Shown: positions 1-64,000 of the stretch, one piece after another
Position numbering within the stretch: position 1 is the stretch's first letter
Layout of the letters: each line of letters begins with the position of its first letter
Program-made: the position numbers and the translations under genes
The notes under the pieces: model-generated
Databases searched by the model: none
What the model was told of the DNA's origin: nothing
What the model saw: only the letters and a program-made list of their open reading frames with translations
NCBI RefSeq assembly: GCF_003991425.1
Contig: NZ_CP034346.1
Coordinates: 4,377,501-4,441,500, forward strand
DNA from: Paenibacillus lutimineralis
Lineage (GTDB): Bacteria > Bacillota > Bacilli > Paenibacillales > Paenibacillaceae
Length of the DNA stretch: 64,000 nt
Direction of reading: 5' to 3'

Positions 1-438
1 GATGCCAAGCAATACGCTGTCATCGGGATCAGCACCGCGATTGGATTATCGCTTATTACCGCCATGCTGTTAATGGTGTTCCGCAACGGTGTCGCAGGAC
101 TGTACTCCAGTGATAAGGCTGTTATTACCCTGATTACTCATTTTCTGGTCTACGCTGTATTCTTCCAGATTTCCGATGCCATTGCCACACCTACTCAAGG
201 AGCATTGCGCGGATATAAGGATGTGAATCCAGCATTCTGGATCAGTCTGCTGGCCTATTGGATCATCGGATTGCCGCTTGGAATCGTTCTGGCCAAGTAT
301 ACAACTCTCGGCCCATACGGCTACTGGATCGGACTGATCTCCGGACTGGCTGCCGCAGCCGTGCTTCTGCTTCATCGTCTCTATGTCGTACAGCGAAGAA
401 TTGCACAACGAATGATACAGGTCGAACAATCACATTGA
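1..438 (+). CDS. MATE family efflux transporter, C-terminal part
   Basis: The reading frame is open from base 1 and ends at TGA 436-438, so the window holds only the last 145 codons. The residues form hydrophobic membrane helices with the phrase QISDAIATPTQGALRG, typical of the C-terminal half of MATE/NorM exporters, where a helix pair carries T/Q-rich turns. MATE proteins export cationic drugs or metabolites in exchange for Na+ or H+ across the cytoplasmic membrane. The last residues are basic and polar, as expected for a cytoplasmic tail. The peroxiredoxin gene follows 18 bases later with its own ribosome site and may be cotranscribed. The substrate cannot be told from this fragment. Confidence 0.85.
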   Translation, partial: DAKQYAVIGISTAIGLSLITAMLLMVFRNGVAGLYSSDKAVITLITHFLVYAVFFQISDAIATPTQGALRGYKDVNPAFWISLLAYWIIGLPLGIVLAKYTTLGPYGYWIGLISGLAAAAVLLLHRLYVVQRRIAQRMIQVEQSH

Positions 439-456
439 TCATAAGGAGTGTTCTTT

Positions 457-912
457 ATGCTGAAACCGGGTGAACAAGCCCCCCTCTTCCAGGCCGACAG
501 TACACAAGGCACCATCAATCTTACCAATTTGCTTGGACAGAAGCCGATTGTACTTATTTTCTATCCGATGGACGAGACGCCGGGATGTACAAAACAGCTC
601 TGTGCCGTACGTGATGCCGAATCAGAGTATGCCGAGAGAGGAGCCGCAGTACTAGGTGTGAATACCGCCTCCAAAGACAGCCACGAGAAATTTGCTGCCA
701 AGCAAGGCTACCGCTTCCCGCTCGTGGTGGACGAAGGCGGGGCCATCCGCCGTCTCTATGGAGTAGGCAAGTCGCTCGGCTTCCTGACCCAGCAGCGAAG
801 CGTATTCGTCATTGACCTGGAAGGCAGAATCGCCTTAGCGGAGAAGGGCCTTCCCTCCACCGAGGATATTCTGGCCGCCATCGATTCACTTCTACAGAAA
901 AAGCCTGAATAG
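457..912 (+). CDS. bcp: Peroxiredoxin, Bcp type (thiol peroxidase)
   Basis: A 151-residue AhpC/TSA-fold protein that reduces hydrogen and organic peroxides using thioredoxin-type electron donors in the cytoplasm. The catalytic loop reads PMDETPGCTKQLC: the peroxidatic Cys is near residue 44 and a second Cys lies five residues later near 49, the CxxxxC spacing of atypical 2-Cys Bcp/PrxQ enzymes. I place the start at ATG 457, which has AAGGAG (443-448) eight bases upstream. A GTG at 448 would extend the frame by three residues but lies on that ribosome site. Length is normal for the family. No clear terminator follows; the gap to 1284 holds a repeat element. Confidence 0.92.
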   Translation: MLKPGEQAPLFQADSTQGTINLTNLLGQKPIVLIFYPMDETPGCTKQLCAVRDAESEYAERGAAVLGVNTASKDSHEKFAAKQGYRFPLVVDEGGAIRRLYGVGKSLGFLTQQRSVFVIDLEGRIALAEKGLPSTEDILAAIDSLLQKKPE

Positions 913-1016
913 GTTAGGTTTACTTCTACTGCGCAAGTAGCAGCCGATTTTTTAGCAAATTGGAAAACTAGTTGAAATGATCCGATTTGGGCAGGTCGAT
1001 TTCCATTTGCCAACTC

Positions 1017-1199
1017 TAACGAAACTGTGACAAGTTATTAGCCCGAAAATGCGGCCCTTTTTACTCTAACGAAACTCCATATCGTTATTTAGGCGAAACA
1101 AGGGTCTAACTCTGTAAATTTTGCTAAATAACGATATCCTGTTTCGTTAGATTTTTTTATAGTCCATTTTGCCTCGAATAACGATTGTCAGTTTCGTTA
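1017..1199. repeat. Quartet repeat element, copy A
   Basis: Four 21-bp imperfect inverted repeats of the form TAACGA-N9-TCGTTA start at 1017, 1067, 1129 and 1179. The first two carry AACT next to the left arm and the last two carry AGTT next to the right arm, so the order is forward, forward, reverse, reverse. Spacings are 50, 62 and 50 bp. The unit at 1017 has a degenerate right arm (AGTTA). It lies between the convergent ends of bcp and pfkA and beside the pfkA terminator. Copies B and C in this window have the same layout. No coding content was seen in the gap 913-1283. Confidence 0.9.
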
Positions 1200-1214
1200 G
1201 AAGCGGAAATAAGC

Positions 1215-1254
1215 AAAAACACGAGATTCCGTATAAGGAACCTCGTGTTTTTTT
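1215..1254 (-). terminator. Rho-independent terminator of pfkA (probably bidirectional)
   Basis: Hairpin with ACACGAG/CTCGTGT arms extended by GGTTCC/GGAATC, flanked by A- and T-runs on both sides. It lies about 30 bases beyond the pfkA stop codon. Confidence 0.85.
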
Positions 1255-1283
1255 ACTTAAGTAGCTTATAAGCTCTGTACCTC

Positions 1284-2255
1284 TTATTGAGACAAGCGGG
1301 AAGCCAATTCATACATTTTCATATCAAACGGCTTCTTGGTCGCTACAACTTTCTCGATGTCAGTCAGTACCATCTCGCCGCCGATCATGCCGCAGGCCTT
1401 GTTCGATTCGCCAGCAATCAGGCTGCGTACAGCGAAATCACCGAGTCTGCTCGCCAGGTTGCGGTCGAATGGCGTCGGGCATCCGCCACGTTGAATATGT
1501 CCAAGTACTGTTGCACGTGGCTCCAAGGATGGCTGACGTTTCTTGATCGCTTCAACCACTTCTTCGCCTTTGCCCACTCCTTCAGCAACGATAACGATAC
1601 TATGTCTCTTGCCGTTGTCAAAGTTCTGTCTCATACGGTCAGCCACTTCGTTCAAGTCGAACGGTACTTCAGGAACGAGAATCGTCTCAGCGCCAGAAGC
1701 CAGACCAGAATAGAGAGCGATGTCGCCAGAATGACGACCCATAACTTCAACTACCGAAGCACGTTCATGGGAAGACATCGTGTCACGCAGTTTGTTGACA
1801 GCATCAACGACAATCCCTACCGCAGTATCAAAGCCGATGGTATAGTCGGTGAACGAAATATCATTATCGATCGTCCCTGGCAAGCCCATCGTCTTAATGC
1901 CCAGCTTGCTCAGCTTCTCAGCACCTTGATAGGAGCCGTCGCCGCCGATAACGACCAGGCCGTCGATTCCGCGATCGCGTAAAATTTGCGCACCCTTCTG
2001 TTGACCTTCAGGCGTTCTGAATTCCAGACAGCGCGCCGATTGAAGAATGGTGCCACCGCGTTGAATGATATCACCGACGCTGCGAATGTCCATGGAGAAA
2101 ATATCATTATTCAAGAGGCCTTGGTACCCTCTTTGAACTCCGAATACCTCTACACCATAATACAATCCACTGCGTACAACGGCGCGTACTGCCGCGTTCA
2201 TGCCCTGGGAATCTCCACCACTAGTAAGGACTGCGATTTTTTTAACTGCTGACAT
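1284..2255 (-). CDS. pfkA: ATP-dependent 6-phosphofructokinase
   Basis: A 323-residue enzyme that phosphorylates fructose 6-phosphate to fructose 1,6-bisphosphate, the committed step of glycolysis. Visible family signatures are the N-terminal TSGGDSQGMNAAVRA loop, the ATP-site GGDGSYQGA, the catalytic GTIDNDI with its Asp base, and MGRHSGDIA. Length matches bacterial PfkA (about 320). The ATG at 2255 has GGAGG eight bases upstream. In bacilli pfkA is usually followed by pyk; here a terminator and a repeat element follow instead, so pyk must lie elsewhere. glpX, which encodes the opposing phosphatase, is about 1.7 kb away on the same strand. Confidence 0.97.
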   Translation of the reverse strand: MSAVKKIAVLTSGGDSQGMNAAVRAVVRSGLYYGVEVFGVQRGYQGLLNNDIFSMDIRSVGDIIQRGGTILQSARCLEFRTPEGQQKGAQILRDRGIDGLVVIGGDGSYQGAEKLSKLGIKTMGLPGTIDNDISFTDYTIGFDTAVGIVVDAVNKLRDTMSSHERASVVEVMGRHSGDIALYSGLASGAETILVPEVPFDLNEVADRMRQNFDNGKRHSIVIVAEGVGKGEEVVEAIKKRQPSLEPRATVLGHIQRGGCPTPFDRNLASRLGDFAVRSLIAGESNKACGMIGGEMVLTDIEKVVATKKPFDMKMYELASRLSQ

Positions 2256-2311
2256 GATGATTTCCTCCTAATAATTAATAAAACTTTAAATAACCTCTCT
2301 AATGCGTAAAA

Positions 2312-3391
2312 TTACAGGCGTTTGCGGATCCACTTACTATTGGCGAAGAAGAACAGCCTCATCAGTGGGCTCCTTTTCATCAAACGCTTAGAAACATCAT
2401 AGATTTCCTGCTGCTGGCTTACCTTAGGATCTGATAAATACAGCGCCAGCAATCCTTCGATAATCATTCGATGAAATGACGATGCAGGAAGCTTCTTAAT
2501 GTCATGGCGAGCACCTTCTACAATGTAGGCTATCCGCTCCAGCATTATTTCCTTGCTGTCATAGTAACTGCAGAAATTCAGATCCCCGCCAATCTCATCT
2601 TCCTCCTGATCAATCAAATAATCAAGCATAATATGTAGACCACAAACATGCGGGAAGTAAGCATCGCGAATCGTCTCAGCGCTGCCTCGATCCAACTCCT
2701 CGTTACTCGCTGCCAGAAAAAGCATAAATACCCCTAATGTCGAGCCAGTGGCTGCAGCAAATTCATTCCACTGTAAATGAGGGGTACGTTCCTTGTGTTG
2801 ATCCCACCACTGGATAAGGGCATCTTCACGAAGACTCGGCTTAATATGCTTGTAAACCTGAAGGTCGGTATATAGCCCGACAAGATCCTGGATATAGGGC
2901 TTAGCCGCATAATATCCCGGCAGTAAAGCGATATTGTCCCGGCAAGTCTGGACAAGCTGGTGCAAATACCCTCCATCGTCCTTCTCTTCACGCAAAGCAT
3001 AATAATCTTCAAGCTCAGTCCCCGGATTCACTGCGTCCAGCATGCTTTGATGCAATAAACGAAAATCATCAGCATTCATTGAAGTACTTCGATCACATAA
3101 ATTATCTAAATAATCGCTGATCGTTTGAAAAGCAACAATCAATGGAATTAAAATATGTCGTTTCGGCAAATTCGCCGCTGCATATACTGCCCCACCCTGA
3201 CAATGAAATTCCTTTGTCTGAATGCTGGCCAGCGCCTGCTTCCTCAGCTCTGGATCAGGAATCTCCCCTGCGACCTTCCTCCAACCTTCCAATTCCTTAC
3301 GCACATCCGGAAGTATAAACTTATACACCCGGCTCATCAGCCTTAACGGCTCGCGCGGGAACTGGTTACGGTCCTGCTCAAGTTCAATCAA
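2312..3391 (-). CDS. ytpB: YtpB-like tetraprenyl-beta-curcumene synthase (DUF2600)
   Basis: A 359-residue protein of the DUF2600 family. Its Bacillus member YtpB cyclises tetraprenyl diphosphate to tetraprenyl-beta-curcumene in C35 (sesquarterpene) synthesis, a pathway linked to spore membranes. It is largely helical, as class I terpene synthases are, with acidic stretches suited to Mg-diphosphate binding (DYLDNLCDRS near residue 92 and DYLIDQEEDE near 260); these lack the classical DDxxD, as is known for this family. It sits 56 bases upstream of pfkA on the same strand, and the two may share a transcript, though no metabolic link is obvious. No prenyl-diphosphate synthase or second cyclase is nearby. 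Confidence 0.85.
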   Translation of the reverse strand: MIELEQDRNQFPREPLRLMSRVYKFILPDVRKELEGWRKVAGEIPDPELRKQALASIQTKEFHCQGGAVYAAANLPKRHILIPLIVAFQTISDYLDNLCDRSTSMNADDFRLLHQSMLDAVNPGTELEDYYALREEKDDGGYLHQLVQTCRDNIALLPGYYAAKPYIQDLVGLYTDLQVYKHIKPSLREDALIQWWDQHKERTPHLQWNEFAAATGSTLGVFMLFLAASNEELDRGSAETIRDAYFPHVCGLHIMLDYLIDQEEDEIGGDLNFCSYYDSKEIMLERIAYIVEGARHDIKKLPASSFHRMIIEGLLALYLSDPKVSQQQEIYDVSKRLMKRSPLMRLFFFANSKWIRKRL

Positions 3392-3572
3392 TGGCCTGCC
3401 TCCACAACGTTGATAGATCTAACACGGTCCATCTGCATACTGAAAACCATTCTAATTATAATATGTTCCATCTTATTGTACAAATAAACTAAATCACATA
3501 CTTCAACTTTTAGATAAATTTCGTGCTATACCATAAATTAGCAATCACAGACTAAATTCGTCTCCTCATAGG

Positions 3573-3618
3573 AGTTCAAAAAGTCACTATCCTATGATGT
3601 CGCAAGTTCACGAGGAGC
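3573..3618. repeat. Fragment of the GTTCAAAAAG repeat family
   Basis: Begins with AGTTCAAAAAGTC, the left end of the longer elements at 36768 and 62557, and diverges afterwards; an AGTTCA occurs again near 3604. Probably a decayed end fragment lying upstream of ytpB. Confidence 0.35.
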
Positions 3619-3645
3619 TTGGCGCGGTCCGTTGCATGTTTTTTT

Positions 3646-3828
3646 TAACGAAACTACAGATCGTTATTTTCAAAAAAACATCGGCAAAAATTTTTTAACG
3701 AAACACCATACCGTTATTCCGAAGAAATTCGCACTTTCAACCTTTAATTTCCTCAAATAGCGATACTGAGTTTCGTTAGAATTCGGAACTGCCTTTTTTG
3801 CCACAAATAGCGATACCTAGTTTCGTTA
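3646..3828. repeat. Quartet repeat element, copy B
   Basis: Four units begin at 3646, 3696, 3758 and 3808, giving spacings of 50, 62 and 50 bp, identical to copy A. The first two are TAACGA-N9-TCGTTA (the second with CCGTTA), and the last two are TAGCGA-N9-TCGTTA in reverse orientation. The element lies in the 580-bp gap between ytpB and glpX, directly beyond the glpX terminator. The sequence between units is only weakly conserved among copies. Confidence 0.9.
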
Positions 3829-3851
3829 GAGGTTCTGAGTTCCAATTTGAA

Positions 3852-3899
3852 CAAAAAAAATCGGAGGAACCTGACTAGAACTAGTCAAGCTCCTCCGCA
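3852..3899 (-). terminator. Rho-independent terminator of glpX
   Basis: Read on the minus strand: a long hairpin (GCGGAGGA with TCCTCCG arms and an inner GACTAG/CTAGTC) followed by a run of eight T. It lies about 75 bases after the glpX stop. Confidence 0.9.
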
Positions 3900-3971
3900 A
3901 ATAAACGGAGTTTAAAACAAAATAACAATTACATTGGAAAAGATACTTCGGCCGGAACCGGCCGCTTGTTG

Positions 3972-4964
3972 CTACATGGCTTCAGCATGTCTGAAGCCCA
4001 CACCCAAATCAATGCCCTTGCTTGGCAGGTAATGAATGCTGCGGATATACCGGATCGTACGGCTCTGCGCCCGCATTATAACCGAATGAGTCTCGGCCCG
4101 ATCATTGCCGATAAATCGTACCCCGGTCAGAAATTCACCGGTACTTACGCCGGTTGCCGCGAAGATCACATCGCCAGAACCGACCATATCCTCCATGTGC
4201 AGGACCCGCAGCGGATCGTCCAGCCCCATCATATGACAACGTTGAAGCTCGAACGGTCCCTGCGGCAGGAGTCGACCCTGCATCTCCCCACCAAGACATT
4301 TGAGAGCTGCAGCAGCCAGCACCCCTTCGGGCGCACCGCCGGAGCCCATGTACAGATCCACTTCATTATCAGGCAACGCAGTAGCTATCGCTCCGGCTAT
4401 ATCGCCATGATCGAGCAGCTTCACACGTACGCCTGCCTGACGCAGACTGTTGATCAAACCTTGATGACGTTCACGGTCTAGTACCATAATCTTAAGCTCG
4501 GATATCGCCTTGCCCGTAACCTGGCTGGCTTTCTGCAAGGTAACATCTACTGGATCTTCAAGACTTAGCTTGCCGGCCAACTGCGGACCACAAGCCAGCT
4601 TCTCCATATAAATGTCGGGAGCATGCAGCAGGCATCCTCTATCCGCAATTGCGATAACCGATTGTGCATTCTCCAGACCGCGGGCGACAACCTCAGTCCC
4701 CTCCAGCGGATCAACCGCCACATCTACGGAAGGTCCTTGCTTGTTCCCGACCTTCTCGCCGATATAGAGCATAGGTGCATCATCCATCTCACCTTCACCG
4801 ATGACCACCGTCCCGTCAATCGATACGGAATCGAACATGGAACGAATAGCTGTGGTAGCAGCCTGATCAGCAGCATTCTTATCGCCTCTACCGATGAAAC
4901 ACGCGGAGGATAGAGCCCCCATTTCAGTTACACGTACAATCTCCAAAGCTAATTCCCGTTCCAT
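3972..4964 (-). CDS. glpX: Class II fructose-1,6-bisphosphatase (GlpX)
   Basis: A 330-residue metal-dependent phosphatase that converts fructose 1,6-bisphosphate to fructose 6-phosphate in gluconeogenesis. GlpX hallmarks are visible: GRGDKNAADQAA near residue 26, GEGEMDDAPML near 57 with acidic metal ligands, VDPLEGTE near 86, and GSGGAPEGVLAAA near 208. Length fits GlpX. The ATG at 4964 follows a G-rich site (GGGGGG). It lies 55 bases downstream of the PPDK regulator gene and may be read with the ccpN operon, which would place three gluconeogenesis functions in one unit. No GlpK/GlpF glycerol genes are present. Confidence 0.95.
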   Translation of the reverse strand: MERELALEIVRVTEMGALSSACFIGRGDKNAADQAATTAIRSMFDSVSIDGTVVIGEGEMDDAPMLYIGEKVGNKQGPSVDVAVDPLEGTEVVARGLENAQSVIAIADRGCLLHAPDIYMEKLACGPQLAGKLSLEDPVDVTLQKASQVTGKAISELKIMVLDRERHQGLINSLRQAGVRVKLLDHGDIAGAIATALPDNEVDLYMGSGGAPEGVLAAAALKCLGGEMQGRLLPQGPFELQRCHMMGLDDPLRVLHMEDMVGSGDVIFAATGVSTGEFLTGVRFIGNDRAETHSVIMRAQSRTIRYIRSIHYLPSKGIDLGVGFRHAEAM

Positions 4965-5019
4965 TTGATTTCCCCCCAGTTAATAACGATTTAATATGAT
5001 TCCTCTGCTAATTCCCTAC

Positions 5020-5838
5020 TTAATCTTCCGGTGAATCCGGAATATGACCCATAATAATTCCAGCCGTCTCTTCAATTGCTTTGTTCGTAATGTCAATGAC
5101 CGGGCAGCCTAGCTTGGCGTACAGTGTCATCGCATATTCTGTCTCTTCGCGAATCCGCTCAAGACTAGCGTATTGGGAGCCCTCAGGCAGCCCCAACATC
5201 TTGAGCCGCTCAGAACGGATCTTCAACATATACTCCGGCTTCATCGTCAATCCAATCACCCGGTTAGAAGGAAGACTAAGCAGTTCCTGCGGTGGTCCAA
5301 CTTCCGGAACAACCGCATAATTAACCACTTTCTTGCCCCGATGAGCCAGAAATATACTGAGCGGCGTCTTCGAAGTCCGTGACATCCCAAGCAGCACGAT
5401 ATCCGCCTTCAGCATCGCTCCAAGATCACGTCCATCATCACAGGCGACCGTAAATTCAATCGCCTCCATTCTGCGAAAATACTTATCGTCAAGCTGATGC
5501 AACAGACCTGGCCGCTCCTGCGGCGAATCATCAAAGGTATCGATAAATGCCTGCATCATCGGCCCCATAATATCGACAATCCTCAGGTCCAGGCGGACAG
5601 CTTCTTCCCGAATCATCTCCCGCAGTTCGGGTTGTACAAGAGTATAAGCGACGAATCCGTTAAGCGGGGCCGTCTCCTCCATCAGCTTCCGCAGTTCATC
5701 CTCGCTTCTTACATTGCCGTAACGGCGAATGGTAACGCGCTGATTCTGGAACTGATGTATTACAGCCTGCACGACGGCATCCGCCGTGTCCCCGATCGAA
5801 TCAGAGACAATCGTAACATAATGCGAAGCTTGCTCCAT
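5020..5838 (-). CDS. Pyruvate,phosphate dikinase regulatory protein (DUF299, YqfL-like)
   Basis: A bifunctional ADP-dependent kinase/phosphate-dependent phosphorylase family (PSRP/PDRP) that switches PPDK or PEP synthase on and off by threonine phosphorylation. Seen in the sequence: the N-terminal VSDSIGDTA motif, the P-loop-like GMSRTSKTP near residue 150, and the C-terminal region with E/R-rich helices. I give ATG 5838 (272 residues) because the protein then begins just before the conserved VSDS motif as in relatives; a GTG at 5862 would add eight residues and sits 4 bases after the upstream ccpN stop. The ribosome site does not settle the choice: AAGGAG is only one base from ATG 5838. The ccpN-yqfL gene order is the same as in Bacillus subtilis. 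Confidence 0.92.
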   Translation of the reverse strand: MEQASHYVTIVSDSIGDTADAVVQAVIHQFQNQRVTIRRYGNVRSEDELRKLMEETAPLNGFVAYTLVQPELREMIREEAVRLDLRIVDIMGPMMQAFIDTFDDSPQERPGLLHQLDDKYFRRMEAIEFTVACDDGRDLGAMLKADIVLLGMSRTSKTPLSIFLAHRGKKVVNYAVVPEVGPPQELLSLPSNRVIGLTMKPEYMLKIRSERLKMLGLPEGSQYASLERIREETEYAMTLYAKLGCPVIDITNKAIEETAGIIMGHIPDSPED

Positions 5839-5865
5839 TCTCCTTCTTCCCCCCGGTTTCACCCA

Positions 5866-6510
5866 TTATCCATTGGCTTCTACTTCTAATATAAATTTAA
5901 TGATTGAGGCTTTGGTCAATCTACCTACTAAGTCAGGTCCTGTACCTTCCTGCCCCTTCTCACTCTGAACGACAACAGGTAAGCTATCCACTTCATAGAA
6001 AATCATCTTATGTGCGGCATCGAGCACCGAGTCCTCAGGAGACACGGTGACTACCTTGGACTGCCTGGTCATTACCATACTTACAGGCATCGATGCCGCA
6101 GCAGGATTTCCTAACGTTACCTTAAGAAAATCCTTGCGTGACGCAACTCCGGCTAACTTGCCATCAGCATCACAGATCATAAGAGTACCCACATCCTGCA
6201 GGAACAGGGTCACAACAGCATCTTGAATTGTCGTAGCCTCACGGATAATAATCGGATTGCTCTGGATATCCTTGACCTTGGTCTCCTTCAGTAAATACCC
6301 TCCTGATAACCGGGCCACAGCCTTCTTACCGGGGAAATACCCTACCTTCGGTTTCGCATCGATATATTCAAGCATGACTAGAATGGAGAGGTCACTTCGA
6401 ATCGTCGGCCTGCTCAGATTCAGGCTCTCCGCTATTTGTTCACCGGTGATCGGAGCCCTCTTCTTCACGATATCGATTATTTCTAATTGACGAGATGTCA
6501 GTTCAATCAC
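5866..6510 (-). CDS. ccpN: CcpN-type repressor of gluconeogenesis genes (HTH plus two CBS domains)
   Basis: A 214-residue regulator. Residues 1-60 form a winged HTH (ITGEQIAESLNLSRPTIRSDLS), and the rest forms two CBS motifs that sense adenine nucleotides. In Bacillus, CcpN represses gapB and pckA under glycolytic conditions. The start is a GTG at 6510 with GGAGGG five to six bases upstream. The next gene, the PPDK regulator, starts at or just after the stop codon, so translation is probably coupled. A sequence matching the CcpN operator consensus lies 145 bases upstream (6655-6665), which suggests self-regulation (inference). Confidence 0.93.
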   Translation of the reverse strand: MIELTSRQLEIIDIVKKRAPITGEQIAESLNLSRPTIRSDLSILVMLEYIDAKPKVGYFPGKKAVARLSGGYLLKETKVKDIQSNPIIIREATTIQDAVVTLFLQDVGTLMICDADGKLAGVASRKDFLKVTLGNPAAASMPVSMVMTRQSKVVTVSPEDSVLDAAHKMIFYEVDSLPVVVQSEKGQEGTGPDLVGRLTKASIIKFILEVEANG

Positions 6511-6654
6511 AGGTTCCCTCCATTTCCGAATGCTAACTTTACTTAATATGACACTCTTATCGTAGTATACATATCCTAATAGCAGTTATTCGGATATATA
6601 TTCCTAAGAGATAAACATATAATACACAATATTAATCGAATAATCAATAAATAG

Positions 6655-6665
6655 TATGTCATATA
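6655..6665 (+). promoter_or_regulatory. Candidate CcpN operator
   Basis: TATGTCATATA matches every position of the CcpN operator consensus as I recall it (TRTGHYATAYW). It lies in the AT-rich leader of ccpN and could serve autoregulation. An AT-rich setting raises the chance of a random match. Confidence 0.45.
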
Positions 6666-6703
6666 TAAAAATATAGGCACACCCCATTTTTGATTTGATT
6701 ACG

Positions 6704-6744
6704 CAAAAAAAATGAAGCCATCCCCAAATTGAGATAGCTTCATA
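6704..6744 (-). terminator. Terminator of the LacI-family gene
   Basis: On the minus strand, ATGAAGC and GCTTCAT arms with an 18-base loop, followed by a run of eight T, 36 bases after the stop codon. Confidence 0.8.
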
Positions 6745-6779
6745 TTTATGTATCTTTTATGAAGGATAGCGTCCAAAAA

Positions 6780-7796
6780 TTAATTCGATATTTTCCTAAG
6801 TGATGATTCCTTAACAACCAGCTCTGCATTCAACACAAAAAGTCTCTGATCGGCCAACCTGTTGTCATTAATCTGATCAATTAATTTCTCAGCCAGCACT
6901 GACCCCATCATGTATAGAGGCTGCTCCATCGAGCTGATTCTCGGCACAACATAGTTCGTCAGACGAATATTGTCTACGCCTACGACTGCCAATTGATCAG
7001 GGATCGATATGTCCATCTCGGCACAGGCTTTATATACGCCAAGCGCCATTTCATCATTGGCAGCAAATACGGCGGTGAAATCCTCGCACTGACTCCGCAG
7101 TCTCTTGAACGCCTCATATCCGCCATCCTCTGAAAAGTCACCGTTCTCCACCAAACCCTGTTCAAATGGAATACCTGCCTCTTCAAGAGCCTGGATGAAT
7201 CCTTCCAACCGTTTGATACTGTCGGTAGCTTCCGAGTAACCGCTCAGAAAAGCTATTTTACGATGCCCTTGTTCGGTCAGATGATATATAACATCTCTGG
7301 CCAACGTAATATTGTCTGTGAATGAGCACGGAATCAACGGATGCCCTACCTCCCGTCCAATTACAGCAAGGCGGTAACCATCCTCTGCATAAGAGCTTAG
7401 TTCCTCATCTGAGAGACTGGGGGTGACCATAATTAGGGCGTCTACCGTATGATTGATCAGAAATGATAGGAACTCCAGTTCCTTTGCCCTCTGATTCTGA
7501 GCATCGCAGATCAGCACTCTATAATGGAGAGAATTCGCCATGTTCTCGATCCCTTTAATAATTTCCGCATAATAAGAGACGAGCACATCTGAGACTACAA
7601 CCGCTAGCGTCATCGTCTTGCGACTGCGCAGCTGCTTGCCCATATTGTTGGGGATATACTCCATCTCGCGGATGACCTGCATGACCCGCTGTTCTGTCTT
7701 GGCATTCACCAGCTTGCTCCCGTTCAACACGCGTGACACTGTGGCCGGCGATACATTTGCCCGCTTCGCCACATCGATAATTTTAATATCCTTCAT
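6780..7796 (-). CDS. LacI/GalR-family transcriptional regulator
   Basis: A 338-residue sugar-responsive repressor. The N-terminal HTH (IDVAKRANVSPATVSRVLNG) and hinge are followed by a periplasmic-binding-protein-like sensor domain (LAVVVSDVLVSYYAEII onward) ending near residue 330. It is the last gene of the minus-strand glycan block, 333 bases downstream of the GH18 gene and with its own terminator, so it may be transcribed separately. It may regulate the fucosidase operon or the importer (inference from position). The effector sugar is unknown. Confidence 0.9.
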   Translation of the reverse strand: MKDIKIIDVAKRANVSPATVSRVLNGSKLVNAKTEQRVMQVIREMEYIPNNMGKQLRSRKTMTLAVVVSDVLVSYYAEIIKGIENMANSLHYRVLICDAQNQRAKELEFLSFLINHTVDALIMVTPSLSDEELSSYAEDGYRLAVIGREVGHPLIPCSFTDNITLARDVIYHLTEQGHRKIAFLSGYSEATDSIKRLEGFIQALEEAGIPFEQGLVENGDFSEDGGYEAFKRLRSQCEDFTAVFAANDEMALGVYKACAEMDISIPDQLAVVGVDNIRLTNYVVPRISSMEQPLYMMGSVLAEKLIDQINDNRLADQRLFVLNAELVVKESSLRKISN

Positions 7797-8129
7797 TGCC
7801 TCCGGTTACCACACTTTCATAGAAAAATACCAAATGCTATCAACAATCAACTCAGTACCCAATCTATCTAAATTCCGCCACGTTATTTGCTATAGCTATA
7901 GGGTAACACAACTCTGAAGGGTTTATCGATAGTTTTCATTACAATCGCACGCTGACCATAATAAAAGAAGACCGCAGGCGGCAAGCATGCCTGTAATCAG
8001 GATATATCCGCAACATGCGGATCATGCCGTTAACCCACAGCCTTCTCATGTTATAAGATGAACATTTAAGACAAGCAATCCGGATAGAGGGCCACCGCGA
8101 TGGCCCCTTCTCCCGTTGTAAGACGAGTA
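7797..8129. other. Intergenic region between GH18 and LacI genes
   Basis: A 333-bp gap without a convincing ORF. A GC-rich hairpin, GGGCCACCGCGATGGCCC, at 8089-8106 follows the GH18 stop and could act as a weak transcript end, but it has no T-run. A smaller hairpin (TCCGCAACATGCGGA) lies near 8006-8020. The promoter of the LacI gene should lie near 7800-7900; I could not fix it. Confidence 0.4.
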
Positions 8130-9161
8130 TTAAAGTCCGCGATACATCGCATTCAGCAAACGATGCGTGTTATCGCAGCTATATTCCCAGAACATTACGC
8201 CTGCAAGTCCATTCTCTTTCACATAGGTGCATTTATGTCCGATCGACTGTTCATCCTCATAAGATATGAAGCTTGACCCATTGAAAAGGTATGGCGCCAG
8301 TGCTTCTTCATCCCAGTAACGAGTGTAACCGTTCTTGTTGATGTAATCCTTGACTAAGGCCGTATAATTCGGACCGTACCCGCCCGTCGTGCCGGCCATT
8401 TGATGAAGGCCATGGTTGCGGTCCGGCACCTGATTCCACATCCGAGAGTAAAAAGCAGCCCCGATCACGATCTTCTCTCTCGGCACGCCAGCGCGCAGGA
8501 ACAGATTCACCGAGGCATCCGTACTAATACGGAATAAATCCCCTGTCGATGTATACAAATTCGTATGGTGCCCGGTCAGCACCTGGAAACCACCGCGCAT
8601 ATCGTAGGTCATTATCTGTATAAAATCAAGGTATTGCTGTACCTGATCTATCTCTGTACCGTCCACATAATATTGATCAGCCCCAGCAGCGATGGTTAGC
8701 ATATAGTGGCGACCGTCCTGTACCCCTTTGGCATCAAGCGCTTCCCGCATTGTCTTAAGGAGCAATGTAAAATTCGTCTTGTCCTCCGGACTAGCAGCAA
8801 TTTCGGCTTCACCATAGCAAGGGTACTCCCAATCCAGATCAATCCCGTCTAGCGGATACTCCGTCAAGATACGTACCGCTGATTCGGCCATCTGTAATCT
8901 TCCCGTCTCAGTCGCGGCCGCTTCCGAAAACCCGCCAGCACTCCATCCACCGACAGATAACAAAATGCTTAAATGAGCATAATTTCTTTTGATCTCCTGC
9001 AGCATTCCAAGGTTGTGCAGATGAGCGACAGAAATCCGATGATCAACCACCTGACCAAAGGCTATATTTAGGTGAGTCAGCTTCGTCAGATCTTCTTGAG
9101 TAATATCGGGGAGATGAGCATCAACGGCATAGCCGGCGACGATGTAGCTGCGCTTATTCAT
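8130..9161 (-). CDS. Cytoplasmic GH18 family glycoside hydrolase (chitinase-like)
   Basis: A 343-residue TIM-barrel enzyme. The GH18 catalytic signature DGIDLDWEYP is complete, with the acid/base Glu at residue 112, and the SxGG strand (LSVGGWSAGGF near 69) is intact. GH18 enzymes cleave beta-1,4 bonds after N-acetylglucosamine by substrate-assisted catalysis; members include chitinases and endo-beta-N-acetylglucosaminidases. There is no signal peptide (MNKRSYIVAGYAVD), so the enzyme should act on imported oligosaccharides. It is the last gene of the fucosidase operon, 24 bases after the transglutaminase-like gene. The operon context favours action on GlcNAc-containing fucosylated glycans (inference). 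Confidence 0.9.
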   Translation of the reverse strand: MNKRSYIVAGYAVDAHLPDITQEDLTKLTHLNIAFGQVVDHRISVAHLHNLGMLQEIKRNYAHLSILLSVGGWSAGGFSEAAATETGRLQMAESAVRILTEYPLDGIDLDWEYPCYGEAEIAASPEDKTNFTLLLKTMREALDAKGVQDGRHYMLTIAAGADQYYVDGTEIDQVQQYLDFIQIMTYDMRGGFQVLTGHHTNLYTSTGDLFRISTDASVNLFLRAGVPREKIVIGAAFYSRMWNQVPDRNHGLHQMAGTTGGYGPNYTALVKDYINKNGYTRYWDEEALAPYLFNGSSFISYEDEQSIGHKCTYVKENGLAGVMFWEYSCDNTHRLLNAMYRGL

Positions 9162-9185
9162 CTGTTCTTCACTCCATTCACTAGA

Positions 9186-11798
9186 TTATTGCCGTATTAC
9201 CGATAACACTTGCAACGATTCCTTCCCAGTACCGATCTTGTATCCCGAGGCCGTGTAACGAATCTGGTCTGCTTCATCCAGTACGAACAAATGCGGGAAG
9301 CCAGCTTCATGTGCTGGGGACTGCGAGATGATGTCCGATAATGCACCGTAGGAGGCATCACGGATAAACAGAGTCGACTTCGGCAGCTGTGGATAATCAG
9401 CCGGATCAAAGGAGGTGGTCCACTCGGCATCGCCAATGATCAATACGATGGGAGCATCAAGCTCCGTGAATGCATCAGTCAATTCTCCAATTTCACGGAA
9501 CAGATGCTTGGTCGGTTCGCGTTCCGGCTCAATCCAGGCAACCAACGCTCCGCGTTCGCCGATCAGCTCGCCAAGCTGGCAACTTGCACCATCCAGCCTC
9601 GTCAACATCGTTTGGCCATCCATCGTTCCCAGCACCGGAATTTCATGCTCCACGTGTCGGAATGTTAACACGACATCTGTCTCTTCCCCGGCACGAACCA
9701 GGAAATAAGTGAAGCGAACCTGCACTGCTCCATCCTTCAGGCGTACCCCGGTTGTCATCCGGTATGATCCTGGTTCCACTTCAAAAGGCTGATCGTACAC
9801 ATCCTTCTTCCCCTCGTCGAAGAGAAGCGTCTTATACACCCCATGCTCCATCCGCGCAAATGAAAAATTCTCAAAATACGCAGCCTCCGGAGCATCAGCA
9901 GAAGCTGAAGCATCCTTAAGCAATCTGATCCCACCCCAGGACTTAGCCGCTTCATCACGTGGAGCCGTTGTATTCAGAACAGCATCTACCCAGACGCCGT
10001 CTGCCAAATATTGTGGCTTCAGCTCGCTTGGATGCAGTCGCGCCGGAATACCTAGGCTGCGGCAAATTGCGACGAATAATATATCCAGCGAGACAGGGTC
10101 GCCAGCCATGAGCTTGTAGGTACCTACGGGATTACCTTTGCCTTTCAGGTTCGGCAGGTCCTCGCGTCGACTGTATGGCTCGTCAAGACGACGAGCCAGC
10201 ACGGCTGGATCGGCCTTGAACGCCGCCGCTTCTTTACTCGTGAATGCTTCCTGGAAGAAATGCTTATATGGAACGATCATTTCATGAAGCACACGCGGAC
10301 ATAATACATACTGGGTAAACACATCCTCTGCAAGTTTCCCACGTACACCCAAAGAAGCATGTAAATGATCCCTCAACGTATCTCGGAAGGTATCCACCAG
10401 ATCCTTCTCATTCAGGCTCTCAAGCAACCGTAGCGGCCACTCCCCAAGTTCTCTCGATTGTTCGCGTATAAAAGCAGCGATCTCGTGGCTGTTGCCGCGT
10501 GCTTTACACAATACATCCCATACCCGATCCGCAGGCAGCCCTACTTCAGTAGCCAATTCCGATGCAGCCGCTTCGGTCATGAACGTATCCTCAAACGATG
10601 TGCGAAGCTTCGTTCCTGCTTCCAGACGAAGGTTATGATGTTGAATGTGTTCCTCACTTAATGCTTGGACAGTCTCACCTTCCCGCTCCGGCGGCGGCAC
10701 CATGTCCAGATCATGTGTTCCGTTTGGCTGCTCCGTCTGATCCAGAACCATCTCGATACGGTCGTTATCCGCAACCGTTATCTTCTGCTCGCCCCATACC
10801 CCATTCTTGACAGCTCGAATTAACAGATCTCCAAGGCCCGTCTTAAAGACGGCTTCCCCCTGTTCATTCGTCGGAATCGTAGCAATCGGGTAAAATTCAG
10901 CTGTATTATATAGTTCAAAGTGCACCTGCGCTTCGCTGACAGGCCGGCCTTCTTCGTCTTTGACAGAGACGGTAATTGTACGCGTTGGGGCATAATTTTC
11001 AAGCAAATTGATTTCGGTGAACCAATCGTCGGCTAATGTAATATCCTCTGGCCCCGGATAATCGGCATAAATCCGCGTGTTGATCAGCATGGCTCTCCGT
11101 GCAGGCGGGCTGAACCATCCCTGGTTCAAGCGGGCCTCGGGCTCGCAAGCTCCGATATAATACCAGGTCCCATCGGCCCAAGCTTCCACCCAAGCATGGT
11201 TGCTGTCGCAATGCGCCCAGCGCGGCGTATATACCTGGCGAGCCGGGATGCCGATGCTGCGCAGGGCAGCTACAGCAAGGGTCGATTCCTCACCACAGCG
11301 TCCACGCGCATTCCGGATCAGCGACAGCGGTGCGATTGTGCGCAGGTCGCTGCCAATATAGGTCGCCTTCTCATGGCACCAATAATTCGTCTCTAGAATC
11401 GCATCAGCCATGGACAGCGATCTCGTGCGCCCATTCAATTCTTGATGCAGAATGCCCCGGGAATCCTCGATATTCTCCGTATTCACCCGATAAGGCAATA
11501 CATAATGCAAGAATAGATGGTCCGGCACCCGGCTCCCCCAAGGCATTGTCTTGCGGATTTCCAGTGACTGCCGCACATAGCTCAGAAATAAATCGCTGTT
11601 ATAATCCGCCATATCATTCACAGGCATATAAGCGTATAAATACTTAAGCGCCCAAGCTTCTTCTTCAGTCAAGTCCTGCTCAAACACGTCAAACAGCTCA
11701 TGCTCCTTGGCGTGGGCCATTTCTCGCTTTACGCGCAATTTGCGCTCTATGAGATCCATCGTCTTAGGATCCAATGAAAATACGGAAGTCTGGTTCAT
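9186..11798 (-). CDS. Large transglutaminase-fold protein with tandem domains
   Basis: An 870-residue protein with no signal peptide. Residues about 135-225 form a transglutaminase/PNGase-like core: GRCGE with Cys168, then NHAWVEAW with His201 and WYYIGACEPE, where the usual Asp position reads Gly next to a CEP motif. Residues about 270-345 resemble a transthyretin/CNA-B-like beta sandwich (SVKDEEGRPVSEAQVHF). Residues about 543-610 repeat the transglutaminase pattern (SLGIPAR, GVWVDAV) but lack the Cys, so this copy is probably inactive. The C-terminal 140 residues look like a thioredoxin fold without CxxC. The start at 11798 has GGAG five bases upstream; an in-frame ATG one codon earlier (11801) is possible, and a longer frame to 11927 overlaps the CBM9 gene. 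The function is unproven; a peptide:N-glycanase-like amidase is one option. Confidence 0.8.
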   Translation of the reverse strand: MNQTSVFSLDPKTMDLIERKLRVKREMAHAKEHELFDVFEQDLTEEEAWALKYLYAYMPVNDMADYNSDLFLSYVRQSLEIRKTMPWGSRVPDHLFLHYVLPYRVNTENIEDSRGILHQELNGRTRSLSMADAILETNYWCHEKATYIGSDLRTIAPLSLIRNARGRCGEESTLAVAALRSIGIPARQVYTPRWAHCDSNHAWVEAWADGTWYYIGACEPEARLNQGWFSPPARRAMLINTRIYADYPGPEDITLADDWFTEINLLENYAPTRTITVSVKDEEGRPVSEAQVHFELYNTAEFYPIATIPTNEQGEAVFKTGLGDLLIRAVKNGVWGEQKITVADNDRIEMVLDQTEQPNGTHDLDMVPPPEREGETVQALSEEHIQHHNLRLEAGTKLRTSFEDTFMTEAAASELATEVGLPADRVWDVLCKARGNSHEIAAFIREQSRELGEWPLRLLESLNEKDLVDTFRDTLRDHLHASLGVRGKLAEDVFTQYVLCPRVLHEMIVPYKHFFQEAFTSKEAAAFKADPAVLARRLDEPYSRREDLPNLKGKGNPVGTYKLMAGDPVSLDILFVAICRSLGIPARLHPSELKPQYLADGVWVDAVLNTTAPRDEAAKSWGGIRLLKDASASADAPEAAYFENFSFARMEHGVYKTLLFDEGKKDVYDQPFEVEPGSYRMTTGVRLKDGAVQVRFTYFLVRAGEETDVVLTFRHVEHEIPVLGTMDGQTMLTRLDGASCQLGELIGERGALVAWIEPEREPTKHLFREIGELTDAFTELDAPIVLIIGDAEWTTSFDPADYPQLPKSTLFIRDASYGALSDIISQSPAHEAGFPHLFVLDEADQIRYTASGYKIGTGKESLQVLSVIRQ

Positions 11799-11809
11799 CA
11801 TTTCTCCGT

Positions 11810-12832
11810 TCACTCCTTCCAAAGTTTTCCGTCTTCGCGAATACAGTACATCGTCTTGCCATCCGTTGATGGAGCCGTTATCTGGAAGAGGCTCCGCGTC
11901 GTTTCTATCATTGGAGAAATACTCCATTCATCCTCACCAAGCAGCAAGTCAAGCTCCTTCGTAAATTCACCATGCTGCTCGAAATAATTTCGCTGGCGAT
12001 AATACAACCTGCGCAGTTCCCATTTGATCCGCTCATCCTGCGGCAGAACAAATGTACTCGGTCCACTGACATCGGCAAATACAACATATCCCCAAAGCTC
12101 AGGATAATGCATATTGATAATCCCCATCGGGGACCAAACCCAGTTATCCTCAGGGAACGGCTTGCCTGTATCTGGATTAAGCACCTTGCTGTACTCCCCG
12201 TTCTTCGCTTCAGTCTGCCATTCCACGCGGGAGAAGTTGACGCGCCAGAATTCGCCTGGGATCGGCGAACGAGTCTCCGGTGCACATTCCTTCAGGATTT
12301 TCCACGGAATCGCCACCTCTACACTCCACTTCCGGTTCTCAGCATCAGGGCGATTAAGCTCTCCGTCAATATGAACCGCCGTCTTCAGTCCAGCGATATC
12401 CCAGCCATTCACTGGCGGCCCTCCATCACGGTAAGGCTTAACCAGCAACAAGTCCCATACCGTGTTCAAGGCATTGATCTCGAATTCATAATACTGATGT
12501 GTATCCCCATCGGGATCAATGAAGATTTCGAAGTCATTATCATAGAAGATGACCGAATCACGTTCCGTCAGTGTTGCCCAGATCTGGTCCTCGATCAGCT
12601 CCGCACCAAAATAGAAATATTCATCGTCCCACAGCATTTTGACACGGGTCTGCTTGGCCGGTCTCGGACGGAGGTCGCCTTCAATATCTACAAAGTCCTC
12701 CGTCCACTCCGCTTTCTGCCAGAACGGCTTGTCGAGTCTCCCGTCCAAGCCGAGCGGCCCCTCAGCCCGCTGACAAATATAATGCTTCGGTGCATATTTA
12801 ATCCTCGGCTCCGGTACTCCACTAAGATTCAT
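11810..12832 (-). CDS. CBM9-like carbohydrate-binding protein
   Basis: A 340-residue protein whose residues about 15-220 match the CBM9/DOMON-like beta-sandwich used for sugar binding: LDGRLDKPFWQKAEW, the DEYFYFGAEL strand, DNDFEIFIDPDGD, and WSVEVAIPWKIL. There is no signal peptide, so it probably acts in the cytoplasm with the neighbouring glycosidases. About 100 C-terminal residues hold an unassigned helical tail. It lies 12 bases after one fucosidase gene and 11 bases before the transglutaminase-like gene, with a strong GAGGAGGG site. Whether it binds substrate, or is an enzyme that reuses this fold, is not clear. Confidence 0.8.
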   Translation of the reverse strand: MNLSGVPEPRIKYAPKHYICQRAEGPLGLDGRLDKPFWQKAEWTEDFVDIEGDLRPRPAKQTRVKMLWDDEYFYFGAELIEDQIWATLTERDSVIFYDNDFEIFIDPDGDTHQYYEFEINALNTVWDLLLVKPYRDGGPPVNGWDIAGLKTAVHIDGELNRPDAENRKWSVEVAIPWKILKECAPETRSPIPGEFWRVNFSRVEWQTEAKNGEYSKVLNPDTGKPFPEDNWVWSPMGIINMHYPELWGYVVFADVSGPSTFVLPQDERIKWELRRLYYRQRNYFEQHGEFTKELDLLLGEDEWSISPMIETTRSLFQITAPSTDGKTMYCIREDGKLWKE

Positions 12833-12844
12833 GCTGTTCCCTCC

Positions 12845-14131
12845 TCAGTTATGTGTAACGACGGCTCCGGAACCACCGTACATCTCAATTTCCTCATCAA
12901 ATTCCAGTTTCAACACCGTTACCTGCTCATGGGTATCCTCAGACGTCAGATGAATCCATGTCGTTCCCGGAATGTTGAACCAAGGTACGCCGCCATGAAT
13001 GTCATGCGTCAGTTCTTTGCCCGAATGCAGCACCGTAATTTTCTGGATCTTGTTGCACAGCCCTTTCAGGCATACATTTTCCTTCGGATCATCGTACACA
13101 AACAAGTACAACGTCTTCCGGTCCTTGGACAGCGTGCTCCCTCCCAGGTAATATCGCGACATAATGCCTTCTTCGGTTCCGTAGATCGCTTCTTCATGGG
13201 TGCGTATCCATTCGCCAAGGCCAAGCAAAATATCTACCTGTCTCTGGTCGATCGTTCCATCTTCTCGAGGCCCGATATCCAGCAGCATATTCCCGCCCAT
13301 CGAGATGCAATCGCAGAACATACGAATAATCTGGTTCAATGTCTTATAGTTATTGTCAGTCGGCATATATCCCCAAGAGCTGTTGATCGTAGTGCAGAAC
13401 TCCCATGGTCCTTCAGGTCTCGTGATCGGCAGTCCCTGCTCCGGTGTCTTATAATCGCCGTGACCTTGAAGCCGTGAATTAATGATCAAATCAGGGTTAA
13501 AGGACTTCAGATATTGCTTGAACTCCGGCAGGTTCCACTGCTCCGCGCTACGTTCCCAGTCCCCATCGAACCAGAGCAGATCCACCTGCCCATAATTCGT
13601 TAATACTTCTTTGAGCTGATTATTATTGAATTCGAGGAACTTCTGCCATTTCTCTTCATCCTGCACCCCATCCAGCGGACTTGCGAAGCGGTTAACCTTG
13701 CTTAGATCGTCCGGAACTTTGCCGCCTTCATACACACTCGGATAATCCGGATGCGACCAGTCGATTAGCGAATAGTACATTCCGACCCGCAGCCCCTTCT
13801 TATGCATCGCCTCAGCATATTCCTTGATCAAATCACGCCCCGCCGATGTACTCTTCACCACATTTAGATCGCTATACTGCGTATCAAACAGTGCTACCCC
13901 GTCATGGTGCTTCGTCGTCAACACCGCATATTTAGCCCCAGACTTCTCAATCAGTTCCACCCACTCATCGGCGTTAAAGCGCGAAGCGGTGAAGCCCTCC
14001 AATTGCTCCATGTACTGCTCATACGACATTCTCCCGTTATAAAAAGACCATGATTCCGCCACACCATCTACCGCGTAAATGCCATAGTGAATAAAAATGC
14101 CTAGTTTAGCGTCCTCAAACCATTGCTGCAT
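12845..14131 (-). CDS. GH29 alpha-L-fucosidase (first of two)
   Basis: A 428-residue retaining exo-glycosidase. It shows the GH29 features HYGIYA near residue 15, TKHHDG near 73-78 and LLWFDGDW near 186-192, where Asp189 is the likely nucleophile. It starts directly at the catalytic barrel with no signal peptide, so it should release L-fucose from oligosaccharides in the cytoplasm. A C-terminal beta domain of about 90 residues ends the protein. The ribosome site AAAGGTGAT precedes ATG 14131. The second fucosidase lies 62 bases upstream in the same operon; the two share motifs but differ in length and sequence, which suggests different linkage preferences. Confidence 0.92.
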   Translation of the reverse strand: MQQWFEDAKLGIFIHYGIYAVDGVAESWSFYNGRMSYEQYMEQLEGFTASRFNADEWVELIEKSGAKYAVLTTKHHDGVALFDTQYSDLNVVKSTSAGRDLIKEYAEAMHKKGLRVGMYYSLIDWSHPDYPSVYEGGKVPDDLSKVNRFASPLDGVQDEEKWQKFLEFNNNQLKEVLTNYGQVDLLWFDGDWERSAEQWNLPEFKQYLKSFNPDLIINSRLQGHGDYKTPEQGLPITRPEGPWEFCTTINSSWGYMPTDNNYKTLNQIIRMFCDCISMGGNMLLDIGPREDGTIDQRQVDILLGLGEWIRTHEEAIYGTEEGIMSRYYLGGSTLSKDRKTLYLFVYDDPKENVCLKGLCNKIQKITVLHSGKELTHDIHGGVPWFNIPGTTWIHLTSEDTHEQVTVLKLEFDEEIEMYGGSGAVVTHN

Positions 14132-14193
14132 TCAGATCATCACCTTTCTGATTCGTTGCATGATCAAATTTATGAACAACCATATGCTAACTA

Positions 14194-15582
14194 TTATTGA
14201 ATCCGAAAGACATGGACGATTGGGGCCTTGCCCCCTGTCTCCGCATCCGGCAGACGAATTGCAACGCCCTGCTCAGTTTGGCGGAACTCCAGCTTGTCGT
14301 AGCTGCCAATCAAGTCGATTCGGCTGACTTCTCTACGCAACGGCAATACGATCTCCTGCGGTACCCTTGCCTCTTCATCCTTGTATAGATGGAAGGCGTA
14401 CACTTTATCTGCCTTTTGCGTAAAATGAAGGTTCCCGATCGAATAAGGCTCGCAAATGCGCGTTCCATAAATTGCTTCCCCGTACACCTTCAGCCAATCC
14501 CCCATTCCCTGAATACGAGAAATCGCCGTTCTCGATATCCTGCCGTCCGGCTGGGGGCCCACATTTAAAGCCAGATTGCCGCCTTTGGCCACGATCTCGA
14601 TGAACAGATGGATCAATTCGCGAACCGATTTATAGTGATCTTCATAGCGGAATGAGAAGGCCGACCCCATCGTGATACAGCTCTCCCAAGGTACATGAAG
14701 CGCTTGTTCTGGCAACGTCTGCTCTGGTGTAATTAGGTTCTCATAAGGACCTCCCACCGTGCGGTCTGCTGATAGCAGCCACGGTTGGATCTGCCGTGCC
14801 TTCTCCACGACCTCGCCTAAGCGGATGTTCTGATCGCGGTAATCATTCACCCATCCGGCATCAAGCCATAGCACGTCAATTCGGCCGTAGTTCGTCATGA
14901 GCTCCATAATCTGCTCATGCGTGAACTGGACAAACTGTTCCCACAGCCAAGGATATTCCTTCGGATCGTAGGTTGGACCGCGTGATGTGGTCGTTCCCGG
15001 GCGCATACCAGGCGCCCAGTAGTACGGCGTATGCCAATCCGCTTTGGAGAAATAAGCGGAGATGCCGAGTCCTCTGGCGCGGAAGGCATTAAACAGCTGC
15101 TTCGTAATATCGGCATATTTATGGGTATGGAACGGACAGTCTGGACCTGTAATACGGTATTCGGTCGTTCGCGTATCCCACATACAGAATCCATCATGAT
15201 GCTTCGTCGTAAAATTCAAATACTTAAACCCGTTGTCAGCAGCGAGACTCGCCCACTGTTCAGGCTGAAATCGCAGCGGATTAAACGTCCTGTTCAAGGC
15301 GAAATATTCCCGCTTAAGCTCCTCCGCATCAATATCCCAGTCAATCTCATTGCGCGACCATTCCTCATCTACATCACTCAGCGCCCAGGATTCTACCAAG
15401 CCAAGCTGGGAATATGGTCCCCAATGCATCATCAGGCCAAGCTTCTGGTCCATGAACCACTCCAGACGCTCAAGCAGCAGTGGGTCCTGAGGCTTCACCC
15501 AGCTTTCTTCACTACTGTAATTATGAACTCCCTGTTCAACGACAGATTCGAATTCATTGGCAGGCGATTTGTTATCGCTCAT
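14194..15582 (-). CDS. GH29 alpha-L-fucosidase (second of two, operon leader)
   Basis: A 462-residue GH29 enzyme. Visible are LMMHWGPYS near residue 50, TKHHDGF near 126-132 and VLWLDAGW near 237-244 with Asp241 as the likely nucleophile. A 40-residue N-terminal extension precedes the barrel but is not a signal peptide. It is the first gene of the five-gene operon and carries a strong GGAGGG ribosome site. The regulator gene at 15728 is divergent, and the 145-bp gap between them should contain both promoters. A weak cre-like site lies at 15628-15641. Confidence 0.92.
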   Translation of the reverse strand: MSDNKSPANEFESVVEQGVHNYSSEESWVKPQDPLLLERLEWFMDQKLGLMMHWGPYSQLGLVESWALSDVDEEWSRNEIDWDIDAEELKREYFALNRTFNPLRFQPEQWASLAADNGFKYLNFTTKHHDGFCMWDTRTTEYRITGPDCPFHTHKYADITKQLFNAFRARGLGISAYFSKADWHTPYYWAPGMRPGTTTSRGPTYDPKEYPWLWEQFVQFTHEQIMELMTNYGRIDVLWLDAGWVNDYRDQNIRLGEVVEKARQIQPWLLSADRTVGGPYENLITPEQTLPEQALHVPWESCITMGSAFSFRYEDHYKSVRELIHLFIEIVAKGGNLALNVGPQPDGRISRTAISRIQGMGDWLKVYGEAIYGTRICEPYSIGNLHFTQKADKVYAFHLYKDEEARVPQEIVLPLRREVSRIDLIGSYDKLEFRQTEQGVAIRLPDAETGGKAPIVHVFRIQ

Positions 15583-15627
15583 GTTATCCCTCCGTATTTT
15601 ATTGATGAGATTATCCAGCGATTCTAT

Positions 15628-15641
15628 TAAAAACGCTTACT
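15628..15641 (-). promoter_or_regulatory. Weak cre-like site before the fucosidase operon
   Basis: TAAAAACGCTTACT fits the catabolite-response consensus with two mismatches and lies about 45 bases upstream of the first fucosidase start, a position typical for CcpA sites. Confidence 0.35.
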
Positions 15642-15727
15642 TTTCCAATGTTCTATGTCCAAATTTCCGATTTGTTGGTATCATTAACAATGCAATCAGA
15701 ATGATCAGCAATTAGGAGGCAGAAGCT

Positions 15728-18016
15728 TTGAAACTGAACTATTTTAAATCCAAATTGTTTCTGAAATATATCTGGTCTTATTTATTCATACTACTTATTC
15801 CCTTGGTATTCATGACCGTGCTGATTTATAAAAACGCTGTCACAAGTCTCCGTACAGAAATCGAACAGTCACGCCTTGCCCAATTAACGCAGGCAAAAGT
15901 AGTTATAGACGGACGGATTAAGGAACTGAGCGAGATTGCTACCCGCATATCCTATGACAAAAGGCTTGCCAAATACCAGGTTCATGACCCTATCACCAAC
16001 AGCGAATCCATCCAAGCTCTGGATCAATATAAAGCAACGAGCTCTATGATTGGCGAGATTTATTTGTATTTTCATAATGACGATAAAATTTACTCCAGCA
16101 AAGGCTTGAACGATTTCGATGTGTTCACAGACAATCTGCGCTTTGAGACCTGGGACAGGAACGCCCTGTTCCTCGATCTCAACCGTGCCAAGTATCCAAC
16201 GATTCGACCAACCGACATCGTCAGCAACTCTAACGGAGTGCAGAAGTCGATGCTGGCTTACTTAATACCCATTACACCGAATAGTTCGAATCCGTTTGCC
16301 ACCGTCATGTATCTCATCAATGAATCCGAGCTATCAAATCTGGTCAACACAATTCTAGGTAGTTACGAGGGCCAGACGTATATTATCGATAACGAGGGGC
16401 ATGTGCTCGTCAACAACCGCCAAGGAAAAGTGCTATCAAGCGCAGAGACAAAATCATTGCTAGGCGACATCAAACCTGGTATTGAAGAACGTGTCATCGG
16501 CGGTGTCGCTCAATCGATCGTATCCGTCAAATCACAATCCAATGGTTGGACCTATGTGACGATGATGCCTAATTCGCAATTTTTCAGCAGTGTCGTTCAC
16601 ATTCGCAGCTTCATGCTCCTACTCTTCATCATCGTTGTCATCGTTGGCGTCGCAATCGCTCTCCTGCTGGCCAGAATGCAGTATCAACCGATCTCAATGC
16701 TTGCCCATTTCGCTGCAGGCAAGTCCGGCTCAGATCAAGTGAATAGAAATGCCGGCAATGAGCTTGAACGCATTCGCAATGCCTTGCAAGAGTACAGTTC
16801 CAAGGTTGATCTGCAAGAGCCATTCGCCCGCCATCATTTTCTGACGATGCTGCTCAAATTCGGTCATGCTCAGAGCATTACGCCAGAATTACGTGAAGCG
16901 TTTGGCCTGGAATTCAACCGTTCTCATTACTTCGTAATGGTCATCGGCTGGGATGACGATGACCACAGCGACATCCAAGAATATCAGGATATGATCGCAC
17001 TACTCACACAGATTGAATTCCCGGAACTATCTGCCCATGGATACGGTGTTGAACTATCGCGAATGGACCAGCTTGGCCTGATCATCAACTTTGATCTGGA
17101 AGACGAGTCCGCTGCATTCAATTATATCCACTTAATTACAGAAGCGGTGCGTGCCAATTTGTTAGAAGGTTTCGATATTGTACCGACGATCGGAGTTGGG
17201 TCATCGTATACCAACTTCGATCAGCTTAATCAATCCTACATTGAGGCTTGCTCGGCCTTCGAAATGCGATTGACAGAACATGGGTCCGTGAATTATTTTG
17301 ATAAGCTAACGACGATGCATGATCATACGTACTGGATTCCGAGCAATCTTCTTCTGAAATTGTCACAGAGTCTGAAGCAAGGCAGCTACGACGTCGCGGC
17401 GCAAATTATTCATTCTGCCTTCGTCAGTCTGCAATCTTCCGGACTCTCGGCCCTATATATTCGCTGTATCTGTTTCGATCTGCTCAATACCATTTTGAAG
17501 ACTGTAGATGAGCTGGGCAGTTCCCACCATCTCGTCCAAGAGATCACAACGCATCTGCTGCATAGTAGCTCCATGGATGAGCTGGAGAACAGCTTGCTAG
17601 AACTCGCTTCCGACGCCTGTAAGCAGGTCGAGCAGAACGAACATCAGGAGGAGCAATCGATCATTGATCGCATCATCGTCTATATTGATGAACACTATAT
17701 GAATCATACGCTGAGCCTTGATACTGTTGCCTTCGAGTTCGGTATCTCGCCGTCCCATGCTAGCCGTACCTTCAAGGAGAAGCTGGGTATCAACTTCGTC
17801 CAATATGTATGGCAGAAGAGAATGGAAGAAGTGAAGAGTCAGCTCAAGTCGACCAATGATTCGATCAAGAACATTATCACGAATGTTGGATATATGGATG
17901 CGCCGAACTTCATCCGCAAGTTTAAAAAAGAGACAGGCTACACGCCAGGTCAATATCGCAAACAGTTCTCATCCTGCGATAATCTAGACGCATCAGAAAG
18001 CGACTTGCATAGCTAA
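15728..18016 (+). CDS. Membrane-anchored AraC-family regulator
   Basis: A 762-residue one-protein sensor/regulator. A transmembrane helix at about residues 14-34 leads to an extracytoplasmic sensor region (about 35-290, Cache-like by architecture), a second helix at about 294-316, a cytoplasmic linker, and a C-terminal double HTH (about 643-745; ISPSHASRTFKEKLGINF and the AraC-typical GYTPGQYRK end). The start is TTG 15728 with AGGAGG eight bases upstream. Such regulators typically sit beside LplABC-like sugar importers in Paenibacillus and activate them when an oligosaccharide is sensed. It is divergent from the fucosidase operon and convergent with the importer operon, so it could govern both. 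Confidence 0.9.
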   Translation: MKLNYFKSKLFLKYIWSYLFILLIPLVFMTVLIYKNAVTSLRTEIEQSRLAQLTQAKVVIDGRIKELSEIATRISYDKRLAKYQVHDPITNSESIQALDQYKATSSMIGEIYLYFHNDDKIYSSKGLNDFDVFTDNLRFETWDRNALFLDLNRAKYPTIRPTDIVSNSNGVQKSMLAYLIPITPNSSNPFATVMYLINESELSNLVNTILGSYEGQTYIIDNEGHVLVNNRQGKVLSSAETKSLLGDIKPGIEERVIGGVAQSIVSVKSQSNGWTYVTMMPNSQFFSSVVHIRSFMLLLFIIVVIVGVAIALLLARMQYQPISMLAHFAAGKSGSDQVNRNAGNELERIRNALQEYSSKVDLQEPFARHHFLTMLLKFGHAQSITPELREAFGLEFNRSHYFVMVIGWDDDDHSDIQEYQDMIALLTQIEFPELSAHGYGVELSRMDQLGLIINFDLEDESAAFNYIHLITEAVRANLLEGFDIVPTIGVGSSYTNFDQLNQSYIEACSAFEMRLTEHGSVNYFDKLTTMHDHTYWIPSNLLLKLSQSLKQGSYDVAAQIIHSAFVSLQSSGLSALYIRCICFDLLNTILKTVDELGSSHHLVQEITTHLLHSSSMDELENSLLELASDACKQVEQNEHQEEQSIIDRIIVYIDEHYMNHTLSLDTVAFEFGISPSHASRTFKEKLGINFVQYVWQKRMEEVKSQLKSTNDSIKNIITNVGYMDAPNFIRKFKKETGYTPGQYRKQFSSCDNLDASESDLHS

Positions 18017-18023
18017 TAATGAT

Positions 18024-18074
18024 GAAAGCCAACATCCGGTCTCGCGACCGGGAGATGTTGGCTTCATTTTTTTT
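18024..18074 (+). terminator. Terminator between the AraC gene and the importer operon
   Basis: Long hairpin (GAAAGCCAACATC paired with GATGTTGGCTTC, inner CGGTC/GACCG) followed by eight T. It ends the regulator transcript and may also work for the converging importer operon. Confidence 0.92.
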
Positions 18075-18110
18075 ACAAAGTCGGACTCTGATGGAGTTCT
18101 TCTCTATTTC

Positions 18111-19712
18111 TTATTTCTTAGAACGGTCGTAAGCAGCTTGATATAATTCAATGTAGCGGTCTACACCCATCTTCTTGAGTTGATCTGTGTACTTGTTCCA
18201 GTTGGACAACGGTTCTTGCCCCGTTACGAACCTCGCTTCCATCTGTTTAACATAGGTGTCAAGATCAGATAACAAGGCGGAGGCTTCTGTCTGCTCGTCA
18301 TTGGTCAAATATACGTTAGGGAATGGGCTTCTACCGATCGGCACAAGCTTCTCGGTATTTTCCTTGTCAATCCATTCATCGAAGTCGCTTCTAAGCCCTA
18401 TGCTTACTTCGCTGGAATTGATTCCTGGGGTCAGAATACCGTAGTTTGGTGTAATTGTACCGCGATAATCCTCGCGATCCTTGCCTCCTGGAACAGGCAG
18501 CCATTCTTTTTCATGAGCTTCTTTATTCGTATATTTCCATAACAGGTTCTCAGGTCCTTGCCCGAACAATGTAGCTCCATCATAGCTATACAGATAGTCG
18601 ATCCACCGCATTGTCGCTTCCGGATTCGGATCCTTGTTAGTAATGGCAAAGGTACCATTGGTTGAGATTCCCGGATGTTTGCCATATACCGGTGTGCCTT
18701 GAATATCACTGCTTACTGGCGTCATCAATGGATTATCCTCACTAGGTTCCTCGCCAAGCGTGAAGTATGGATAGTAATCACTGAATAGCGCAACCTGGTT
18801 GTTCTTGCCTTTGGCCTTCTTCTGTTCATCGGTTTGCGAGAAGGTCTCATGATCCAGCAGATCCTCATTCCAAAGTCGATTCAGGAAGGTCAAATATTCT
18901 TTATAACCTTCATCTGCTGGCGAATAGTGCACTTTACCATCGTTATCGACATAGATGGTCTCGCTATACATCCCCCAGAAACCGAGGAAAAACATGCGCA
19001 AATCGTCCAGTTTTACCGAAGTCAGTGGAACTTCGTCCTTTTTGCCGTTGCCGTTCGGGTCCTCTTCTCTTACCCGTTTCAAGTAAGTATAGAGTTCATC
19101 GGTCGTCTTAGGCAGTTCTGTCATATTGAGCGCTTTCAAAAATTTCCCGTTATACCACATCGGTCCGCGATACCATACAGCGGCTAGGTCAATAAATGGA
19201 AGTGCATAAATATGTCCGTCTGGTGTAGTGAACGATTGACGAATCTCAGGATGTTCATCAAAAATCTTCTTAAGGTTCGGTGCATAGCCTTCATCGATAT
19301 ATTTCTCCAGAGGGATCAATACACCTTGCGAACCATAGGTCACCTGTTCTGATGGCTTCAAGTCCGCTGCAAAGAATACGTCTGGCAAATCTCCACTAGC
19401 AAATACAAGGTTCTTCTTCGTAGCGAAGCTATCGATTGGAGTCAATTGATAGGTGAATTTGATCCCGGTAAGCTTCTCCATCTCCTTCAAGACAGGCATG
19501 GCATTCCAGTCCGCAAGACCGGCATCCTGCGACATCATCGAGAGGGTAAGAGGTTGATCTACTATCGGGAAGCCTTCCTTCTTCACATCTGAGTTGGCAC
19601 TATTTGCTGCTGAATTCTGATTCGAGCTGTTATTTGATCCGCAAGCTGATACCAGACTCGCTGATAGAGCAAGGCAAAGAGCGATTGACGATAGCTTATA
19701 AATTTTTTTCAT
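18111..19712 (-). CDS. Sugar ABC transporter substrate-binding lipoprotein (LplA-like)
   Basis: A 533-residue extracellular solute-binding protein, family 1. The N-terminus has a lipoprotein signal with the lipobox LVSAC (Cys24), followed by a Ser/Asn-rich linker. The length is typical of the large LplA/YtcQ group, which binds complex oligosaccharides. It is the third gene of the importer operon, after both permeases, with a GGGGAG ribosome site. No dedicated ATPase gene is present, so it must use a shared MsmX-type ATPase encoded elsewhere (inference from this transporter class). Next to two fucosidases, a fucosylated oligosaccharide is the likely cargo. Confidence 0.9.
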   Translation of the reverse strand: MKKIYKLSSIALCLALSASLVSACGSNNSSNQNSAANSANSDVKKEGFPIVDQPLTLSMMSQDAGLADWNAMPVLKEMEKLTGIKFTYQLTPIDSFATKKNLVFASGDLPDVFFAADLKPSEQVTYGSQGVLIPLEKYIDEGYAPNLKKIFDEHPEIRQSFTTPDGHIYALPFIDLAAVWYRGPMWYNGKFLKALNMTELPKTTDELYTYLKRVREEDPNGNGKKDEVPLTSVKLDDLRMFFLGFWGMYSETIYVDNDGKVHYSPADEGYKEYLTFLNRLWNEDLLDHETFSQTDEQKKAKGKNNQVALFSDYYPYFTLGEEPSEDNPLMTPVSSDIQGTPVYGKHPGISTNGTFAITNKDPNPEATMRWIDYLYSYDGATLFGQGPENLLWKYTNKEAHEKEWLPVPGGKDREDYRGTITPNYGILTPGINSSEVSIGLRSDFDEWIDKENTEKLVPIGRSPFPNVYLTNDEQTEASALLSDLDTYVKQMEARFVTGQEPLSNWNKYTDQLKKMGVDRYIELYQAAYDRSKK

Positions 19713-19746
19713 TAGCTAAACTCCCCTTTTTTGATAGTTAATGTTA

Positions 19747-20655
19747 TTAACCTTTAACAGAACCAATCATAACACCCTGTACAAAATACCGCTGTAAAAA
19801 TGGATAGATCACGATAACTGGAATCGTTGCTACAATAATGACCGCATATTTGACCAAAGCCGCGATTTCCGCCTTGCTATTCATAGCTGCGGCCGTTGAA
19901 GTATCAATCGCTCCGCCGCCTTGTGCAGACATCTCTTGAAGCACTAGAATCTGTCTTAAGACGAGTTGAAGCGGGTATTTCCCAGCGTCATTCAAGTAGA
20001 TCATAGCCGAGAAATAGTTGTTCCAGTGACCGACCCCATAGAACAGAGCCATAACCGCGATAATTGGCATAGAGAGCGGCAGAATAATTTTGATGAACAG
20101 CCTCATATTCGTACATCCGTCCACTTGGGCAGCATCCTGTAGTTCTGGCGGAATAGAGCCCTGGAAGAAAGTACGTGATACGATAATATTCCAGATCGAT
20201 GCCGCAGAAGGGATCACAATTGCCCACATCGAATTGATCATGCCAAGCGACTTAATCAGCAAATAGGATGGTACCAGTCCGCCACTGAAGAACATGGTAA
20301 CCATGAACATGCCCATGAAGAAGTTGCGACCAACAAAGTCTTTACGGCTCAACGCATAAGCTGCAGGCAGTGTAACGACCAGATTGATCGTTGTACCGAC
20401 AAGCGTGTATAGAATAGTATTACTATAGCCAATCCAAATACTCGTATTCTCAAATACTCGCTTATAACCATCGAACGTAATTCCTTTTGGCCACAGCCAC
20501 ATCTCCCCGGAAGCAACATACTTCGGATCACTGATGGAAGCACTGATCATATAAAGCAAAGGATACAGCACAACGACAAAAGCTAGGATTACAAAAAAGT
20601 AAGTAAAAGCTAGAAATAACTTGTCTCTTCTCGTCTCTTTAACACCTAATAGCAT
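19747..20655 (-). CDS. Sugar ABC transporter permease (LplC-like)
   Basis: A 302-residue inner-membrane permease with six predicted helices. The EAA-type cytoplasmic loop is at PPELQDAAQVDGCTNMRLF, where the ATPase docks; the Gly position of the EAA motif is kept (DGC). The C-terminus ending in QRYFVQGVMIGSVKG is typical of LplC/YtcP proteins. It pairs with the LplB-like permease 15 bases upstream. A strong GGAGGGG ribosome site precedes ATG 20655. Confidence 0.92.
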   Translation of the reverse strand: MLLGVKETRRDKLFLAFTYFFVILAFVVVLYPLLYMISASISDPKYVASGEMWLWPKGITFDGYKRVFENTSIWIGYSNTILYTLVGTTINLVVTLPAAYALSRKDFVGRNFFMGMFMVTMFFSGGLVPSYLLIKSLGMINSMWAIVIPSAASIWNIIVSRTFFQGSIPPELQDAAQVDGCTNMRLFIKIILPLSMPIIAVMALFYGVGHWNNYFSAMIYLNDAGKYPLQLVLRQILVLQEMSAQGGGAIDTSTAAAMNSKAEIAALVKYAVIIVATIPVIVIYPFLQRYFVQGVMIGSVKG

Positions 20656-20670
20656 TCGTGCCCCTCCTTC

Positions 20671-21639
20671 CTACCACAGACTATTGTCGCTCGTCCGCCG
20701 TACAATCTGATTCACAGTAACCAGCAGAATGCAGTTAATTACCGAGTTGAACAAGCCGATCGCTGTTGAGAAACTGTACTGTGCATCAACGAGACCGGAG
20801 CGGTACACGAAGGTAGCAATGACGTCCGATGAAGTCATATTCAACGGATTTTGCAGCAACAGGATTTTCTCAAATCCTACGCCAAGCAAGCTGCCTATGT
20901 TCAAAATCAGCAAGATTGTCATCGTAGGGACTATGGTAGGTAAGTTAATATTGCGTATCCGTTGGAAACGTGACGCCCCATCGATAATAGCCGCCTCATG
21001 AAGCCCAGGGTCGACGCCAGATAGTGCCGCCAAATAGATGATCGTTCCCCAGCCGGCGCTCTGCCATACTCCTGACAAGACATATACCGTCTTGAACCAT
21101 CTCGGATCAGTTAGGAAAGCAGGTGCTTGCAAGCCCATTCCTTCGATCATATGAACAATGATCCCGGTGGACGGGGACAGGAATGAGATGATCATCCCGG
21201 CCATGACTACTACAGAAATAAAGTGCGGTGCATATGTCACCGTCTGGGCTAGCTTCTTGAAGAAGCCGTTTCTGATCTCATTGAAGGCCAGAGCAAGAAT
21301 AATCGGGATCGGAAATCCTATGGCTAGTTCATACAAGCTGATGCTCAGTGTGTTCCATAGCAAATCCCAAAAATAATAAGAATGGAAGAATCGTTCAAAA
21401 TGATCGAATCCAACCCATGGACTCCCCGTAATCCCTTTGGTCGGGATAAAGTTCTTGAACGCAATCTGAATACCGTACATCGGCCCGTATGAGAAAATAA
21501 GAAAGTATAAAAATGCGGGCGCAATGAAGATGTACAATTCCCAGTTCTGTATGATGCGCTTCCATAGGTCCTTACCAGCGCCATTCTTCCCGGGCTTTAA
21601 CATAACCTTGCCTGAGACAGCAGCCTTGGTGTCTTGCAT
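20671..21639 (-). CDS. Sugar ABC transporter permease (LplB-like)
   Basis: A 322-residue permease, first gene of the importer operon. An N-terminal basic stretch is followed by helices with the LplB-typical YLIFSYGPMYGIQIAFKNF segment and an EAA loop at DPGLHEAAIIDGASRFQR. It forms the heterodimeric channel with the LplC-like partner. AAGGGGTGAT precedes the ATG. A cre-like site lies 85 bases upstream, which suggests CcpA-dependent repression by preferred sugars (inference). Confidence 0.92.
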   Translation of the reverse strand: MQDTKAAVSGKVMLKPGKNGAGKDLWKRIIQNWELYIFIAPAFLYFLIFSYGPMYGIQIAFKNFIPTKGITGSPWVGFDHFERFFHSYYFWDLLWNTLSISLYELAIGFPIPIILALAFNEIRNGFFKKLAQTVTYAPHFISVVVMAGMIISFLSPSTGIIVHMIEGMGLQAPAFLTDPRWFKTVYVLSGVWQSAGWGTIIYLAALSGVDPGLHEAAIIDGASRFQRIRNINLPTIVPTMTILLILNIGSLLGVGFEKILLLQNPLNMTSSDVIATFVYRSGLVDAQYSFSTAIGLFNSVINCILLVTVNQIVRRTSDNSLW

Positions 21640-21723
21640 AGGATCACCCCTTTCAGTTCGATTTCTTAGATGTTCTTTTTTTAAATGTTCAACTTGTCTT
21701 GCTATTTGCGAATCCTGCAGGAT

Positions 21724-21737
21724 TGCTAGCGCTTACA
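21724..21737 (-). promoter_or_regulatory. Candidate cre site upstream of the importer operon
   Basis: TGCTAGCGCTTACA matches the catabolite-response consensus TGWAANCGNTNWCA except at one position. It lies 85 bases before the LplB-like start in the 407-bp divergent gap. Confidence 0.6.
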
Positions 21738-21871
21738 TTTCTAACGATAGCGCTGAAGGATTGAACCGTAAATATGTGGTTTCTGAGCCTATACAATCCA
21801 CGCCCCGCAAGGCTTAAGCCGTTTTGACAATAATGGCCACAACGCCGAAATGTGTTTTTTTTGCTCAAAAA

Positions 21872-21885
21872 AGATAGCGTTTACA
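21872..21885 (+). promoter_or_regulatory. Second, weaker cre-like site in the divergent gap
   Basis: AGATAGCGTTTACA has two mismatches to the cre consensus. It lies between the importer operon and the MFS gene at 22047 and could affect either. The rest of the gap 21640-22046 holds AT-rich promoter-like sequence but no ORF. Confidence 0.35.
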
Positions 21886-22046
21886 TTTGAGATCAGATTT
21901 GACCAATTCACCTATATCTCAATGATAATAATATCTCCCTCTTTTTCCGACAGCTTATGATATACTAGCTTTAATTGTATTGTAAGACATAGCTTGATTT
22001 ACGAATCCTACATACAACACCACCGAAACGAGGTCGTCATCACTAT

Positions 22047-23246
22047 ATGGAACCGTCTTCATTATCTCGGCCCAATCTATCATCGATGCGCGCTTTCTCC
22101 TTTACCATATACGGAACGATGGTGCTGGTCAGCACCTATTTCCCGCTCTTCTATGCCAAGCTCGGATTTTCGAACAGCCAAATCGGAGTCTTGTATGCGC
22201 TGGGTCCCATGATTTCTCTGATAGCCAATCTCCTATGGAGTATCGCCAGCGATAAGTATAGAACGGTCAAAAAGATCATGTGCATCCTATTAATAGGTCA
22301 AATCATCATGTCTTACATCCTTTCGATTTCAACCTCTTTTTCCATGATCATGCTGATTATTACGATATTTTATTTCTTCTTCTACCCTGTCTTCCCACTG
22401 TCTGATACGATTGCGATTAATGCTGCCAAGCAGCATGGCAAGAGCTTTATTACCATTCGGATCTTCGGCTCCATAGGCTACGCCTTCTTTGCGCTTGTCA
22501 TCGGGTATGTGCTATCAGTGATCGGTGCATCCAGGACGATGTGGGTAACTATGGCTATAGCTGGCATTGCGCTGCTTATTACGATGTTCATCCAGGACCA
22601 GAGCAGTCCAGTCGCGAAAATGAACATGTCTGGGATCTGGTCCATCCTGCGCCAGAAGGAGCTGCTATGGTTCTTCGGCTGCGTCTTCTGTCTCGCTATC
22701 TCGGCGCGTATGAACGATGCCTTCCTAACAATTACCCTCAAAGATCTGGGGGCTGGAGAAAATGTGATCGGCTGGGCTCAGCTAGCTTCCTCCTGCTCTG
22801 AAATACCGATCTTTCTATTTCTAAGCATTTATGGGGACAGGTTTAAGGAACTGCCGCTGCTTATCTTTGCCAGTCTAGTATTTGCAACCCGATTCCTGCT
22901 CGTTAGTCTAACGGGATCGGCCTATGCGATCATCGCGATCCAATTAATGCATAGCCTCTCCTTCGGCATTTTCTATGTCACAGCGATACGGATGCTCACC
23001 CGACTGATTCCTGATGAATTCCGGGCAACCGGAATGGCCTTATTCACAATTGCATGGTCCAGCGCTTCCGGTCTACTCAGCGGTACCTTGGGCGGAATCG
23101 TATTCGAACAGTTCGGCCGCCAGCGCTTCTATCTGATTGCCATGACGTTCGCACTCATCGCTTGCATTGGCTTTGCGACCCGCTATTTTCACCGCGATCC
23201 AGCAATACGTGCAAGGAAATCTATCGGCTCCTCGAAGAAAGGTTAA
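22047..23246 (+). CDS. MFS transporter (LacY/nucleoside-symporter-like, MFS_1_like)
   Basis: A 399-residue, twelve-helix major facilitator protein. The helix 1 phrase FTIYGTMVLVSTYFPLFYAKLGFSN (split across the first loop) and the R-T-V-K-K loop after helix 2 resemble the sugar/nucleoside:H+ symporter group. The start at ATG 22047 has only a weak distant GAGGT; the next ATG (22086) is an alternative. Divergent from the sugar importer operon, it may carry fucose or another product of the locus, in or out. The substrate is unknown. Confidence 0.82.
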   Translation: MEPSSLSRPNLSSMRAFSFTIYGTMVLVSTYFPLFYAKLGFSNSQIGVLYALGPMISLIANLLWSIASDKYRTVKKIMCILLIGQIIMSYILSISTSFSMIMLIITIFYFFFYPVFPLSDTIAINAAKQHGKSFITIRIFGSIGYAFFALVIGYVLSVIGASRTMWVTMAIAGIALLITMFIQDQSSPVAKMNMSGIWSILRQKELLWFFGCVFCLAISARMNDAFLTITLKDLGAGENVIGWAQLASSCSEIPIFLFLSIYGDRFKELPLLIFASLVFATRFLLVSLTGSAYAIIAIQLMHSLSFGIFYVTAIRMLTRLIPDEFRATGMALFTIAWSSASGLLSGTLGGIVFEQFGRQRFYLIAMTFALIACIGFATRYFHRDPAIRARKSIGSSKKG

Positions 23247-23266
23247 AGCCTTTTACATTAATGAAG

Positions 23267-23308
23267 AAAAGCAGCCTGCACTCCTTTTGGAGAACAGACT
23301 GCTTTTTA
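23267..23308 (+). terminator. Terminator of the MFS gene
   Basis: AAAAGCAGCCTG paired with CAGACTGCTTTTT, about 20 bases after the stop. Confidence 0.75.
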
Positions 23309-23338
23309 TTATTACTGGCTGATGAAGTATAACAGAAA

Positions 23339-24127
23339 TTACCGCTGCCCCGCTTTTCGGTGAAATAACCAGGTGGACCAAATAAGCGAGGCCGCCAGAA
23401 TCAACACGCACCAGCCCAGCGCCCACCAGATGTGGTCATGAACCGGATTTCCCATGAGTAGTGCACGAATGGTTTCAATAACCGGTGTAATCGGTTGGTT
23501 GTTTGCTACACCTTGCAACCAGACTGGCATCGTACTCGTTGGAACAAAAGCACTGGACAAATACGGTAGGAACAACAGCACAAATCCATATCCGCTTGCA
23601 GCGGCAGGCGATTTAACAACGAGACCGATCGCGGCGAATAACCAGGTGAACGTCAAGATGAACAAAGTAATTACGCCTACTGCTCCGAACCAAGCCCCCA
23701 AACTTGCTCCAGGTTGGAAACCGACAAGAAGCGCAATGCCAAACACAATAGCTGTCGCCAGCAAATTACGTGCCACACTTGCTACCACATGGCCTGTAAT
23801 CACGTGGATGCTGTGAATCGGCATGGTCTGAAATCGGTCGATGATGCCATTGGTCATGTCGGTCGTTACTTCCACAGCTATACTGGAAGAACCAAACCCC
23901 GCACATAACAAGATGATTCCTGGAACGACGTAATTTACATAATCCCCACCAGGGGCGATTGCCCCACCGAATACATAAGTGAACATCAGCATAAGCATGA
24001 TGGGAAGCATAATCGCCATAATCAAAACCTCGGCATTACGCAGGCTGTGCAGTAGACTGCGGCTGATAAATACACCGCTTGTGACTATTTGGGATGGCTC
24101 TTTGATTGATGAAACGTTCTGAATCAT
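23339..24127 (-). CDS. ABC-2 type exporter permease (DrrB-like)
   Basis: A 262-residue membrane protein with about six helices and the ABC-2 signature region (MLPIMLMLMFTYVFGG; later PLPYLSSAFVP-like FLPYLSSAFVPTSTMP). DrrB-type subunits form a drug or lipid exporter with a DrrA ATPase. Its ATG overlaps the stop of the ATPase gene by four bases (ATGA), so the two are translationally coupled. A TetR gene is divergent from the pair, the usual arrangement for drug-inducible export. Confidence 0.9.
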   Translation of the reverse strand: MIQNVSSIKEPSQIVTSGVFISRSLLHSLRNAEVLIMAIMLPIMLMLMFTYVFGGAIAPGGDYVNYVVPGIILLCAGFGSSSIAVEVTTDMTNGIIDRFQTMPIHSIHVITGHVVASVARNLLATAIVFGIALLVGFQPGASLGAWFGAVGVITLFILTFTWLFAAIGLVVKSPAAASGYGFVLLFLPYLSSAFVPTSTMPVWLQGVANNQPITPVIETIRALLMGNPVHDHIWWALGWCVLILAASLIWSTWLFHRKAGQR

Positions 24128-25008
24128 AAAGCAGCCTCCTTTTCTGTTGCAGTTAAAGCCAGGAATACATCATCCAGACTTGGTCTGCGGATACTGATCC
24201 GTGTTCCTTCCCCTGCCGTTTGCACTAGGCCATCCAAAATCTCTTTCAAGTCAGCGATGCTCCCGCCCGTTGGAATTTCCCGGATAACATCGTCATGGGT
24301 ATTGCGGAGTTCAACGACTTCCCCACCGATTCGAGATTTCATCTCTACCGGGGTTCCATGGGCTACAATACGGCCATCCGAGATGACAGCAATGGTGTCA
24401 GCCAGTTGATCGGCTTCCTCCAGATATTGCGTCGTCAGGAACACGGTGACTCCGTCTGCGGACAAATCGAGGATGATATCCCATAATGCGCGCCTGCTCC
24501 GTGTATCCAGACCCGTCGTTGGTTCATCCAAAAATAAAATCGGCCTCCTGACAACTAGACTAAGTGCCAAATCCAGCCGCCGCCGCATCCCTCCAGAGAA
24601 AGTCTTTACCCGCTTGCGTGCTACTTCCGTCAGGTTAAAATACTCAAGCAACTCACTAGCCCGTGCCCGCGCTGCCATCCGCGAGAGACCGGAGAGCCTG
24701 CCCATCATCCTTAGGTTTTCTTCGCTCGACAAGGACTCATCGACAGCAGCAAATTGACCCGTCAAACTAATGGATAGCTTCACCTTTTCTTTGTCACGAA
24801 CCACATCATATCCCGCTACCTTGGCTGATCCCCCATCGGGAGCAACCAAGGTCGAGAGAATGTTAATTAATGTGGTTTTACCAGCGCCGTTTGGTCCTAG
24901 CAGTGCAACAATTTTCCCCTCTGGAACCTTCAAGTCAACTCCATTTAAAACGGTTTGCTGGCCAAACTTTTTTTGCAAGGCGGAAATTTCAATCGCGTAT
25001 GAGCTCAT
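24124..25008 (-). CDS. ABC exporter ATP-binding protein (DrrA-like)
   Basis: A 294-residue ATPase with Walker A GPNGAGKTT near residue 38, the Q-loop, the signature FSGGMRRRLDLA, Walker B PILFLDEPTTGLD and the switch His region (TTQYLEEADQLADTI). The C-terminal DrrA-type tail of about 70 residues is present. Partner of the DrrB-like permease; AAGGAGGAG precedes the ATG. Likely exports a hydrophobic compound. Regulation by the divergent TetR protein is inferred from position. Confidence 0.93.
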   Translation of the reverse strand: MSSYAIEISALQKKFGQQTVLNGVDLKVPEGKIVALLGPNGAGKTTLINILSTLVAPDGGSAKVAGYDVVRDKEKVKLSISLTGQFAAVDESLSSEENLRMMGRLSGLSRMAARARASELLEYFNLTEVARKRVKTFSGGMRRRLDLALSLVVRRPILFLDEPTTGLDTRSRRALWDIILDLSADGVTVFLTTQYLEEADQLADTIAVISDGRIVAHGTPVEMKSRIGGEVVELRNTHDDVIREIPTGGSIADLKEILDGLVQTAGEGTRISIRRPSLDDVFLALTATEKEAAL

Positions 25009-25166
25009 CCTTTCTCCTCCTTATAATTAATTTGTATATTACATAAACAGTTTATTGCATACACAGTATATTCCATATACAATTAGAGTGCAATATAAAA
25101 ATGATAAAAAATTTATAAATATATCTTGAACCACTAATGGATAAGTCATGAGGGGATTGTGAAGCA

Positions 25167-25946
25167 ATGGATAATGAAAGAATGGACAACCTGCCTCTAG
25201 GAGTAGCACTTAGCTGGGGGCTTGTTGAGCCACCAAAGCGGGGACCCAAACGAGAAATGAGCATCGAGAAAATCGTTGAAACCGCGATTGCTATTGCGGA
25301 TGAGGAAGGTCTATCCGCTGTGTCTATGAGCCGGATCGCTTCGACTCTAGGGTTTACGACCATGTCTCTATACCGCTACGTTCCAAGTAAAGACGACTTA
25401 TTACTGCTGATGATGGATGCCGCGTGCGATATAGATATCGCAGAGGAAGCCGAGCAGGACATGGATTGGCGTGAAAAAATGCGCCGGTTTGTTCGGGCAA
25501 ACATCAATGTGATACGTAAACATCCTTGGTATACCGATATTACAATCACTGGAGTCCCGATGACACCTAATAATATGGAAATAGCGGACATTGGACTACG
25601 AAGCACCCGGGACCTGCCGCTTAACGATTATGAGAAACTGTCGATCGTACTCCTCTTAAGCAGCTATGCACGCTCTTGTGGAATTATTATGAACGATTTG
25701 GAACGGACCCTAAAGGCTGGAAAGAGTCCTGGTTCATTTACCGGTTTTGATTACAGCGATGCATTGAAAAAGCTGGTGACTCCCGATCGTTTTCCGGATT
25801 TATATCCGCTCGTGATGTCAGGGGTGTATACCCATGAAGCAGAGGAGGCCAACCCCATTGGAAATGACTTCGAATTCGGGCTGGAGCGTATTCTGGACGG
25901 GGTTGAACACTATCTTTCACTGAAAAAGGGTAAGGAACGGAACTGA
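25167..25946 (+). CDS. TetR-family regulator (TetR C-terminal domain type)
   Basis: A 259-residue repressor. The DNA-binding domain occupies residues about 30-75 (IVETAIAIADEEGLSAVSM, then ASTLGFTTMSLYRYVPSKDDL), and the rest is the TetR_C ligand-binding domain known from tetracycline-type repressors. About 25 residues precede the HTH. It starts at ATG 25167 after GAGGGG. The 158-bp gap to the DrrA-like gene should hold a shared operator, but no clear palindrome was identified. It ends with a strong terminator. Confidence 0.9.
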   Translation: MDNERMDNLPLGVALSWGLVEPPKRGPKREMSIEKIVETAIAIADEEGLSAVSMSRIASTLGFTTMSLYRYVPSKDDLLLLMMDAACDIDIAEEAEQDMDWREKMRRFVRANINVIRKHPWYTDITITGVPMTPNNMEIADIGLRSTRDLPLNDYEKLSIVLLLSSYARSCGIIMNDLERTLKAGKSPGSFTGFDYSDALKKLVTPDRFPDLYPLVMSGVYTHEAEEANPIGNDFEFGLERILDGVEHYLSLKKGKERN

Positions 25947-25957
25947 ATCTCCAACCT

Positions 25958-25998
25958 AAAAAAGAACCTTGATAGGGCACGCCTATCAAGGTTCTTCT
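25958..25998. terminator. Bidirectional terminator between tetR-type gene and 26014 gene
   Basis: Perfect arms AGAACCTTGATAGG and CCTATCAAGGTTCT with a GCACG loop, with A-run on the left and TCT on the right. It serves both converging genes. Confidence 0.9.
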
Positions 25999-26013
25999 AA
26001 TTAGGTCAATCTA

Positions 26014-26943
26014 TTAATTCTCTGTACCAAAGGATATTTTTTTACCCAAACGCCCATACGCTTTCAGCGTAATTAATCGATCAACTGTTATCGAACCACG
26101 CCACTCCTGCTCTCCTGTCGGACTGACCGCCGGAAACGTGATATTCCAGCCCCCGTCAGCTTGCTGACCATCCATTAACCAATCCAAATGCCGCTCTATA
26201 TTATCAGATTGAAGGAGCCGGTTAGCATAACAGTCTGGGGTCTTCGCGTAATCGAGAACCTTGTGGACGTATCCTTCAGCATGGACGTTCTTCTCTATAC
26301 CTTTCGGCCCAGTTAGCCATTCATCAAGAATTCCCTTATATTTTGCCGTCCGTTCTGGCTCTCCTGGTACCGTCTCCAGGAAGGAGATCCATTGCATCGC
26401 ATCATGATAATCACCAGGTCCTGCAGAAGATTCCTCCAGACAGCGCCATACAAAGCCTACTTGTTCCTGGAACCATTGTTCAGCTTGAAACTCAGTGCAT
26501 TCGGATTGTCCAAGCAGTATGCCGATAATGCTTCCCGTCGGATTTAGAGACGGAACACCGTCTTGTTCTGTTGTCCACCAAGGAGCATGTGGGTAATCGT
26601 TCACAGCAGTTGTAGCCCGCGGTAAGCCACCCCCAGAGAGACTTATTCCCTGTAAATAGGACAGGGTACCGTCTAGCATAACACTATCAAATCCGCCGAC
26701 TTCCTTGATGATTAACAGTGCTGCCTCCGTGGTTACAGGCTGACTATGCGGACAGCGCATATCCGGTTCAAGGGCATTCCCAAAGCCGCCATCCTGGTTC
26801 TGATAAGCTTGTAGGGCGCGCAGTACATCCGACTTGGAGCCATTCTCGAAATGGTACGCGAACCGCATCCGATCCAGTAATCTTGCATTTTTATAGATAA
26901 AATCCTTGCTCCGCTCCAATACATTTCTACTTTCATTCTTCAT
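26014..26943 (-). CDS. Prenyltransferase/squalene-cyclase-like alpha-toroid protein, unknown function
   Basis: A 309-residue protein with QW-like repeats: YQNQDGGFGNALEPD near residue 46 and QQADGGWNITFP near 262, as in the alpha/alpha toroids of squalene cyclases and prenyltransferase beta subunits. The catalytic DxDD motif of cyclases is not seen. There is no signal peptide. It lies 35 bases downstream of the WYL regulator gene on the same strand and may form an operon with it. Similar proteins are often annotated only as hypothetical; no function is assigned. Confidence 0.7.
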   Translation of the reverse strand: MKNESRNVLERSKDFIYKNARLLDRMRFAYHFENGSKSDVLRALQAYQNQDGGFGNALEPDMRCPHSQPVTTEAALLIIKEVGGFDSVMLDGTLSYLQGISLSGGGLPRATTAVNDYPHAPWWTTEQDGVPSLNPTGSIIGILLGQSECTEFQAEQWFQEQVGFVWRCLEESSAGPGDYHDAMQWISFLETVPGEPERTAKYKGILDEWLTGPKGIEKNVHAEGYVHKVLDYAKTPDCYANRLLQSDNIERHLDWLMDGQQADGGWNITFPAVSPTGEQEWRGSITVDRLITLKAYGRLGKKISFGTEN

Positions 26944-26978
26944 ACTACAATCCCCCTCTATTCCTTTGAGACTTTCCG

Positions 26979-27929
26979 TCAGTCATTGCTCGAATATTTC
27001 CGTACCAGCTGCTCCGCCTTCGCACGGATCTCTTCCTGAAGCCGTACAGGCTCCAGCACTTCAGCATCAAGCCCGATATAGTAGAAAAAATCCACCGCCC
27101 AGCTCCATTCCGATGCCGGGCAATCAAAGGCAACCTCCCACTCTTCATCTTCAGTCTGCTTGACCAGATGCCCCATATGAGGATCTTGCTCTGCCAACAG
27201 CGCCCCGCGATAAGTGAGCTTCGCATATATATGTACGGACTGCTCAAACACTGTCGCCTCCTTAGACGAACTGAGTGAACCAAGCTCATGTTCCACCTCA
27301 GACTCTGGCATGCTGGAAGCCTCCACTTCTACGAAACGGTCGACCCGAAATGTACGCACTTCCCCATGATGGGAAGAGTACGCTTCACAGTACCAGAACC
27401 CATAGGCTGCATACACTCTCAGCGGACGGATATTTAATTGTCGGCTGTGATTCTGCGAACGATACAACGTTAATAACCACTGCCCATTCGCCGCATACTT
27501 CATCAACTCGCTTAAATATGGTGTTTTATAACGACGATCCGGCACCTCCATTTCTACATGTCCCAGTAAAGGAGTAATTTGACCTAAAGTATGCTCCGGT
27601 AATACGGAACAGATCTTGTCCCTCACTGTCCATCTAGCTTGTTGAAACGGACTGTCGCTGTACTTCATCATCCCGTCCAAAGCAAGCAGCAGTACCAGCG
27701 CTTCCTCCGTATCCAACTGCAGCGGGGGCAGTCTGTACCCTTCCATCAAGCGGTATCCACCGCCAGGACCGCTTACCGCGTAGATCGGAACACCGATCTC
27801 AGACAGCGCCTGCACATCGCGCAGAATCGTCCGCTTCGACACCTCCAGCTTATCGGCAAGTGATTGCGCCGTTTCCGTCTGATGCTGAAGCGCCAACACA
27901 ATGGCCATCATTCGATCCATCCGTTTCAT
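26979..27929 (-). CDS. YafY-like transcriptional regulator (HTH plus WYL domain)
   Basis: A 316-residue regulator from ATG 27929. Residues 1-60 form an HTH_11 (TAQSLADKLEVSKRTILRDVQAL) and residues about 140-215 a WYL ligand-sensing domain (LTLYRSQNHSRQLNIRPL, YGFWYCEAYSSHHGEVRTF), followed by the C-terminal WCX extension. ATG 27929 is preceded by AGGAT; an in-frame ATG at 27953 or GTG-type starts up to 27995 would extend the N-terminus. WYL proteins respond to nucleotides or nucleic-acid ligands. It probably controls itself and the downstream toroid gene. Confidence 0.88.
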   Translation of the reverse strand: MKRMDRMMAIVLALQHQTETAQSLADKLEVSKRTILRDVQALSEIGVPIYAVSGPGGGYRLMEGYRLPPLQLDTEEALVLLLALDGMMKYSDSPFQQARWTVRDKICSVLPEHTLGQITPLLGHVEMEVPDRRYKTPYLSELMKYAANGQWLLTLYRSQNHSRQLNIRPLRVYAAYGFWYCEAYSSHHGEVRTFRVDRFVEVEASSMPESEVEHELGSLSSSKEATVFEQSVHIYAKLTYRGALLAEQDPHMGHLVKQTEDEEWEVAFDCPASEWSWAVDFFYYIGLDAEVLEPVRLQEEIRAKAEQLVRKYSSND

Positions 27930-28173
27930 TGCTGATCCTGTCCCCCGTTCCATCCCAAATATATCAAACCATTGGTGACAACTGTTTGTCGCCAATTTTA
28001 AAGGTCACTATATGTAATAAAAAAACATTTATCCGATGCATTATTCTATACCGATCTAACAATTATTTTGCCCGATCTTGCTGACATTCCCGATATTGGA
28101 CTTTCCCCAGTAATTCCTAGTAATTCAACTCGCTCAGCTATTTTCCTGCTCCCCTCAGCACCCCGTCATTCTC

Positions 28174-28354
28174 TAACGAAACGTGGTAACGCTATTTGAT
28201 CTAATAAGAGCTGCTGAAAATTGTAACGAAACTGTGTATCGCTATTTGAGCAAAAAACGACCAAAAGCCTGTTTTTAGAGTAAATAACGTTCTGTAGTTT
28301 CGTTAGACTTGAAATGCCCGTGATTTTAAATCAATAACGATCCGTAGTTTCGTA
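28174..28354. repeat. Quartet repeat element, copy C
   Basis: Units start at 28174, 28224, 28285 and 28335, giving spacings of 50, 61 and 50 bp. Forward units read TAACGA-N9-(A/T)CGCTA; reverse units read TAACGT/TAACGA-N9-TCGTTA, the last missing one T. The element lies in the gap between the WYL gene and the cold-shock gene, beyond the cold-shock terminator. The remainder of the gap 27996-28514 holds no ORF. Confidence 0.88.
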
Positions 28355-28426
28355 GAGCAAAACAGGCACAACTTGCTGCTGCTAGGGGCCGGGCTAATGA
28401 CAGCATCTTCACTAGGCTTCAAACGC

Positions 28427-28456
28427 AAAAAAACACAGCCCTAGTTAGAGCTGTGT
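28427..28456 (-). terminator. Terminator of the cold-shock gene
   Basis: On the minus strand ACACAGCTC...GGGCTGTGT followed by seven T, about 60 bases after the stop. Confidence 0.85.
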
Positions 28457-28514
28457 CTTTCATTATCGCGCTTGGAACCAAACTTTATAAGTGATCCGTT
28501 AAACGGAATAGATC

Positions 28515-28712
28515 TTATAATTTGATTACGTTAGCAGCTTGAGGCCCACGGTTGCCCTCAGTGATTTCGAACTCAACGGCTTGACCTTCGTCCAAAGTTT
28601 TGAATCCGTCGCCTTGGATTGCAGAGAAATGTACGAATACGTCTTCGCCGCCTTCAACTGAAATAAAGCCATAGCCTTTCTCTGCGTTAAACCATTTAAC
28701 TGTACCTTTCAA
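28515..28712 (-). CDS. Cold-shock protein, CspA family
   Basis: A 65-residue single-stranded nucleic-acid chaperone. RNP1 (KGYGFISV, residues 12-19) and RNP2 (VFVHF, residues 25-29) are intact. It melts mRNA structure and acts in translation and transcription antitermination, in cold and in normal growth. The start is TTG 28712 with AGGAGG eight bases upstream; no ATG or GTG is available in frame at the expected place, and the protein then begins MKGTVKWFN as in all relatives. It has its own promoter and terminator, so it is monocistronic with a leader of about 40 bases. Confidence 0.97.
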
Positions 28713-28758
28713 ATGAACAACCTCCTAAAAATAATCGCCATCGTTGACGAATAACCAT

Positions 28759-28787
28759 ATTATACTCTATGCCCATGAACATTGCAA
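28759..28787 (-). promoter_or_regulatory. SigA-type promoter of the cold-shock gene
   Basis: On the minus strand: -35 TTGCAA, 17-base spacer, -10 TATAAT (28759-28764). The predicted start gives a leader of about 40 bases before the TTG start. Confidence 0.8.
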
Positions 28788-28954
28788 CGTGTCATTTTAT
28801 TAAAAAATCTTTTATTCCCATTCGGCCAAGCCCCTTTTTTATTTGCTTTCCTTCATATAGTGCGTTATCATTTTCATAAAAATGTTCCAATTCAAGATGA
28901 TTAAAATTAGAAGTAATTTATCGTCTCAATTGATGTACAGATTGGAGAGTCATA

Positions 28955-29188
28955 ATGATAAAAAAACATCAAATATACAAACACGACAACTGGAATATGA
29001 TGACTGTGGAGGTGCAAGGTAAGTATATTGTTCTGCGTGAAATCTCGGACCAATGGGGCGAGGAAACACATACATTTCTTAGCCGTCCCGCCCTCATGAA
29101 ATGGGCCAATGATCGGTTCCCGAAGGAAGAATTCGTAGGTCGGGAAGAGGAATGGAAAGAAATTATGGACGCCTTCAAGCTCGTCTAG
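28955..29188 (+). CDS. Hypothetical small protein, 77 residues
   Basis: A charged soluble protein beginning MIKKHQIYKHDNWNMM, rich in Glu, Trp and Lys; its middle has a short beta-strand pattern (MTVEVQGKYIVLREI) and the C-terminal half is helical. TTGGAGAG lies ahead of ATG 28955. It is not preceded by another gene on the same strand, and a two-helix membrane protein follows 91 bases later. A GC-rich inverted repeat (AATCGCGGCC/GGCTGCGATT, about 29221-29250) sits between them. I recognise no family. Confidence 0.6.
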   Translation: MIKKHQIYKHDNWNMMTVEVQGKYIVLREISDQWGEETHTFLSRPALMKWANDRFPKEEFVGREEEWKEIMDAFKLV

Positions 29189-29279
29189 AAGGCCTGTCCG
29201 GAGGTCCTTTAACTTGATTGCAATCGCGGCCCCCAACTGGCGGCTGCGATTCTAAAATATGTAGAAAGTGAGTATTTTC

Positions 29280-29453
29280 ATGGAGAGCAATTACGTTATC
29301 TTCATTATTTGCGCATTCTGTCTAGGGCTTGTAGTGATTTTAAACAAGAACTCCATCTCGCCCAAACTGAAACGCGGACTTGCCATCACCTCTATATTCA
29401 TGATTGTGGCTGCCTTTGTTTTAATCGTTTATAGTTTTTGGAATTTAAGTTGA
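29280..29453 (+). CDS. Hypothetical two-helix membrane protein, 57 residues
   Basis: Two hydrophobic segments (residues about 5-22 and 34-54) flank a basic loop (SPKLKRGL), so both ends likely face outside with a cytoplasmic loop by the positive-inside rule. ATG 29280 has AAAGTGAG seven bases upstream; a GTG at 29268 lies inside that site and is less likely. No family was recognised. Function unknown. Confidence 0.55.
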   Translation: MESNYVIFIICAFCLGLVVILNKNSISPKLKRGLAITSIFMIVAAFVLIVYSFWNLS

Positions 29454-29533
29454 TTCAAAGTTCTGGAGGATAGCTGCCAGCAAATAGAACTCATCAATTG
29501 AGGATATACTAACTCCTATATATTAACAGTGTA

Positions 29534-29574
29534 TGTTCAAAAAGTCCGATTTTCAGCACCCTTTTGAACTACCT
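29534..29574. repeat. Short internally deleted copy of the GTTCAAAAAG element
   Basis: About 41 bp: the right end of the long elements (GTTCAAAAAG and TTTTCAGCA) joined directly to the left end (CTTTTGAACTACCTCTA). It ends just before the AGGAGG that precedes the TTG of the long pepF reading frame. Confidence 0.75.
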
Positions 29575-29726
29575 CTAAATAGGAGGGCATTTCCATCTTG
29601 AACCAACATTCCATACTTCCTCTCTTGCTATCCGGCTGCCTGCTGTTCTCCGGAATATTCGTCGACACCGCTTTTCAACAACCAGCATCTGCAACTTCAT
29701 TTCATCCAAAACAGAGGAGGATACCA

Positions 29727-31517
29727 ATGAGCACATTACCAAAACGATCCGCAGTTGAACAAAACAATACTTGGGAGCTTAAGGACCTATTCGCAAACCA
29801 ACAAGCCTGGGATGCATCCTACAATGAAGTAAAGGAATCGAAGAAGAAACCATCGGAATACGAGGGCAAATTGAACAGTCCGCAAAGCATCAAAGAAGTG
29901 TTTGTGCTCGAGGACGACATCTCTCTTAAGCTTGAGCGTCTGTACGTATATGCTCATCTGCATCATGATGAAGACACAACCAACCCTACATATCAGGCAC
30001 TGCTACAAAAAGCCAAGAAATTGAGCGTTGAGGTGAGTGAGGCATTATCCTTCATCACCCCTGAGATTCTGTCCCTTCCTGAGAAGGAACTTGATGCACT
30101 GATTGATAGCCCAGAGCTGGCCGACTATAAATTTACCTTGCAGGAGATCAAGCGTGAGAAAGCTCATGTTCTCAGCAAGACTGAAGAAGCACTACTCGCT
30201 CAGGTTGGCAATTTATCTCAAGCACCACAGAACATCTTCGGCATGATCAACAATGCTGATATGAAATTCCCGAACATCGAGGATGAGAACGGCAAGGAAG
30301 TTCCGCTCACCCATGGTAGCTATATCCAATATTTAGAGAACCCGAACCGCGATGTCCGCCGTCGCGCTTTCAAGGCTGTCTATGAAACCTATGCCAAGCA
30401 GAAGAATACGATTGCCGCTACCTTTAGCGCGAATGTGAACAAGAACATGTTCTATTCCCGCGTTCGCAAATATCCTTCCGTGCTGGAAATGTATCTGAGT
30501 GGGGACAACATTCCAAAAGAAGTCTACACCAATCTCATCGACACAATCCATGAGAGCCTGCCACTTCTGCAGCGCTATATGAACCTTCGCAAGAAACTGC
30601 TCGGTTTGAACGAACTGCATATGTACGATTTGTTCGCTCCATTAGTTGAGGAATATAAATGGGATATCACATACGATGAAGCTAAGCAGACCATACTTGA
30701 AGGATTGAAACCGCTTGGTGAGGAATATCTTCAGGTACTGCGCCAAGGCTTCCAGAATCGCTGGATCGACGTATATGAGAACGAAGGTAAGCGGACCGGA
30801 GCATACAGCTGGGGCGCCTACGGCACACATCCATATGTTCTACTTAACCATAAGGACAACCTGAACAGTATGTTCACTCTGGCGCATGAGATGGGTCATG
30901 CCCTACACTCCTATTTCTCGGATGAAGCTTTGAAATATCGGGATGCTCAGTACACCATCTTCCTGGCCGAAGTGGCATCAACGACAAACGAGGCACTGCT
31001 GATGGACTATCTGCTTAAGAAGTCCACCGATCCGAAGCAGAAGCTCTATCTGTTGACCTACTATGCGGATCAGTTCCGTACAACGATCTTCCGTCAGACG
31101 ATGTTCGCCGAGTTCGAGAAGATCGTGCATGAGCGAGCTGAGGCTGGTGAGGCACTGACACCGCAAGAGTTGTCGTCCATCTACTACGATCTCAATGTGA
31201 AATATCATGGCAACGAAATGAACGTCGACCAGGATATTGAGATGGAGTGGGCACGGATTCCGCATTTCTACAATAGTTTCTATGTGTACAAATATGCGAC
31301 CGGCTTCTCCGCAGCTACTAGCTTCTCCAAGAAGATTCTTGATGAAGGCAAGCCAGCAGTAGATCGTTATCTGGGCTTCCTGAAGAGCGGAGGCAGTGAT
31401 TTCTCCATTAACATTCTGAGCAGAGCCGGGGTCGATATGTCGTCTCCTCAGCCAATCCGCGAAGCGATGAGCGTGTTCGAGGATGTTATCAAACAAATGG
31501 AAGAGCTGACGAAATAA
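29727..31517 (+). CDS. pepF: Oligoendopeptidase F (M3B metallopeptidase)
   Basis: A 596-residue zinc endopeptidase that cuts short peptides of about 7-17 residues in the cytoplasm. The zinc motif HEMGHALHSYF lies near residue 390 and a downstream Glu (EVAS) completes the site; the N-terminal helical domain (KRSAVEQNNTWELKDLF) is typical. ATG 29727 has GAGGAGG six bases upstream and is the likely main start. The frame is open back to a TTG at 29598, itself behind AGGAGG (11 bases). That would add 43 residues resembling a lipoprotein signal (LPLLLSGC) or a signal peptide ending in ASA. See findings. Confidence 0.95.
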   Translation: MSTLPKRSAVEQNNTWELKDLFANQQAWDASYNEVKESKKKPSEYEGKLNSPQSIKEVFVLEDDISLKLERLYVYAHLHHDEDTTNPTYQALLQKAKKLSVEVSEALSFITPEILSLPEKELDALIDSPELADYKFTLQEIKREKAHVLSKTEEALLAQVGNLSQAPQNIFGMINNADMKFPNIEDENGKEVPLTHGSYIQYLENPNRDVRRRAFKAVYETYAKQKNTIAATFSANVNKNMFYSRVRKYPSVLEMYLSGDNIPKEVYTNLIDTIHESLPLLQRYMNLRKKLLGLNELHMYDLFAPLVEEYKWDITYDEAKQTILEGLKPLGEEYLQVLRQGFQNRWIDVYENEGKRTGAYSWGAYGTHPYVLLNHKDNLNSMFTLAHEMGHALHSYFSDEALKYRDAQYTIFLAEVASTTNEALLMDYLLKKSTDPKQKLYLLTYYADQFRTTIFRQTMFAEFEKIVHERAEAGEALTPQELSSIYYDLNVKYHGNEMNVDQDIEMEWARIPHFYNSFYVYKYATGFSAATSFSKKILDEGKPAVDRYLGFLKSGGSDFSINILSRAGVDMSSPQPIREAMSVFEDVIKQMEELTK

Positions 31518-31555
31518 TCGTCAGATTATTTCCTCTTCACATCAGCGTTATTAAA

Positions 31556-31590
31556 AAAATCCCTTGCCCCTTGTGGGAGAGGGATTTTAT
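31556..31590 (+). terminator. Terminator of pepF
   Basis: AAATCCCT paired with AGGGATTT, with an inner CCC/GGG, followed by TTAT; 38 bases after the stop and just before the next gene's ribosome site. Confidence 0.7.
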
Positions 31591-31618
31591 ACTGTCAATA
31601 AGAAGGAGGTGTTACCTC

Positions 31619-31942
31619 ATGAAAATCCAATGGTCTCTTATTCTCGCTCTTGTATTTGCGCTAATTACTGCGGTCTTTGCTGTAATTAATGTAGATACGG
31701 TCGAAGTGAACCTACTGTTTGGAACGGTCGGCCTACCGAAGATTCTGCTCATTCTCGGATGTACTCTACTCGGCGGTATTATTGTCGGTTCCTTCGGTAT
31801 TTTCCGCGGCTACCGCCTGCAGAAGCAAGTCAAAACTCTGAATGCCCAGCTTGTACATATCCAGGAAGCTACAGGCTATGTTTTTCCGGAAACGAAGCCG
31901 GAAGAATTGCCTGCTGAAGAACAGCCTACAACTAACAGCTAA
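31619..31942 (+). CDS. LapA-family membrane protein (DUF1049)
   Basis: A 107-residue protein with two transmembrane helices (about residues 5-25 and 43-63) and a C-terminal cytoplasmic coiled coil (YRLQKQVKTLNAQLVHIQEA) followed by an acidic Pro/Glu tail. This architecture is that of LapA/YciS-like proteins, which in Gram-negatives assist LPS synthesis; in Firmicutes the role is unknown. ATG 31619 has AAGGAGGTG upstream; the longer frame from 31571 is not expected to be used. Confidence 0.82.
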   Translation: MKIQWSLILALVFALITAVFAVINVDTVEVNLLFGTVGLPKILLILGCTLLGGIIVGSFGIFRGYRLQKQVKTLNAQLVHIQEATGYVFPETKPEELPAEEQPTTNS

Positions 31943-32044
31943 TCTGGTCGTTTCGCTCATCTAGAGGAACAATCCACAAGAAGACTTGCGAACTGCACAA
32001 TTTCAACCTGACAGCACTTGATTTAACGATGGAGGATTATAACT

Positions 32045-33082
32045 ATGAACATAGAGCCCAATGAAGCTTATATTTTGGATCTCTTAAAAAGATTGCTAGA
32101 TACACCAAGCCCAACCGGCTATACGCATGAAGCCATCGAACTTCTTCGCGCTGAAGCCGAATCGTTGGGCATCCCGTTCTCCCTGAATGAGAAAGGCGGC
32201 GCCCTGCTCACCTTGAAGGGCAGCGATTCATCCCGTCGCATCGCGCTGAGCGCGCATATTGACACGCTTGGGGCAATGGTCCGCTCCATCACCTCGAATG
32301 GAACGCTGAAGCTGACCTCGGTCGGCGGTTTTTTGATGAACAGTATCGAGAACGAATATTGTGTTATCCATACTCGCGATGGCAAGAAATATACCGGAAC
32401 AATTCTATCCCAGCACCCATCCGTACACGTCTACGATGATGCTCGTACCTTTAAACGGGAAGAATCGAACATGGAAGTACGCATCGATGAACTGGTGGAG
32501 AATAAAGAGGATGTTCTGAAGCTCGGCATTTCCGTGGGCGACTTCATCTCTTTCGACTCCCGGGCTGTCATTACGCCAAGCGGTTATGTGAAATCCCGTC
32601 ATCTCGATGACAAAGCCAGCGTTGCTGCCCTATTCGGACTGATCGAATCGAGTAAGCGCGAAGGCTGGACACCGAAGCATGATCTAGTATTCCTCTTCTC
32701 CAATTATGAAGAGGTGGGTCACGGAGCATCCTGGCTGCCAGAAGGCGTCAACGAGATGGTCGCTGTTGATATGGGTGCGATGGGCGATGACCTCAGCTGT
32801 AAAGAGACTGATGTGTCGATCTGCGCCAAGGATTCCAGCGGCCCTTACGATTACGATATGACTGGTCGACTAATTGAGTTAGCCAAGAAACTTGAAATTC
32901 CATACGCGGTCGATATTTATCCGCATTACGGCTCAGACGCTTCCGCCGCCCTACGCGCCGGTAACAACATTCGCGCCGCTCTGATCGGCCCAGGCGTTCA
33001 CGCTTCACATGCTATGGAACGGACGCATAAACAAGCGGTTATTAATACCGCAAGGCTGCTCGTCGCATACGTTACACAGTAA
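32045..33082 (+). CDS. M42-family metallo-aminopeptidase
   Basis: A 345-residue aminopeptidase of the TET/glutamyl-aminopeptidase group, which forms dodecameric cages and trims peptides in the cytoplasm. Metal ligands and catalytic groups are visible: SAHIDTLGAM (His near 77), DDKAS, EEVGHG (Glu pair near 225), VDMGAMG and the C-terminal GVHASH. It may continue the work of PepF, which lies upstream, on peptide turnover. GGAGG precedes the ATG by nine bases. A strong terminator follows. Confidence 0.92.
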   Translation: MNIEPNEAYILDLLKRLLDTPSPTGYTHEAIELLRAEAESLGIPFSLNEKGGALLTLKGSDSSRRIALSAHIDTLGAMVRSITSNGTLKLTSVGGFLMNSIENEYCVIHTRDGKKYTGTILSQHPSVHVYDDARTFKREESNMEVRIDELVENKEDVLKLGISVGDFISFDSRAVITPSGYVKSRHLDDKASVAALFGLIESSKREGWTPKHDLVFLFSNYEEVGHGASWLPEGVNEMVAVDMGAMGDDLSCKETDVSICAKDSSGPYDYDMTGRLIELAKKLEIPYAVDIYPHYGSDASAALRAGNNIRAALIGPGVHASHAMERTHKQAVINTARLLVAYVTQ

Positions 33083-33108
33083 GAGCGATCTCGCCTCTAT
33101 AAATAAAC

Positions 33109-33157
33109 TAAGACGCCTCTAACCCCAAGTGTTAATGGGATAGGGCGTCTTTTTTTT
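33109..33157 (+). terminator. Terminator of the M42 peptidase gene
   Basis: AAGACGCC and GGGCGTCTT arms followed by a T-run of at least eight. Confidence 0.9.
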
Positions 33158-33178
33158 AAAACCTGCAAAAATGCAGGC
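33158..33178 (-). terminator. Possible terminator of the ABC-F gene
   Basis: On the minus strand GCCTGCATTTTTGCAGGTTTT: perfect CCTGC/GCAGG arms and four T, 22 bases after the stop. Confidence 0.5.
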
Positions 33179-33199
33179 TCTCGCTAATAAAGTTAACAC

Positions 33200-35197
33200 C
33201 TATTGATTGCGCTGGCTCTCGATCTTCTCGGCAAGCTCGTTCAAGTAGGTCCAGCGCTCGATCAAATGCTCCAGCTCCGCTTCTGCCGTCTGCTGCTCCT
33301 GCATCAGTTCCTGCAACCTTGCTGCATCACTAGCCGCTTGCTCCATTTCCGCGCTAATCTTGGTCAGCCGCTCTTCTGTGGCTTCAATCTTCCCATCGAT
33401 CGCTTCATACTCGCGCTGTTCATTATAGCTGAACTTGAGCCGCTCAGTACGTGCAGCCCGACCATCGGTACCAGCAGCCTCATCCTGAGCAGCAGCTCCG
33501 TTATGGCTGCCGTTCCTGCTTACGTTTCCACCGTTGCCTTGAGTGCCTCCACCTGATCCACTGCGCTCAGAATCTGCTTCCTGGCTGCCACTAATATCGC
33601 CCCGCTGTACCCGCTCCTGATAATCGCTATAATCGCCAACGTGAACAGCTACCTTCCCGCCGCCTTCAAAAGCCATAATTTTATCCACGGTGCGGTCGAG
33701 GAAATAACGGTCATGAGATACCGTGAACACGGCACCTGGGAATTCATCGAGATAAGCTTCCAATACGGTCAAGGTCTGAATATCCAGATCATTGGTCGGT
33801 TCGTCCAACAGCAATACATTTGGAGCGCTCATCAGCACTCGCAGTAGATAGAGACGTCTTCTCTCTCCGCCGGACAACTTCTCGATCGGTGTCCATTGCA
33901 TCGCGCCAGTGAACAGGAAACGCTCCAGCATTTGACTGGCACTAATTCTCGAACCATCCGCCGTAGTTACAAGCTCTGCTTCCTCCTTAATATAATCAAG
34001 GACACGCATCTTACCGTCCATTTCCTGATGTTCTTGCGTGTAATAACCAAGCTTGACTGTCGTACCAAGCTCAATCTCACCTGCATCAGGCTGAATTCGC
34101 CCAGCAATCATGTTCAGCAGCGTCGATTTTCCGCTTCCGTTCAGACCGATAATTCCGACGCGATCTCCAGGCACCGCGGTATAATTCAAGCCGGAAATTA
34201 ACTGGCGCTCACCAAATGATTTGCTCAAATCGCTGATCTCTAGGATTTTGCGCCCCAGCCGGGTGGAAGCGACTGAAATATCTACCGAATCACTCTTATA
34301 ATCTGTTCCCTGTGATTGCAGCTTCTCAAAACGCTCAATTCTCGCCCGCTGCTTTGTGGAACGTGCCTTGGCCCCGCGCCGGATCCAGGCCAGCTCTGTT
34401 CGCAGCAGATTTTGCCGCTTCTGCTCCGACGCGGCTTCCCGCTCTTCCCGTTCGCTCTTCAGCTCTAGGAAACGGCTATAATTCGCTTCATAACGGAACA
34501 GACGTCCATGATCCAGCTCCAGCATGACATTGCAAACTCGATCAAGAAAATACCGGTCATGCGTAATCAGCAAAAGAGCACCGCGGCGCTTTTGCAGAAA
34601 TGATTCCAGCCAGCCGACCGTATCGTTATCGAGATGGTTGGTAGGCTCATCCATAATCAGTAGCTCCGATGGAATGATCAGTGCGGACGCTAAGGCTACC
34701 CGTTTTCGCTGGCCGCCGGACAGGCTGCCGATCTTTTGACTGAAATCGGTAATACCTAACTTGGATAGAACCGTCTTGGCCTCATTCTCCAGATTCCAGG
34801 CTGAGGTCCGATCCATCTCTTGCGTTAATCGGGTTACTCGTTCCACAAGCGCTTGGTCACCTGGGAGCATCTCCAGCAGCTCCATCGCCTCCATATATTC
34901 TGACACGACCTGAAGCTGTGGATCCTCCCCCTGAAATACCGCTCTAAGCACTGTTAGTTCAGCGTCAAACTCCGGATTCTGGGGCAAATAAGCGACACGG
35001 ACATCTCGATTGATAGCAACCTTGCCCACATCGGCCTGATCGAGACTAGCAATGACGCGAAGGAATGTTGACTTTCCTGTCCCATTCACCCCGATCACCC
35101 CGATTTTATCGTGCTCATCCATTCCGAAGGAAGCGTCTTGGAACAAGACCTTCTCGCCATAGGTTTTCGTCAAATGCTCTACTGTCATGATATTCAT
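33200..35197 (-). CDS. ABC-F family ATPase (YfmR/Uup-like)
   Basis: A 665-residue protein with two ABC ATPase domains and no membrane part. The first has GVNGTGKST, LSGGQRKRVALA and LLIMDEPTNHLD; the second has GLNGSGKST, LSGGERRRLYLL and LLLDEPTNDLD. ABC-F proteins act at the ribosomal E-site; the YfmR/Uup group helps resolve stalled elongation. The last 70 residues are a coiled coil (EYEAIDGKIEATEERLTKI) of the Uup type. Between them is an unusual Gly/Asn/Ser-rich linker of about 45 residues (GSGGGTQGNGGN). ATG 35197 with AGGGA upstream begins MNIMTVEHLTKTYGEK as in relatives. Confidence 0.93.
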   Translation of the reverse strand: MNIMTVEHLTKTYGEKVLFQDASFGMDEHDKIGVIGVNGTGKSTFLRVIASLDQADVGKVAINRDVRVAYLPQNPEFDAELTVLRAVFQGEDPQLQVVSEYMEAMELLEMLPGDQALVERVTRLTQEMDRTSAWNLENEAKTVLSKLGITDFSQKIGSLSGGQRKRVALASALIIPSELLIMDEPTNHLDNDTVGWLESFLQKRRGALLLITHDRYFLDRVCNVMLELDHGRLFRYEANYSRFLELKSEREEREAASEQKRQNLLRTELAWIRRGAKARSTKQRARIERFEKLQSQGTDYKSDSVDISVASTRLGRKILEISDLSKSFGERQLISGLNYTAVPGDRVGIIGLNGSGKSTLLNMIAGRIQPDAGEIELGTTVKLGYYTQEHQEMDGKMRVLDYIKEEAELVTTADGSRISASQMLERFLFTGAMQWTPIEKLSGGERRRLYLLRVLMSAPNVLLLDEPTNDLDIQTLTVLEAYLDEFPGAVFTVSHDRYFLDRTVDKIMAFEGGGKVAVHVGDYSDYQERVQRGDISGSQEADSERSGSGGGTQGNGGNVSRNGSHNGAAAQDEAAGTDGRAARTERLKFSYNEQREYEAIDGKIEATEERLTKISAEMEQAASDAARLQELMQEQQTAEAELEHLIERWTYLNELAEKIESQRNQ

Positions 35198-35256
35198 AGT
35201 TATTTCCCTACTTTTCTGTTCAATTAATACGATATTAATAAAAGGCAATGGTCCAG

Positions 35257-36090
35257 CTAGGTTAAAATGACCCCCAGCCCCCAGGCAATGAAGCCAGCTG
35301 CCACAGAGCTGATCAGATTTACCGCATCATTGCTCATCCAGTTCCATCCTCGTGCCGGCACGGTAGCTTGCCCGCAATGCTCGCGAACCTCGACGATCTT
35401 GCCACATACTTCACACCGGTACATCTTCTGAACCGTTGCACCTAGCAGTGAATCCGCCATCGCTCCGGCAAATCCCGACACTCCGCCAATAATAACCCAT
35501 TTCCACAACCCAATCGACATTAAGCCTTGTGCAGCGATCTGCGTATCTCCAGTCCATCTGAACAGCAGCCAAGCAGCTCCGCCAATAATCCCGGCGCCAA
35601 TCAGTGCTGCCATACTGCCCAATGAAGAGACACCGCCGGATGTCCCTGGTGGAACGACTCTCCAGTTCACCACGGAGCGAGGCGGTCTTTTACTCCATCC
35701 ACCCCATTCTGTAGCCCATGTATCCGCAGTTACAGCCGCCATTGAACCGATGAAGAAGTATCCCCAGGCCGGATTCGGCCACAGCGCATTCAGTATGCAA
35801 GCAACCATCCCTATCCCGCCATTTGCGAACACTTGTCCAGCGTCACGCCTACCGCTCTTGGCATACGATTTCTCCAGTTCAACCTTGCGATCACCGCGAA
35901 GCTTGGAGAATAAAGTTGAGGTCACGAAGAACAAGATCAATATCCCGAACCAGAATAAATTGCCGGCAGCATAATATACCGTACCCATGATGACAGCAGC
36001 AACAGCCCCCGATAAGGATAAGGACCTCTTCCAATAAGCAGCTCCAGCAATCAAAAGGGCGCATAACGCCCCGATAATCCAATCTATCAT
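35257..36090 (-). CDS. DUF92/TIGR00297 family membrane protein
   Basis: A 277-residue integral membrane protein with about six helices. Family marks are AATVTADTWATEWG-like MAAVTADTWATEWGGWSKR, GTSGGVSSLGSMAAL and GFAGAMADSLLGATVQKMYRC. A CxxC...C cluster (CEVCGKIVEVREHCG near 225-240) in a cytoplasmic loop could bind metal. Plant relatives include VTE6 phytyl-phosphate kinase, but the bacterial role is unsettled. Its ATG overlaps the stop of the FAH gene (TAATG), so translation is coupled. Confidence 0.87.
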   Translation of the reverse strand: MIDWIIGALCALLIAGAAYWKRSLSLSGAVAAVIMGTVYYAAGNLFWFGILILFFVTSTLFSKLRGDRKVELEKSYAKSGRRDAGQVFANGGIGMVACILNALWPNPAWGYFFIGSMAAVTADTWATEWGGWSKRPPRSVVNWRVVPPGTSGGVSSLGSMAALIGAGIIGGAAWLLFRWTGDTQIAAQGLMSIGLWKWVIIGGVSGFAGAMADSLLGATVQKMYRCEVCGKIVEVREHCGQATVPARGWNWMSNDAVNLISSVAAGFIAWGLGVILT

Positions 36091-36740
36091 TACGACTGTC
36101 CCGAAGCTGAAGGACCGCTCCCAATCTCACAACTTCCTAGCACTTGGGATCCATATGAGATTTCCAACTGATCCCCCTTATATACCGGGCCTACCCCCTC
36201 TGGAGTACCTGTGAAAATATGGTCTCCTTCACCCAGTCCATAACGTTCAGCCACAAAATCGATAATCCGTTGCAATGGAAAGATCATGTTGGCGATATTG
36301 CCGCGTTGGACGATCTCACCATTCTTGCGCAGGATGAAATTCTCCTTCGCTGTCTCTTCCGTTCCCGGAAATGCGATATAAGGTGTCATAGGAGCGGAGT
36401 TGCGGAAGGCCTTAGCCGCCGTCCAAGGATGTCCCTTGGCTTTCAGCTCATTCTGGACATCACGCAGCGTGAAGTCGATACCGAACGCCATAACATCAAC
36501 AAGTTCATCAACCGACATCCCGGGCTTATACTCCCGTGCGATGCGCAGTACAAGCTCAGTCTCATAATGAATCTCGCCCCGTTCTGCAGGTAACTCAAGC
36601 TGTGCACCAGCCATCGGCACGACCGCATGGGACGGTTTCATAAATATCATCGGTTCCTTAGGCACATCATTGCCTAGTTCCTCAGCATGCAGTCGGTAGT
36701 TACGTCCTACGCAATATACGTTAGCTATTGTTCTGTTCAC
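36090..36740 (-). CDS. Fumarylacetoacetate hydrolase (FAH) family protein
   Basis: A 216-residue member of the FAH family, whose bacterial forms act as oxaloacetate decarboxylases, acylpyruvases or 2-oxo-diene hydratases. The metal-binding region HYETELVLRIA gives Glu/Glu ligands; FGIDFTLRDVQ and FTGTPEGVGPV are conserved. The start is GTG 36740 with AAGGAG ten bases upstream. Translationally coupled to the DUF92 gene. The substrate cannot be told. Confidence 0.9.
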   Translation of the reverse strand: MNRTIANVYCVGRNYRLHAEELGNDVPKEPMIFMKPSHAVVPMAGAQLELPAERGEIHYETELVLRIAREYKPGMSVDELVDVMAFGIDFTLRDVQNELKAKGHPWTAAKAFRNSAPMTPYIAFPGTEETAKENFILRKNGEIVQRGNIANMIFPLQRIIDFVAERYGLGEGDHIFTGTPEGVGPVYKGDQLEISYGSQVLGSCEIGSGPSASGQS

Positions 36741-36767
36741 GATCTATTTCTCCTTTATTTAAGAAGT

Positions 36768-36991
36768 AGTTCAAAAAGTCCACTTTTGATAAGAAAACCT
36801 GATCGAAGTCACTTCAAGGATGAGCGACCGCGGTTCAAAGGTAGGTTTTCGTAAATCAGGAAGTTATATCGACATCGAATCTTGAATTCAGCCTGGACTT
36901 CCGGTGCTCACGTACCCAAAACGTACGTTTCGCTCCTCACTCCCTAGCTTCATCCAAGCTTCTCGGTGCTGAAAACCGCTCTTTTTGAACT
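36768..36991. repeat. MITE-like element, long copy 1
   Basis: About 224 bp bounded by AGTTCAAAAAG and CTTTTTGAACT (terminal inverted repeats). Internal blocks GATAAGAAAACC, GGATGAGCGACCGCG, GGTAGGTTTTC, CATCGAATCTTGAATTCAG and CTAGCTTCATCCAA recur in inverted orientation at 62557-62883. It codes for nothing visible. It lies just upstream of the FAH gene. Confidence 0.9.
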
Positions 36992-37022
36992 TTCATTTGT
37001 TGGGTAGTCAGGTCTATGTAAT

Positions 37023-37318
37023 TTATTTTACGGAATAAGAGCAAAAAACAACGGACACTGGAGGACCGTACCCTGAGGTAATGGTTGTCAGCCCCTTTTC
37101 GTACCCGTTGTCATCATTCGCACGAATATCCAGAGCGGAATTCAGCGTACCTATGTCGATTGTGACATAGAAACATACCTTTTTGCAAGTATCTGTGACT
37201 TATATCAACGCGCGCTCTGAGGCTTAAATACTGCTATATCGCAGAACAGCGTCTGTTCATATTCACGGTACTGGCCAAACCATTTTACCCCTGCCCTTGT
37301 ACTGCCGATCCCGTACAT
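37023..37318 (-). pseudogene. Possible frameshifted coding remnant, unknown
   Basis: On the minus strand a 37-codon frame (ATG 37318, TGA 37205) reads MYGIGSTRAGVKWFGQYR and on to FKPQSAR. Immediately after, in the next frame and without a start codon, a stretch is open for 59 codons (37199-37023) and contains CFYVTIDIGTLNSALDIR and a Gly/Tyr-rich end. Two adjoining protein-like frames suggest one gene broken by a shift. There is no ribosome site, so chance frames cannot be excluded. The gap 36992-37421 shows nothing else but the GDPD terminator. Confidence 0.25.
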
Positions 37319-37346
37319 TTTCTACGAACCAGGATTTAGGCCTACC

Positions 37347-37376
37347 TAAAAAAATACCGATCCATTCTGGACCGGT
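37347..37376 (-). terminator. Terminator of the GDPD gene
   Basis: On the minus strand ACCGGTCC-AGAAT-GGATCGGT followed by seven T, 45 bases after the stop. Confidence 0.85.
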
Positions 37377-37421
37377 ACGTAGCTGCCATATAAGTGTGTG
37401 TGGATGAAGCTCAATATTTTT

Positions 37422-38168
37422 TCAACTGCGAACGTAAGACATGGCCTTTAACCATCGATCTGGCCAATTGGTGCATAATAGAACCTTATCGCCCTTTGCT
37501 CTGCCCCGTCGCAGCTTCCTGACATCGTTCATCGTCCAGGCCATAACCTCAATACCACATCTTGCCGCCTTGGTAGCCAGCTCCGCGGTTAAATAGCGAT
37601 AATTCAGCGACAGAAAGCTGCAGTGCAGCATTTGAAGGCGAATGAACAAATCCCTCGGCTTCTCATCGACAATTAATCCGGTGCGGATTCCCCGGCCGAT
37701 CTCCTTCACCTTAGCAAGAACACGTGGCTCAAAAGAAGTAAGAACCACCTCATCCTCCATCCTATATCTCCTTACCGCCGATACGATCTTCTCCTCAATG
37801 CCCGGATACATATTTCCTTGCGTTTTGATCTCAATATTAGCCCGCAAGCGTCCGGCAATTGCCTCCAGGAACTCATCGAGGCTGATCAAGCGTTCCCCAG
37901 CATATTCAGGAGCCTTCCAGCTCCCTGCATCTAGACTCTTTAACTCAGCCCAGGTCCGCTCCCCTACAGGACCCCGCCCGTTCGTCGTTCGATTCAGAGT
38001 GAAGTCATGAATAAGCAGCGGAACCCCATCCTTAGACAGCTGAACATCCACTTCTACCCATTCCACATAAGATTCCTGCATTGCTCGCTGGATCGCAGCC
38101 ATCGTATTCTCCGGAGCAATTCCAGAGAAACCTCGATGGGCTACACATAAATTTTGTATATTTTCCAT
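37422..38168 (-). CDS. Glycerophosphodiester phosphodiesterase
   Basis: A 248-residue TIM-barrel enzyme that splits glycerophosphodiesters from phospholipid or teichoic acid turnover into glycerol 3-phosphate and an alcohol. Catalytic and metal residues are visible in AHRGFSGIAPENT (His9, Arg10), EVDVQLSKDG (Glu/Asp near 37-39) and LLIHDFTLNRTT. No signal peptide, so it acts in the cytoplasm. Length is normal for the family. The ribosome site is weak (GGGGGTCG). Confidence 0.92.
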   Translation of the reverse strand: MENIQNLCVAHRGFSGIAPENTMAAIQRAMQESYVEWVEVDVQLSKDGVPLLIHDFTLNRTTNGRGPVGERTWAELKSLDAGSWKAPEYAGERLISLDEFLEAIAGRLRANIEIKTQGNMYPGIEEKIVSAVRRYRMEDEVVLTSFEPRVLAKVKEIGRGIRTGLIVDEKPRDLFIRLQMLHCSFLSLNYRYLTAELATKAARCGIEVMAWTMNDVRKLRRGRAKGDKVLLCTNWPDRWLKAMSYVRS

Positions 38169-38245
38169 GACTTACGACCCCCGCCTGTTGACTCACTCAT
38201 CAAAGTGGAATGACACTTATAATAAAAATAAGGCAAGTTTTTACA

Positions 38246-39601
38246 TCAAGATTTCGTTCTTACTTCACCAGAGTCATTGATCCTAATCCCCGGTGATAGG
38301 GCCTCTATTTCCTTCAACAGCTTGGTGCCATTCTTCTCATCCATAGGAACTGGCTGGCCAATTTCCGTAAGATAAGGTGTAAGCTTCAGTTGGCAGTCTC
38401 CGCTCTTGTTGCATTTTGCCGAGAATACTGCCGTCTCCCACGTTTTTGGATCATTCGATTTCGTAAAAATAAAATTCCCCGTGCTGTACACGACCCATTT
38501 CCCCTTGTATTGTTCAATGCCTTGCATCACATGGGGATGCCCACCAATGACCAGATCGGCGCCAGCATCAATAAAGGCATGGGACAGGTTCGTCTGATGG
38601 TCCTCCAGCTTCGTTACTCTCTCCTTGCCCCAGTGGGTTACAACTAGCACCAGATCCGCCTTCTTACGGGCCTCCTTAATGGCCTTAACCGCGAGAGTAG
38701 AATCATACACGGCTGCAACCCCAGCGTTCTTCTTGGTAGCGGCCCAGTTTGCCTGCGGGATCACCCGACTGAAGCCACATAGCGCGATCTTGATTCCTTT
38801 GCGTTCGAAGTAAGTCGGAGCATAAGCCTCATCGCTATTGCTGCCCGCACCGACGTATTGGATCTTATTGTCCTTCAAATGCTGAATCGTATCCAGCAAT
38901 CCTTCCACCCCTTGGTCAAGAGTATGGTTGTTCGCCAGATTAACCGCATCAACACCGGCCTTGACCATCTCTTCGAGCGCCTTCGGCGAGGACTTGAACA
39001 CGAACGTCTTGTCTTCAGCAGCGGTCCCTCCGTACGTCACTGGCGTCTCCAGGTTGAGCACAGTAAGATCATCACCCTGGAACAGGTCCTTAACATATTG
39101 ATAAGGATAATCATAGCCCTGCTTCTCTAGGACCTTCGCCACATTGCCAGAGAAGATCGTATCCCCGGCGAAATGGATCAATACCTGATCCCCCGAGGCC
39201 GTCTCCTCCGGTGTCGGCTTCAGATCGCCGTTAGCCTCACCTTCTACTTCGACACTGGAACCCTGCTCTGCATCGTCCAGTAATCCATCCGTCGATGAAT
39301 TGTCTTGCCCATCCGCATTCAAAGCGGAATCTGTCTGAGCGGAACTATCCTCGCCTTCATTTGACGGCTTATTCTCATGCTGGGAAATATCCGGCATCTC
39401 ATACAGACCAGGATTATTCTGCTCTTGCTGCTCTACATTCTTGCTATTCCCCTGGACCGTACGATAATCAAGATAATAATAAGTCCCTAGCACAATAATA
39501 ATAAAGATAAGAAGGCCGTTCACTGCCAGCCAAAAACGGCTTAAGCGGCGTTCCTGCTCTTGTTTTCGTTTTTTATTTTTTTCAGATCTTGGTGGATACA
39601 T
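38246..39601 (-). CDS. CapA-family protein (PGA_cap metallophosphatase fold)
   Basis: A 451-residue membrane-anchored protein. A short basic N-terminus (KNKKRKQEQERR) precedes one transmembrane helix (about residues 26-46), an acidic Ser/Glu/Asp-rich linker to about 130, then the extracytoplasmic CapA domain: FAGDTIFSG, VNLANNHTLDQG, VVTHWGKE and IGGHPHVMQG, the metal ligands of the calcineurin-like fold. CapA helps anchor or export poly-gamma-glutamate; many homologues lack the CapBC genes, as here, and their role is unknown. ATG 39601 has AAGGAG nine bases upstream, better than the ATG at 39625. Confidence 0.88.
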   Translation of the reverse strand: MYPPRSEKNKKRKQEQERRLSRFWLAVNGLLIFIIIVLGTYYYLDYRTVQGNSKNVEQQEQNNPGLYEMPDISQHENKPSNEGEDSSAQTDSALNADGQDNSSTDGLLDDAEQGSSVEVEGEANGDLKPTPEETASGDQVLIHFAGDTIFSGNVAKVLEKQGYDYPYQYVKDLFQGDDLTVLNLETPVTYGGTAAEDKTFVFKSSPKALEEMVKAGVDAVNLANNHTLDQGVEGLLDTIQHLKDNKIQYVGAGSNSDEAYAPTYFERKGIKIALCGFSRVIPQANWAATKKNAGVAAVYDSTLAVKAIKEARKKADLVLVVTHWGKERVTKLEDHQTNLSHAFIDAGADLVIGGHPHVMQGIEQYKGKWVVYSTGNFIFTKSNDPKTWETAVFSAKCNKSGDCQLKLTPYLTEIGQPVPMDEKNGTKLLKEIEALSPGIRINDSGEVRTKS

Positions 39602-39678
39602 CCAATGAGACTCCTTTGAAAACATGATTTGATCATGACATCATTGATTTTATTATATCAGGGTACTACAAATAAATA

Positions 39679-39710
39679 GAACCCTTCGCCTATTTTACAG
39701 GGAAGGGTTC
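39679..39710 (-). terminator. Probable terminator of hemH
   Basis: GAACCCTTC and GAAGGGTTC arms with a 14-base loop, followed on the minus strand by TATTTATTT. Confidence 0.6.
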
Positions 39711-39764
39711 ACAATTTCATGTTTCTTACATTAATGAAACTACTTAAGTAGCAGATCTAAGAAT

Positions 39765-40709
39765 CTATTTCAAATCTGTAACCTGCTTCATAATGCACTC
39801 AGCCAGTGTCTCCATATAGAGCGGGTCGGTTCCTAAGGATTCGATACGCTCGAGGCGCATATCCAACTCCTTGGCAATCGTCTTCGCTTCAATATCAAGA
39901 TCATATAACACTTCCAGATGATCGGATACGAACCCTACCGGAGCAACAAGAATATCCTCCACCTGTTCCTGGCTTAAGCTGCGGAGCGTATCGAGAATAT
40001 CTGGACCCAGCCATGGATCGGCTGTACGGCCCGCACTCTGCCATGTGAATTGCCAGTTATTCACTCCAGCTTCCGCTGCCACGGCTCCGGCTGTCTCCAA
40101 CAGTTGATCCTGATACGGATCTCCCATCTTAAGGATGCGTTCAGGTAGACTATGCGCGCTGAATAACACTTTGACCTGATCCCGATTCGCGCCGCCCTCT
40201 TTGAACTGATCCAGCTTGGCACACACCCGATCTGCGAACGCCTTGATCAGCTTCGGATGCAGATGATAGCTATGCACGAAGCTCATCTCTACGCCCAGCT
40301 CGGCTGCCTTCTCCTCAGCCCGCTTAATGTAGCCGCCAATGCTCATCACCGAATAATGGGGAGCAAGCACAATTCCGATCGCCTGCTTAATACCGTCATG
40401 GGCCATTTGCTCTACTCCATCCTCTATGAATGGACGGGCATGCTTCAACCCCTGATAACAGACAAATTGCTTATCCGAACCTTGGTTCAGCTGACCCAGC
40501 GTCTCCTGCAAGGCAGCCACCTGCTTATCCGTATTCGCGCGCAGGGGGAACACGCCGCCAACAATTGCCTCATAACGTTCTGTCAGTTCCAGGAGCTGCT
40601 CCGGAGTCGGGGGATGCCCGCGCCGTATATGTGTGTAATAAGCCTCTACTTGATCCATGCTTTCCGGTGTGCCATAAGACATCACCAATACGCCGATTTT
40701 TGTGCTCAC
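39765..40709 (-). CDS. hemH: Coproporphyrin ferrochelatase
   Basis: A 314-residue enzyme that inserts Fe2+ into coproporphyrin III in the Firmicute heme pathway. VLVMSYGTPESMDQVEAYYTHI (split over the first helix), FSAHSLP with the conserved His, and FVSDHLEVLYDLD with the conserved Glu are visible. I choose GTG 40709, which has GAGGTG eight bases upstream and gives MSTKIGVLVMSYGT, over ATG 40730, which has no ribosome site. hemE lies upstream. hemY, which usually follows in bacilli, is absent here: a CapA gene follows after a likely terminator. Confidence 0.94.
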   Translation of the reverse strand: MSTKIGVLVMSYGTPESMDQVEAYYTHIRRGHPPTPEQLLELTERYEAIVGGVFPLRANTDKQVAALQETLGQLNQGSDKQFVCYQGLKHARPFIEDGVEQMAHDGIKQAIGIVLAPHYSVMSIGGYIKRAEEKAAELGVEMSFVHSYHLHPKLIKAFADRVCAKLDQFKEGGANRDQVKVLFSAHSLPERILKMGDPYQDQLLETAGAVAAEAGVNNWQFTWQSAGRTADPWLGPDILDTLRSLSQEQVEDILVAPVGFVSDHLEVLYDLDIEAKTIAKELDMRLERIESLGTDPLYMETLAECIMKQVTDLK

Positions 40710-40750
40710 GCTTTTATTCACCTCATCCATTAAATTGAGACAACCAATAT

Positions 40751-41800
40751 CTATATTTTCTGAGCAATAGCCTGGTGTGAGTATTCATGTACATATTCCG
40801 TTAATTCCCGTAACTTATCCAACGATGCCTCAGGAAATAGCCCATGTCCGAGATTGAACACAAACCCCGGCTGTTGAATGCCCTGGTCAATAATATCCTT
40901 GGCATACTGCTTAATCACAGGCATAGGCGCAGTTAGAACATACGGATCCAAATTGCCTTGTACAGCATAGTCTCCTCCGATTCTACGCCTTCCCTCTTCG
41001 ATCAATATGCGCCAGTCAAGACCAATCACATCCGCCTTAAGCTCTGTCAGAGCCGGCAGCAATTCCCCCGAACTTACGCCTGGAAAATAAATCTTCGGGA
41101 CATCAAGATCGGACAGCTCGGCAAAAATGCGAGTGATTGTAGGTAATACATATCGTTCAAAATCGCGTCTAGCCAGCGCGCCAACCCAGCTATCGAACAG
41201 TTGGAACGCTTTGCCGCCATTCTTAATATGTGCTCTCAAATAGGCGATGACCATATCTCCAAGCTTATACATCAGCTTGTCCCATAGCTCGGGCTCGCCA
41301 TACATCATACTTTTTGTACGTATGTAGCTCTTGGACGGACGCCCCTCAATTAAGTAGCTGGCAATCGTAAATGGAGCCCCGGCAAAAGTAATAAGCGGGA
41401 CCTCTAGCTCCCGGTCAAGAATACGTATCGTCTCTAAAATATGGGATAGATCACGCTCGACATCAATCGGAGTCAGACGGTCGATATCTGCCTCTGAACG
41501 AATCGGATTGTCGATGACCGGTCCAATATTCTTGACGATATCGAAGTCGATACCGATCGATGCAACCGGGTTCATAATATCCGAGTATAAAATAGCCGCA
41601 TCCACGCCAAGCTTGCGTACCGGCATCATCGTTACCTCCGCGGCAAGCTCTGGTTGACGGCAAATTTCGAGCAAGCTGTACTTCTCTTTGATCTTGCGAT
41701 ATTCCGGGTCATACCTGCCTGCTTGTCGCATGTACCAGACGGGAACCGTATCGATCTCCTGCCTCCGGCATGCGCGAATAAACCGATCATTATATGCCAA
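40751..41800 (-). CDS. hemE: Uroporphyrinogen decarboxylase
   Basis: A 349-residue TIM-barrel enzyme that removes four acetate carboxyls from uroporphyrinogen III to form coproporphyrinogen III. The N-terminal signature PVWYMRQAGRYDPEYR with its catalytic Arg, the Asp of ILYSDIMNP and the conserved FDSWVGAL are present. The start is TTG 41800 (MAYNDRFIRAC) with AGGAGG nine bases upstream. hemH follows after 41 bases and is probably cotranscribed. Confidence 0.96.
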   Translation of the reverse strand: MAYNDRFIRACRRQEIDTVPVWYMRQAGRYDPEYRKIKEKYSLLEICRQPELAAEVTMMPVRKLGVDAAILYSDIMNPVASIGIDFDIVKNIGPVIDNPIRSEADIDRLTPIDVERDLSHILETIRILDRELEVPLITFAGAPFTIASYLIEGRPSKSYIRTKSMMYGEPELWDKLMYKLGDMVIAYLRAHIKNGGKAFQLFDSWVGALARRDFERYVLPTITRIFAELSDLDVPKIYFPGVSSGELLPALTELKADVIGLDWRILIEEGRRRIGGDYAVQGNLDPYVLTAPMPVIKQYAKDIIDQGIQQPGFVFNLGHGLFPEASLDKLRELTEYVHEYSHQAIAQKI

Positions 41801-42010
41801 CCAACTTCTCCTCCTATTATCAAAATCCTATATTATACATTATGACTTCTTTACCTAGATGTAACAACTATCACACTCGTAAAACTCATGACAATCATAT
41901 GACAACTGCTCCGATGATTTTGAACCATTGTGGTATACTAGAAAAATCAGTCTTTTTGAGCTCTTTATATTATTACACCCAGAATACAGTCAGAAAGGAA
42001 GTGAAGCACA

Positions 42011-43216
42011 CTGAAAACCTGGAAAGTAAACCTCATTGTGCTTTGGGTGGGATCATTCCTCGTCAATGCCGGAATGACCATGATCACTCCGTTTCTGTCT
42101 CTCTACCTGTCCAGAGATCTAAACGTTCACGGGGAGCATGCGATCGGCTTATGGGCCGGAAGCATCTTTGCAGCTAACTTTGCGACCTCCTTCATCTTCC
42201 AACCAATATGGGGGAAGCTGGCCGACAAATATGGAAGAAAAGTTATGCTTCTTCGCTCTGGATTTGGCATGTCCATCGTTATCGCCCTCATGGGCTTAGC
42301 TACACAGCCATGGCATCTGCTCATGCTGCGGCTACTCAACGGTACGATCTCCGGCTTCAACCCAGCTGCGGTATCGCTCATATCCGGAACGGCGCCAAAG
42401 GAAAGAATGGGCTTCGCGATGGGAACGATCCAGTCCGGCAACGTCGCAGGTACGATTCTTGGCCCACTGATCGGCGGACTTTTGGCCGATTGGGTAGGAT
42501 TCCGCCCTATTTTCTATATTACCGGTAGCCTGTTATTCCTCGCCTCCCTAGCTTGCCTGCTGTTCGTGCGCGAGAACTTCAATAAAGAAGCCGCGGCCCA
42601 AGTACCGCAAATTTCCGTACTTGCTGGCCTGCGCGAATTAACGAAGACTCAACAGCTGACCGCTCTATTTGCTGTAACATTTCTGTTGCAGTTCGCCATG
42701 ATCAGCCCGATGACTTTACTGCCGTTATATGTAGAGAGACTGCATGGAACCGCGGTGGACGCCTCGTTCTGGGCAGGCTTCGTCAGTGCGGTCACAGGGA
42801 TGTCCAACATGATCACCTCACCGATACTCGGCCGGGTCAGCGATAAGATCGGAGCACACCGCATACTGACGTTCTGTCTGATTGGTGCCGCAGCGATGCT
42901 GATTCCACAAGCATTTGTGCAGAGTGTCTGGCAACTGGTTATTGTCCGCTTCCTGATGGGGATCTTCATGGGAGGACTTCTGCCAAGCGTGAACGCTCTG
43001 ATTCGGTTTTATACCCCCGACGGAATGGAGAGCCGCGCCTTCGGCTTCAATAGTAGTACGTTGGCCCTGGGCAACATGTTCGGCGCCTTGATCGGAGGTA
43101 CGTTATCCGGCTTCATCGGCATTGAAGGATTATTCATTATTTCCGGTATTTTATTGCTGTTAAATACAATCTGGGTGAGAACCAAGCTGTATTCCAAGCC
43201 GAAAGCTCACGCATAG
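42011..43216 (+). CDS. MFS transporter, multidrug-efflux type, likely CTG start
   Basis: A twelve-helix exporter of the DHA1 group, 401 residues if it begins at 42011. Helix 2 and the loop GKLADKYGRKVMLLRS show motif A, and motif C-like glycines appear near MGTIQSGNVAGTILGPLIGG. The only conventional start inside the conserved N-terminus is GTG 42038 (LWVGSFL), which would cut into helix 1. The frame is open back to a stop at 42002, and the codon at 42011 is CTG, giving KTWKVNLIVLW as in relatives, behind AAAGGAAGTG. A TGn-extended -10 (TGGTATACT) lies at 41931-41939. It converges on the methyltransferase gene one base away. Confidence 0.88.
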   Translation: MKTWKVNLIVLWVGSFLVNAGMTMITPFLSLYLSRDLNVHGEHAIGLWAGSIFAANFATSFIFQPIWGKLADKYGRKVMLLRSGFGMSIVIALMGLATQPWHLLMLRLLNGTISGFNPAAVSLISGTAPKERMGFAMGTIQSGNVAGTILGPLIGGLLADWVGFRPIFYITGSLLFLASLACLLFVRENFNKEAAAQVPQISVLAGLRELTKTQQLTALFAVTFLLQFAMISPMTLLPLYVERLHGTAVDASFWAGFVSAVTGMSNMITSPILGRVSDKIGAHRILTFCLIGAAAMLIPQAFVQSVWQLVIVRFLMGIFMGGLLPSVNALIRFYTPDGMESRAFGFNSSTLALGNMFGALIGGTLSGFIGIEGLFIISGILLLLNTIWVRTKLYSKPKAHA

Positions 43217-43217
43217 A

Positions 43218-43847
43218 TTATTTCACCAGCGCCAACGCCAGGCCGTCATAGGCCGGTAGCATCGTGCTGATCAAACGCTCATCCGATGCGATCATTTCAT
43301 TGAATTTCCGCATGGCCATCACCGAAGGTCCGTTCTTGTCGGTATTTAGAGTTCTACCTCTAAGCAAGGTATTGTCTCCGGCAATGAGCGCTCCCGGTGA
43401 CGCCAGCGAAATCGCATATTCCAGATAAGCCGGGTAATTCCCTTTGTCCGCATCGATCAGGAAAAAGTCGAACTTCTCCCCACGCTGCTTCAAAACCTCC
43501 AAACTGTCCAGAGCGGGTCCAACCATATATTCCGCCATTTGACCATATCCGGCCATCTCCATATTGCTTCCAGCCAGCTTGGCATTATCCTGACTAATCT
43601 CAAGCGATACTAGACGTCCATCTGCTCCGAGTCCTCTGGCCAGACATATTCCGCTATAACCGCCAAGGGCACCGATTTCAAGCGCACGCTTCGCACCACC
43701 CAGCTTCGCCAGCAAAGTCAGCAATCTGCCATAGCCAGGCGCAATCGATACATCCTGAATCCCGTGCTCCTCAATCGAACGTGTGACTCTGCTTAACACC
43801 TCGTCTTCTGCATACAATTCATCGCCATACTCCTCAGGCGTTATCAT
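43218..43847 (-). CDS. Class I SAM-dependent O-methyltransferase (OMT family 3)
   Basis: A 209-residue catechol/caffeoyl-CoA OMT-like enzyme. The SAM site is ALEIGALGGYSGICLARGL near residue 55, the metal ligands are in FFLIDADKGNYPAYL and AGDNTLLRG. Bacterial members (YrrM group) methylate small catechols or tRNA-related targets. Its end lies one base from the end of the convergent MFS gene, so there is no room for separate terminators. AAGGGAG precedes the ATG. Confidence 0.9.
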   Translation of the reverse strand: MITPEEYGDELYAEDEVLSRVTRSIEEHGIQDVSIAPGYGRLLTLLAKLGGAKRALEIGALGGYSGICLARGLGADGRLVSLEISQDNAKLAGSNMEMAGYGQMAEYMVGPALDSLEVLKQRGEKFDFFLIDADKGNYPAYLEYAISLASPGALIAGDNTLLRGRTLNTDKNGPSVMAMRKFNEMIASDERLISTMLPAYDGLALALVK

Positions 43848-44013
43848 ATATCCACACTCCCTTTTGAACGATCTAGATTAAATTGCCGTCATCAGACAAC
43901 AATAGTTTGTAACTTGATAGACATTGTCCTATACTGAATTGTATGGTTTTTGCACATTTCCTACAAGAAATAGTTCAGGAATTACAAGCTTTATACGGAG
44001 TTGATTAACGAGA

Positions 44014-45159
44014 ATGTCGAGACAATTGGAATTGATCGCGACTGCACCGATGGGTCTGGAAGCCGTCGTGGCACGCGAGTTAAAAGACTTAGGCTACACC
44101 GATACGAAGGTAGAGAACGGACGCGTCACTTTTAAAGGGGATCTGATCGATATCTGCCGCTGCAACCTCTGGCTGCGCACGTCAGACCGCGTACTCATCA
44201 AAATGGGAGAATTCACGGCCCGCACCTTTGACGAATTGTTCGAAGGCACTAAGGCTTTGCCTTGGCAGGACTGGATTCCGGTGCACGGAGAATTTCCGGT
44301 AGAAGGCAGATCCCATAAATCGCAGCTTAGCAGCGTCCCTGCCAGCCAAGGCATCGTCAAGAAAGCAATCGTCGAGAAGCTGAAACAATCCTACCACACG
44401 GAATGGTTCCAGGAGAATGGACCACGCTATGTGATTGAGGTTAACCTTCTGAATGATATTGCACTGTTGACGCTGGACACGACAGGACCCGCACTGCATA
44501 AACGCGGTTACCGCAAGCTGATTACTGAAGCTCCCCTCAAGGAGACGATGGCGGCTGCTCTTATTCTACTCAGCCGTTGGAATCAGAATCCGTCTCGCCC
44601 ATTCTACGATCCTTGCTGCGGATCGGGAACGCTGCCGATTGAAGCCGCAATGATCGGCTGGAATATCGCCCCCGGACTGCGCCGCTCGTTCAATTCAGAG
44701 AATTGGCCGGCCATTCCGCAGGAGTTGTGGCAGGACGCCCGGGATGAAGCGATCGACTTGGTTCGTGATGACATTCCGCTGAATATCAGCGGCAGTGATA
44801 TCGATCCGAAGGCGATTGAAGTAGCCCAAGCGGCGGCCAAGAGTGCTGGACTTGCTAAAGAGGTCACTTTTCAGGCGCTTCCCGCGGCGAGGATCCAACT
44901 TCAAGGCGACTATGGATGTATGATCACGAATCCTCCTTACGGTGAACGAATTGGTGAGGAGAAAGAAATTCGCCGCTTGATTTCCCAACTCGGCAGGATT
45001 TCCGCGGAATATCCAACATGGTCCTTCTTCGCTATTACCCCAACCAAGCAATTCGAGCATGAGTTTGGCCGTAAGGCGGACAAGCGCCGCAAGCTGTTCA
45101 ACGGTCGGATCGAGTGCCAATACCTGCAATACCTCGGCCCCCTTCCACCCAGACATTAA
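44014..45159 (+). CDS. ypsC: THUMP-domain RNA methyltransferase (YpsC/RlmL-N-like)
   Basis: A 381-residue enzyme that methylates N2 of a guanine in 23S rRNA in related proteins. Order: N-terminal ferredoxin-like part (LIATAPMGLEAVVARELKDLG), THUMP domain to about residue 155, then the methyltransferase with the SAM motif YDPCCGSGTLPIEAAM near 195 and the catalytic NPPYGER near 307. The ribosome site before ATG 44014 is weak (CGGAG, 14 bases). A terminator overlaps the 3' end. Confidence 0.93.
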   Translation: MSRQLELIATAPMGLEAVVARELKDLGYTDTKVENGRVTFKGDLIDICRCNLWLRTSDRVLIKMGEFTARTFDELFEGTKALPWQDWIPVHGEFPVEGRSHKSQLSSVPASQGIVKKAIVEKLKQSYHTEWFQENGPRYVIEVNLLNDIALLTLDTTGPALHKRGYRKLITEAPLKETMAAALILLSRWNQNPSRPFYDPCCGSGTLPIEAAMIGWNIAPGLRRSFNSENWPAIPQELWQDARDEAIDLVRDDIPLNISGSDIDPKAIEVAQAAAKSAGLAKEVTFQALPAARIQLQGDYGCMITNPPYGERIGEEKEIRRLISQLGRISAEYPTWSFFAITPTKQFEHEFGRKADKRRKLFNGRIECQYLQYLGPLPPRH

Positions 45160-45177
45160 TCTGGGGGAAGGGTTTTC
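45141..45177 (+). terminator. Terminator of ypsC, overlapping its 3' end
   Basis: CCTTCCaCCCAGA and TCTGGGgGAAGG arms, followed by TTTTCCTT; the left arm lies within the last codons of ypsC. Confidence 0.8.
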
Positions 45178-45274
45178 CTTGTTGTAGAGGTTGAACACAC
45201 ACTTATAATATGATCATACTTCGGACGAGAGTAATGCGCTCGCTTATTCGATTTAGAAAGGAGGCTGGCATTTC

Positions 45275-47272
45275 ATGCTGAGTCATACACGGGACAGGGG
45301 TCCGCGCGCCCTATTAACACGCTTGTATCGTACCCATTTTTTTGCATATATCGTCTTTTTATTTCTAATCTTCTATAAACTAGTTCTGCTTCATAACAAC
45401 CTACACGCCAGATATATCGATATGAGTCGGCTGGATGATGTGATTGCTATCGGCTCAGTCATGCTGATCTCGTTCTGGGTATTCTGGCTGCCGCGACGTG
45501 GACGCTTGGTCGCCCTCTGGGGCCTCGACGTGGTTCTCACCTTCCTCATCTTTGCCGATCTGATCTATTACCGTTACTTCGGTGATTTTATTACGATCCC
45601 GGTTCTGCTGCAGGCCGGTCAAGTCGGCGAGCTCGGGGACAGTATCCGCTCGCTTATCCATATATCCGATCTGTGGCTGTGCGCCGATCTGCTGTTGGGG
45701 TTGATCGTCGTGATATTCTTTGGTATACGCCGATGGCTACTGCGGCATACACAGCGTAATCATTTGGGCCCTCTCTATCCTCAGACCTATTCATATCCGG
45801 AGAAACCATCTTGGGGACGCGTGGCGATTCGCCGCTTTGCCAGCGGGGTCATGATCTTCATCATTGGCTTCGCTATGACGCTTGGTCCAATCCGGCATTA
45901 TACCAAGACATGGGCAGCAGGTTTATTTGAGGGCGGCTGGTGGAATATTTCCCTTTATAATGTTACCGGTCTTCTAGGATTCCATTATTATGATGTCTAT
46001 CGCTATGCCAAGGAGCATCTTGGCGGCAAGCCCGAGCTTAGCGCTGAAGACCAACAGGAAATACAGCGATGGTTCGATCAGGCAAAATCCAGGCGGGTTG
46101 TTCAAAATGAAACCTTCGGCGCCTACCGAGACAGCAATATTATTGTCGTTCAAGCCGAGGCCTTTATGAATTTCATGATTGGCAAGAAGATCGGTGGTCA
46201 GGAGATTACGCCGAATTTCAATCGTCTGATGCAGGAGAGCATGTACTACTCCAATTTCTATCATCAGACGGGTCAAGGCAGAACCTCGGATGCCGATTTC
46301 TCATCGCAGAGTTCTCTGCACCCGCTGCCCACCGGCTCAGTATTTGTCCGTTTTCCAGATCATGAATATGATGTGCTTCCGAGCATTCTGAAGGAAAACG
46401 GCTACGAGACCGGAGCCTTCCACGCTTATGAGAGCAGCTTCTGGAACCGTCTGAATATGTATAAAGCGATGAATTATGATCATTTCTACAGCAAATCGGA
46501 TTACAAAATGGATGAGGCCATCGGCTGGTCGCTTGGCGACAAGTCCTTCTTCCGCCAATCACTAGAGCTGATGTCTACGGAAAAGCAGCCCTCCTATTCG
46601 TTCCTGATTACTTTATCGAGTCACCATCCGTACACGCTTCCCGCCAACGTGCAAGAGCTGGATACTGGTGAATTCAAGGGCACTATATTTGGCGACTATC
46701 TGCAATCTGTCCATTACGTGGATGCAGCGGTGGGCGAGCTGGTAGAAGGAATGAAGCAGCAAGGGATCTGGGACAATACGATCCTCGTCTTCTATGGTGA
46801 TCATGACAACTCGATTCAAGACAAGGAACCCTATGAGCAATTTCTCGGCAAATCCTTAACCAGTCTTGATATGAGCCAAATCATGAACCAAGTTCCTCTG
46901 TTGATTCATCTACCTGATGGACAACATGCGGGGATTTTCGATGAGCCTGCGGGTCAGCTCGATATGGCGCCTTCATTACTGCACTTGCTCGGTATCTCGA
47001 CCGAAAGCTACTATATGATGGGCAATAATCTATTCTCCGGTCAGGAACGCTTTGTCGTGCTTCGATCGGGTGCTTTCACAGATGGCAAGCTGTATTACGT
47101 TCCGTCTCCGGATAGCCGCTTCGATAACGGCTCCTGCTATGATCTCACGACACGTAAACTTGCTGATGTAGAGAAGTGCAAGATCCCTTATGAAGAAGCG
47201 AATAAGCGCCTATCCATATCTGACCGTGTAATTACGGGGGATTTGATCAAATTGCTAAGAACAAAGGAATGA
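45275..47272 (+). CDS. LTA-synthase family membrane sulfatase-fold enzyme
   Basis: A 665-residue protein with five N-terminal transmembrane helices (about residues 15-215) and an extracellular sulfatase-fold domain. The catalytic Thr lies in HQTGQGRTSDADF, and metal ligands appear in VVQAEAFMNF (Glu) and FYGDHDN. These enzymes polymerise glycerol phosphate from phosphatidylglycerol onto glycolipid anchors (LtaS, YfnI, YqgS) or act as primases (YvgJ); which one this is cannot be decided. AAAGGAGG precedes the ATG. Monocistronic, with a strong terminator. Confidence 0.92.
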   Translation: MLSHTRDRGPRALLTRLYRTHFFAYIVFLFLIFYKLVLLHNNLHARYIDMSRLDDVIAIGSVMLISFWVFWLPRRGRLVALWGLDVVLTFLIFADLIYYRYFGDFITIPVLLQAGQVGELGDSIRSLIHISDLWLCADLLLGLIVVIFFGIRRWLLRHTQRNHLGPLYPQTYSYPEKPSWGRVAIRRFASGVMIFIIGFAMTLGPIRHYTKTWAAGLFEGGWWNISLYNVTGLLGFHYYDVYRYAKEHLGGKPELSAEDQQEIQRWFDQAKSRRVVQNETFGAYRDSNIIVVQAEAFMNFMIGKKIGGQEITPNFNRLMQESMYYSNFYHQTGQGRTSDADFSSQSSLHPLPTGSVFVRFPDHEYDVLPSILKENGYETGAFHAYESSFWNRLNMYKAMNYDHFYSKSDYKMDEAIGWSLGDKSFFRQSLELMSTEKQPSYSFLITLSSHHPYTLPANVQELDTGEFKGTIFGDYLQSVHYVDAAVGELVEGMKQQGIWDNTILVFYGDHDNSIQDKEPYEQFLGKSLTSLDMSQIMNQVPLLIHLPDGQHAGIFDEPAGQLDMAPSLLHLLGISTESYYMMGNNLFSGQERFVVLRSGAFTDGKLYYVPSPDSRFDNGSCYDLTTRKLADVEKCKIPYEEANKRLSISDRVITGDLIKLLRTKE

Positions 47273-47285
47273 ATTTAAAACAAAC

Positions 47286-47326
47286 AAGCGGTGGCTTTGA
47301 TTTACTCAGAGCCGCCGCTTCTTTTT
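47286..47326 (+). terminator. Terminator of the LTA-synthase-like gene
   Basis: AAGCGGTGGCT and AGCCGCCGCTT arms followed by CTTTTT. Confidence 0.9.
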
Positions 47327-47355
47327 ACTTTTTTAATCATCAAGGCATTATACGA

Positions 47356-48333
47356 TTACTCCTTCACAAACTCCTTATCACTGCGCATCGTATCAATTGG
47401 TCGAACCAATTGCTCAATTTGTGCGCGGCGTCCTTCCAAGAATGGAGGAAGCGACAAGATCTCACCTAAAGTCTCATATGGCTCATCACCCATGAATCCA
47501 GGACCGTCCGTGGCGAATTCGAACAAGATTTGTGGCGCGACTCGTGCATACAACGATTCGAAGAAATGACGGTTAACGTAACCGGATGTCGGGAAGTTGA
47601 AGCTAGCCATACGCTCAATCCACTCTTCCAGAACCTCACGGTCTTCGACGCGGAACGCGGCGTGGTGAACCGTACCATAGCCCTGAATGGAACGAGGGAG
47701 CGTATCATTATGCTCTACGATGACTTGAGCCCCGTTACCGCCCTCGCCCACCTCGAACAAGTGAAGTTTATTTTCCTCTGCAATCTCTTTGAACAATAAG
47801 ACCTTCTCCAGCACTTCCTTGAAAAATTTGAAGTCACTGACGCGAACAAAGATCGGTCCAAGACCGGTAATCGCATGCTCAAGCGGAATCGGTCCTTTCT
47901 GCCAAGGTGTTCCCGATACGATCAGAAGTATATGTTCATCCGAGATGAGCATATACTTCTGATCGTCGAAATCCACGAACGACAAAGTCTTCTTACCAAA
48001 TAGCTCCTGAATACCGGTATGCTCAACCTGCAGACGGTTGAACCGTTGCTCCCAGTAATCCAGCGCAGCATCATTAGGTACGCGGAAGGAAGTCTTCCAG
48101 ATTTCGTCGGTACCATGCACCCCTTGCCCGATCCCTGGGAAATCAAAGAACGTCATATCTGTCCCAGCGCTTCCTTTATCATCGGCAAAGAACAAGTGAT
48201 AGGTCTGAATATCATCCTGATTCACTGTCTTCTTCACAAGACGCATTCCTAATATATAAGTGAAAAATTCATAATTCTTCTCCGCACTGCTCGTAATCGC
48301 TGTAACGTGGTGGATTCCTTTTAAATGGTTCAT
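47356..48333 (-). CDS. Ring-cleaving dioxygenase, VOC superfamily (MhqA/MhqO-like)
   Basis: A 325-residue protein with two glyoxalase/VOC modules. The first begins GIHHVTAITSSAEKNYEFF with a metal His, the second has YGTVHHAAFRVEDRE with His; a C-terminal Glu in the YARVAPQILFEFATDGPGF region completes the 2-His-1-carboxylate Fe/Mn site. In Bacillus, MhqA/E/O proteins remove hydroquinone and quinone stress products and are repressed by the MarR-type MhqR. An inverted repeat lies upstream at 48417-48432. AGGAGG precedes the ATG. Confidence 0.9.
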   Translation of the reverse strand: MNHLKGIHHVTAITSSAEKNYEFFTYILGMRLVKKTVNQDDIQTYHLFFADDKGSAGTDMTFFDFPGIGQGVHGTDEIWKTSFRVPNDAALDYWEQRFNRLQVEHTGIQELFGKKTLSFVDFDDQKYMLISDEHILLIVSGTPWQKGPIPLEHAITGLGPIFVRVSDFKFFKEVLEKVLLFKEIAEENKLHLFEVGEGGNGAQVIVEHNDTLPRSIQGYGTVHHAAFRVEDREVLEEWIERMASFNFPTSGYVNRHFFESLYARVAPQILFEFATDGPGFMGDEPYETLGEILSLPPFLEGRRAQIEQLVRPIDTMRSDKEFVKE

Positions 48334-48416
48334 ACAATAACCTCCTGATGTGTGATCACTCTATTGTTGTTATACAATACCCAAATCATACGACGTAATT
48401 TATCTTGTAATAAAGA

Positions 48417-48432
48417 ATCTTTATTTAAAGAT
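48417..48432 (-). promoter_or_regulatory. Candidate MarR-type operator upstream of the dioxygenase
   Basis: ATCTTTA-TT-TAAAGAT, a perfect 7-bp inverted repeat with a 2-base centre, resembling the ATCTCGA/TCGAGAT layout known for MhqR. It lies about 85 bases upstream of the dioxygenase start in AT-rich DNA. Confidence 0.45.
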
Positions 48433-48517
48433 AATATACTACGAACCTTCAAGGCTGTCAAATTTACATTGATGATTTTATAGAGATTATCAGCAAGATA
48501 ATCACTTACTGATACGC

Positions 48518-48553
48518 AAAAAAAGAGCGCCCATAGTACAATGGACGCTCTTT
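48518..48553 (-). terminator. Terminator of the DUF1450-like gene
   Basis: GAGCGTCCAT and ATGGGCGCTC arms followed on the minus strand by TTTTTTT, 32 bases after the stop. Confidence 0.9.
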
Positions 48554-48584
48554 ATAATCCTTATTAGATCAATAATAGCTGCTC

Positions 48585-48818
48585 TTAATTTTTCGGCTTC
48601 TTCACGAAAGGTGCCGCCTTCTCCAGCACTTCATCTTCCGTCGGACCGCTGACATAACGGCCGTTAATGTAGATGAAGGCTCGTTTGCCGCATGGCCCAC
48701 AGTAAGACTTGCAGCCGACCTTGATGTCGGCATCAGGAGCCATTTTCTTCAGCTTCGGCACAAATGTCTTCATGCGGATATGATTGCATTTATCGCAAAT
48801 GCGAATGTCATTTGCCAT
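48585..48818 (-). CDS. DUF1450/thioredoxin-like small Cys protein
   Basis: A 77-residue protein with ICDKCNHIRM at the start and VGCKSYCGPCGKRAF in the middle, five Cys in all, then INGRYVSGPTEDEV. The layout resembles YuzB/DUF1450 proteins and thioredoxin-like [2Fe-2S] ferredoxins; the Cys could bind a cluster or metal. The start at ATG 48818 (MANDIRIC) is preceded by AGAAGGGA. The IscA-like gene lies upstream on the same strand, so both may belong to Fe-S or metal handling (inference). Confidence 0.7.
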   Translation of the reverse strand: MANDIRICDKCNHIRMKTFVPKLKKMAPDADIKVGCKSYCGPCGKRAFIYINGRYVSGPTEDEVLEKAAPFVKKPKN

Positions 48819-48853
48819 CGTGTTTTCCCTTCTTTTCTTCAATGCTATTGCTT

Positions 48854-48880
48854 AGAGGAAGTTCAATAAGCTCGCTTTTG
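48854..48880. repeat. End fragment of the GTTCAAAAAG element
   Basis: TAGAGGAAGTTCAATAAG followed by CTCGCTTTTGAT matches the left end of the long elements with a few substitutions. It lies between the DUF1450-like and IscA-like genes. Confidence 0.55.
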
Positions 48881-48910
48881 ATCACGAATTGATCAATGAA
48901 GTAACTTTAC

Positions 48911-49213
48911 TTAGTGATCTCCATGGTTACCCATGGACGGGTTCGTAATCACGAATCCTTCTTCAGGCAGGTACAAGTAGTCAATCTTCACGCCATCGAG
49001 CATCGGCTCATTCGCATCGACAAGAACATCAATTTCTTTATCGGTTGATACTAATGTCAATTTGTCGTCAGGCTTGACCAAATCAAGGCCATAATGGGCA
49101 TGGTCTCCATGAGCATGGGTAATGAACACCTTCAAGACCAACTCTTTGTTCTCTTCCTTGTCCATTTCTTTCTTTATCACTTTGGCCGCGTTGCGGGTAA
49201 TTTTCACTTTCAT
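48911..49213 (-). CDS. IscA/HesB-fold protein without cysteines
   Basis: A 100-residue protein with the HesB/IscA pattern: ITRNAAKVIKKEM helix, then DVLVDANEPMLDGVKIDYL and GFVITNPSMG near the end. A-type Fe-S carriers bind clusters through three Cys, one central and two in a C-terminal CxC. Here there is no Cys at all: the central position reads ITHAHGDHAHYG (residues 31-42) and the tail reads NHGDH (96-100). The His-rich replacements suggest a different metal site. ATG 49213 is chosen, with AGGAG nine bases upstream. Confidence 0.72.
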   Translation of the reverse strand: MKVKITRNAAKVIKKEMDKEENKELVLKVFITHAHGDHAHYGLDLVKPDDKLTLVSTDKEIDVLVDANEPMLDGVKIDYLYLPEEGFVITNPSMGNHGDH

Positions 49214-49352
49214 GAGGGACATCTCCTGTTCAGCAAATATGTTATATCTATACCGCCAATATTCCTATTGTAAAGAAACCTTAGCCTAGATGCAAGGGTT
49301 CACCGTATATATTCTGTAGTTTGGAATCCTCTGGCCGAATATGAACTTACCA

Positions 49353-49592
49353 TCAAACTGATGGATATTTACGCTCTGCTCGTGCTACGAACCAGTTCAT
49401 TAACAACATTGTGACCGCTAGATCATCAATTGGAATGAACGGTAGAAAATCAGGCAGCACCCAATACAACAATGCCGGGACAGTGAGCAGAAGCTTGTCC
49501 AGCAATGGAATCTGTGGGGATTGAAGCAGCCTTGGCACCCGCCGGAAAATATGTGACCAATGCCGCAGCGACCACATTTTCGACCATTTCAT
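49353..49592 (-). CDS. DUF1232 (YkvA-like) membrane-associated protein
   Basis: A 79-residue protein with LQSPQIPLLDKLLLTVPALLYWVLPDFLPFIP-type sequence: a Pro-rich turn followed by one or two hydrophobic helices and the LPDFLPFIPIDD box typical of DUF1232. The basic N-terminus suggests a cytoplasmic start. AAGGAGGG precedes the ATG. Function unknown; members are widespread in Firmicutes. Confidence 0.8.
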   Translation of the reverse strand: MKWSKMWSLRHWSHIFRRVPRLLQSPQIPLLDKLLLTVPALLYWVLPDFLPFIPIDDLAVTMLLMNWFVARAERKYPSV

Positions 49593-49728
49593 CGCGAGCC
49601 CTCCTTAGCATGCGGATTCAGGGACTACCACCTATATGTAGAATACCCTGTTTCCTTTCTTCTACACTAGTTTATTTCCTTAACGGGAACAAATGCAAAA
49701 TAGGCCTGACGGCCATCCGGGGAGAATT

Positions 49729-50649
49729 CTATCCCCGGATAAACTCAAACAGCAGTGGCGCCAGGTCCCTATAGATGGAATCGAATTGTTTCGGCGGCAA
49801 TGGATTCTTGCCCTCTCCAGCCTCTACTGTGTAACCAGGGCGACGGAATTTCATAATGAACCAGTCCTTATAGCCCGCATCACTTCCGCTTAGCTTCACA
49901 GCACGGTAGCCGCTCACTGCTGCCAGTCTATCTGCCATTGCCTCTGCCTCTGGCGGCTCCTGATCCCGGTAGTTCCAGTATATCTCCCGGCCTTGAGTAT
50001 GAAGAGAGAGAACTCGTGTGAAATCCACTGTCTCTGTCAACTCCGCCAATGCCTGGGCTTCTGGTTCACTTAGTGGGCAGGGGCCACTGTAATCCTGAGA
50101 AGCTGGCCGACAAACCTGACGGCGTTCACGCTCCGTATCCCAGCAAGCCGGAAACTGATCATTCAAGTCGACCCCACGAATATTCGCCTTCCATGCCGTG
50201 AAATCATCGTGGCCGTCATTCCATGCAAGCAAGCAGCTTCTCCAGCTATCGCCGACCATTGCAGCACCGTCCTGGGCCAGATCAACCCCGTCCGGATTAA
50301 CCATCGGCACGATCCACAGAGTCGTTTGCTGCAGTAAATGAACAATAGCCTCCGATCGTTGCGAACAGGCGTGTTCCAGCAGATCCTCCATAAAACGCAG
50401 CAGGAGTGGAGTAGTAATCCATTCATTCGCATGCACAGCCCCGTTCATATGTAGGCGTTCTGGGCCATTGCCAATCATAAAACAATCGATCGATCGCCCA
50501 AGAACACTTCTACCAATACTTCGCCGGCATAGATGCGGATATTTACGCATCAATTCCATACTTTGAGCTTGGAAGTCGGCATAGCGATATCCGCCACATA
50601 CCTCTACAATCGGAGTTTCAGGCCGATCCACAAATGGCGATGAATCCAT
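49729..50649 (-). CDS. M14 zinc carboxypeptidase (gamma-D-glutamyl-diamino-acid endopeptidase-like)
   Basis: A 306-residue metallopeptidase. The zinc ligands are His/Glu in GAVHANEW and His in LSLHTQGREIYW, and the catalytic Glu is in YTVEAGEGKNPL. The N-terminus (YRYADFQAQSMELMRKYPHL) and RSVLGRSIDCFMIG are typical of the peptidoglycan-peptide group near EnpI/MpaA. No signal peptide is present, which favours the recycling of wall peptides in the cytoplasm. GGGAGGAG precedes the ATG; TraX lies 35 bases upstream on the same strand. Confidence 0.88.
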   Translation of the reverse strand: MDSSPFVDRPETPIVEVCGGYRYADFQAQSMELMRKYPHLCRRSIGRSVLGRSIDCFMIGNGPERLHMNGAVHANEWITTPLLLRFMEDLLEHACSQRSEAIVHLLQQTTLWIVPMVNPDGVDLAQDGAAMVGDSWRSCLLAWNDGHDDFTAWKANIRGVDLNDQFPACWDTERERRQVCRPASQDYSGPCPLSEPEAQALAELTETVDFTRVLSLHTQGREIYWNYRDQEPPEAEAMADRLAAVSGYRAVKLSGSDAGYKDWFIMKFRRPGYTVEAGEGKNPLPPKQFDSIYRDLAPLLFEFIRG

Positions 50650-50684
50650 GTTCTCTCCTCCCCTTTACAGTTTCTATTCCATTG

Positions 50685-51311
50685 TTAAACATGCCAATAG
50701 CTGACTGCCGCTAGCACTAGAAGATGGAGCGGATAATAAGAGCGCCACAGCCAGCGTGGCATTCGGATCAACTCCAGCCTGTGCCACAATGTAGGACCGA
50801 ACACGATTAATAGCGTCGGTATAATACTCACCATCTGCACAACCCAGCCATAAGCCAACAAATAAATCACGTTCAGCAATACATGCATGAACAACAATTG
50901 ATATTTCTCCGCATATCTGAATATAAGCACCAGAAGCAGTCCATATGCCCCATAATCAAATGGAATAATCTCTACCAGCAGGCTGCAACCCGCGATCAAC
51001 AGGATTGACAGTATTCCGGGGCGTATATGTTCAAGCAGGCGCATCAACAGAGCAGCCACCAGGAGCGTCGCTACGACATTTATTCCACTCCGGCTTAGGG
51101 CGATCTGATAGGGAAGCTGGGACAGGACCGTAATGATCGTAAGCCGCAGCATATATTTACCGTAGCTCGTCGTATGACGGAAGCCTTGCACCAATGCATA
51201 GGCATAGATCGGGAAAGTTATGCGACCGATAATACGCCATATTAATTCTCCGGGAAAGAACGCCGCTCCAATATGATCGAGCAGCATCGTGAAGATCGCG
51301 ATCCATTGCAT
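50685..51311 (-). CDS. TraX family membrane protein
   Basis: A 208-residue protein with about eight helices beginning MQWIAIFTMLLDHIGAAFFPGE, the family signature with its D-H-I-G motif. The TraX of F-like plasmids N-acetylates pilin; chromosomal copies in Firmicutes have no link to conjugation and are probably acyltransferases of unknown target. ATG 51311 with AGGAG seven bases upstream is preferred to a TTG at 51326. No conjugation genes are nearby. Confidence 0.87.
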   Translation of the reverse strand: MQWIAIFTMLLDHIGAAFFPGELIWRIIGRITFPIYAYALVQGFRHTTSYGKYMLRLTIITVLSQLPYQIALSRSGINVVATLLVAALLMRLLEHIRPGILSILLIAGCSLLVEIIPFDYGAYGLLLVLIFRYAEKYQLLFMHVLLNVIYLLAYGWVVQMVSIIPTLLIVFGPTLWHRLELIRMPRWLWRSYYPLHLLVLAAVSYWHV

Positions 51312-51501
51312 AGGCTCTCTCCTCAAAATTTAATGGTTCCTTTTTAATCTTAATTTGTTACACTTAAACTACTTAAACTTAGAATGTATCCGCATTCAAA
51401 AGTTAGAGTATCAATTCATAGGATGTATGAGAACTTTGGGGAACGCATCTATTCTTGTGTGAATTACCTGTATAGAACGACCTGCGTATGGAGGAACTAT
51501 C

Positions 51502-52407
51502 ATGTACTTATTTATCGTGAATCAACGCTCAGGCAATGGGGGAGGGAAACGGGTCTGGCGAGAAATTAGTCAGATCCTTGATAATAAAGGAGTAACTTAC
51601 GAATATCAATTTACCGAGAGTGCTGAAGGAGCCCAAGCTTATCTCAAGGAGCAATTGGCATCTCCTGTAGAATGGAAAGCAGTTGGTGTTGTAGGCGGAG
51701 ACGGTACGATCCACAGTCTCTTGCCTGCGCTGCGCGCAACTGGAATTCCGCTGGCTGTCTTCCCGGCAGGCTCCGGCAATGATACCGCCCGAGGATTCGG
51801 TATTCCCAAGAAGATACCGGCAGCTGTTGATACAATGCTGCAGGGATTGCCGAGAATTGCCGATCTCATCTCAACAACGGGCCGCAGCACGTTAACCGCA
51901 CTGGCTGTCGGCTTCGATGCCGAGGTTGCGGATAATGTCAATAAAAGCCGTTATAAGAAGATATGTAACTCCTTAGGTTTTGGAAGATTGGCCTACGTCA
52001 TTGGCGTATTTCATACCTTACTCACCTTCCGCCCAGCCGATCTTACTGTAGAATGTGACGGAGTTATTCATAACTATTCTTCGGCCTGGCTGACCGCGGT
52101 CAACAATGTGATCAGCTATGGTGGAGGGCTGACGATCTGCCCAGAAGCGAAACCAGATGACGGTATGCTGGACATTTGCATCGTTCATGATTGCTCCAAG
52201 CTGCAGCTTCTGATGCTGTTTCCAACTCTGCTGTTCGGCAAGCATACACGGCTTCCTTTCGTGACAATGATGCGCGGCAGACATATCTCGGTCCATAGCT
52301 CGCTTTCCCGGCTGGCGCTCGGAGATGGAGAGCAGATTGCTTCTACGCCTCTATCTGTTTCGGCTGATCCGGGTGCTCTCATGGTAATGTGCCCACTCCC
52401 AAAATAA
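51502..52407 (+). CDS. Diacylglycerol/lipid kinase family protein (DgkB/YegS-like)
   Basis: A 301-residue cytoplasmic lipid kinase. The nucleotide site VVGGDGTIHSLLPAL near residue 72 and PAGSGNDTARGFGIP near 93 are intact, as is the late LALGDGEQIASTPL. DgkB phosphorylates diacylglycerol released during lipoteichoic acid synthesis, which would fit the LTA-synthase-like gene 4 kb away, but sphingoid-like or undecaprenol substrates are possible. GGAGG precedes the ATG. A short repeat copy and a shared terminator follow. Confidence 0.88.
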   Translation: MYLFIVNQRSGNGGGKRVWREISQILDNKGVTYEYQFTESAEGAQAYLKEQLASPVEWKAVGVVGGDGTIHSLLPALRATGIPLAVFPAGSGNDTARGFGIPKKIPAAVDTMLQGLPRIADLISTTGRSTLTALAVGFDAEVADNVNKSRYKKICNSLGFGRLAYVIGVFHTLLTFRPADLTVECDGVIHNYSSAWLTAVNNVISYGGGLTICPEAKPDDGMLDICIVHDCSKLQLLMLFPTLLFGKHTRLPFVTMMRGRHISVHSSLSRLALGDGEQIASTPLSVSADPGALMVMCPLPK

Positions 52408-52418
52408 CTTTTAAAGGT

Positions 52419-52474
52419 TGTTCAACCCTAGCTTCATCCAACCTTCTCGGTGCTGAAAACCGTTCCCTTTGAAC
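52419..52474. repeat. Deleted copy of the GTTCAAAAAG element
   Basis: About 56 bp with TTGTTCAA joined to CCTAGCTTCATCCAACC, CTCGGTGCTGAAAACCG and CCTTTGAAC, the right third of the long copies. It lies between the lipid kinase stop and the shared terminator. Confidence 0.75.
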
Positions 52475-52485
52475 GCGCTTTGAGC

Positions 52486-52528
52486 AAAAAACCTTTGGAT
52501 GGTTATAGCCATCCAAAGGTTTTTTTTG
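52486..52528. terminator. Bidirectional terminator between lipid kinase and murI
   Basis: AAAAACCTTTGGATGG and CCATCCAAAGGTTTTTTTT with a six-base loop; on the minus strand it begins only a few bases beyond the murI stop. Confidence 0.92.
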
Positions 52529-52532
52529 CTCG

Positions 52533-53348
52533 TTAAGAAGGGTTCGATACTTGCCATACAATCGGCGTTAACTCAATTTGTTCTCCTAACCATTGTAAAG
52601 CTATTTTACGGAAAATTTCCGGGTCCCCGCTGCAGAAAAATTGATGAATCGGGATTTCATTCCCTTTTGCCAGGCTGTCTTTCTGATACAGAATCGTGCT
52701 GATCTCTCGCGCCGTCTCATCGGCGGAACTGATCAGCTTAACGCTCGGCCCCATGACCTGTTTGATCTCCTGCTTGAGAAATGGGTAATGGGTACAGCCG
52801 AGGATGAGACAATCAAGTGAATAATGTCTGATCTCCGTAAGAGAGTCCCGCACAAGCCCCAGGGCTTCTGGCGTATCATATCGCCCTTGCTCAACCAGAG
52901 GTGCCAACGTTGGACACGCCTTGCTTACGATTTCTACACCTGGATTTAATTCCTTGAGAGCCGCTATATAAGCTCCGCTACGGATCGTACCTATAGTGCC
53001 AATGACTCCAATCTGCCCTGTCTTGGTAGCACTGATAGCCGCACGGGCTCCAGGATGAATTACACCGATTACAGGAATATTCACCTTTCCTTTGATATAT
53101 TCCAGAGCCGCCGCAGTGGCGGTATTACAGGCGATGACAATCATTTTAGGATCAAATTGAATCAGAAAATCAACAATCTGCTCCGTGAAGGAGCTTACCT
53201 CTTTAGGTGTACGCGGACCATAGGGAGCACGCGCGGTGTCTCCAAAATAAATAATCTTTTCTCTAGGAAGCTGTCTCATGACTTCCTTGACGACGGTGAG
53301 TCCTCCGACGCCCGAGTCTAATATTGCGATGGCTTGCTGCACGAACAT
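52533..53348 (-). CDS. murI: Glutamate racemase
   Basis: A 271-residue cofactor-independent enzyme that makes D-glutamate for peptidoglycan. AILDSGVGGLTVVKEV near residue 7, the first catalytic Cys in VIACNTATAAAL near 73 and the second in LGCTHYPFLKQEI near 184 are present. ATG 53348 with AAAGGAAG upstream starts MFVQQAIAILDSG; a longer frame to 53408 lacks support. Length is standard. Confidence 0.95.
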   Translation of the reverse strand: MFVQQAIAILDSGVGGLTVVKEVMRQLPREKIIYFGDTARAPYGPRTPKEVSSFTEQIVDFLIQFDPKMIVIACNTATAAALEYIKGKVNIPVIGVIHPGARAAISATKTGQIGVIGTIGTIRSGAYIAALKELNPGVEIVSKACPTLAPLVEQGRYDTPEALGLVRDSLTEIRHYSLDCLILGCTHYPFLKQEIKQVMGPSVKLISSADETAREISTILYQKDSLAKGNEIPIHQFFCSGDPEIFRKIALQWLGEQIELTPIVWQVSNPS

Positions 53349-53484
53349 ACCGCTTCCTTTGTTTATTAGTATTATTTCTCTACTCGTTACTTTATGACTG
53401 CCTTGCATAAAGCGTACCTAAATATTAGCGTAATTTCAAGGATGGTACAAGGATGCAGATCAGGCCTCAGCACACCTCTACACG

Positions 53485-53512
53485 AAAAAAAAGACCCTGA
53501 AATCGGGTCCTC
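53485..53512 (-). terminator. Terminator of the YtxH gene
   Basis: On the minus strand GGACCC-GATTTCA-GGGTC followed by eight T. Confidence 0.85.
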
Positions 53513-53622
53513 TTGCTCCTATTAAGTATTAAGATCTCGTAACAAGCCAAATGCTGTCTCTTAACCCTGAATAGGCGAGTTTACAATCCACTAGAACTTG
53601 GCTTAGCTCGGTCTGAACGGAA

Positions 53623-54084
53623 TTAAGCTTCCTCTACTTCATCTTTGACTTCCTTAACGACTTCCTCAACCGTATCCCCGACTTCTTCAGCAACGGATTC
53701 ACCAATCTCTTCTGTGGCAGCCACCGCTTGCTCTGTATCCTCGGCAACGCCGATTACAGCGGTCTCCAACAGCAGAGGGTCTTCGTCATCGGCTACAGAT
53801 GACACACGCACTTCAACGCTCCCGTCAGATTTACTCCCACGCCATTCTTGGAAATCCTCGACTAGATCGCCTGTTGTTTTCTTAACCTTATCAACCAATT
53901 GAGCACCCTGCTCGGACACCTTACCTGCCACCTCTTGTGTCTTTTCACCGACTTGGCGCGCACCGTCCGCGATATCCTTGCGCAGTTCCCGTCCTGCCTT
54001 CGGAGCAAACAACAGCGCTGTAACTGAACCTACGATCGTACCGATTGCTGCGCCCCAAATCCAGCCTTTATTCCCTTTACTCAT
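53623..54084 (-). CDS. YtxH domain protein
   Basis: A 153-residue protein. An N-terminal Gly-rich hydrophobic segment (GWIWGAAIGTIVGSVTALLFAPKAGRELR) forms the YtxH domain and probably a membrane anchor; the rest is a charged helical region, first Lys/Gln-rich, then very acidic (about 30 Glu/Asp in the last 60 residues). YtxH proteins are general-stress proteins in bacilli of unknown mechanism. AAGGAG precedes the ATG. Confidence 0.85.
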   Translation of the reverse strand: MSKGNKGWIWGAAIGTIVGSVTALLFAPKAGRELRKDIADGARQVGEKTQEVAGKVSEQGAQLVDKVKKTTGDLVEDFQEWRGSKSDGSVEVRVSSVADDEDPLLLETAVIGVAEDTEQAVAATEEIGESVAEEVGDTVEEVVKEVKDEVEEA

Positions 54085-54249
54085 AATCCATCTCTCCTTA
54101 TCGTATATTGCACTAACAGCCGATTCGACTTTCCCGAAGAAAGGCAGCCTCCTTTCAGCTATTAGGGCGAATGCCTATATAATTAATCTCATTATAAGCA
54201 GATGTAGCTTGGCCCGTCACAAATTACCGCCTATTTTTTTGCCAGCCTG

Positions 54250-54678
54250 TCAAGAAGGTATCGCTTCTTGATCCAAATAGCTGCGAACCTTATTTGCAAA
54301 TGAAGTCAATGCTTCATGAAGGTACTGAACCAGCTCATGCCCGCCAGATCTGTCCCAATCGAAATAACTCTGTACGAGAGGGCGGCGCAGACGTACTAAC
54401 TTCGTAAGAATGTTGCCTAGTTCCTTGTCAACGACCTGCTCGTCCATCATAATATCAACGATATCCTCATAGCTGCTCGCATCCCTCATGATAAAGCCAT
54501 CGATCAAATAACTGCCGACATCCGTTACGACCTCGATGGCCAAATGAATGGCCCTCTCCTCCGCATAACGGGCCAGCAAGTGCTCTCCTGGATTCGTATT
54601 TGCTAGTGTGAATACTTGTAGAATCTCAGGGATAACGTCCAATCTCCGTTCGATTTGCTCCCGGTTCACATAATACAT
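54250..54678 (-). CDS. DUF86/HepT-like protein (YutE-like) with altered RNase motif
   Basis: A 142-residue all-helical protein of the DUF86 family, to which the HepT RNase toxins belong. The start MYYVNREQIERRLDVI and ERAIHLAIEVVTDVGSYLIDG are typical. HepT enzymes need Rx4HxY; here the matching stretch reads RRPLVQSYF, so the His is Gln. No MntA/nucleotidyltransferase antitoxin gene is adjacent. It is therefore probably not an active toxin but a housekeeping member such as B. subtilis YutE (inference). GGAGG lies seven bases before the ATG. Confidence 0.82.
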   Translation of the reverse strand: MYYVNREQIERRLDVIPEILQVFTLANTNPGEHLLARYAEERAIHLAIEVVTDVGSYLIDGFIMRDASSYEDIVDIMMDEQVVDKELGNILTKLVRLRRPLVQSYFDWDRSGGHELVQYLHEALTSFANKVRSYLDQEAIPS

Positions 54679-54706
54679 GCGCTAACCTCCATGCCTTATC
54701 GATTTG

Positions 54707-54994
54707 TTAGAATTCAAAATCTACAGCTACCTGGCTCTCGCGTACTTCGTTCATATGCTCGATCACTTTCTTATGCTCCGGATGCACCTGATAGCCCTGC
54801 AGATCTTCCAGCGAATCAAAGGTTGCGATCAGCGCGATATCATAGGAACGAGGTGACTTCACAACGTCCACTCCGACTTCCAGCGACCGTAACTGCTCTA
54901 CCTTTCCTTCCAGTCCACGCAGCACTCCTTCCGTCACCCGGATGCTCTCCGGTGAAGAGTCCTTCAATTTAAACAGAACAATATGCTTGATCAT
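54707..54994 (-). CDS. Dabb-domain (stress-responsive A/B barrel) protein
   Basis: A 95-residue dimeric alpha/beta barrel protein. MIKHIVLFKLKDSSPE, the middle LRSLEVGVDVVKSPRSYDIAL and the end with HPEHKKVIEHMNEVRES are classic Dabb features. Members include stress proteins and small-molecule cyclases; the role here is unknown. ATG 54994 with AAAGGAGGG upstream is preferred to the longer frame. Confidence 0.88.
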   Translation of the reverse strand: MIKHIVLFKLKDSSPESIRVTEGVLRGLEGKVEQLRSLEVGVDVVKSPRSYDIALIATFDSLEDLQGYQVHPEHKKVIEHMNEVRESQVAVDFEF

Positions 54995-55167
54995 GTAAAC
55001 CCTCCTTTGCATGTTCTATAAGAGGTAATTCAAAATAAAGCTATAATCTAGTACATTCCCTTGTTCGTGATAGAAACACTTCTTCACAAAATATAACATA
55101 ACCCCCAGCTACATGAAAGGCTACTCGTCATATCAAGGAAATATGAAGGTAGCTCATCGCACGGAAA

Positions 55168-55992
55168 TTAACAACGCCCCCGCGCTTCCATGATCGCCAG
55201 AACCTCCGCCACCTGTGGGGCGTATTTTTTGGTTAAACGGGATTTGCTCAAATTGGAGCGGAGAATTTTATCCACTTCCGGATGCCTCACAACGGCATAT
55301 TCCTTCAATAAAGCAAAACCTTCCTCCGGCAACGCCTCGACGAATACGCTGAGTGCATATTGAAGTCCTTTGGACAACACAGCGAAATGCTCTGAGCGAC
55401 GGTCTAACGGATCTGAAGCAGCAAAATCAGCCAGAATATCGCCGCCCATCTTTAAGCTGAAGCGGGCGATTTCTTTATGATGAAGAATAGGAGGATGCGC
55501 CAAAGCGGCAACAAACGCCCTTTTCTCAAGGTAACTTGCATCGGGATAACACCGTATAAAGTACTCTTTTATGGCAGGAAAATTATTCTCCGCAATAAGC
55601 TGCAGCCCCATTGCCGCCCCCTCCCTGGTCCTCCACCGCTTGTCATTCATAGCGCTCTTGAACTGGTACAGAATCAGGTGTTGGGTCTCCTTATTGGTAT
55701 AACAATAATGGGCACCCAGCGACAGAATACCGCAGAAAGGCAGATATTCCCGCGGATGATTAGCCGGAGCTTCCGCTTCCGGGATATTCACCCAGCGGAT
55801 GAGTAAGTCCAGTAAATCATCTGAGAGATTTTCCCCTTGAAAGCAGGCAGCAAAATTATAGGCCAGCGTCAGATTTCCCCGTGGACCCGGCAAATTGGAA
55901 TTCGCACACAGCAACTCCTCAATTTCTTTAAAATTTGTCTTAATAGCCAGCATAGGGATTATTTCTTCAAGGATATCAGTCTGTTCCTTCAT
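55168..55992 (-). CDS. HEAT-repeat-like protein, unknown function
   Basis: A 274-residue helical protein resembling ARM/HEAT-repeat or DNA-alkylation-repair-like folds: repeated helix pairs such as WRTREGAAMGLQLIAENNFPAI, YLEKRAFVAALAHPP and LPEEGFALLKEYAVVRHPEVD. No enzymatic motif was recognised. Its ATG 55992 lies inside the 3' end of the zinc-ribbon gene (17-base overlap), so translation is coupled. It could be a scaffold partner of that protein. Confidence 0.65.
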   Translation of the reverse strand: MKEQTDILEEIIPMLAIKTNFKEIEELLCANSNLPGPRGNLTLAYNFAACFQGENLSDDLLDLLIRWVNIPEAEAPANHPREYLPFCGILSLGAHYCYTNKETQHLILYQFKSAMNDKRWRTREGAAMGLQLIAENNFPAIKEYFIRCYPDASYLEKRAFVAALAHPPILHHKEIARFSLKMGGDILADFAASDPLDRRSEHFAVLSKGLQYALSVFVEALPEEGFALLKEYAVVRHPEVDKILRSNLSKSRLTKKYAPQVAEVLAIMEARGRC

Positions 55993-56236
55993 CAGCTTCG
56001 TCCACCTTCCATGCGGGCAGCCGGGCCATCATATTTCTGGCCGCATTGCGGGCAACCCCTTGGTCCAGCCCCTGAGTTCTAACGATTAAAGCGGACAGGG
56101 AATCCAGCTTTTCTTCATAAGACTGCATGGTTCCATCGGGCCTCATACAATGCACGCAATAATCTTTTTCGACATCCCCCAATGCAAAATCAGCAACTTC
56201 TGTCATTGGCATACCGCAAGCAACACAGATTTTCAT
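55976..56236 (-). CDS. Small zinc-ribbon protein
   Basis: An 86-residue protein with CVACGMPM at residue 4 and YCVHCMRPDG near 27, a four-Cys zinc ribbon, followed by a helical tail (RNAARNMMARLPAWKV). Similar ribbons occur in anti-sigma- or AraC-type fusions, but here it stands alone. ATG 56236 is chosen, with AGAGG nine bases upstream; a hairpin (CCCATCC/GGATGGG, about 56254-56272) sits just before this ribosome site and could affect translation. It overlaps the HEAT-like gene and lies about 130 bases downstream of a TetR gene. Confidence 0.7.
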   Translation of the reverse strand: MKICVACGMPMTEVADFALGDVEKDYCVHCMRPDGTMQSYEEKLDSLSALIVRTQGLDQGVARNAARNMMARLPAWKVDEADEGTD

Positions 56237-56368
56237 TCTGTCCATCCTCTCTCCCCATCCGTTAGGGATGGGATTAGATCTTATTGTTAACGACCATGAA
56301 TTTTGCCTTGCTCTGCAAGGCAGCAAACGGGTTGAAGCCTTTTGAAAGTTTTCTTGCTTTTTCTCCGG

Positions 56369-56959
56369 CTAACGGGCCTTGATTAAACGCATAAAATGTT
56401 CCAGCAGTTCCTGGCCGTACCGTTCCAGTACAGATCCTTCGGGAGCAAAAAGATCGTCGTTTGCCAGATAGTAGTGAAGCAATCCGATCCAGGTATTAAA
56501 CAGCAGGTGTACAGGAATCGGGATCTGCTCGCCCGCATCCATTTCCCGCTCAGCCGCCTGGCTGATATGGAAGGAGATAGTCGATTGAACAATGGTAAAG
56601 GTGTCCCTTGTGCTATCGGGGAGCACCCGGCTTTCAACCACCCAGCGGGTATAAAAGGCTTCAAATTCCCTTAAGCCCTTGAGATGGGCTTCCAGCACCT
56701 CCCGCAATCCACGGTTGCCGACTGCCAGTTCATGAAGTCTTCTTGAAATCCGCAGGCCAAATTCTTCAATGACAGCATTAAACAACGCTTCCTGTGTCGC
56801 AAAATGGGCAAAAACTGTGCCATGGGATACTTGCGCTGCTTGGGCAATATCGGCAGTTCTGACCGTGATGAAGCCGTGCTGTGCAAATTGCCTGAAGGCA
56901 GTCTCTATTAAATGTTTTCTCGTTTGCTCCTTTTGGAGCTGGCGACGCGTCTTAGTCAT
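56369..56959 (-). CDS. TetR-family transcriptional regulator
   Basis: A 196-residue repressor with the HTH at residues about 15-60 (HLIETAFRQFAQHGFITVRT, then VSHGTVFAHFATQEALF). The C-terminal ligand domain is not assignable. It precedes the zinc-ribbon and HEAT-like genes on the same strand with a gap of about 130 bases, and could control them and itself. No exporter gene is adjacent. Confidence 0.88.
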   Translation of the reverse strand: MTKTRRQLQKEQTRKHLIETAFRQFAQHGFITVRTADIAQAAQVSHGTVFAHFATQEALFNAVIEEFGLRISRRLHELAVGNRGLREVLEAHLKGLREFEAFYTRWVVESRVLPDSTRDTFTIVQSTISFHISQAAEREMDAGEQIPIPVHLLFNTWIGLLHYYLANDDLFAPEGSVLERYGQELLEHFMRLIKAR

Positions 56960-57066
56960 TTCATTGATTCACCACTCATTGACTTTTAACTCATAATAAC
57001 CCACTCCTCCTTCTTTTGTCAAATGCTTCCTGGGAAAGCTTCATGTCCATGTGTCTTTCGGATAGG

Positions 57067-57102
57067 AAAAAACCTGGTCTTTATCATGCAACCAGGTTTT
57101 TT
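57067..57102 (-). terminator. Terminator of the GH4 gene
   Basis: AAAAAACCTGGT and ACCAGGTTTTTT arms with a 12-base loop, about 100 bases after the stop; symmetrical, so it could work in both directions. The rest of the gap 56960-57203 holds no likely gene. Confidence 0.85.
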
Positions 57103-57203
57103 GATGCCGACCTATATTTATTTAATTACCGCTTCGTACCTGAAGCGGAATTTCTGCAAAAGGCTCTTACCCTGAACCAAACCAGTCTCTCTCGTATTTC
57201 GGA

Positions 57204-58508
57204 TTAGAAGAAATTCGGTAGATACTGGCGATGCGCTTCGAGCATTTCATCGAGCAACACCTTGGCTGCAGAGACAGACGGCACCAACGGATGATGAGCC
57301 ATCGCCTGCAGAGCTAGACCGCGATCCCCACTGACCGCCGCGTCGATCGCCAGGCTTTCGTAAGTCTTCACTGCATGTAGCAGTCCTTTGACATGCTCTG
57401 GAATATGCTGCGGCACGAGTGGAATCGGTCCCTCAGAGGTTACTACGCAGTTCACTTCAATGCTGGCGTTATCCGGCAAGAAGTCAAATATTCCGTTGTT
57501 CGCCACGTTTAGAGTCTGAATATCATTGCGGCCTGTGTAGAGCGATCTCATGAGATGTACAGCGGCTTCCGAGTAGAATGCCCCGCCTCTTTGCTCTAAT
57601 TGCTTCGGCTTCTCTTCCAATTCCTCGTTAGCATACAGTTCGAATAATTCTTTCTCTACGCGGCTCACCACATCGGCCCTGGTTCCGTTCTTCTCCAGTG
57701 ATTCCTTCATCTCATCGAACATTTCATTCATCATGTAGTAATACTTGAGGTAGTAGGTTGGGACCGCACCCAACGATTGCAGGAACTCCGGATCCCAGCC
57801 AAGCGTTGGCACGTTCTTGGCCGAGTACTCTCCCTTACCTGCCAACAATTCCGGCATCCGTTCCTTGCCGTTAACTAATGCCGAGGTTACCCAGTGCAGA
57901 TGATTAATACCAACAAATTCAGGTAGTACCTTACTCTCATCCACTTGATAGGCTTCCGCCAGGAATTTCTTGAAATTGATCGGAGAATTACATAATCCTA
58001 CGGAGCGTACCCGTGAATATTTAGTAACGGCTTCCGTAATCATACCCGCCGGATTCGTAAAATTGAGCATCCAAGCATTCGGTGCCAGCTCTTCAATATC
58101 ACGGCAAATATCGAGAATGACCGGAACTGTACGCAGCGCTTTGAACATGCCACCCGGGCCGGTCGTCTCCTGACCGATTACCCCGTGTGAGATCGGGATG
58201 TGCTCATCAAGCTTCCTAGCTTCTAGCAGCCCTACGCGGATCTGTGTTGAGACGAAATCAGCATCCTTAATTGCCTCACGCCGATCCAGTGTCAAGTGCA
58301 CCTCAATGGGAAGACCTGATTTCTTAACCATCCGTTTGGCCAAATTGCCAACGATCTCTAATTTGTGCTTGCCTTCCTCAATATCAACCAGCCATAGTTC
58401 AGCAATTGGCATTTCCTCGTAGCTCTTCAGCAGTCCCTCGACTAATTCAGGCGTATAGGACGAACCTCCACCAATGACAGCCACCTTAATTCCATGTTGT
58501 GTCTTCAT
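57204..58508 (-). CDS. GH4 family 6-phospho-glycosidase (LicH/CelF-like)
   Basis: A 434-residue NAD+- and Mn2+-dependent glycosidase. The nucleotide fold is VAVIGGGSSYTPELVEG; NFTNPAGMITE, the Mn-ligand Cys in VGLCNSPINFKK and His in VGINHLHW, and the QETTGPGG region match the 6-phospho-beta-glucosidase subgroup. GH4 enzymes hydrolyse 6-phosphorylated disaccharides by a redox mechanism. No PTS genes are nearby; instead the kinase gene is directly upstream, its TGA overlapping the ATG by one base. A GTG one codon earlier is possible. Confidence 0.92.
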   Translation of the reverse strand: MKTQHGIKVAVIGGGSSYTPELVEGLLKSYEEMPIAELWLVDIEEGKHKLEIVGNLAKRMVKKSGLPIEVHLTLDRREAIKDADFVSTQIRVGLLEARKLDEHIPISHGVIGQETTGPGGMFKALRTVPVILDICRDIEELAPNAWMLNFTNPAGMITEAVTKYSRVRSVGLCNSPINFKKFLAEAYQVDESKVLPEFVGINHLHWVTSALVNGKERMPELLAGKGEYSAKNVPTLGWDPEFLQSLGAVPTYYLKYYYMMNEMFDEMKESLEKNGTRADVVSRVEKELFELYANEELEEKPKQLEQRGGAFYSEAAVHLMRSLYTGRNDIQTLNVANNGIFDFLPDNASIEVNCVVTSEGPIPLVPQHIPEHVKGLLHAVKTYESLAIDAAVSGDRGLALQAMAHHPLVPSVSAAKVLLDEMLEAHRQYLPNFF

Positions 58509-59497
58509 CACTGTACCTCTCCTTTCAAATCTGAAAAAGAAATCTGGCTTAAATTATGCTTCACCTGCGGGCTGATCTCCTGCCCATTCCGATCCATGGC
58601 ACTAAGCACAGCGCCGGCGACCGGGTCCATCGTAATCTGCGTGATCGTCGCTCTCGGCGCGGTAAGGGTGATTCGCCGCTTGATCGCATCACGCATAATG
58701 TCCGTGCGCACTTTAGAGAGGATGCTCCCTCCAAGCACAACATTAAATTCCTCTTGCTCCATTCCCAGTCTGACAATCAGAGCGGACGCTGCATTACCAA
58801 GCTCTACACCCTGTTCAACGAGAATAGAAATCGCTACTTCATCTCCCTGCTCCGCCGCTTCGAACATAAGCTTGGCAAGCTCTAATGGAGGGATGTACTC
58901 CCCGTCTAGAACTGCATCCAGCATTTGCGGCACAGTAGCAAACCCGCTCGCCTGCAGAACCAGGTCTGTTAGCAGCGTCGATTTGCCGCGGCGATCCCAG
59001 GCACGGACGGCTGAACGAAACGCAAAATTGGCTAGATCCCGTCCAGAGCCTTGTCCGTCTCCAAACAGGAAGCCAAACCCACCGTATTGCAATTCTTCAC
59101 CGGCGCGGTTCCTGGCCGCTGCATTAAAGCCTGTACCGCTAATAATAACCGCTCCGTAGGGATGCTCACTCCCCGCACGCATGGCAATCATCGTATCGCA
59201 TGCGATAGAGTGATCGGGAAAATTCAATTCGGCGATCATGGGACGAAGAATGCGGTAATCCGCCTCCCGATCCGCTCCCGCCAATCCAAAAAAAGCATGA
59301 GTAATGTCGTGAACAGATAATCCTGCTTCACGCAGCGCCTGGTTGCATGCAGATGCGATGTTACGGCCCGCATTCCGGGGATCGGTCTGATGATTCCCAT
59401 TTCCGCTTGCTCCTCTGCCAAGGGTCTCCCCCTTCGCATTGACGAGCAGGCAATGTGTCTTGCTGCCCCCGGCGTCAACGCCCAAGTAGTAGTTCAT
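58508..59497 (-). CDS. BadF/BadG-type ATPase, GlcNAc-kinase-like
   Basis: A 329-residue ASKHA-fold kinase. The phosphate loop LGVDAGGSKTHCLLVN, a second ATP motif VIISGTGFNAAARN, and the adenosine region LGGSILSKVR are visible, as in N-acetylglucosamine kinases of this family. ATG 59497 with AAGGAG nine bases upstream begins MNYYLGVDAGG. Coupled to the GH4 gene, it may phosphorylate the sugar that GH4 then cleaves, replacing a PTS (inference). A terminator-like hairpin lies between it and the upstream AraC gene. Confidence 0.88.
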   Translation of the reverse strand: MNYYLGVDAGGSKTHCLLVNAKGETLGRGASGNGNHQTDPRNAGRNIASACNQALREAGLSVHDITHAFFGLAGADREADYRILRPMIAELNFPDHSIACDTMIAMRAGSEHPYGAVIISGTGFNAAARNRAGEELQYGGFGFLFGDGQGSGRDLANFAFRSAVRAWDRRGKSTLLTDLVLQASGFATVPQMLDAVLDGEYIPPLELAKLMFEAAEQGDEVAISILVEQGVELGNAASALIVRLGMEQEEFNVVLGGSILSKVRTDIMRDAIKRRITLTAPRATITQITMDPVAGAVLSAMDRNGQEISPQVKHNLSQISFSDLKGEVQ

Positions 59498-59527
59498 CTG
59501 GCATCTCTCCTTCTTCTTAAGCATACT

Positions 59528-59569
59528 AAAAAGGACTGTCGCATTTCTTCTGCAATAGTCCTCATTTTT
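59528..59569 (-). terminator. Terminator or attenuator between AraC gene and kinase
   Basis: On the minus strand GAGGACTATTGCA and TGCGACAGTCCTTTTT form a hairpin with a U-rich tail. It lies 31 bases before the kinase start, so it ends the AraC transcript or regulates read-through. Confidence 0.75.
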
Positions 59570-59609
59570 AATACTATCTTACTAAAACATAAACTCACCC
59601 TATAGAAAC

Positions 59610-60494
59610 TTACTGCACTTCCTCGCCATGCAGCCGTCTCTTCAGCACTGAAGGGGTCGTTCCTGTCTGTCCCAGGAACAGGCGATTGAAGTTGGAGAGG
59701 TTACGGAACCCGCTAGCTTCAGCAATTTCGAGAATGCTAAGATCATCCTGCTCCAGCAGACCCACGGCGTGATCAATTCGCAGCTGGACCAGGTATTTCA
59801 TCGGCGACGTACCCACGATCTGGCAAAACAGGGCACTAAACCGCGACGGGCTTAAATGTGCTTCATCCGCCAATTCCTTCAAGGTCCATGGGTAAGCCAG
59901 CTTCGCTTCCATCACCTGAACAACATGTCTGACCTGTTCCAGATGCTTCACGACCGCCCGGCTCTGTTCGCCTTGTCCAGTATGGATGGAACGATTCATT
60001 TCCGTCAGGAAGAGAAGCAGCCAGCCGCGGATCGCCGAGGCATAAGAGCGCCCCTTCCCCTGGTATTCCTGATACATTCTCATCACATATTGTCCAAGCT
60101 GCTGCGCAGCCGGGTGTTCCTGGGATATATGATTGGAGAGCGGATTGCCCATTTGGCGGAAAGGAAGGAGTATATCATGATCGTATTTGTACTCCGAACC
60201 AAGAAATACGGGCTCGAACATGATGATCACCATCTCCAGATCGGTCCCTTCATACGCCCGGTGTAGATCATGAGAATCAATCAGGAATAGATCTCCCTCA
60301 ACAAAAGGATAATCCTGCCCATTAATGACATAGGTGCCGCTACCCTTTGTAATCCAGTTGATCTCCAGAGCCCGGTGCCAATGCAGCCGCTGAAATGACG
60401 GAGAAACCCCGAGCGAGGTCGAGACAGATAGCGGCAGACGCGCGGGCAGAACGATCTCATCCGGTTTAATAGAGAGCGAGGATGTCAGTTTCAT
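59610..60494 (-). CDS. AraC-family transcriptional regulator with cupin sensor
   Basis: A 294-residue regulator. Residues about 20-115 form an AraC-binding cupin barrel (HWHRALEINWITKGSGTYVING, DLFLIDSHDLHRAYEG), and residues about 190-290 the double HTH (LKELADEAHLSPSRFSALF; ILEIAEASGFRNLSNFNRLF). It likely activates the kinase-GH4 pair downstream in response to a sugar. GGAGGG precedes the ATG. Confidence 0.9.
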   Translation of the reverse strand: MKLTSSLSIKPDEIVLPARLPLSVSTSLGVSPSFQRLHWHRALEINWITKGSGTYVINGQDYPFVEGDLFLIDSHDLHRAYEGTDLEMVIIMFEPVFLGSEYKYDHDILLPFRQMGNPLSNHISQEHPAAQQLGQYVMRMYQEYQGKGRSYASAIRGWLLLFLTEMNRSIHTGQGEQSRAVVKHLEQVRHVVQVMEAKLAYPWTLKELADEAHLSPSRFSALFCQIVGTSPMKYLVQLRIDHAVGLLEQDDLSILEIAEASGFRNLSNFNRLFLGQTGTTPSVLKRRLHGEEVQ

Positions 60495-60720
60495 CGGATA
60501 TCCCTCCTTTTGAAAGCTTTAATAGATTTCTTATAAACTCATCCGGTCAATAAGTACTCTTTACTTGATTGAATCATATCTATCTGCCAAGCACAATAAT
60601 ACCTGAGTATAATCAGCAATTATTTATTTTTCATATACGCTTGTTCGAACTCTATCAAACTATGAACATATGATATTTTGTCTCCTACTAAGGAGATATT
60701 TCTAGACAAGGGGTGAATAT

Positions 60721-61044
60721 ATGATGGGGATTCTACGCTTATTGTTCAAATTACCAGACCGAAAACGCATTCAGATATTGGAAGCTTCTCTATCCCTTCT
60801 GAGCGTTAGAATCGATCACCTGGAGCAGGCCCTGGCTTTCGCAACATTTCCGAATCAGGACACAAGAAACCGATTGAACGATGTAATCGGGCAGTACATG
60901 ACGATCCGTCTTCATGATACCATTGTGCGCGGCACCTTGATTGCTGTCGCTGACGACTCACTAGAGATCGAAGATGACCAGCAGCGGCACATCCTTGTTC
61001 CGACCGCCAAAATTATTAGTGTCTTGTACGAGAGCGGAGGATAA
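60721..61044 (+). CDS. Hypothetical protein with Sm-like C-terminal half
   Basis: A 107-residue protein: a basic/helical N-terminal part (residues 1-50, LPDRKRIQILEASLSLLSVR) and a beta-rich C-terminal part (MTIRLHDTIVRGTLIAVADD, then HILVPTAKIISVLYE) resembling the short Sm-like DUF2642/YuzF domain found in spore coat-related proteins. ATG 60721 follows AAGGGGTG. Monocistronic with a strong terminator. Function unknown. Confidence 0.65.
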   Translation: MMGILRLLFKLPDRKRIQILEASLSLLSVRIDHLEQALAFATFPNQDTRNRLNDVIGQYMTIRLHDTIVRGTLIAVADDSLEIEDDQQRHILVPTAKIISVLYESGG

Positions 61045-61058
61045 TGATTCGTCAGAGT

Positions 61059-61106
61059 AAAAAACAACAGGACAAGAGCGAAATCTGCTCCTGTCCTGCT
61101 GTTTTA
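61059..61106. terminator. Bidirectional terminator between the Sm-like gene and PFL gene
   Basis: AACAACAGGACAAGAGC and GCTCCTGTCCTGCTGTTT arms with A- and T-runs on the two sides. Confidence 0.9.
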
Positions 61107-61130
61107 ATCAATAGAATCGTTCTGATCCGT

Positions 61131-62489
61131 TTAATTCTTCAGACTTTGCAGCGGTGCCGGAATTTGACCTCCACGCTTGATGAATTTGAATGGTGAGAAT
61201 GTATTCACCTTCATAACCGGGCCGGTTCCGAACAGTCCGCCGAATTCCAGCTCTTCTCCCTCTTTCTTGCCGATCGCAGGGATTACCCGCACTGCCGTCG
61301 TCTTCGAGTTGACCATACCAATTGCCGCCTCATCGGCAATCAGCGCAGCAATGACTTCACTTGGCGTATCGCCAGGGATTACGATCATATCTAATCCTAC
61401 CGAACATACCGCAGTCATCGCCTCCAGCTTCTCTAGACCGAGCGCACCCTCGCGCACCGCCGAGATCATCCCCGCATCCTCGGACACCGGGATAAATGCG
61501 CCCGACAATCCGCCGACCCGTGAGGAAGCCATGACGCCGCCTTTCTTCACGGCATCGTTCAGCAGCGCTAACGCCGCAGTCGTTCCGTAAGCCCCGCAGG
61601 ACTCCAAGCCGATCTCTTCGAGAATGTGGGCTACCGAATCGCCGATCGCCGGGGTCGGAGCCAAGGAGAGATCCACGATACCAAACGGAACGCCAAGCCG
61701 TTCACTTGCCACGGTACCTACAAGCTGTCCCATCCGCGTAATCTTGAACGCTGTCTTCTTAATAATTTCAGCGATTTGGGTCAAATCGAAATCATCGGGT
61801 GCACTAGCTACCGCAGCTCGTACAACACCCGGGCCGGATACGCCAACGTTAAGCACGACATCGCCCTCACCTACGCCGTGAAATGCCCCCGCCATAAATG
61901 GATTATCATCAACGGCGTTGCAGAACACAACCAGCTTGGCGGCTCCGAAGCAGTCCTGGTCTGCTGTTAGTTCCGCACACTGCCGAACAATATCGCCCAT
62001 GAGAGCCACGGCATCCATATTAATCCCCGCTTTGGTCGAACCAATATTCACGGATGAGCATACATGCTCGGTCTCTTTCAAGGCCCGTGGGATAGATTCG
62101 ATCAGAGCTCGGTCGCCCGCCGCAAAGCCCTTTTGCACCAAGGCTGAATATCCGCCAATAAAGTTGACGCCAACGGTCTTCGCTGCACGGTCAAGCGTCT
62201 TCGCGTACAACACCGGATCACCGCCGCTCGCAGCAACCAGAACGGAAATTGGCGTTACCGAGATACGCTTATTAATGATCGGAATTCCGTATTCCTTCTC
62301 AATATCTTCACCCGTCTTGACCAAATCGCGGGCCAGTCGTGTTATTTTTGCGTACACTTTGTCACAGCTCTTCTCAATATCCGGGTCCGCGCAATCCAGC
62401 AAGGAAATTCCCATCGTTATCGTACGGATATCCAGGTGCTGATCCTGGATCATATGAATCGTCTCTAGTACTTCTTTCGAATTTATCAT
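61131..62489 (-). CDS. PFL-like family protein UPF0210 (DUF711)
   Basis: A 452-residue protein of the UPF0210 family, related in fold to glycyl-radical enzymes but without a known activity. [46 protein letters not shown] and [25 protein letters not shown] phrases are conserved. ATG 62489 ([11 protein letters not shown]) is chosen because AAGGG lies ten bases upstream; ATG 62498 is too close to it. It is normally cotranscribed with the ACT-domain gene UPF0237; here a repeat element separates them. Confidence 0.9.
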
Positions 62490-62556
62490 CAGGTACATTC
62501 CCTTCAGCCTTGATTAGAATATTGCTACTGCTAAGTTCCAAATTCAATTAACTCAT

Positions 62557-62883
62557 GTTCAAAAAGGTCCGGTTTTCAGCATCGAGAAGGTTGGATGAAG
62601 CTAGGGTCTGAGGAGCGCAGCGTACGTAGTGGGTACGTGAGCACCTGAGATGTTCCGTAGGAAACATGACTTCGTAAGCATGTGCTTAGACCCGGCTGAA
62701 TTCAAGATTCGATGCCGAATTACTTCTTGATTTACTTCGTGTTAGATATAGAATTTATACGTTATCAGTGGAACTGATGGAATTCTATATCGCAAGAAAA
62801 CCTACCTCTGGATCGCGGTCGCTCATCCTTGAATGACTTCGATCGGTTTTCTTATCAAAAGCGGAACTTTTTGAACTTCCTCT
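62557..62883. repeat. MITE-like element, long copy 2 (inverted)
   Basis: About 327 bp bounded by GTTCAAAAAGGTCC and CTTTTTGAACTTCCTCTA, inverted relative to the copy at 36768. Compared with that copy it carries two extra internal blocks (about 62640-62690 and 62720-62795) with their own inverted repeats (ATATAGAATTTATA/GAATTCTATAT). No ORF. It fills the gap between the UPF0237 and UPF0210 genes, and its border overlaps the ACT-protein stop codon (TAG on minus, 62882-62884). Confidence 0.9.
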
Positions 62884-63151
62884 AAATGCGGTGCATGGAG
62901 TTGAATAGATCCTCATGCATCACCTGAATGACGAGACCGTGTTGCTCACCCTCTGTGCGCATAATATCCACCAGTTCATGCAGTTTGCAATTAATTTGAT
63001 CAATATTCACCATCATAATCATAGCGAACATATCTTGAAGCACGGTCTGGCTCACTTCAATTACATTCGCATTGTATTTTGCGCACAGCGTACTTACACG
63101 CGCTAGAATTCCTACCGTATCTTTTCCAGTAACCGTAATAACAGCTCTCAT
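62882..63151 (-). CDS. ACT-domain protein UPF0237
   Basis: An 89-residue single ACT domain (MRAVITVTGKDTVGILARVS, NVIEVSQTVLQDMFAMIMMV), the small-molecule sensor fold. UPF0237 proteins nearly always accompany UPF0210, perhaps as an amino-acid-binding regulator; the pair's function is unknown. The protein ends MHRI as its relatives do, with the stop formed at the edge of the inserted element. AAAGGAT precedes the ATG. Confidence 0.92.
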   Translation of the reverse strand: MRAVITVTGKDTVGILARVSTLCAKYNANVIEVSQTVLQDMFAMIMMVNIDQINCKLHELVDIMRTEGEQHGLVIQVMHEDLFNSMHRI

Positions 63152-63488
63152 CGTCTTCTATCCTTTCGAGTATCAAATTATGTTCTATTGTATATTTAAT
63201 CTTTAATTTCTTACAACATAGGATTTTGCGATATTAAGTTTCTTACACTTGAACTCAAGATCATTTTTATCGCAAGAAAGAATCTTTATAAGTCTAATCA
63301 AGTCAATGATTGATCCCCATATCGAAGAAAGAGGTCCACCAAAATCTAACACAAACGGAAGAGATGCTGTTTTTTTTCTTTCATTCTATAAATATTCTGG
63401 AACTAGTGGAGATCCGATGGTAATATCGATTCATACAATAGAAACATGAAGCTGACCGATTTTTTTATAGTTAACAAAGGAGTAACTA
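63152..63488. other. Intergenic region before the response regulator
   Basis: A 337-bp AT-rich gap with divergent promoters expected for the ACT gene (minus) and the response regulator (plus). No convincing ORF, repeat or RNA gene was seen. Confidence 0.4.
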
Positions 63489-64000
63489 ATGAACAATCCG
63501 ATACATATTCTCGTTGCCGAGGACGATAATGATATCAGTCGATTGCTTTGCAGCATTATAAAGAAAAGCGGTTATATCCCTCAGCCGGCTTACTCCGGAA
63601 CAGAGGCGCTTCTCTACCTGGGGCAGCGCCGTTGGAGCATGTTGCTTCTTGATTTGATGCTGCCGGGCATGACAGGAGAAGAACTGCTCGAACGGATCGA
63701 CAGACGTGACGATATGCCGGTTATTATCATTTCGGCCAAAGACGAGCCGAAGACCAAAGTGTCTGTCCTGCGCGGGGGAGCGGACGATTTTATTACGAAA
63801 CCATTCGATGTAGAGGAAGTATCTGCGCGAATCGATTCCCATCTGCGTACGTATGCGCGAATTCCACAACCGGTTTTGTCTAATGTGCTGCAGCATAAAG
63901 GGCTTGTACTTGATCGGGACGCCATGTCGGTTACAGCAGATGGGGCTGAACTGACTCTAACAGCGCGAGAATTTCAGATTCTTTCGTTGCTATTGTCGGC
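63489..64000 (+). CDS. OmpR/PhoB-type response regulator, 5' part
   Basis: The first 170 codons are in the window; the gene runs off the end. The receiver domain has the acidic pocket AEDDNDIS, the phospho-acceptor Asp in MLLLDLMLPGM (near residue 55) and the switch Lys in FITKPFDVEE. It is followed by the start of a winged-helix DNA-binding domain (LTLTAREFQILSLLLS). ATG 63489 has AAAGGAG five to six bases upstream. A partner histidine kinase probably follows outside the window. Confidence 0.93.
   Translation, partial: MNNPIHILVAEDDNDISRLLCSIIKKSGYIPQPAYSGTEALLYLGQRRWSMLLLDLMLPGMTGEELLERIDRRDDMPVIIISAKDEPKTKVSVLRGGADDFITKPFDVEEVSARIDSHLRTYARIPQPVLSNVLQHKGLVLDRDAMSVTADGAELTLTAREFQILSLLLS

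Follow-up and report, generated by a model that had tools for sequence, protein, structure and literature searches.

The 64,000-nt stretch of DNA that was analysed (the window) contains three quartets of 21-bp inverted sites, each of which is interpreted here, with slightly better than even confidence, as a putative docking platform formed by an array of cooperative protein-binding sites. Purifying selection seems to maintain the sites and their spacing in place, because their cores are far less changed than the spacers among orthologues in two lineages, and the role of the array is probably architectural or insulating. Bacterial interspersed repeats are commonly regarded as selfish or decaying sequences. 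The same four-site geometry in several families of one order, with letters kept in place and a core changing by lineage, thus makes it possible to test for a multi-site DNA-protein complex that is positioned by sequence and located outside promoters. No earlier description of these arrays was found in an open-access literature collection.

Organization of the quartets

The window was scanned for the unit TAACGA-N9-TCGTTA with at most two mismatches. Eighteen matches were obtained, of which 12 correspond to units of the quartets; 100 shuffled sequences gave 1.81 matches on average and never more than 5. The original prediction placed these 12 units in the order forward, forward, reverse, reverse, and all were confirmed directly in the window; the end of the third quartet, given as 28354, is corrected to 28355. 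Each quartet spans 183 bp and comprises four sites, with start-to-start spacings of 50/62/50 in quartets 1 and 2 and of 50/61/50 in quartet 3. The unit has the asymmetric form TAACGAAAC-N7-CGYTATTT, and the strand assignment holds because of this asymmetry. The spacers are degenerate copies of two distinct consensus doublets, A and B, and each quartet therefore has a direction. The corresponding features are listed below.

1015..1201, + strand: quartet 1, whole element, A doublet first on the + strand
1017..1037, + strand: quartet 1 unit 1, two changes relative to TAACGA-N9-TCGTTA
1067..1087, + strand: quartet 1 unit 2, from the unit scan
1129..1149, - strand: quartet 1 unit 3, from the unit scan and asymmetry
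1179..1199, - strand: quartet 1 unit 4, sole unit remaining at the orthologous place in G030
1215..1252, - strand: predicted terminator-like hairpin adjoining quartet 1, by consensus match only
3644..3830, + strand: quartet 2, whole element, A doublet first on the + strand, orthologue in L177
3646..3666, + strand: quartet 2 unit 1, from the unit scan
3696..3716, + strand: quartet 2 unit 2, from the unit scan
3758..3778, - strand: quartet 2 unit 3, from the unit scan and asymmetry
3808..3828, - strand: quartet 2 unit 4, from the unit scan and asymmetry
3862..3897, - strand: predicted terminator-like hairpin adjoining quartet 2, by consensus match only
28172..28357, - strand: quartet 3, whole element, centre 61, A-type units at right
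28174..28194, + strand: quartet 3 unit 1, from the unit scan
28224..28244, + strand: quartet 3 unit 2, from the unit scan
28285..28305, - strand: quartet 3 unit 3, from the unit scan and asymmetry
28335..28355, - strand: quartet 3 unit 4, lacks one base at the end

Quartet 3 is A-first on the - strand, as read from its N7 letters, and the centre of its orthologue in L178 is 62 instead of 61. The predicted hairpin of quartet 1 lies between two convergent genes, one of the AhpC/TSA family and one for a phosphofructokinase, and that of quartet 2 on the 3' side of a glpX-type fructose-1,6-bisphosphatase gene. Alignment of 63 exact copies displays sharp element ends and an information content per column of 1.5-1.7 bits in the units, about 0.8-0.9 in the spacers and 0.07 in the flanks; the spacers, initially described as poorly conserved, are thus well above the flanks.

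Genome-wide census and spread across lineages

About seventy loci of the chromosome carry this mark, most of them four-part with the 50/62/50 spacing, and the 6.50-Mb genome contains 253 copies of the strict unit versus one of the reversed pattern. The spacing census covered the window and 20-kb stretches from its genome and one relative, picked for holding units, where 385 of the 399 units belong to groups of at least three. The successive spacings, counted up to 80 bp, are 50 bp in 83/91, 62 bp in 92/100 and 50 bp in 90/100 intervals; the spacing is therefore not random, 50/62/50 being dominant. None of these intervals deviates by one full helical turn (10-11 bp). Exactly four units are present in 79 of the 108 groups, extra units in five, all from G000 and all positioned outward at 48-50 bp, and one +- pair at 83 bp falls outside the 80-bp grouping. 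The copies are not recent identical duplications, as 86% of the copy pairs are only 55-75% identical.

The ++-- layout with 50/61-62/50 spacing was also found in other genera and in no fewer than three further families of the order; for f2, f5 and f6 it is read from + and - doublets that lie 111-112 bp apart among the matches listed. The cores are lineage-specific (TAACGAAAC, TAACGGAAC and TAACGAATC). Position 6 of the unit, an A in G000, is G in each of the 28 units compared from the TAACGGANC lineage, and a position-only test in G035 showed G there in 93% of 58 partner units. Among 195 genomes sampled outside the order, none had the 50-bp doublet, and a viral collection of 2.9 million contigs yielded one stretch. 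The arrays are not essential, since 145 of 295 family genomes are without a match and G030 lacks 14 of the 45 G000 groups whose flanks were mapped. A switch of core in place at one shared gene was considered and rejected: the downstream gene differs between the lineages and about one shared locus is expected by chance (an estimate), so that this gene is not claimed as one ancestral array.

Conservation at orthologous loci

Loci were selected for carrying perfect units or doublets, a choice biased towards conserved copies, and in the 20 pairs of orthologous quartets from G000 and G030 thus retained, 14/1040 core sites are changed versus 445/1887 spacer sites, the two flanks reaching 894/3663 and 922/3376. 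Gap columns number 0/1040 in the cores, 30/1917 in the spacers and 505/4168 and 1091/4467 in the flanks. Changed sites in a wider set of 31 orthologous pairs amount to 36/1579 for the core, 675/2817 for the spacers and 1330/7528 for the flanks. The core gap columns of this set (243/1822) consist of 210 inserted letters in G030, 145 of which belong to one pair, and of 33 deletions. Position 19 of the unit varies about as fast as the spacers (20/80 in the 20 pairs, 28/123 in the 31). A second, independent lineage with core TAACGGANC, represented by seven orthologues at one locus (21 comparisons, 10-position core), gave 6/840 changes in the core versus 608/1827 in the spacers. The earlier proposal that constant spacing reflects selection on geometry is supported by these comparisons, where orthologous quartets hold their cores and spacing while the spacers drift.

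Placement among genes

Arrays are enriched in convergent gaps (17/54 versus 35/424, P 8e-6) and fewer, not significantly, in divergent gaps (8/54 versus 106/424, P 0.13). In co-directional gaps, the median distance is 280 bp to the downstream starts versus 95 bp to the upstream 3' ends. The flanking genes are of mixed kinds, and neither a dedicated recurrent partner nor a binding protein was found among 464 genes beside 266 quartets, a point against the docking-platform reading. Transcription of the arrays in one direction was rejected: their strand relative to co-directional neighbours, 50 versus 35 over all copies, falls to 16 versus 13 upon removal of orthologues and near-duplicates.

Proposed protein binding and alternative explanations

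Sequence layout and conservation make it likely that the quartets are read by a protein. This putative protein would bind the TAACG/CGTTA half-sites, and bound neighbours would line up and join into a single cooperative complex; such contact is suggested because units on their own are rarely met in the sampled stretches and extra units are added outward at the same 48-50 bp step. At gene ends, the complex would serve in chromosome architecture or as an insulator. Copies likely dispersed as a discrete sequence of about 187 bp, separately in several lineages, and their later retention would come from selection on the host. A wider and rather doubtful extension is that of an order-wide, previously undescribed bacterial chromatin element, whose complex would be nucleated at the inverted centre and grow outward in 50-bp steps, whose recognition letters would co-evolve with a diverging architectural protein, and which would form an insulator or supercoiling boundary at gene ends. 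Lineages that differ in core offer a natural experiment in which the protein could be sought and shifts in its specificity followed.

It is unlikely that the quartets are instead an interspersed repeat resembling MITEs or REPINs, selfish or once mobile, spread by a transposase in trans that would recognize the units, and devoid of host function. Such an origin would agree with the sharp element ends, with the dispersal between genes of copies of common descent, with presence/absence differences between close species and with a spacer consensus differing among the lineages seen, which suggests separate expansions; divergent gaps, which bear promoters, are avoided as it would predict, though not significantly. 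However, between G000 and G030 the rate of change at fixed orthologous sites is 10-18 times lower in cores than in spacers, and the second lineage behaves likewise, a core-specific constraint that counts against this explanation because a host-neutral copy would not show it. No target-site duplication was seen in 63 copies, which are old (lengths 4-9, offsets 0-6, at most about one match above the shuffled expectation). A search for the Y1 transposase domain gave no match in G000, G003 and G030, no transposase appears among the 14 largest clusters of recurring neighbours (266 quartets), and two losses are documented by remnants while gains are not shown. Still less probable is a structured RNA or DNA cruciform, in which the A and B arms would pair as one long hairpin or each unit would form its own. 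As single strands, quartets 1 and 2 fold far better than shuffles and quartet 3 less so (z of -8.1 for quartet 1 as DNA, -6.8 for quartet 2 as RNA and -2.4 for quartet 3 as DNA), placement at 3' ends would fit, and hairpin-paired spacer sites change less (96/668) than unpaired ones (197/712), a difference qualified by the lower rate of change of spacer columns shared among copies. Arms within a copy nevertheless pair no better than arms of different copies (71 representatives); in 15 orthologous pairs, one of ten doubly changed spacer pairs still pairs, about 38% being expected by chance, as does one of two doubly changed unit pairs. Single spacer changes break pairing in 52/76 cases, and the loss of strand bias upon deduplication and the variability of unit position 19 also argue against folding. 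No Rfam family matched the window at the gathering threshold. The large cruciform or long RNA hairpin was consequently rejected, the good folds being without co-variation between arms; of the protein lattice and cruciform initially put forward as alternatives, the former is better supported and the latter weakened by the lack of compensatory changes. The least probable reading, that of operators of one ordinary transcription regulator, would account for 21-bp dyad-like sites with a lineage-specific core, but it is opposed by the enrichment at convergent gene ends, by the greater distance of co-directional arrays to downstream starts than to upstream 3' ends and by the mixed neighbouring genes.

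Comparison with known elements

The mobile REPIN unit consists of two inverted repeats, a form that differs from the four units prevailing here. The likeness to BIME/REP arrays proposed originally did not survive the search for RAYT (PF01797), without a match in G000, G003 and G030, the three richest genomes of the genus, and identity with RAYT/REPIN systems was rejected on this ground. The domain is present in 20 of 40 genus genomes, including G008, G017, G032 and G033, all four without a doublet match. No GTAG/CGTC tag is found at unit ends in the 63-copy consensus of the window's lineage; CGTC is readable inside a unit in TAACGGANC lineages. BIME, REP and REPIN elements share with the present arrays short palindromic units that are interspersed between genes, grouped and often located at convergent ends, and REP/REPIN populations are likewise long-lived (PMC2817692, PMC8049555, PMC3733652). 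The present arrays differ by their four ++-- units at fixed spacing, by a core varying with lineage, by the missing RAYT in the three richest genomes and by an in-place conservation higher at units than at spacers. MITEs, and bcr1 of the Gram-positive Bacillus cereus group (named in a reference of PMC2267715), are also small non-coding dispersed elements; unlike them, the present copies are diverged, with no target duplication seen and no related insertion sequence found beside them. Near-identical copies in G001 resembled mobile-element ends, a reading that was rejected; most end contigs inside a shared longer flank, which gave no Rfam match at five of those loci.

Noc-binding sites and similar chromosome-organisation sites are palindromic protein sites dispersed in tens per chromosome, as are the present ones, which differ in sequence and nearly always form a multi-unit array. 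The CIRCE operator is a long inverted repeat (9 bp-N9-9 bp) with similarly spaced half-sites; unlike it, the present arrays are not promoter-bound and carry four units per element at about seventy loci. An RsfA-like Myb protein was chosen as a candidate binder on the resemblance of TAACGG to the vertebrate MYB site. It was found by protein search in 40/40 genus genomes, with or without arrays, while Pfam PF13921 matches 33/40 and none of G000, G003 and G030. Its DNA-binding domain is nearly unchanged in 29 sequences, with no clear variation matching the arrays, and RsfA is therefore unsupported, rather than excluded, as reader of the arrays; the three TAACGAAAC genomes share two conservative changes in this domain, one of them also present in G027.

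A 690-kb origin-distal gap between arrays in G000 (P 0.03; 0.13 once clusters are merged) is not claimed as a feature, and G035 displays no clear case. The sign of the GC skew flips across this gap in G000 and in G030, the latter not being independent.

Array geometry and unit census

The 12 units originally predicted in the window were all confirmed at their positions. A search of the 6,497,679-bp Paenibacillus lutimineralis genome (G000) with the strict asymmetric unit TAACGAAAC-N7-CGNTA returned 253 matches, about 100 of which were individually located, and a single match with the reversed control. Among the matches listed, at least 70 array loci were placed on the chromosome and, up to about 1.6 Mb, where both strands are listed, each unit has a nearby partner. 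The 60 groups found in the window and in fetched stretches of G000 contain at least four units in 44 cases, three in 8 and one or two in 8. Open-access literature searches on the core letters and on Paenibacillus repeats, palindromes and nucleoid proteins brought up no account of these arrays among the papers listed.

The window and 20-kb stretches picked for holding units (40 from G000 and 38 from G030, a related species) were then scanned with a weight matrix. Nearly all units (385/399) belong to groups of at least three, and the 108 groups comprise exactly four units in 79 cases, three in 14 and more than four in 5. The predicted 50/62/50 spacing dominates: among intervals of up to 80 bp, ++ pairs are 50 bp apart in 83/91 cases, +- pairs 62 bp in 92/100 and -- pairs 50 bp in 90/100. 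The remaining intervals deviate by at most 2 bp, with the exception of two +- values of 47 and 55 bp. Three more +- intervals lie between 80 and 120 bp (113, 113 and 83 bp), both 113-bp cases looking as if one unit were absent. Surplus units of the five largest groups, all from G000, are added outward with a 48-50-bp step. Each quartet combines two doublets, A and B, of same-strand units, and the 63 exact 50/62/50 copies can all be oriented to put doublet type A first. Information per column in these copies reaches 1.5-1.7 bits in the units and about 0.8-0.9 in the spacers and centre, and falls to 0.07 bits in the flanks; the element ends are therefore sharp and its length is about 187 bp.

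Conservation between related genomes

Matched stretches of G000 and G030 are 83-91% identical. In 20 orthologous quartets with four units detected in both genomes, differences amount to 14/1040 in the core, 445/1887 in the spacers and 894/3663 and 922/3376 in the two flanks, with gap columns of 0/1040, 30/1917, and 505/4168 and 1091/4467, respectively. The set grows to 31 pairs once three later finds and pairs not detected as four units in both genomes are included, with differences of 36/1579 (core), 675/2817 (spacer) and 1330/7528 (flank, aligned locally and partly coding) and gap columns of 243/1822, 261/3078 and 1672/9200. The 243 core gap columns consist of 210 letters inserted in G030, 145 of them from the single pair L133/L165, and 33 deletions. 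Cores thus change less than spacers in both sets, which points to selection acting on them in place, in a comparison biased toward conserved copies by the choice of loci for perfect units or doublets. The poor conservation predicted between units holds relative to the core but not in full: spacers retain appreciable information, and spacer columns common to paralogues changed in 51/416 cases versus 123/429 for unshared ones (13 pairs), which places the spacers under partial constraint too.

Both flanks of 45 G000 groups were mapped in G030, 11 further groups not being mappable; the array is present in 31 and absent in 14, including one weak group of two units. Alignments cover seven of these 14 absences: G030 retains only the last unit of window quartet 1 and a short remnant of the array in stretch L142, and no clear array trace was found in the other five.

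A second lineage at a solute-binding-protein locus

A 50/62/50 quartet lies downstream of one solute-binding-protein gene in seven genomes with the TAACGGANC core, where 21 comparisons gave 6/840 core (10 positions) and 608/1827 spacer differences. Among three TAACGAAAC genomes, the arrays downstream of this gene differ at 0/120 core and 66/261 spacer positions. In the same scan, the other 19 of the 29 genomes with this gene have no array there. Between the two groups, position 6 differs in 28/28 comparisons, the remaining core in 1/280 and the inner N7-type positions in 162/196. The next downstream gene is not the same in the two groups and a single ancestral array is therefore not claimed. 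Core letters are near-uniform inside each lineage but differ from one lineage to another, the pattern that divergence of a trans-acting reader would produce.

Downstream of the same gene, G059, a genome without doublet matches, carries a different repeat of similar pitch (GAAAYAAGTG..., four copies at 51, 52 and 51 bp; L301:3512-3675). In the TAACGGANC lineage, ATTTCCC-n-ATTTCCC occupies one spacer of 16/29 doublets of genome G035 (L259-L288), and GGGAAAT-n4-GGGAAAT is invariant in 7/7 orthologues of the downstream region (L293, L295-L300); this motif resembles half a Noc site.

Genomic placement

Genes were called with a custom script, which provided usable context for 54 of 69 representatives: 17 lie in convergent, 29 in co-directional and 8 in divergent gaps. 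The array-free background comprises 424 gaps of 200 bp or more, of which 35 are convergent, 283 co-directional and 106 divergent. Convergent gaps are enriched for arrays (P 8e-6); the depletion in divergent gaps (8/54 versus 106/424) is not significant (P 0.13). In G035, 6/20 quartets with context sit in convergent gaps. Neighbours in the window encode an AhpC/TSA-family protein, a phosphofructokinase, a DUF2600 protein, a glpX-type bisphosphatase and a WYL-domain regulator.

Among the matches listed, and with weak statistics, the longest array-free stretch of G000 (2.89-3.58 Mb) and one of G030 (2.31-2.88 Mb) cross the GC-skew switch on the terminus side; an even longer one of G030 (795 kb) spans position 1.

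Interpretation of the arrays

The arrays have a fixed geometry, are conserved, carry a lineage-specific core and lie between genes. A putative protein, or protein pair, would read the TAACG half-sites, adjacent complexes would touch one another at a rigid distance, and the assembled complex may shape or insulate gene ends. Direct contacts are favoured over loose phasing because the spacing is free of one-helical-turn shifts, with the caveat that 10-11-bp indels are rarer than 1-bp ones anyway. An RsfA-like Myb protein was tested as the reader and found no clear support.

A structured RNA or the large cruciform originally proposed would agree with the folding of the window quartets, two of which are far better than their shuffles, the third less so. 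The arms, however, display no co-variation inside copies (71 representatives), and among 15 orthologous pairs the pairing was kept in only 1/10 double spacer changes; this explanation was rejected. Rfam gave 0 matches in the window, and no strand preference relative to genes was observed (16 versus 13 after removal of near-duplicates, 50 versus 35 before). The resemblance to BIME/REP arrays, also suggested originally, fails on the Y1 transposase domain of RAYT, which was not found in G000, G003 (another array-rich genome of the genus) or G030, yet occurs where the doublet has no match, as in G008 and G017. No target duplication was seen at array copies.

Distribution across lineages

The doublet (at most 2 mismatches) occurs in 17/40 genomes of the genus, with variant cores including TAACGGAAC and TAACGAAGC and an unchanged 50-bp spacing. 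Relaxing the pattern to a TAACG-N3-C core with 1 mismatch gave matches, a second, tandem format included, in 150/295 genomes of the family and 16/19 of its genera; the reversed pattern matched once. Thirty loci from this search comprise 15 with both 50 and 61-62-bp spacing (one being from the window's own genome; the query required one 50-bp doublet only), 9 tandem 50-53-bp arrays and 6 unclear cases. Matches extend to 48/119 genomes sampled across the order, including families f2, f4, f5, f6 and f10, and in four genomes (G036, G039, G518, G520) of f2, f5 and f6 a + doublet precedes a - doublet by 111 or 112 bp at least 16 times. In the phylum sample, 2/199 genomes match, both from the window's family, and the doublet is absent from all 195 genomes outside the order. 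The viral collection yielded one stretch with a quartet (L384:9541-9723), perhaps a prophage edge.

The tandem format consists of fully palindromic units, mostly at 50-53-bp pitch (L197:765-1571, L198:1297-2223, L203:1295-1775, L196:1348-1571). Its stems (CGGCAC/GTGCCG, CGATA/TATCG, CGTTGC/GCAACG) vary between genomes and also inside G089 and G290, yet are largely self-complementary; it is perhaps a related format read through its structure.

In Paenibacillus sp. GM2, arrays are amplified in tandem (L055, L058, L082, L094, L099, L108), the repeated piece taking in varying local flank in L055, L058 and L108, with periods of about 200-390 bp. In G001 (L219-L238), near-identical doublets mostly lie 0.1-0.45 kb from contig ends within a shared longer repeat. 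In G242 (L239-L251), longer flanks common to several quartets resemble, by eye, an extra outer inverted pair.
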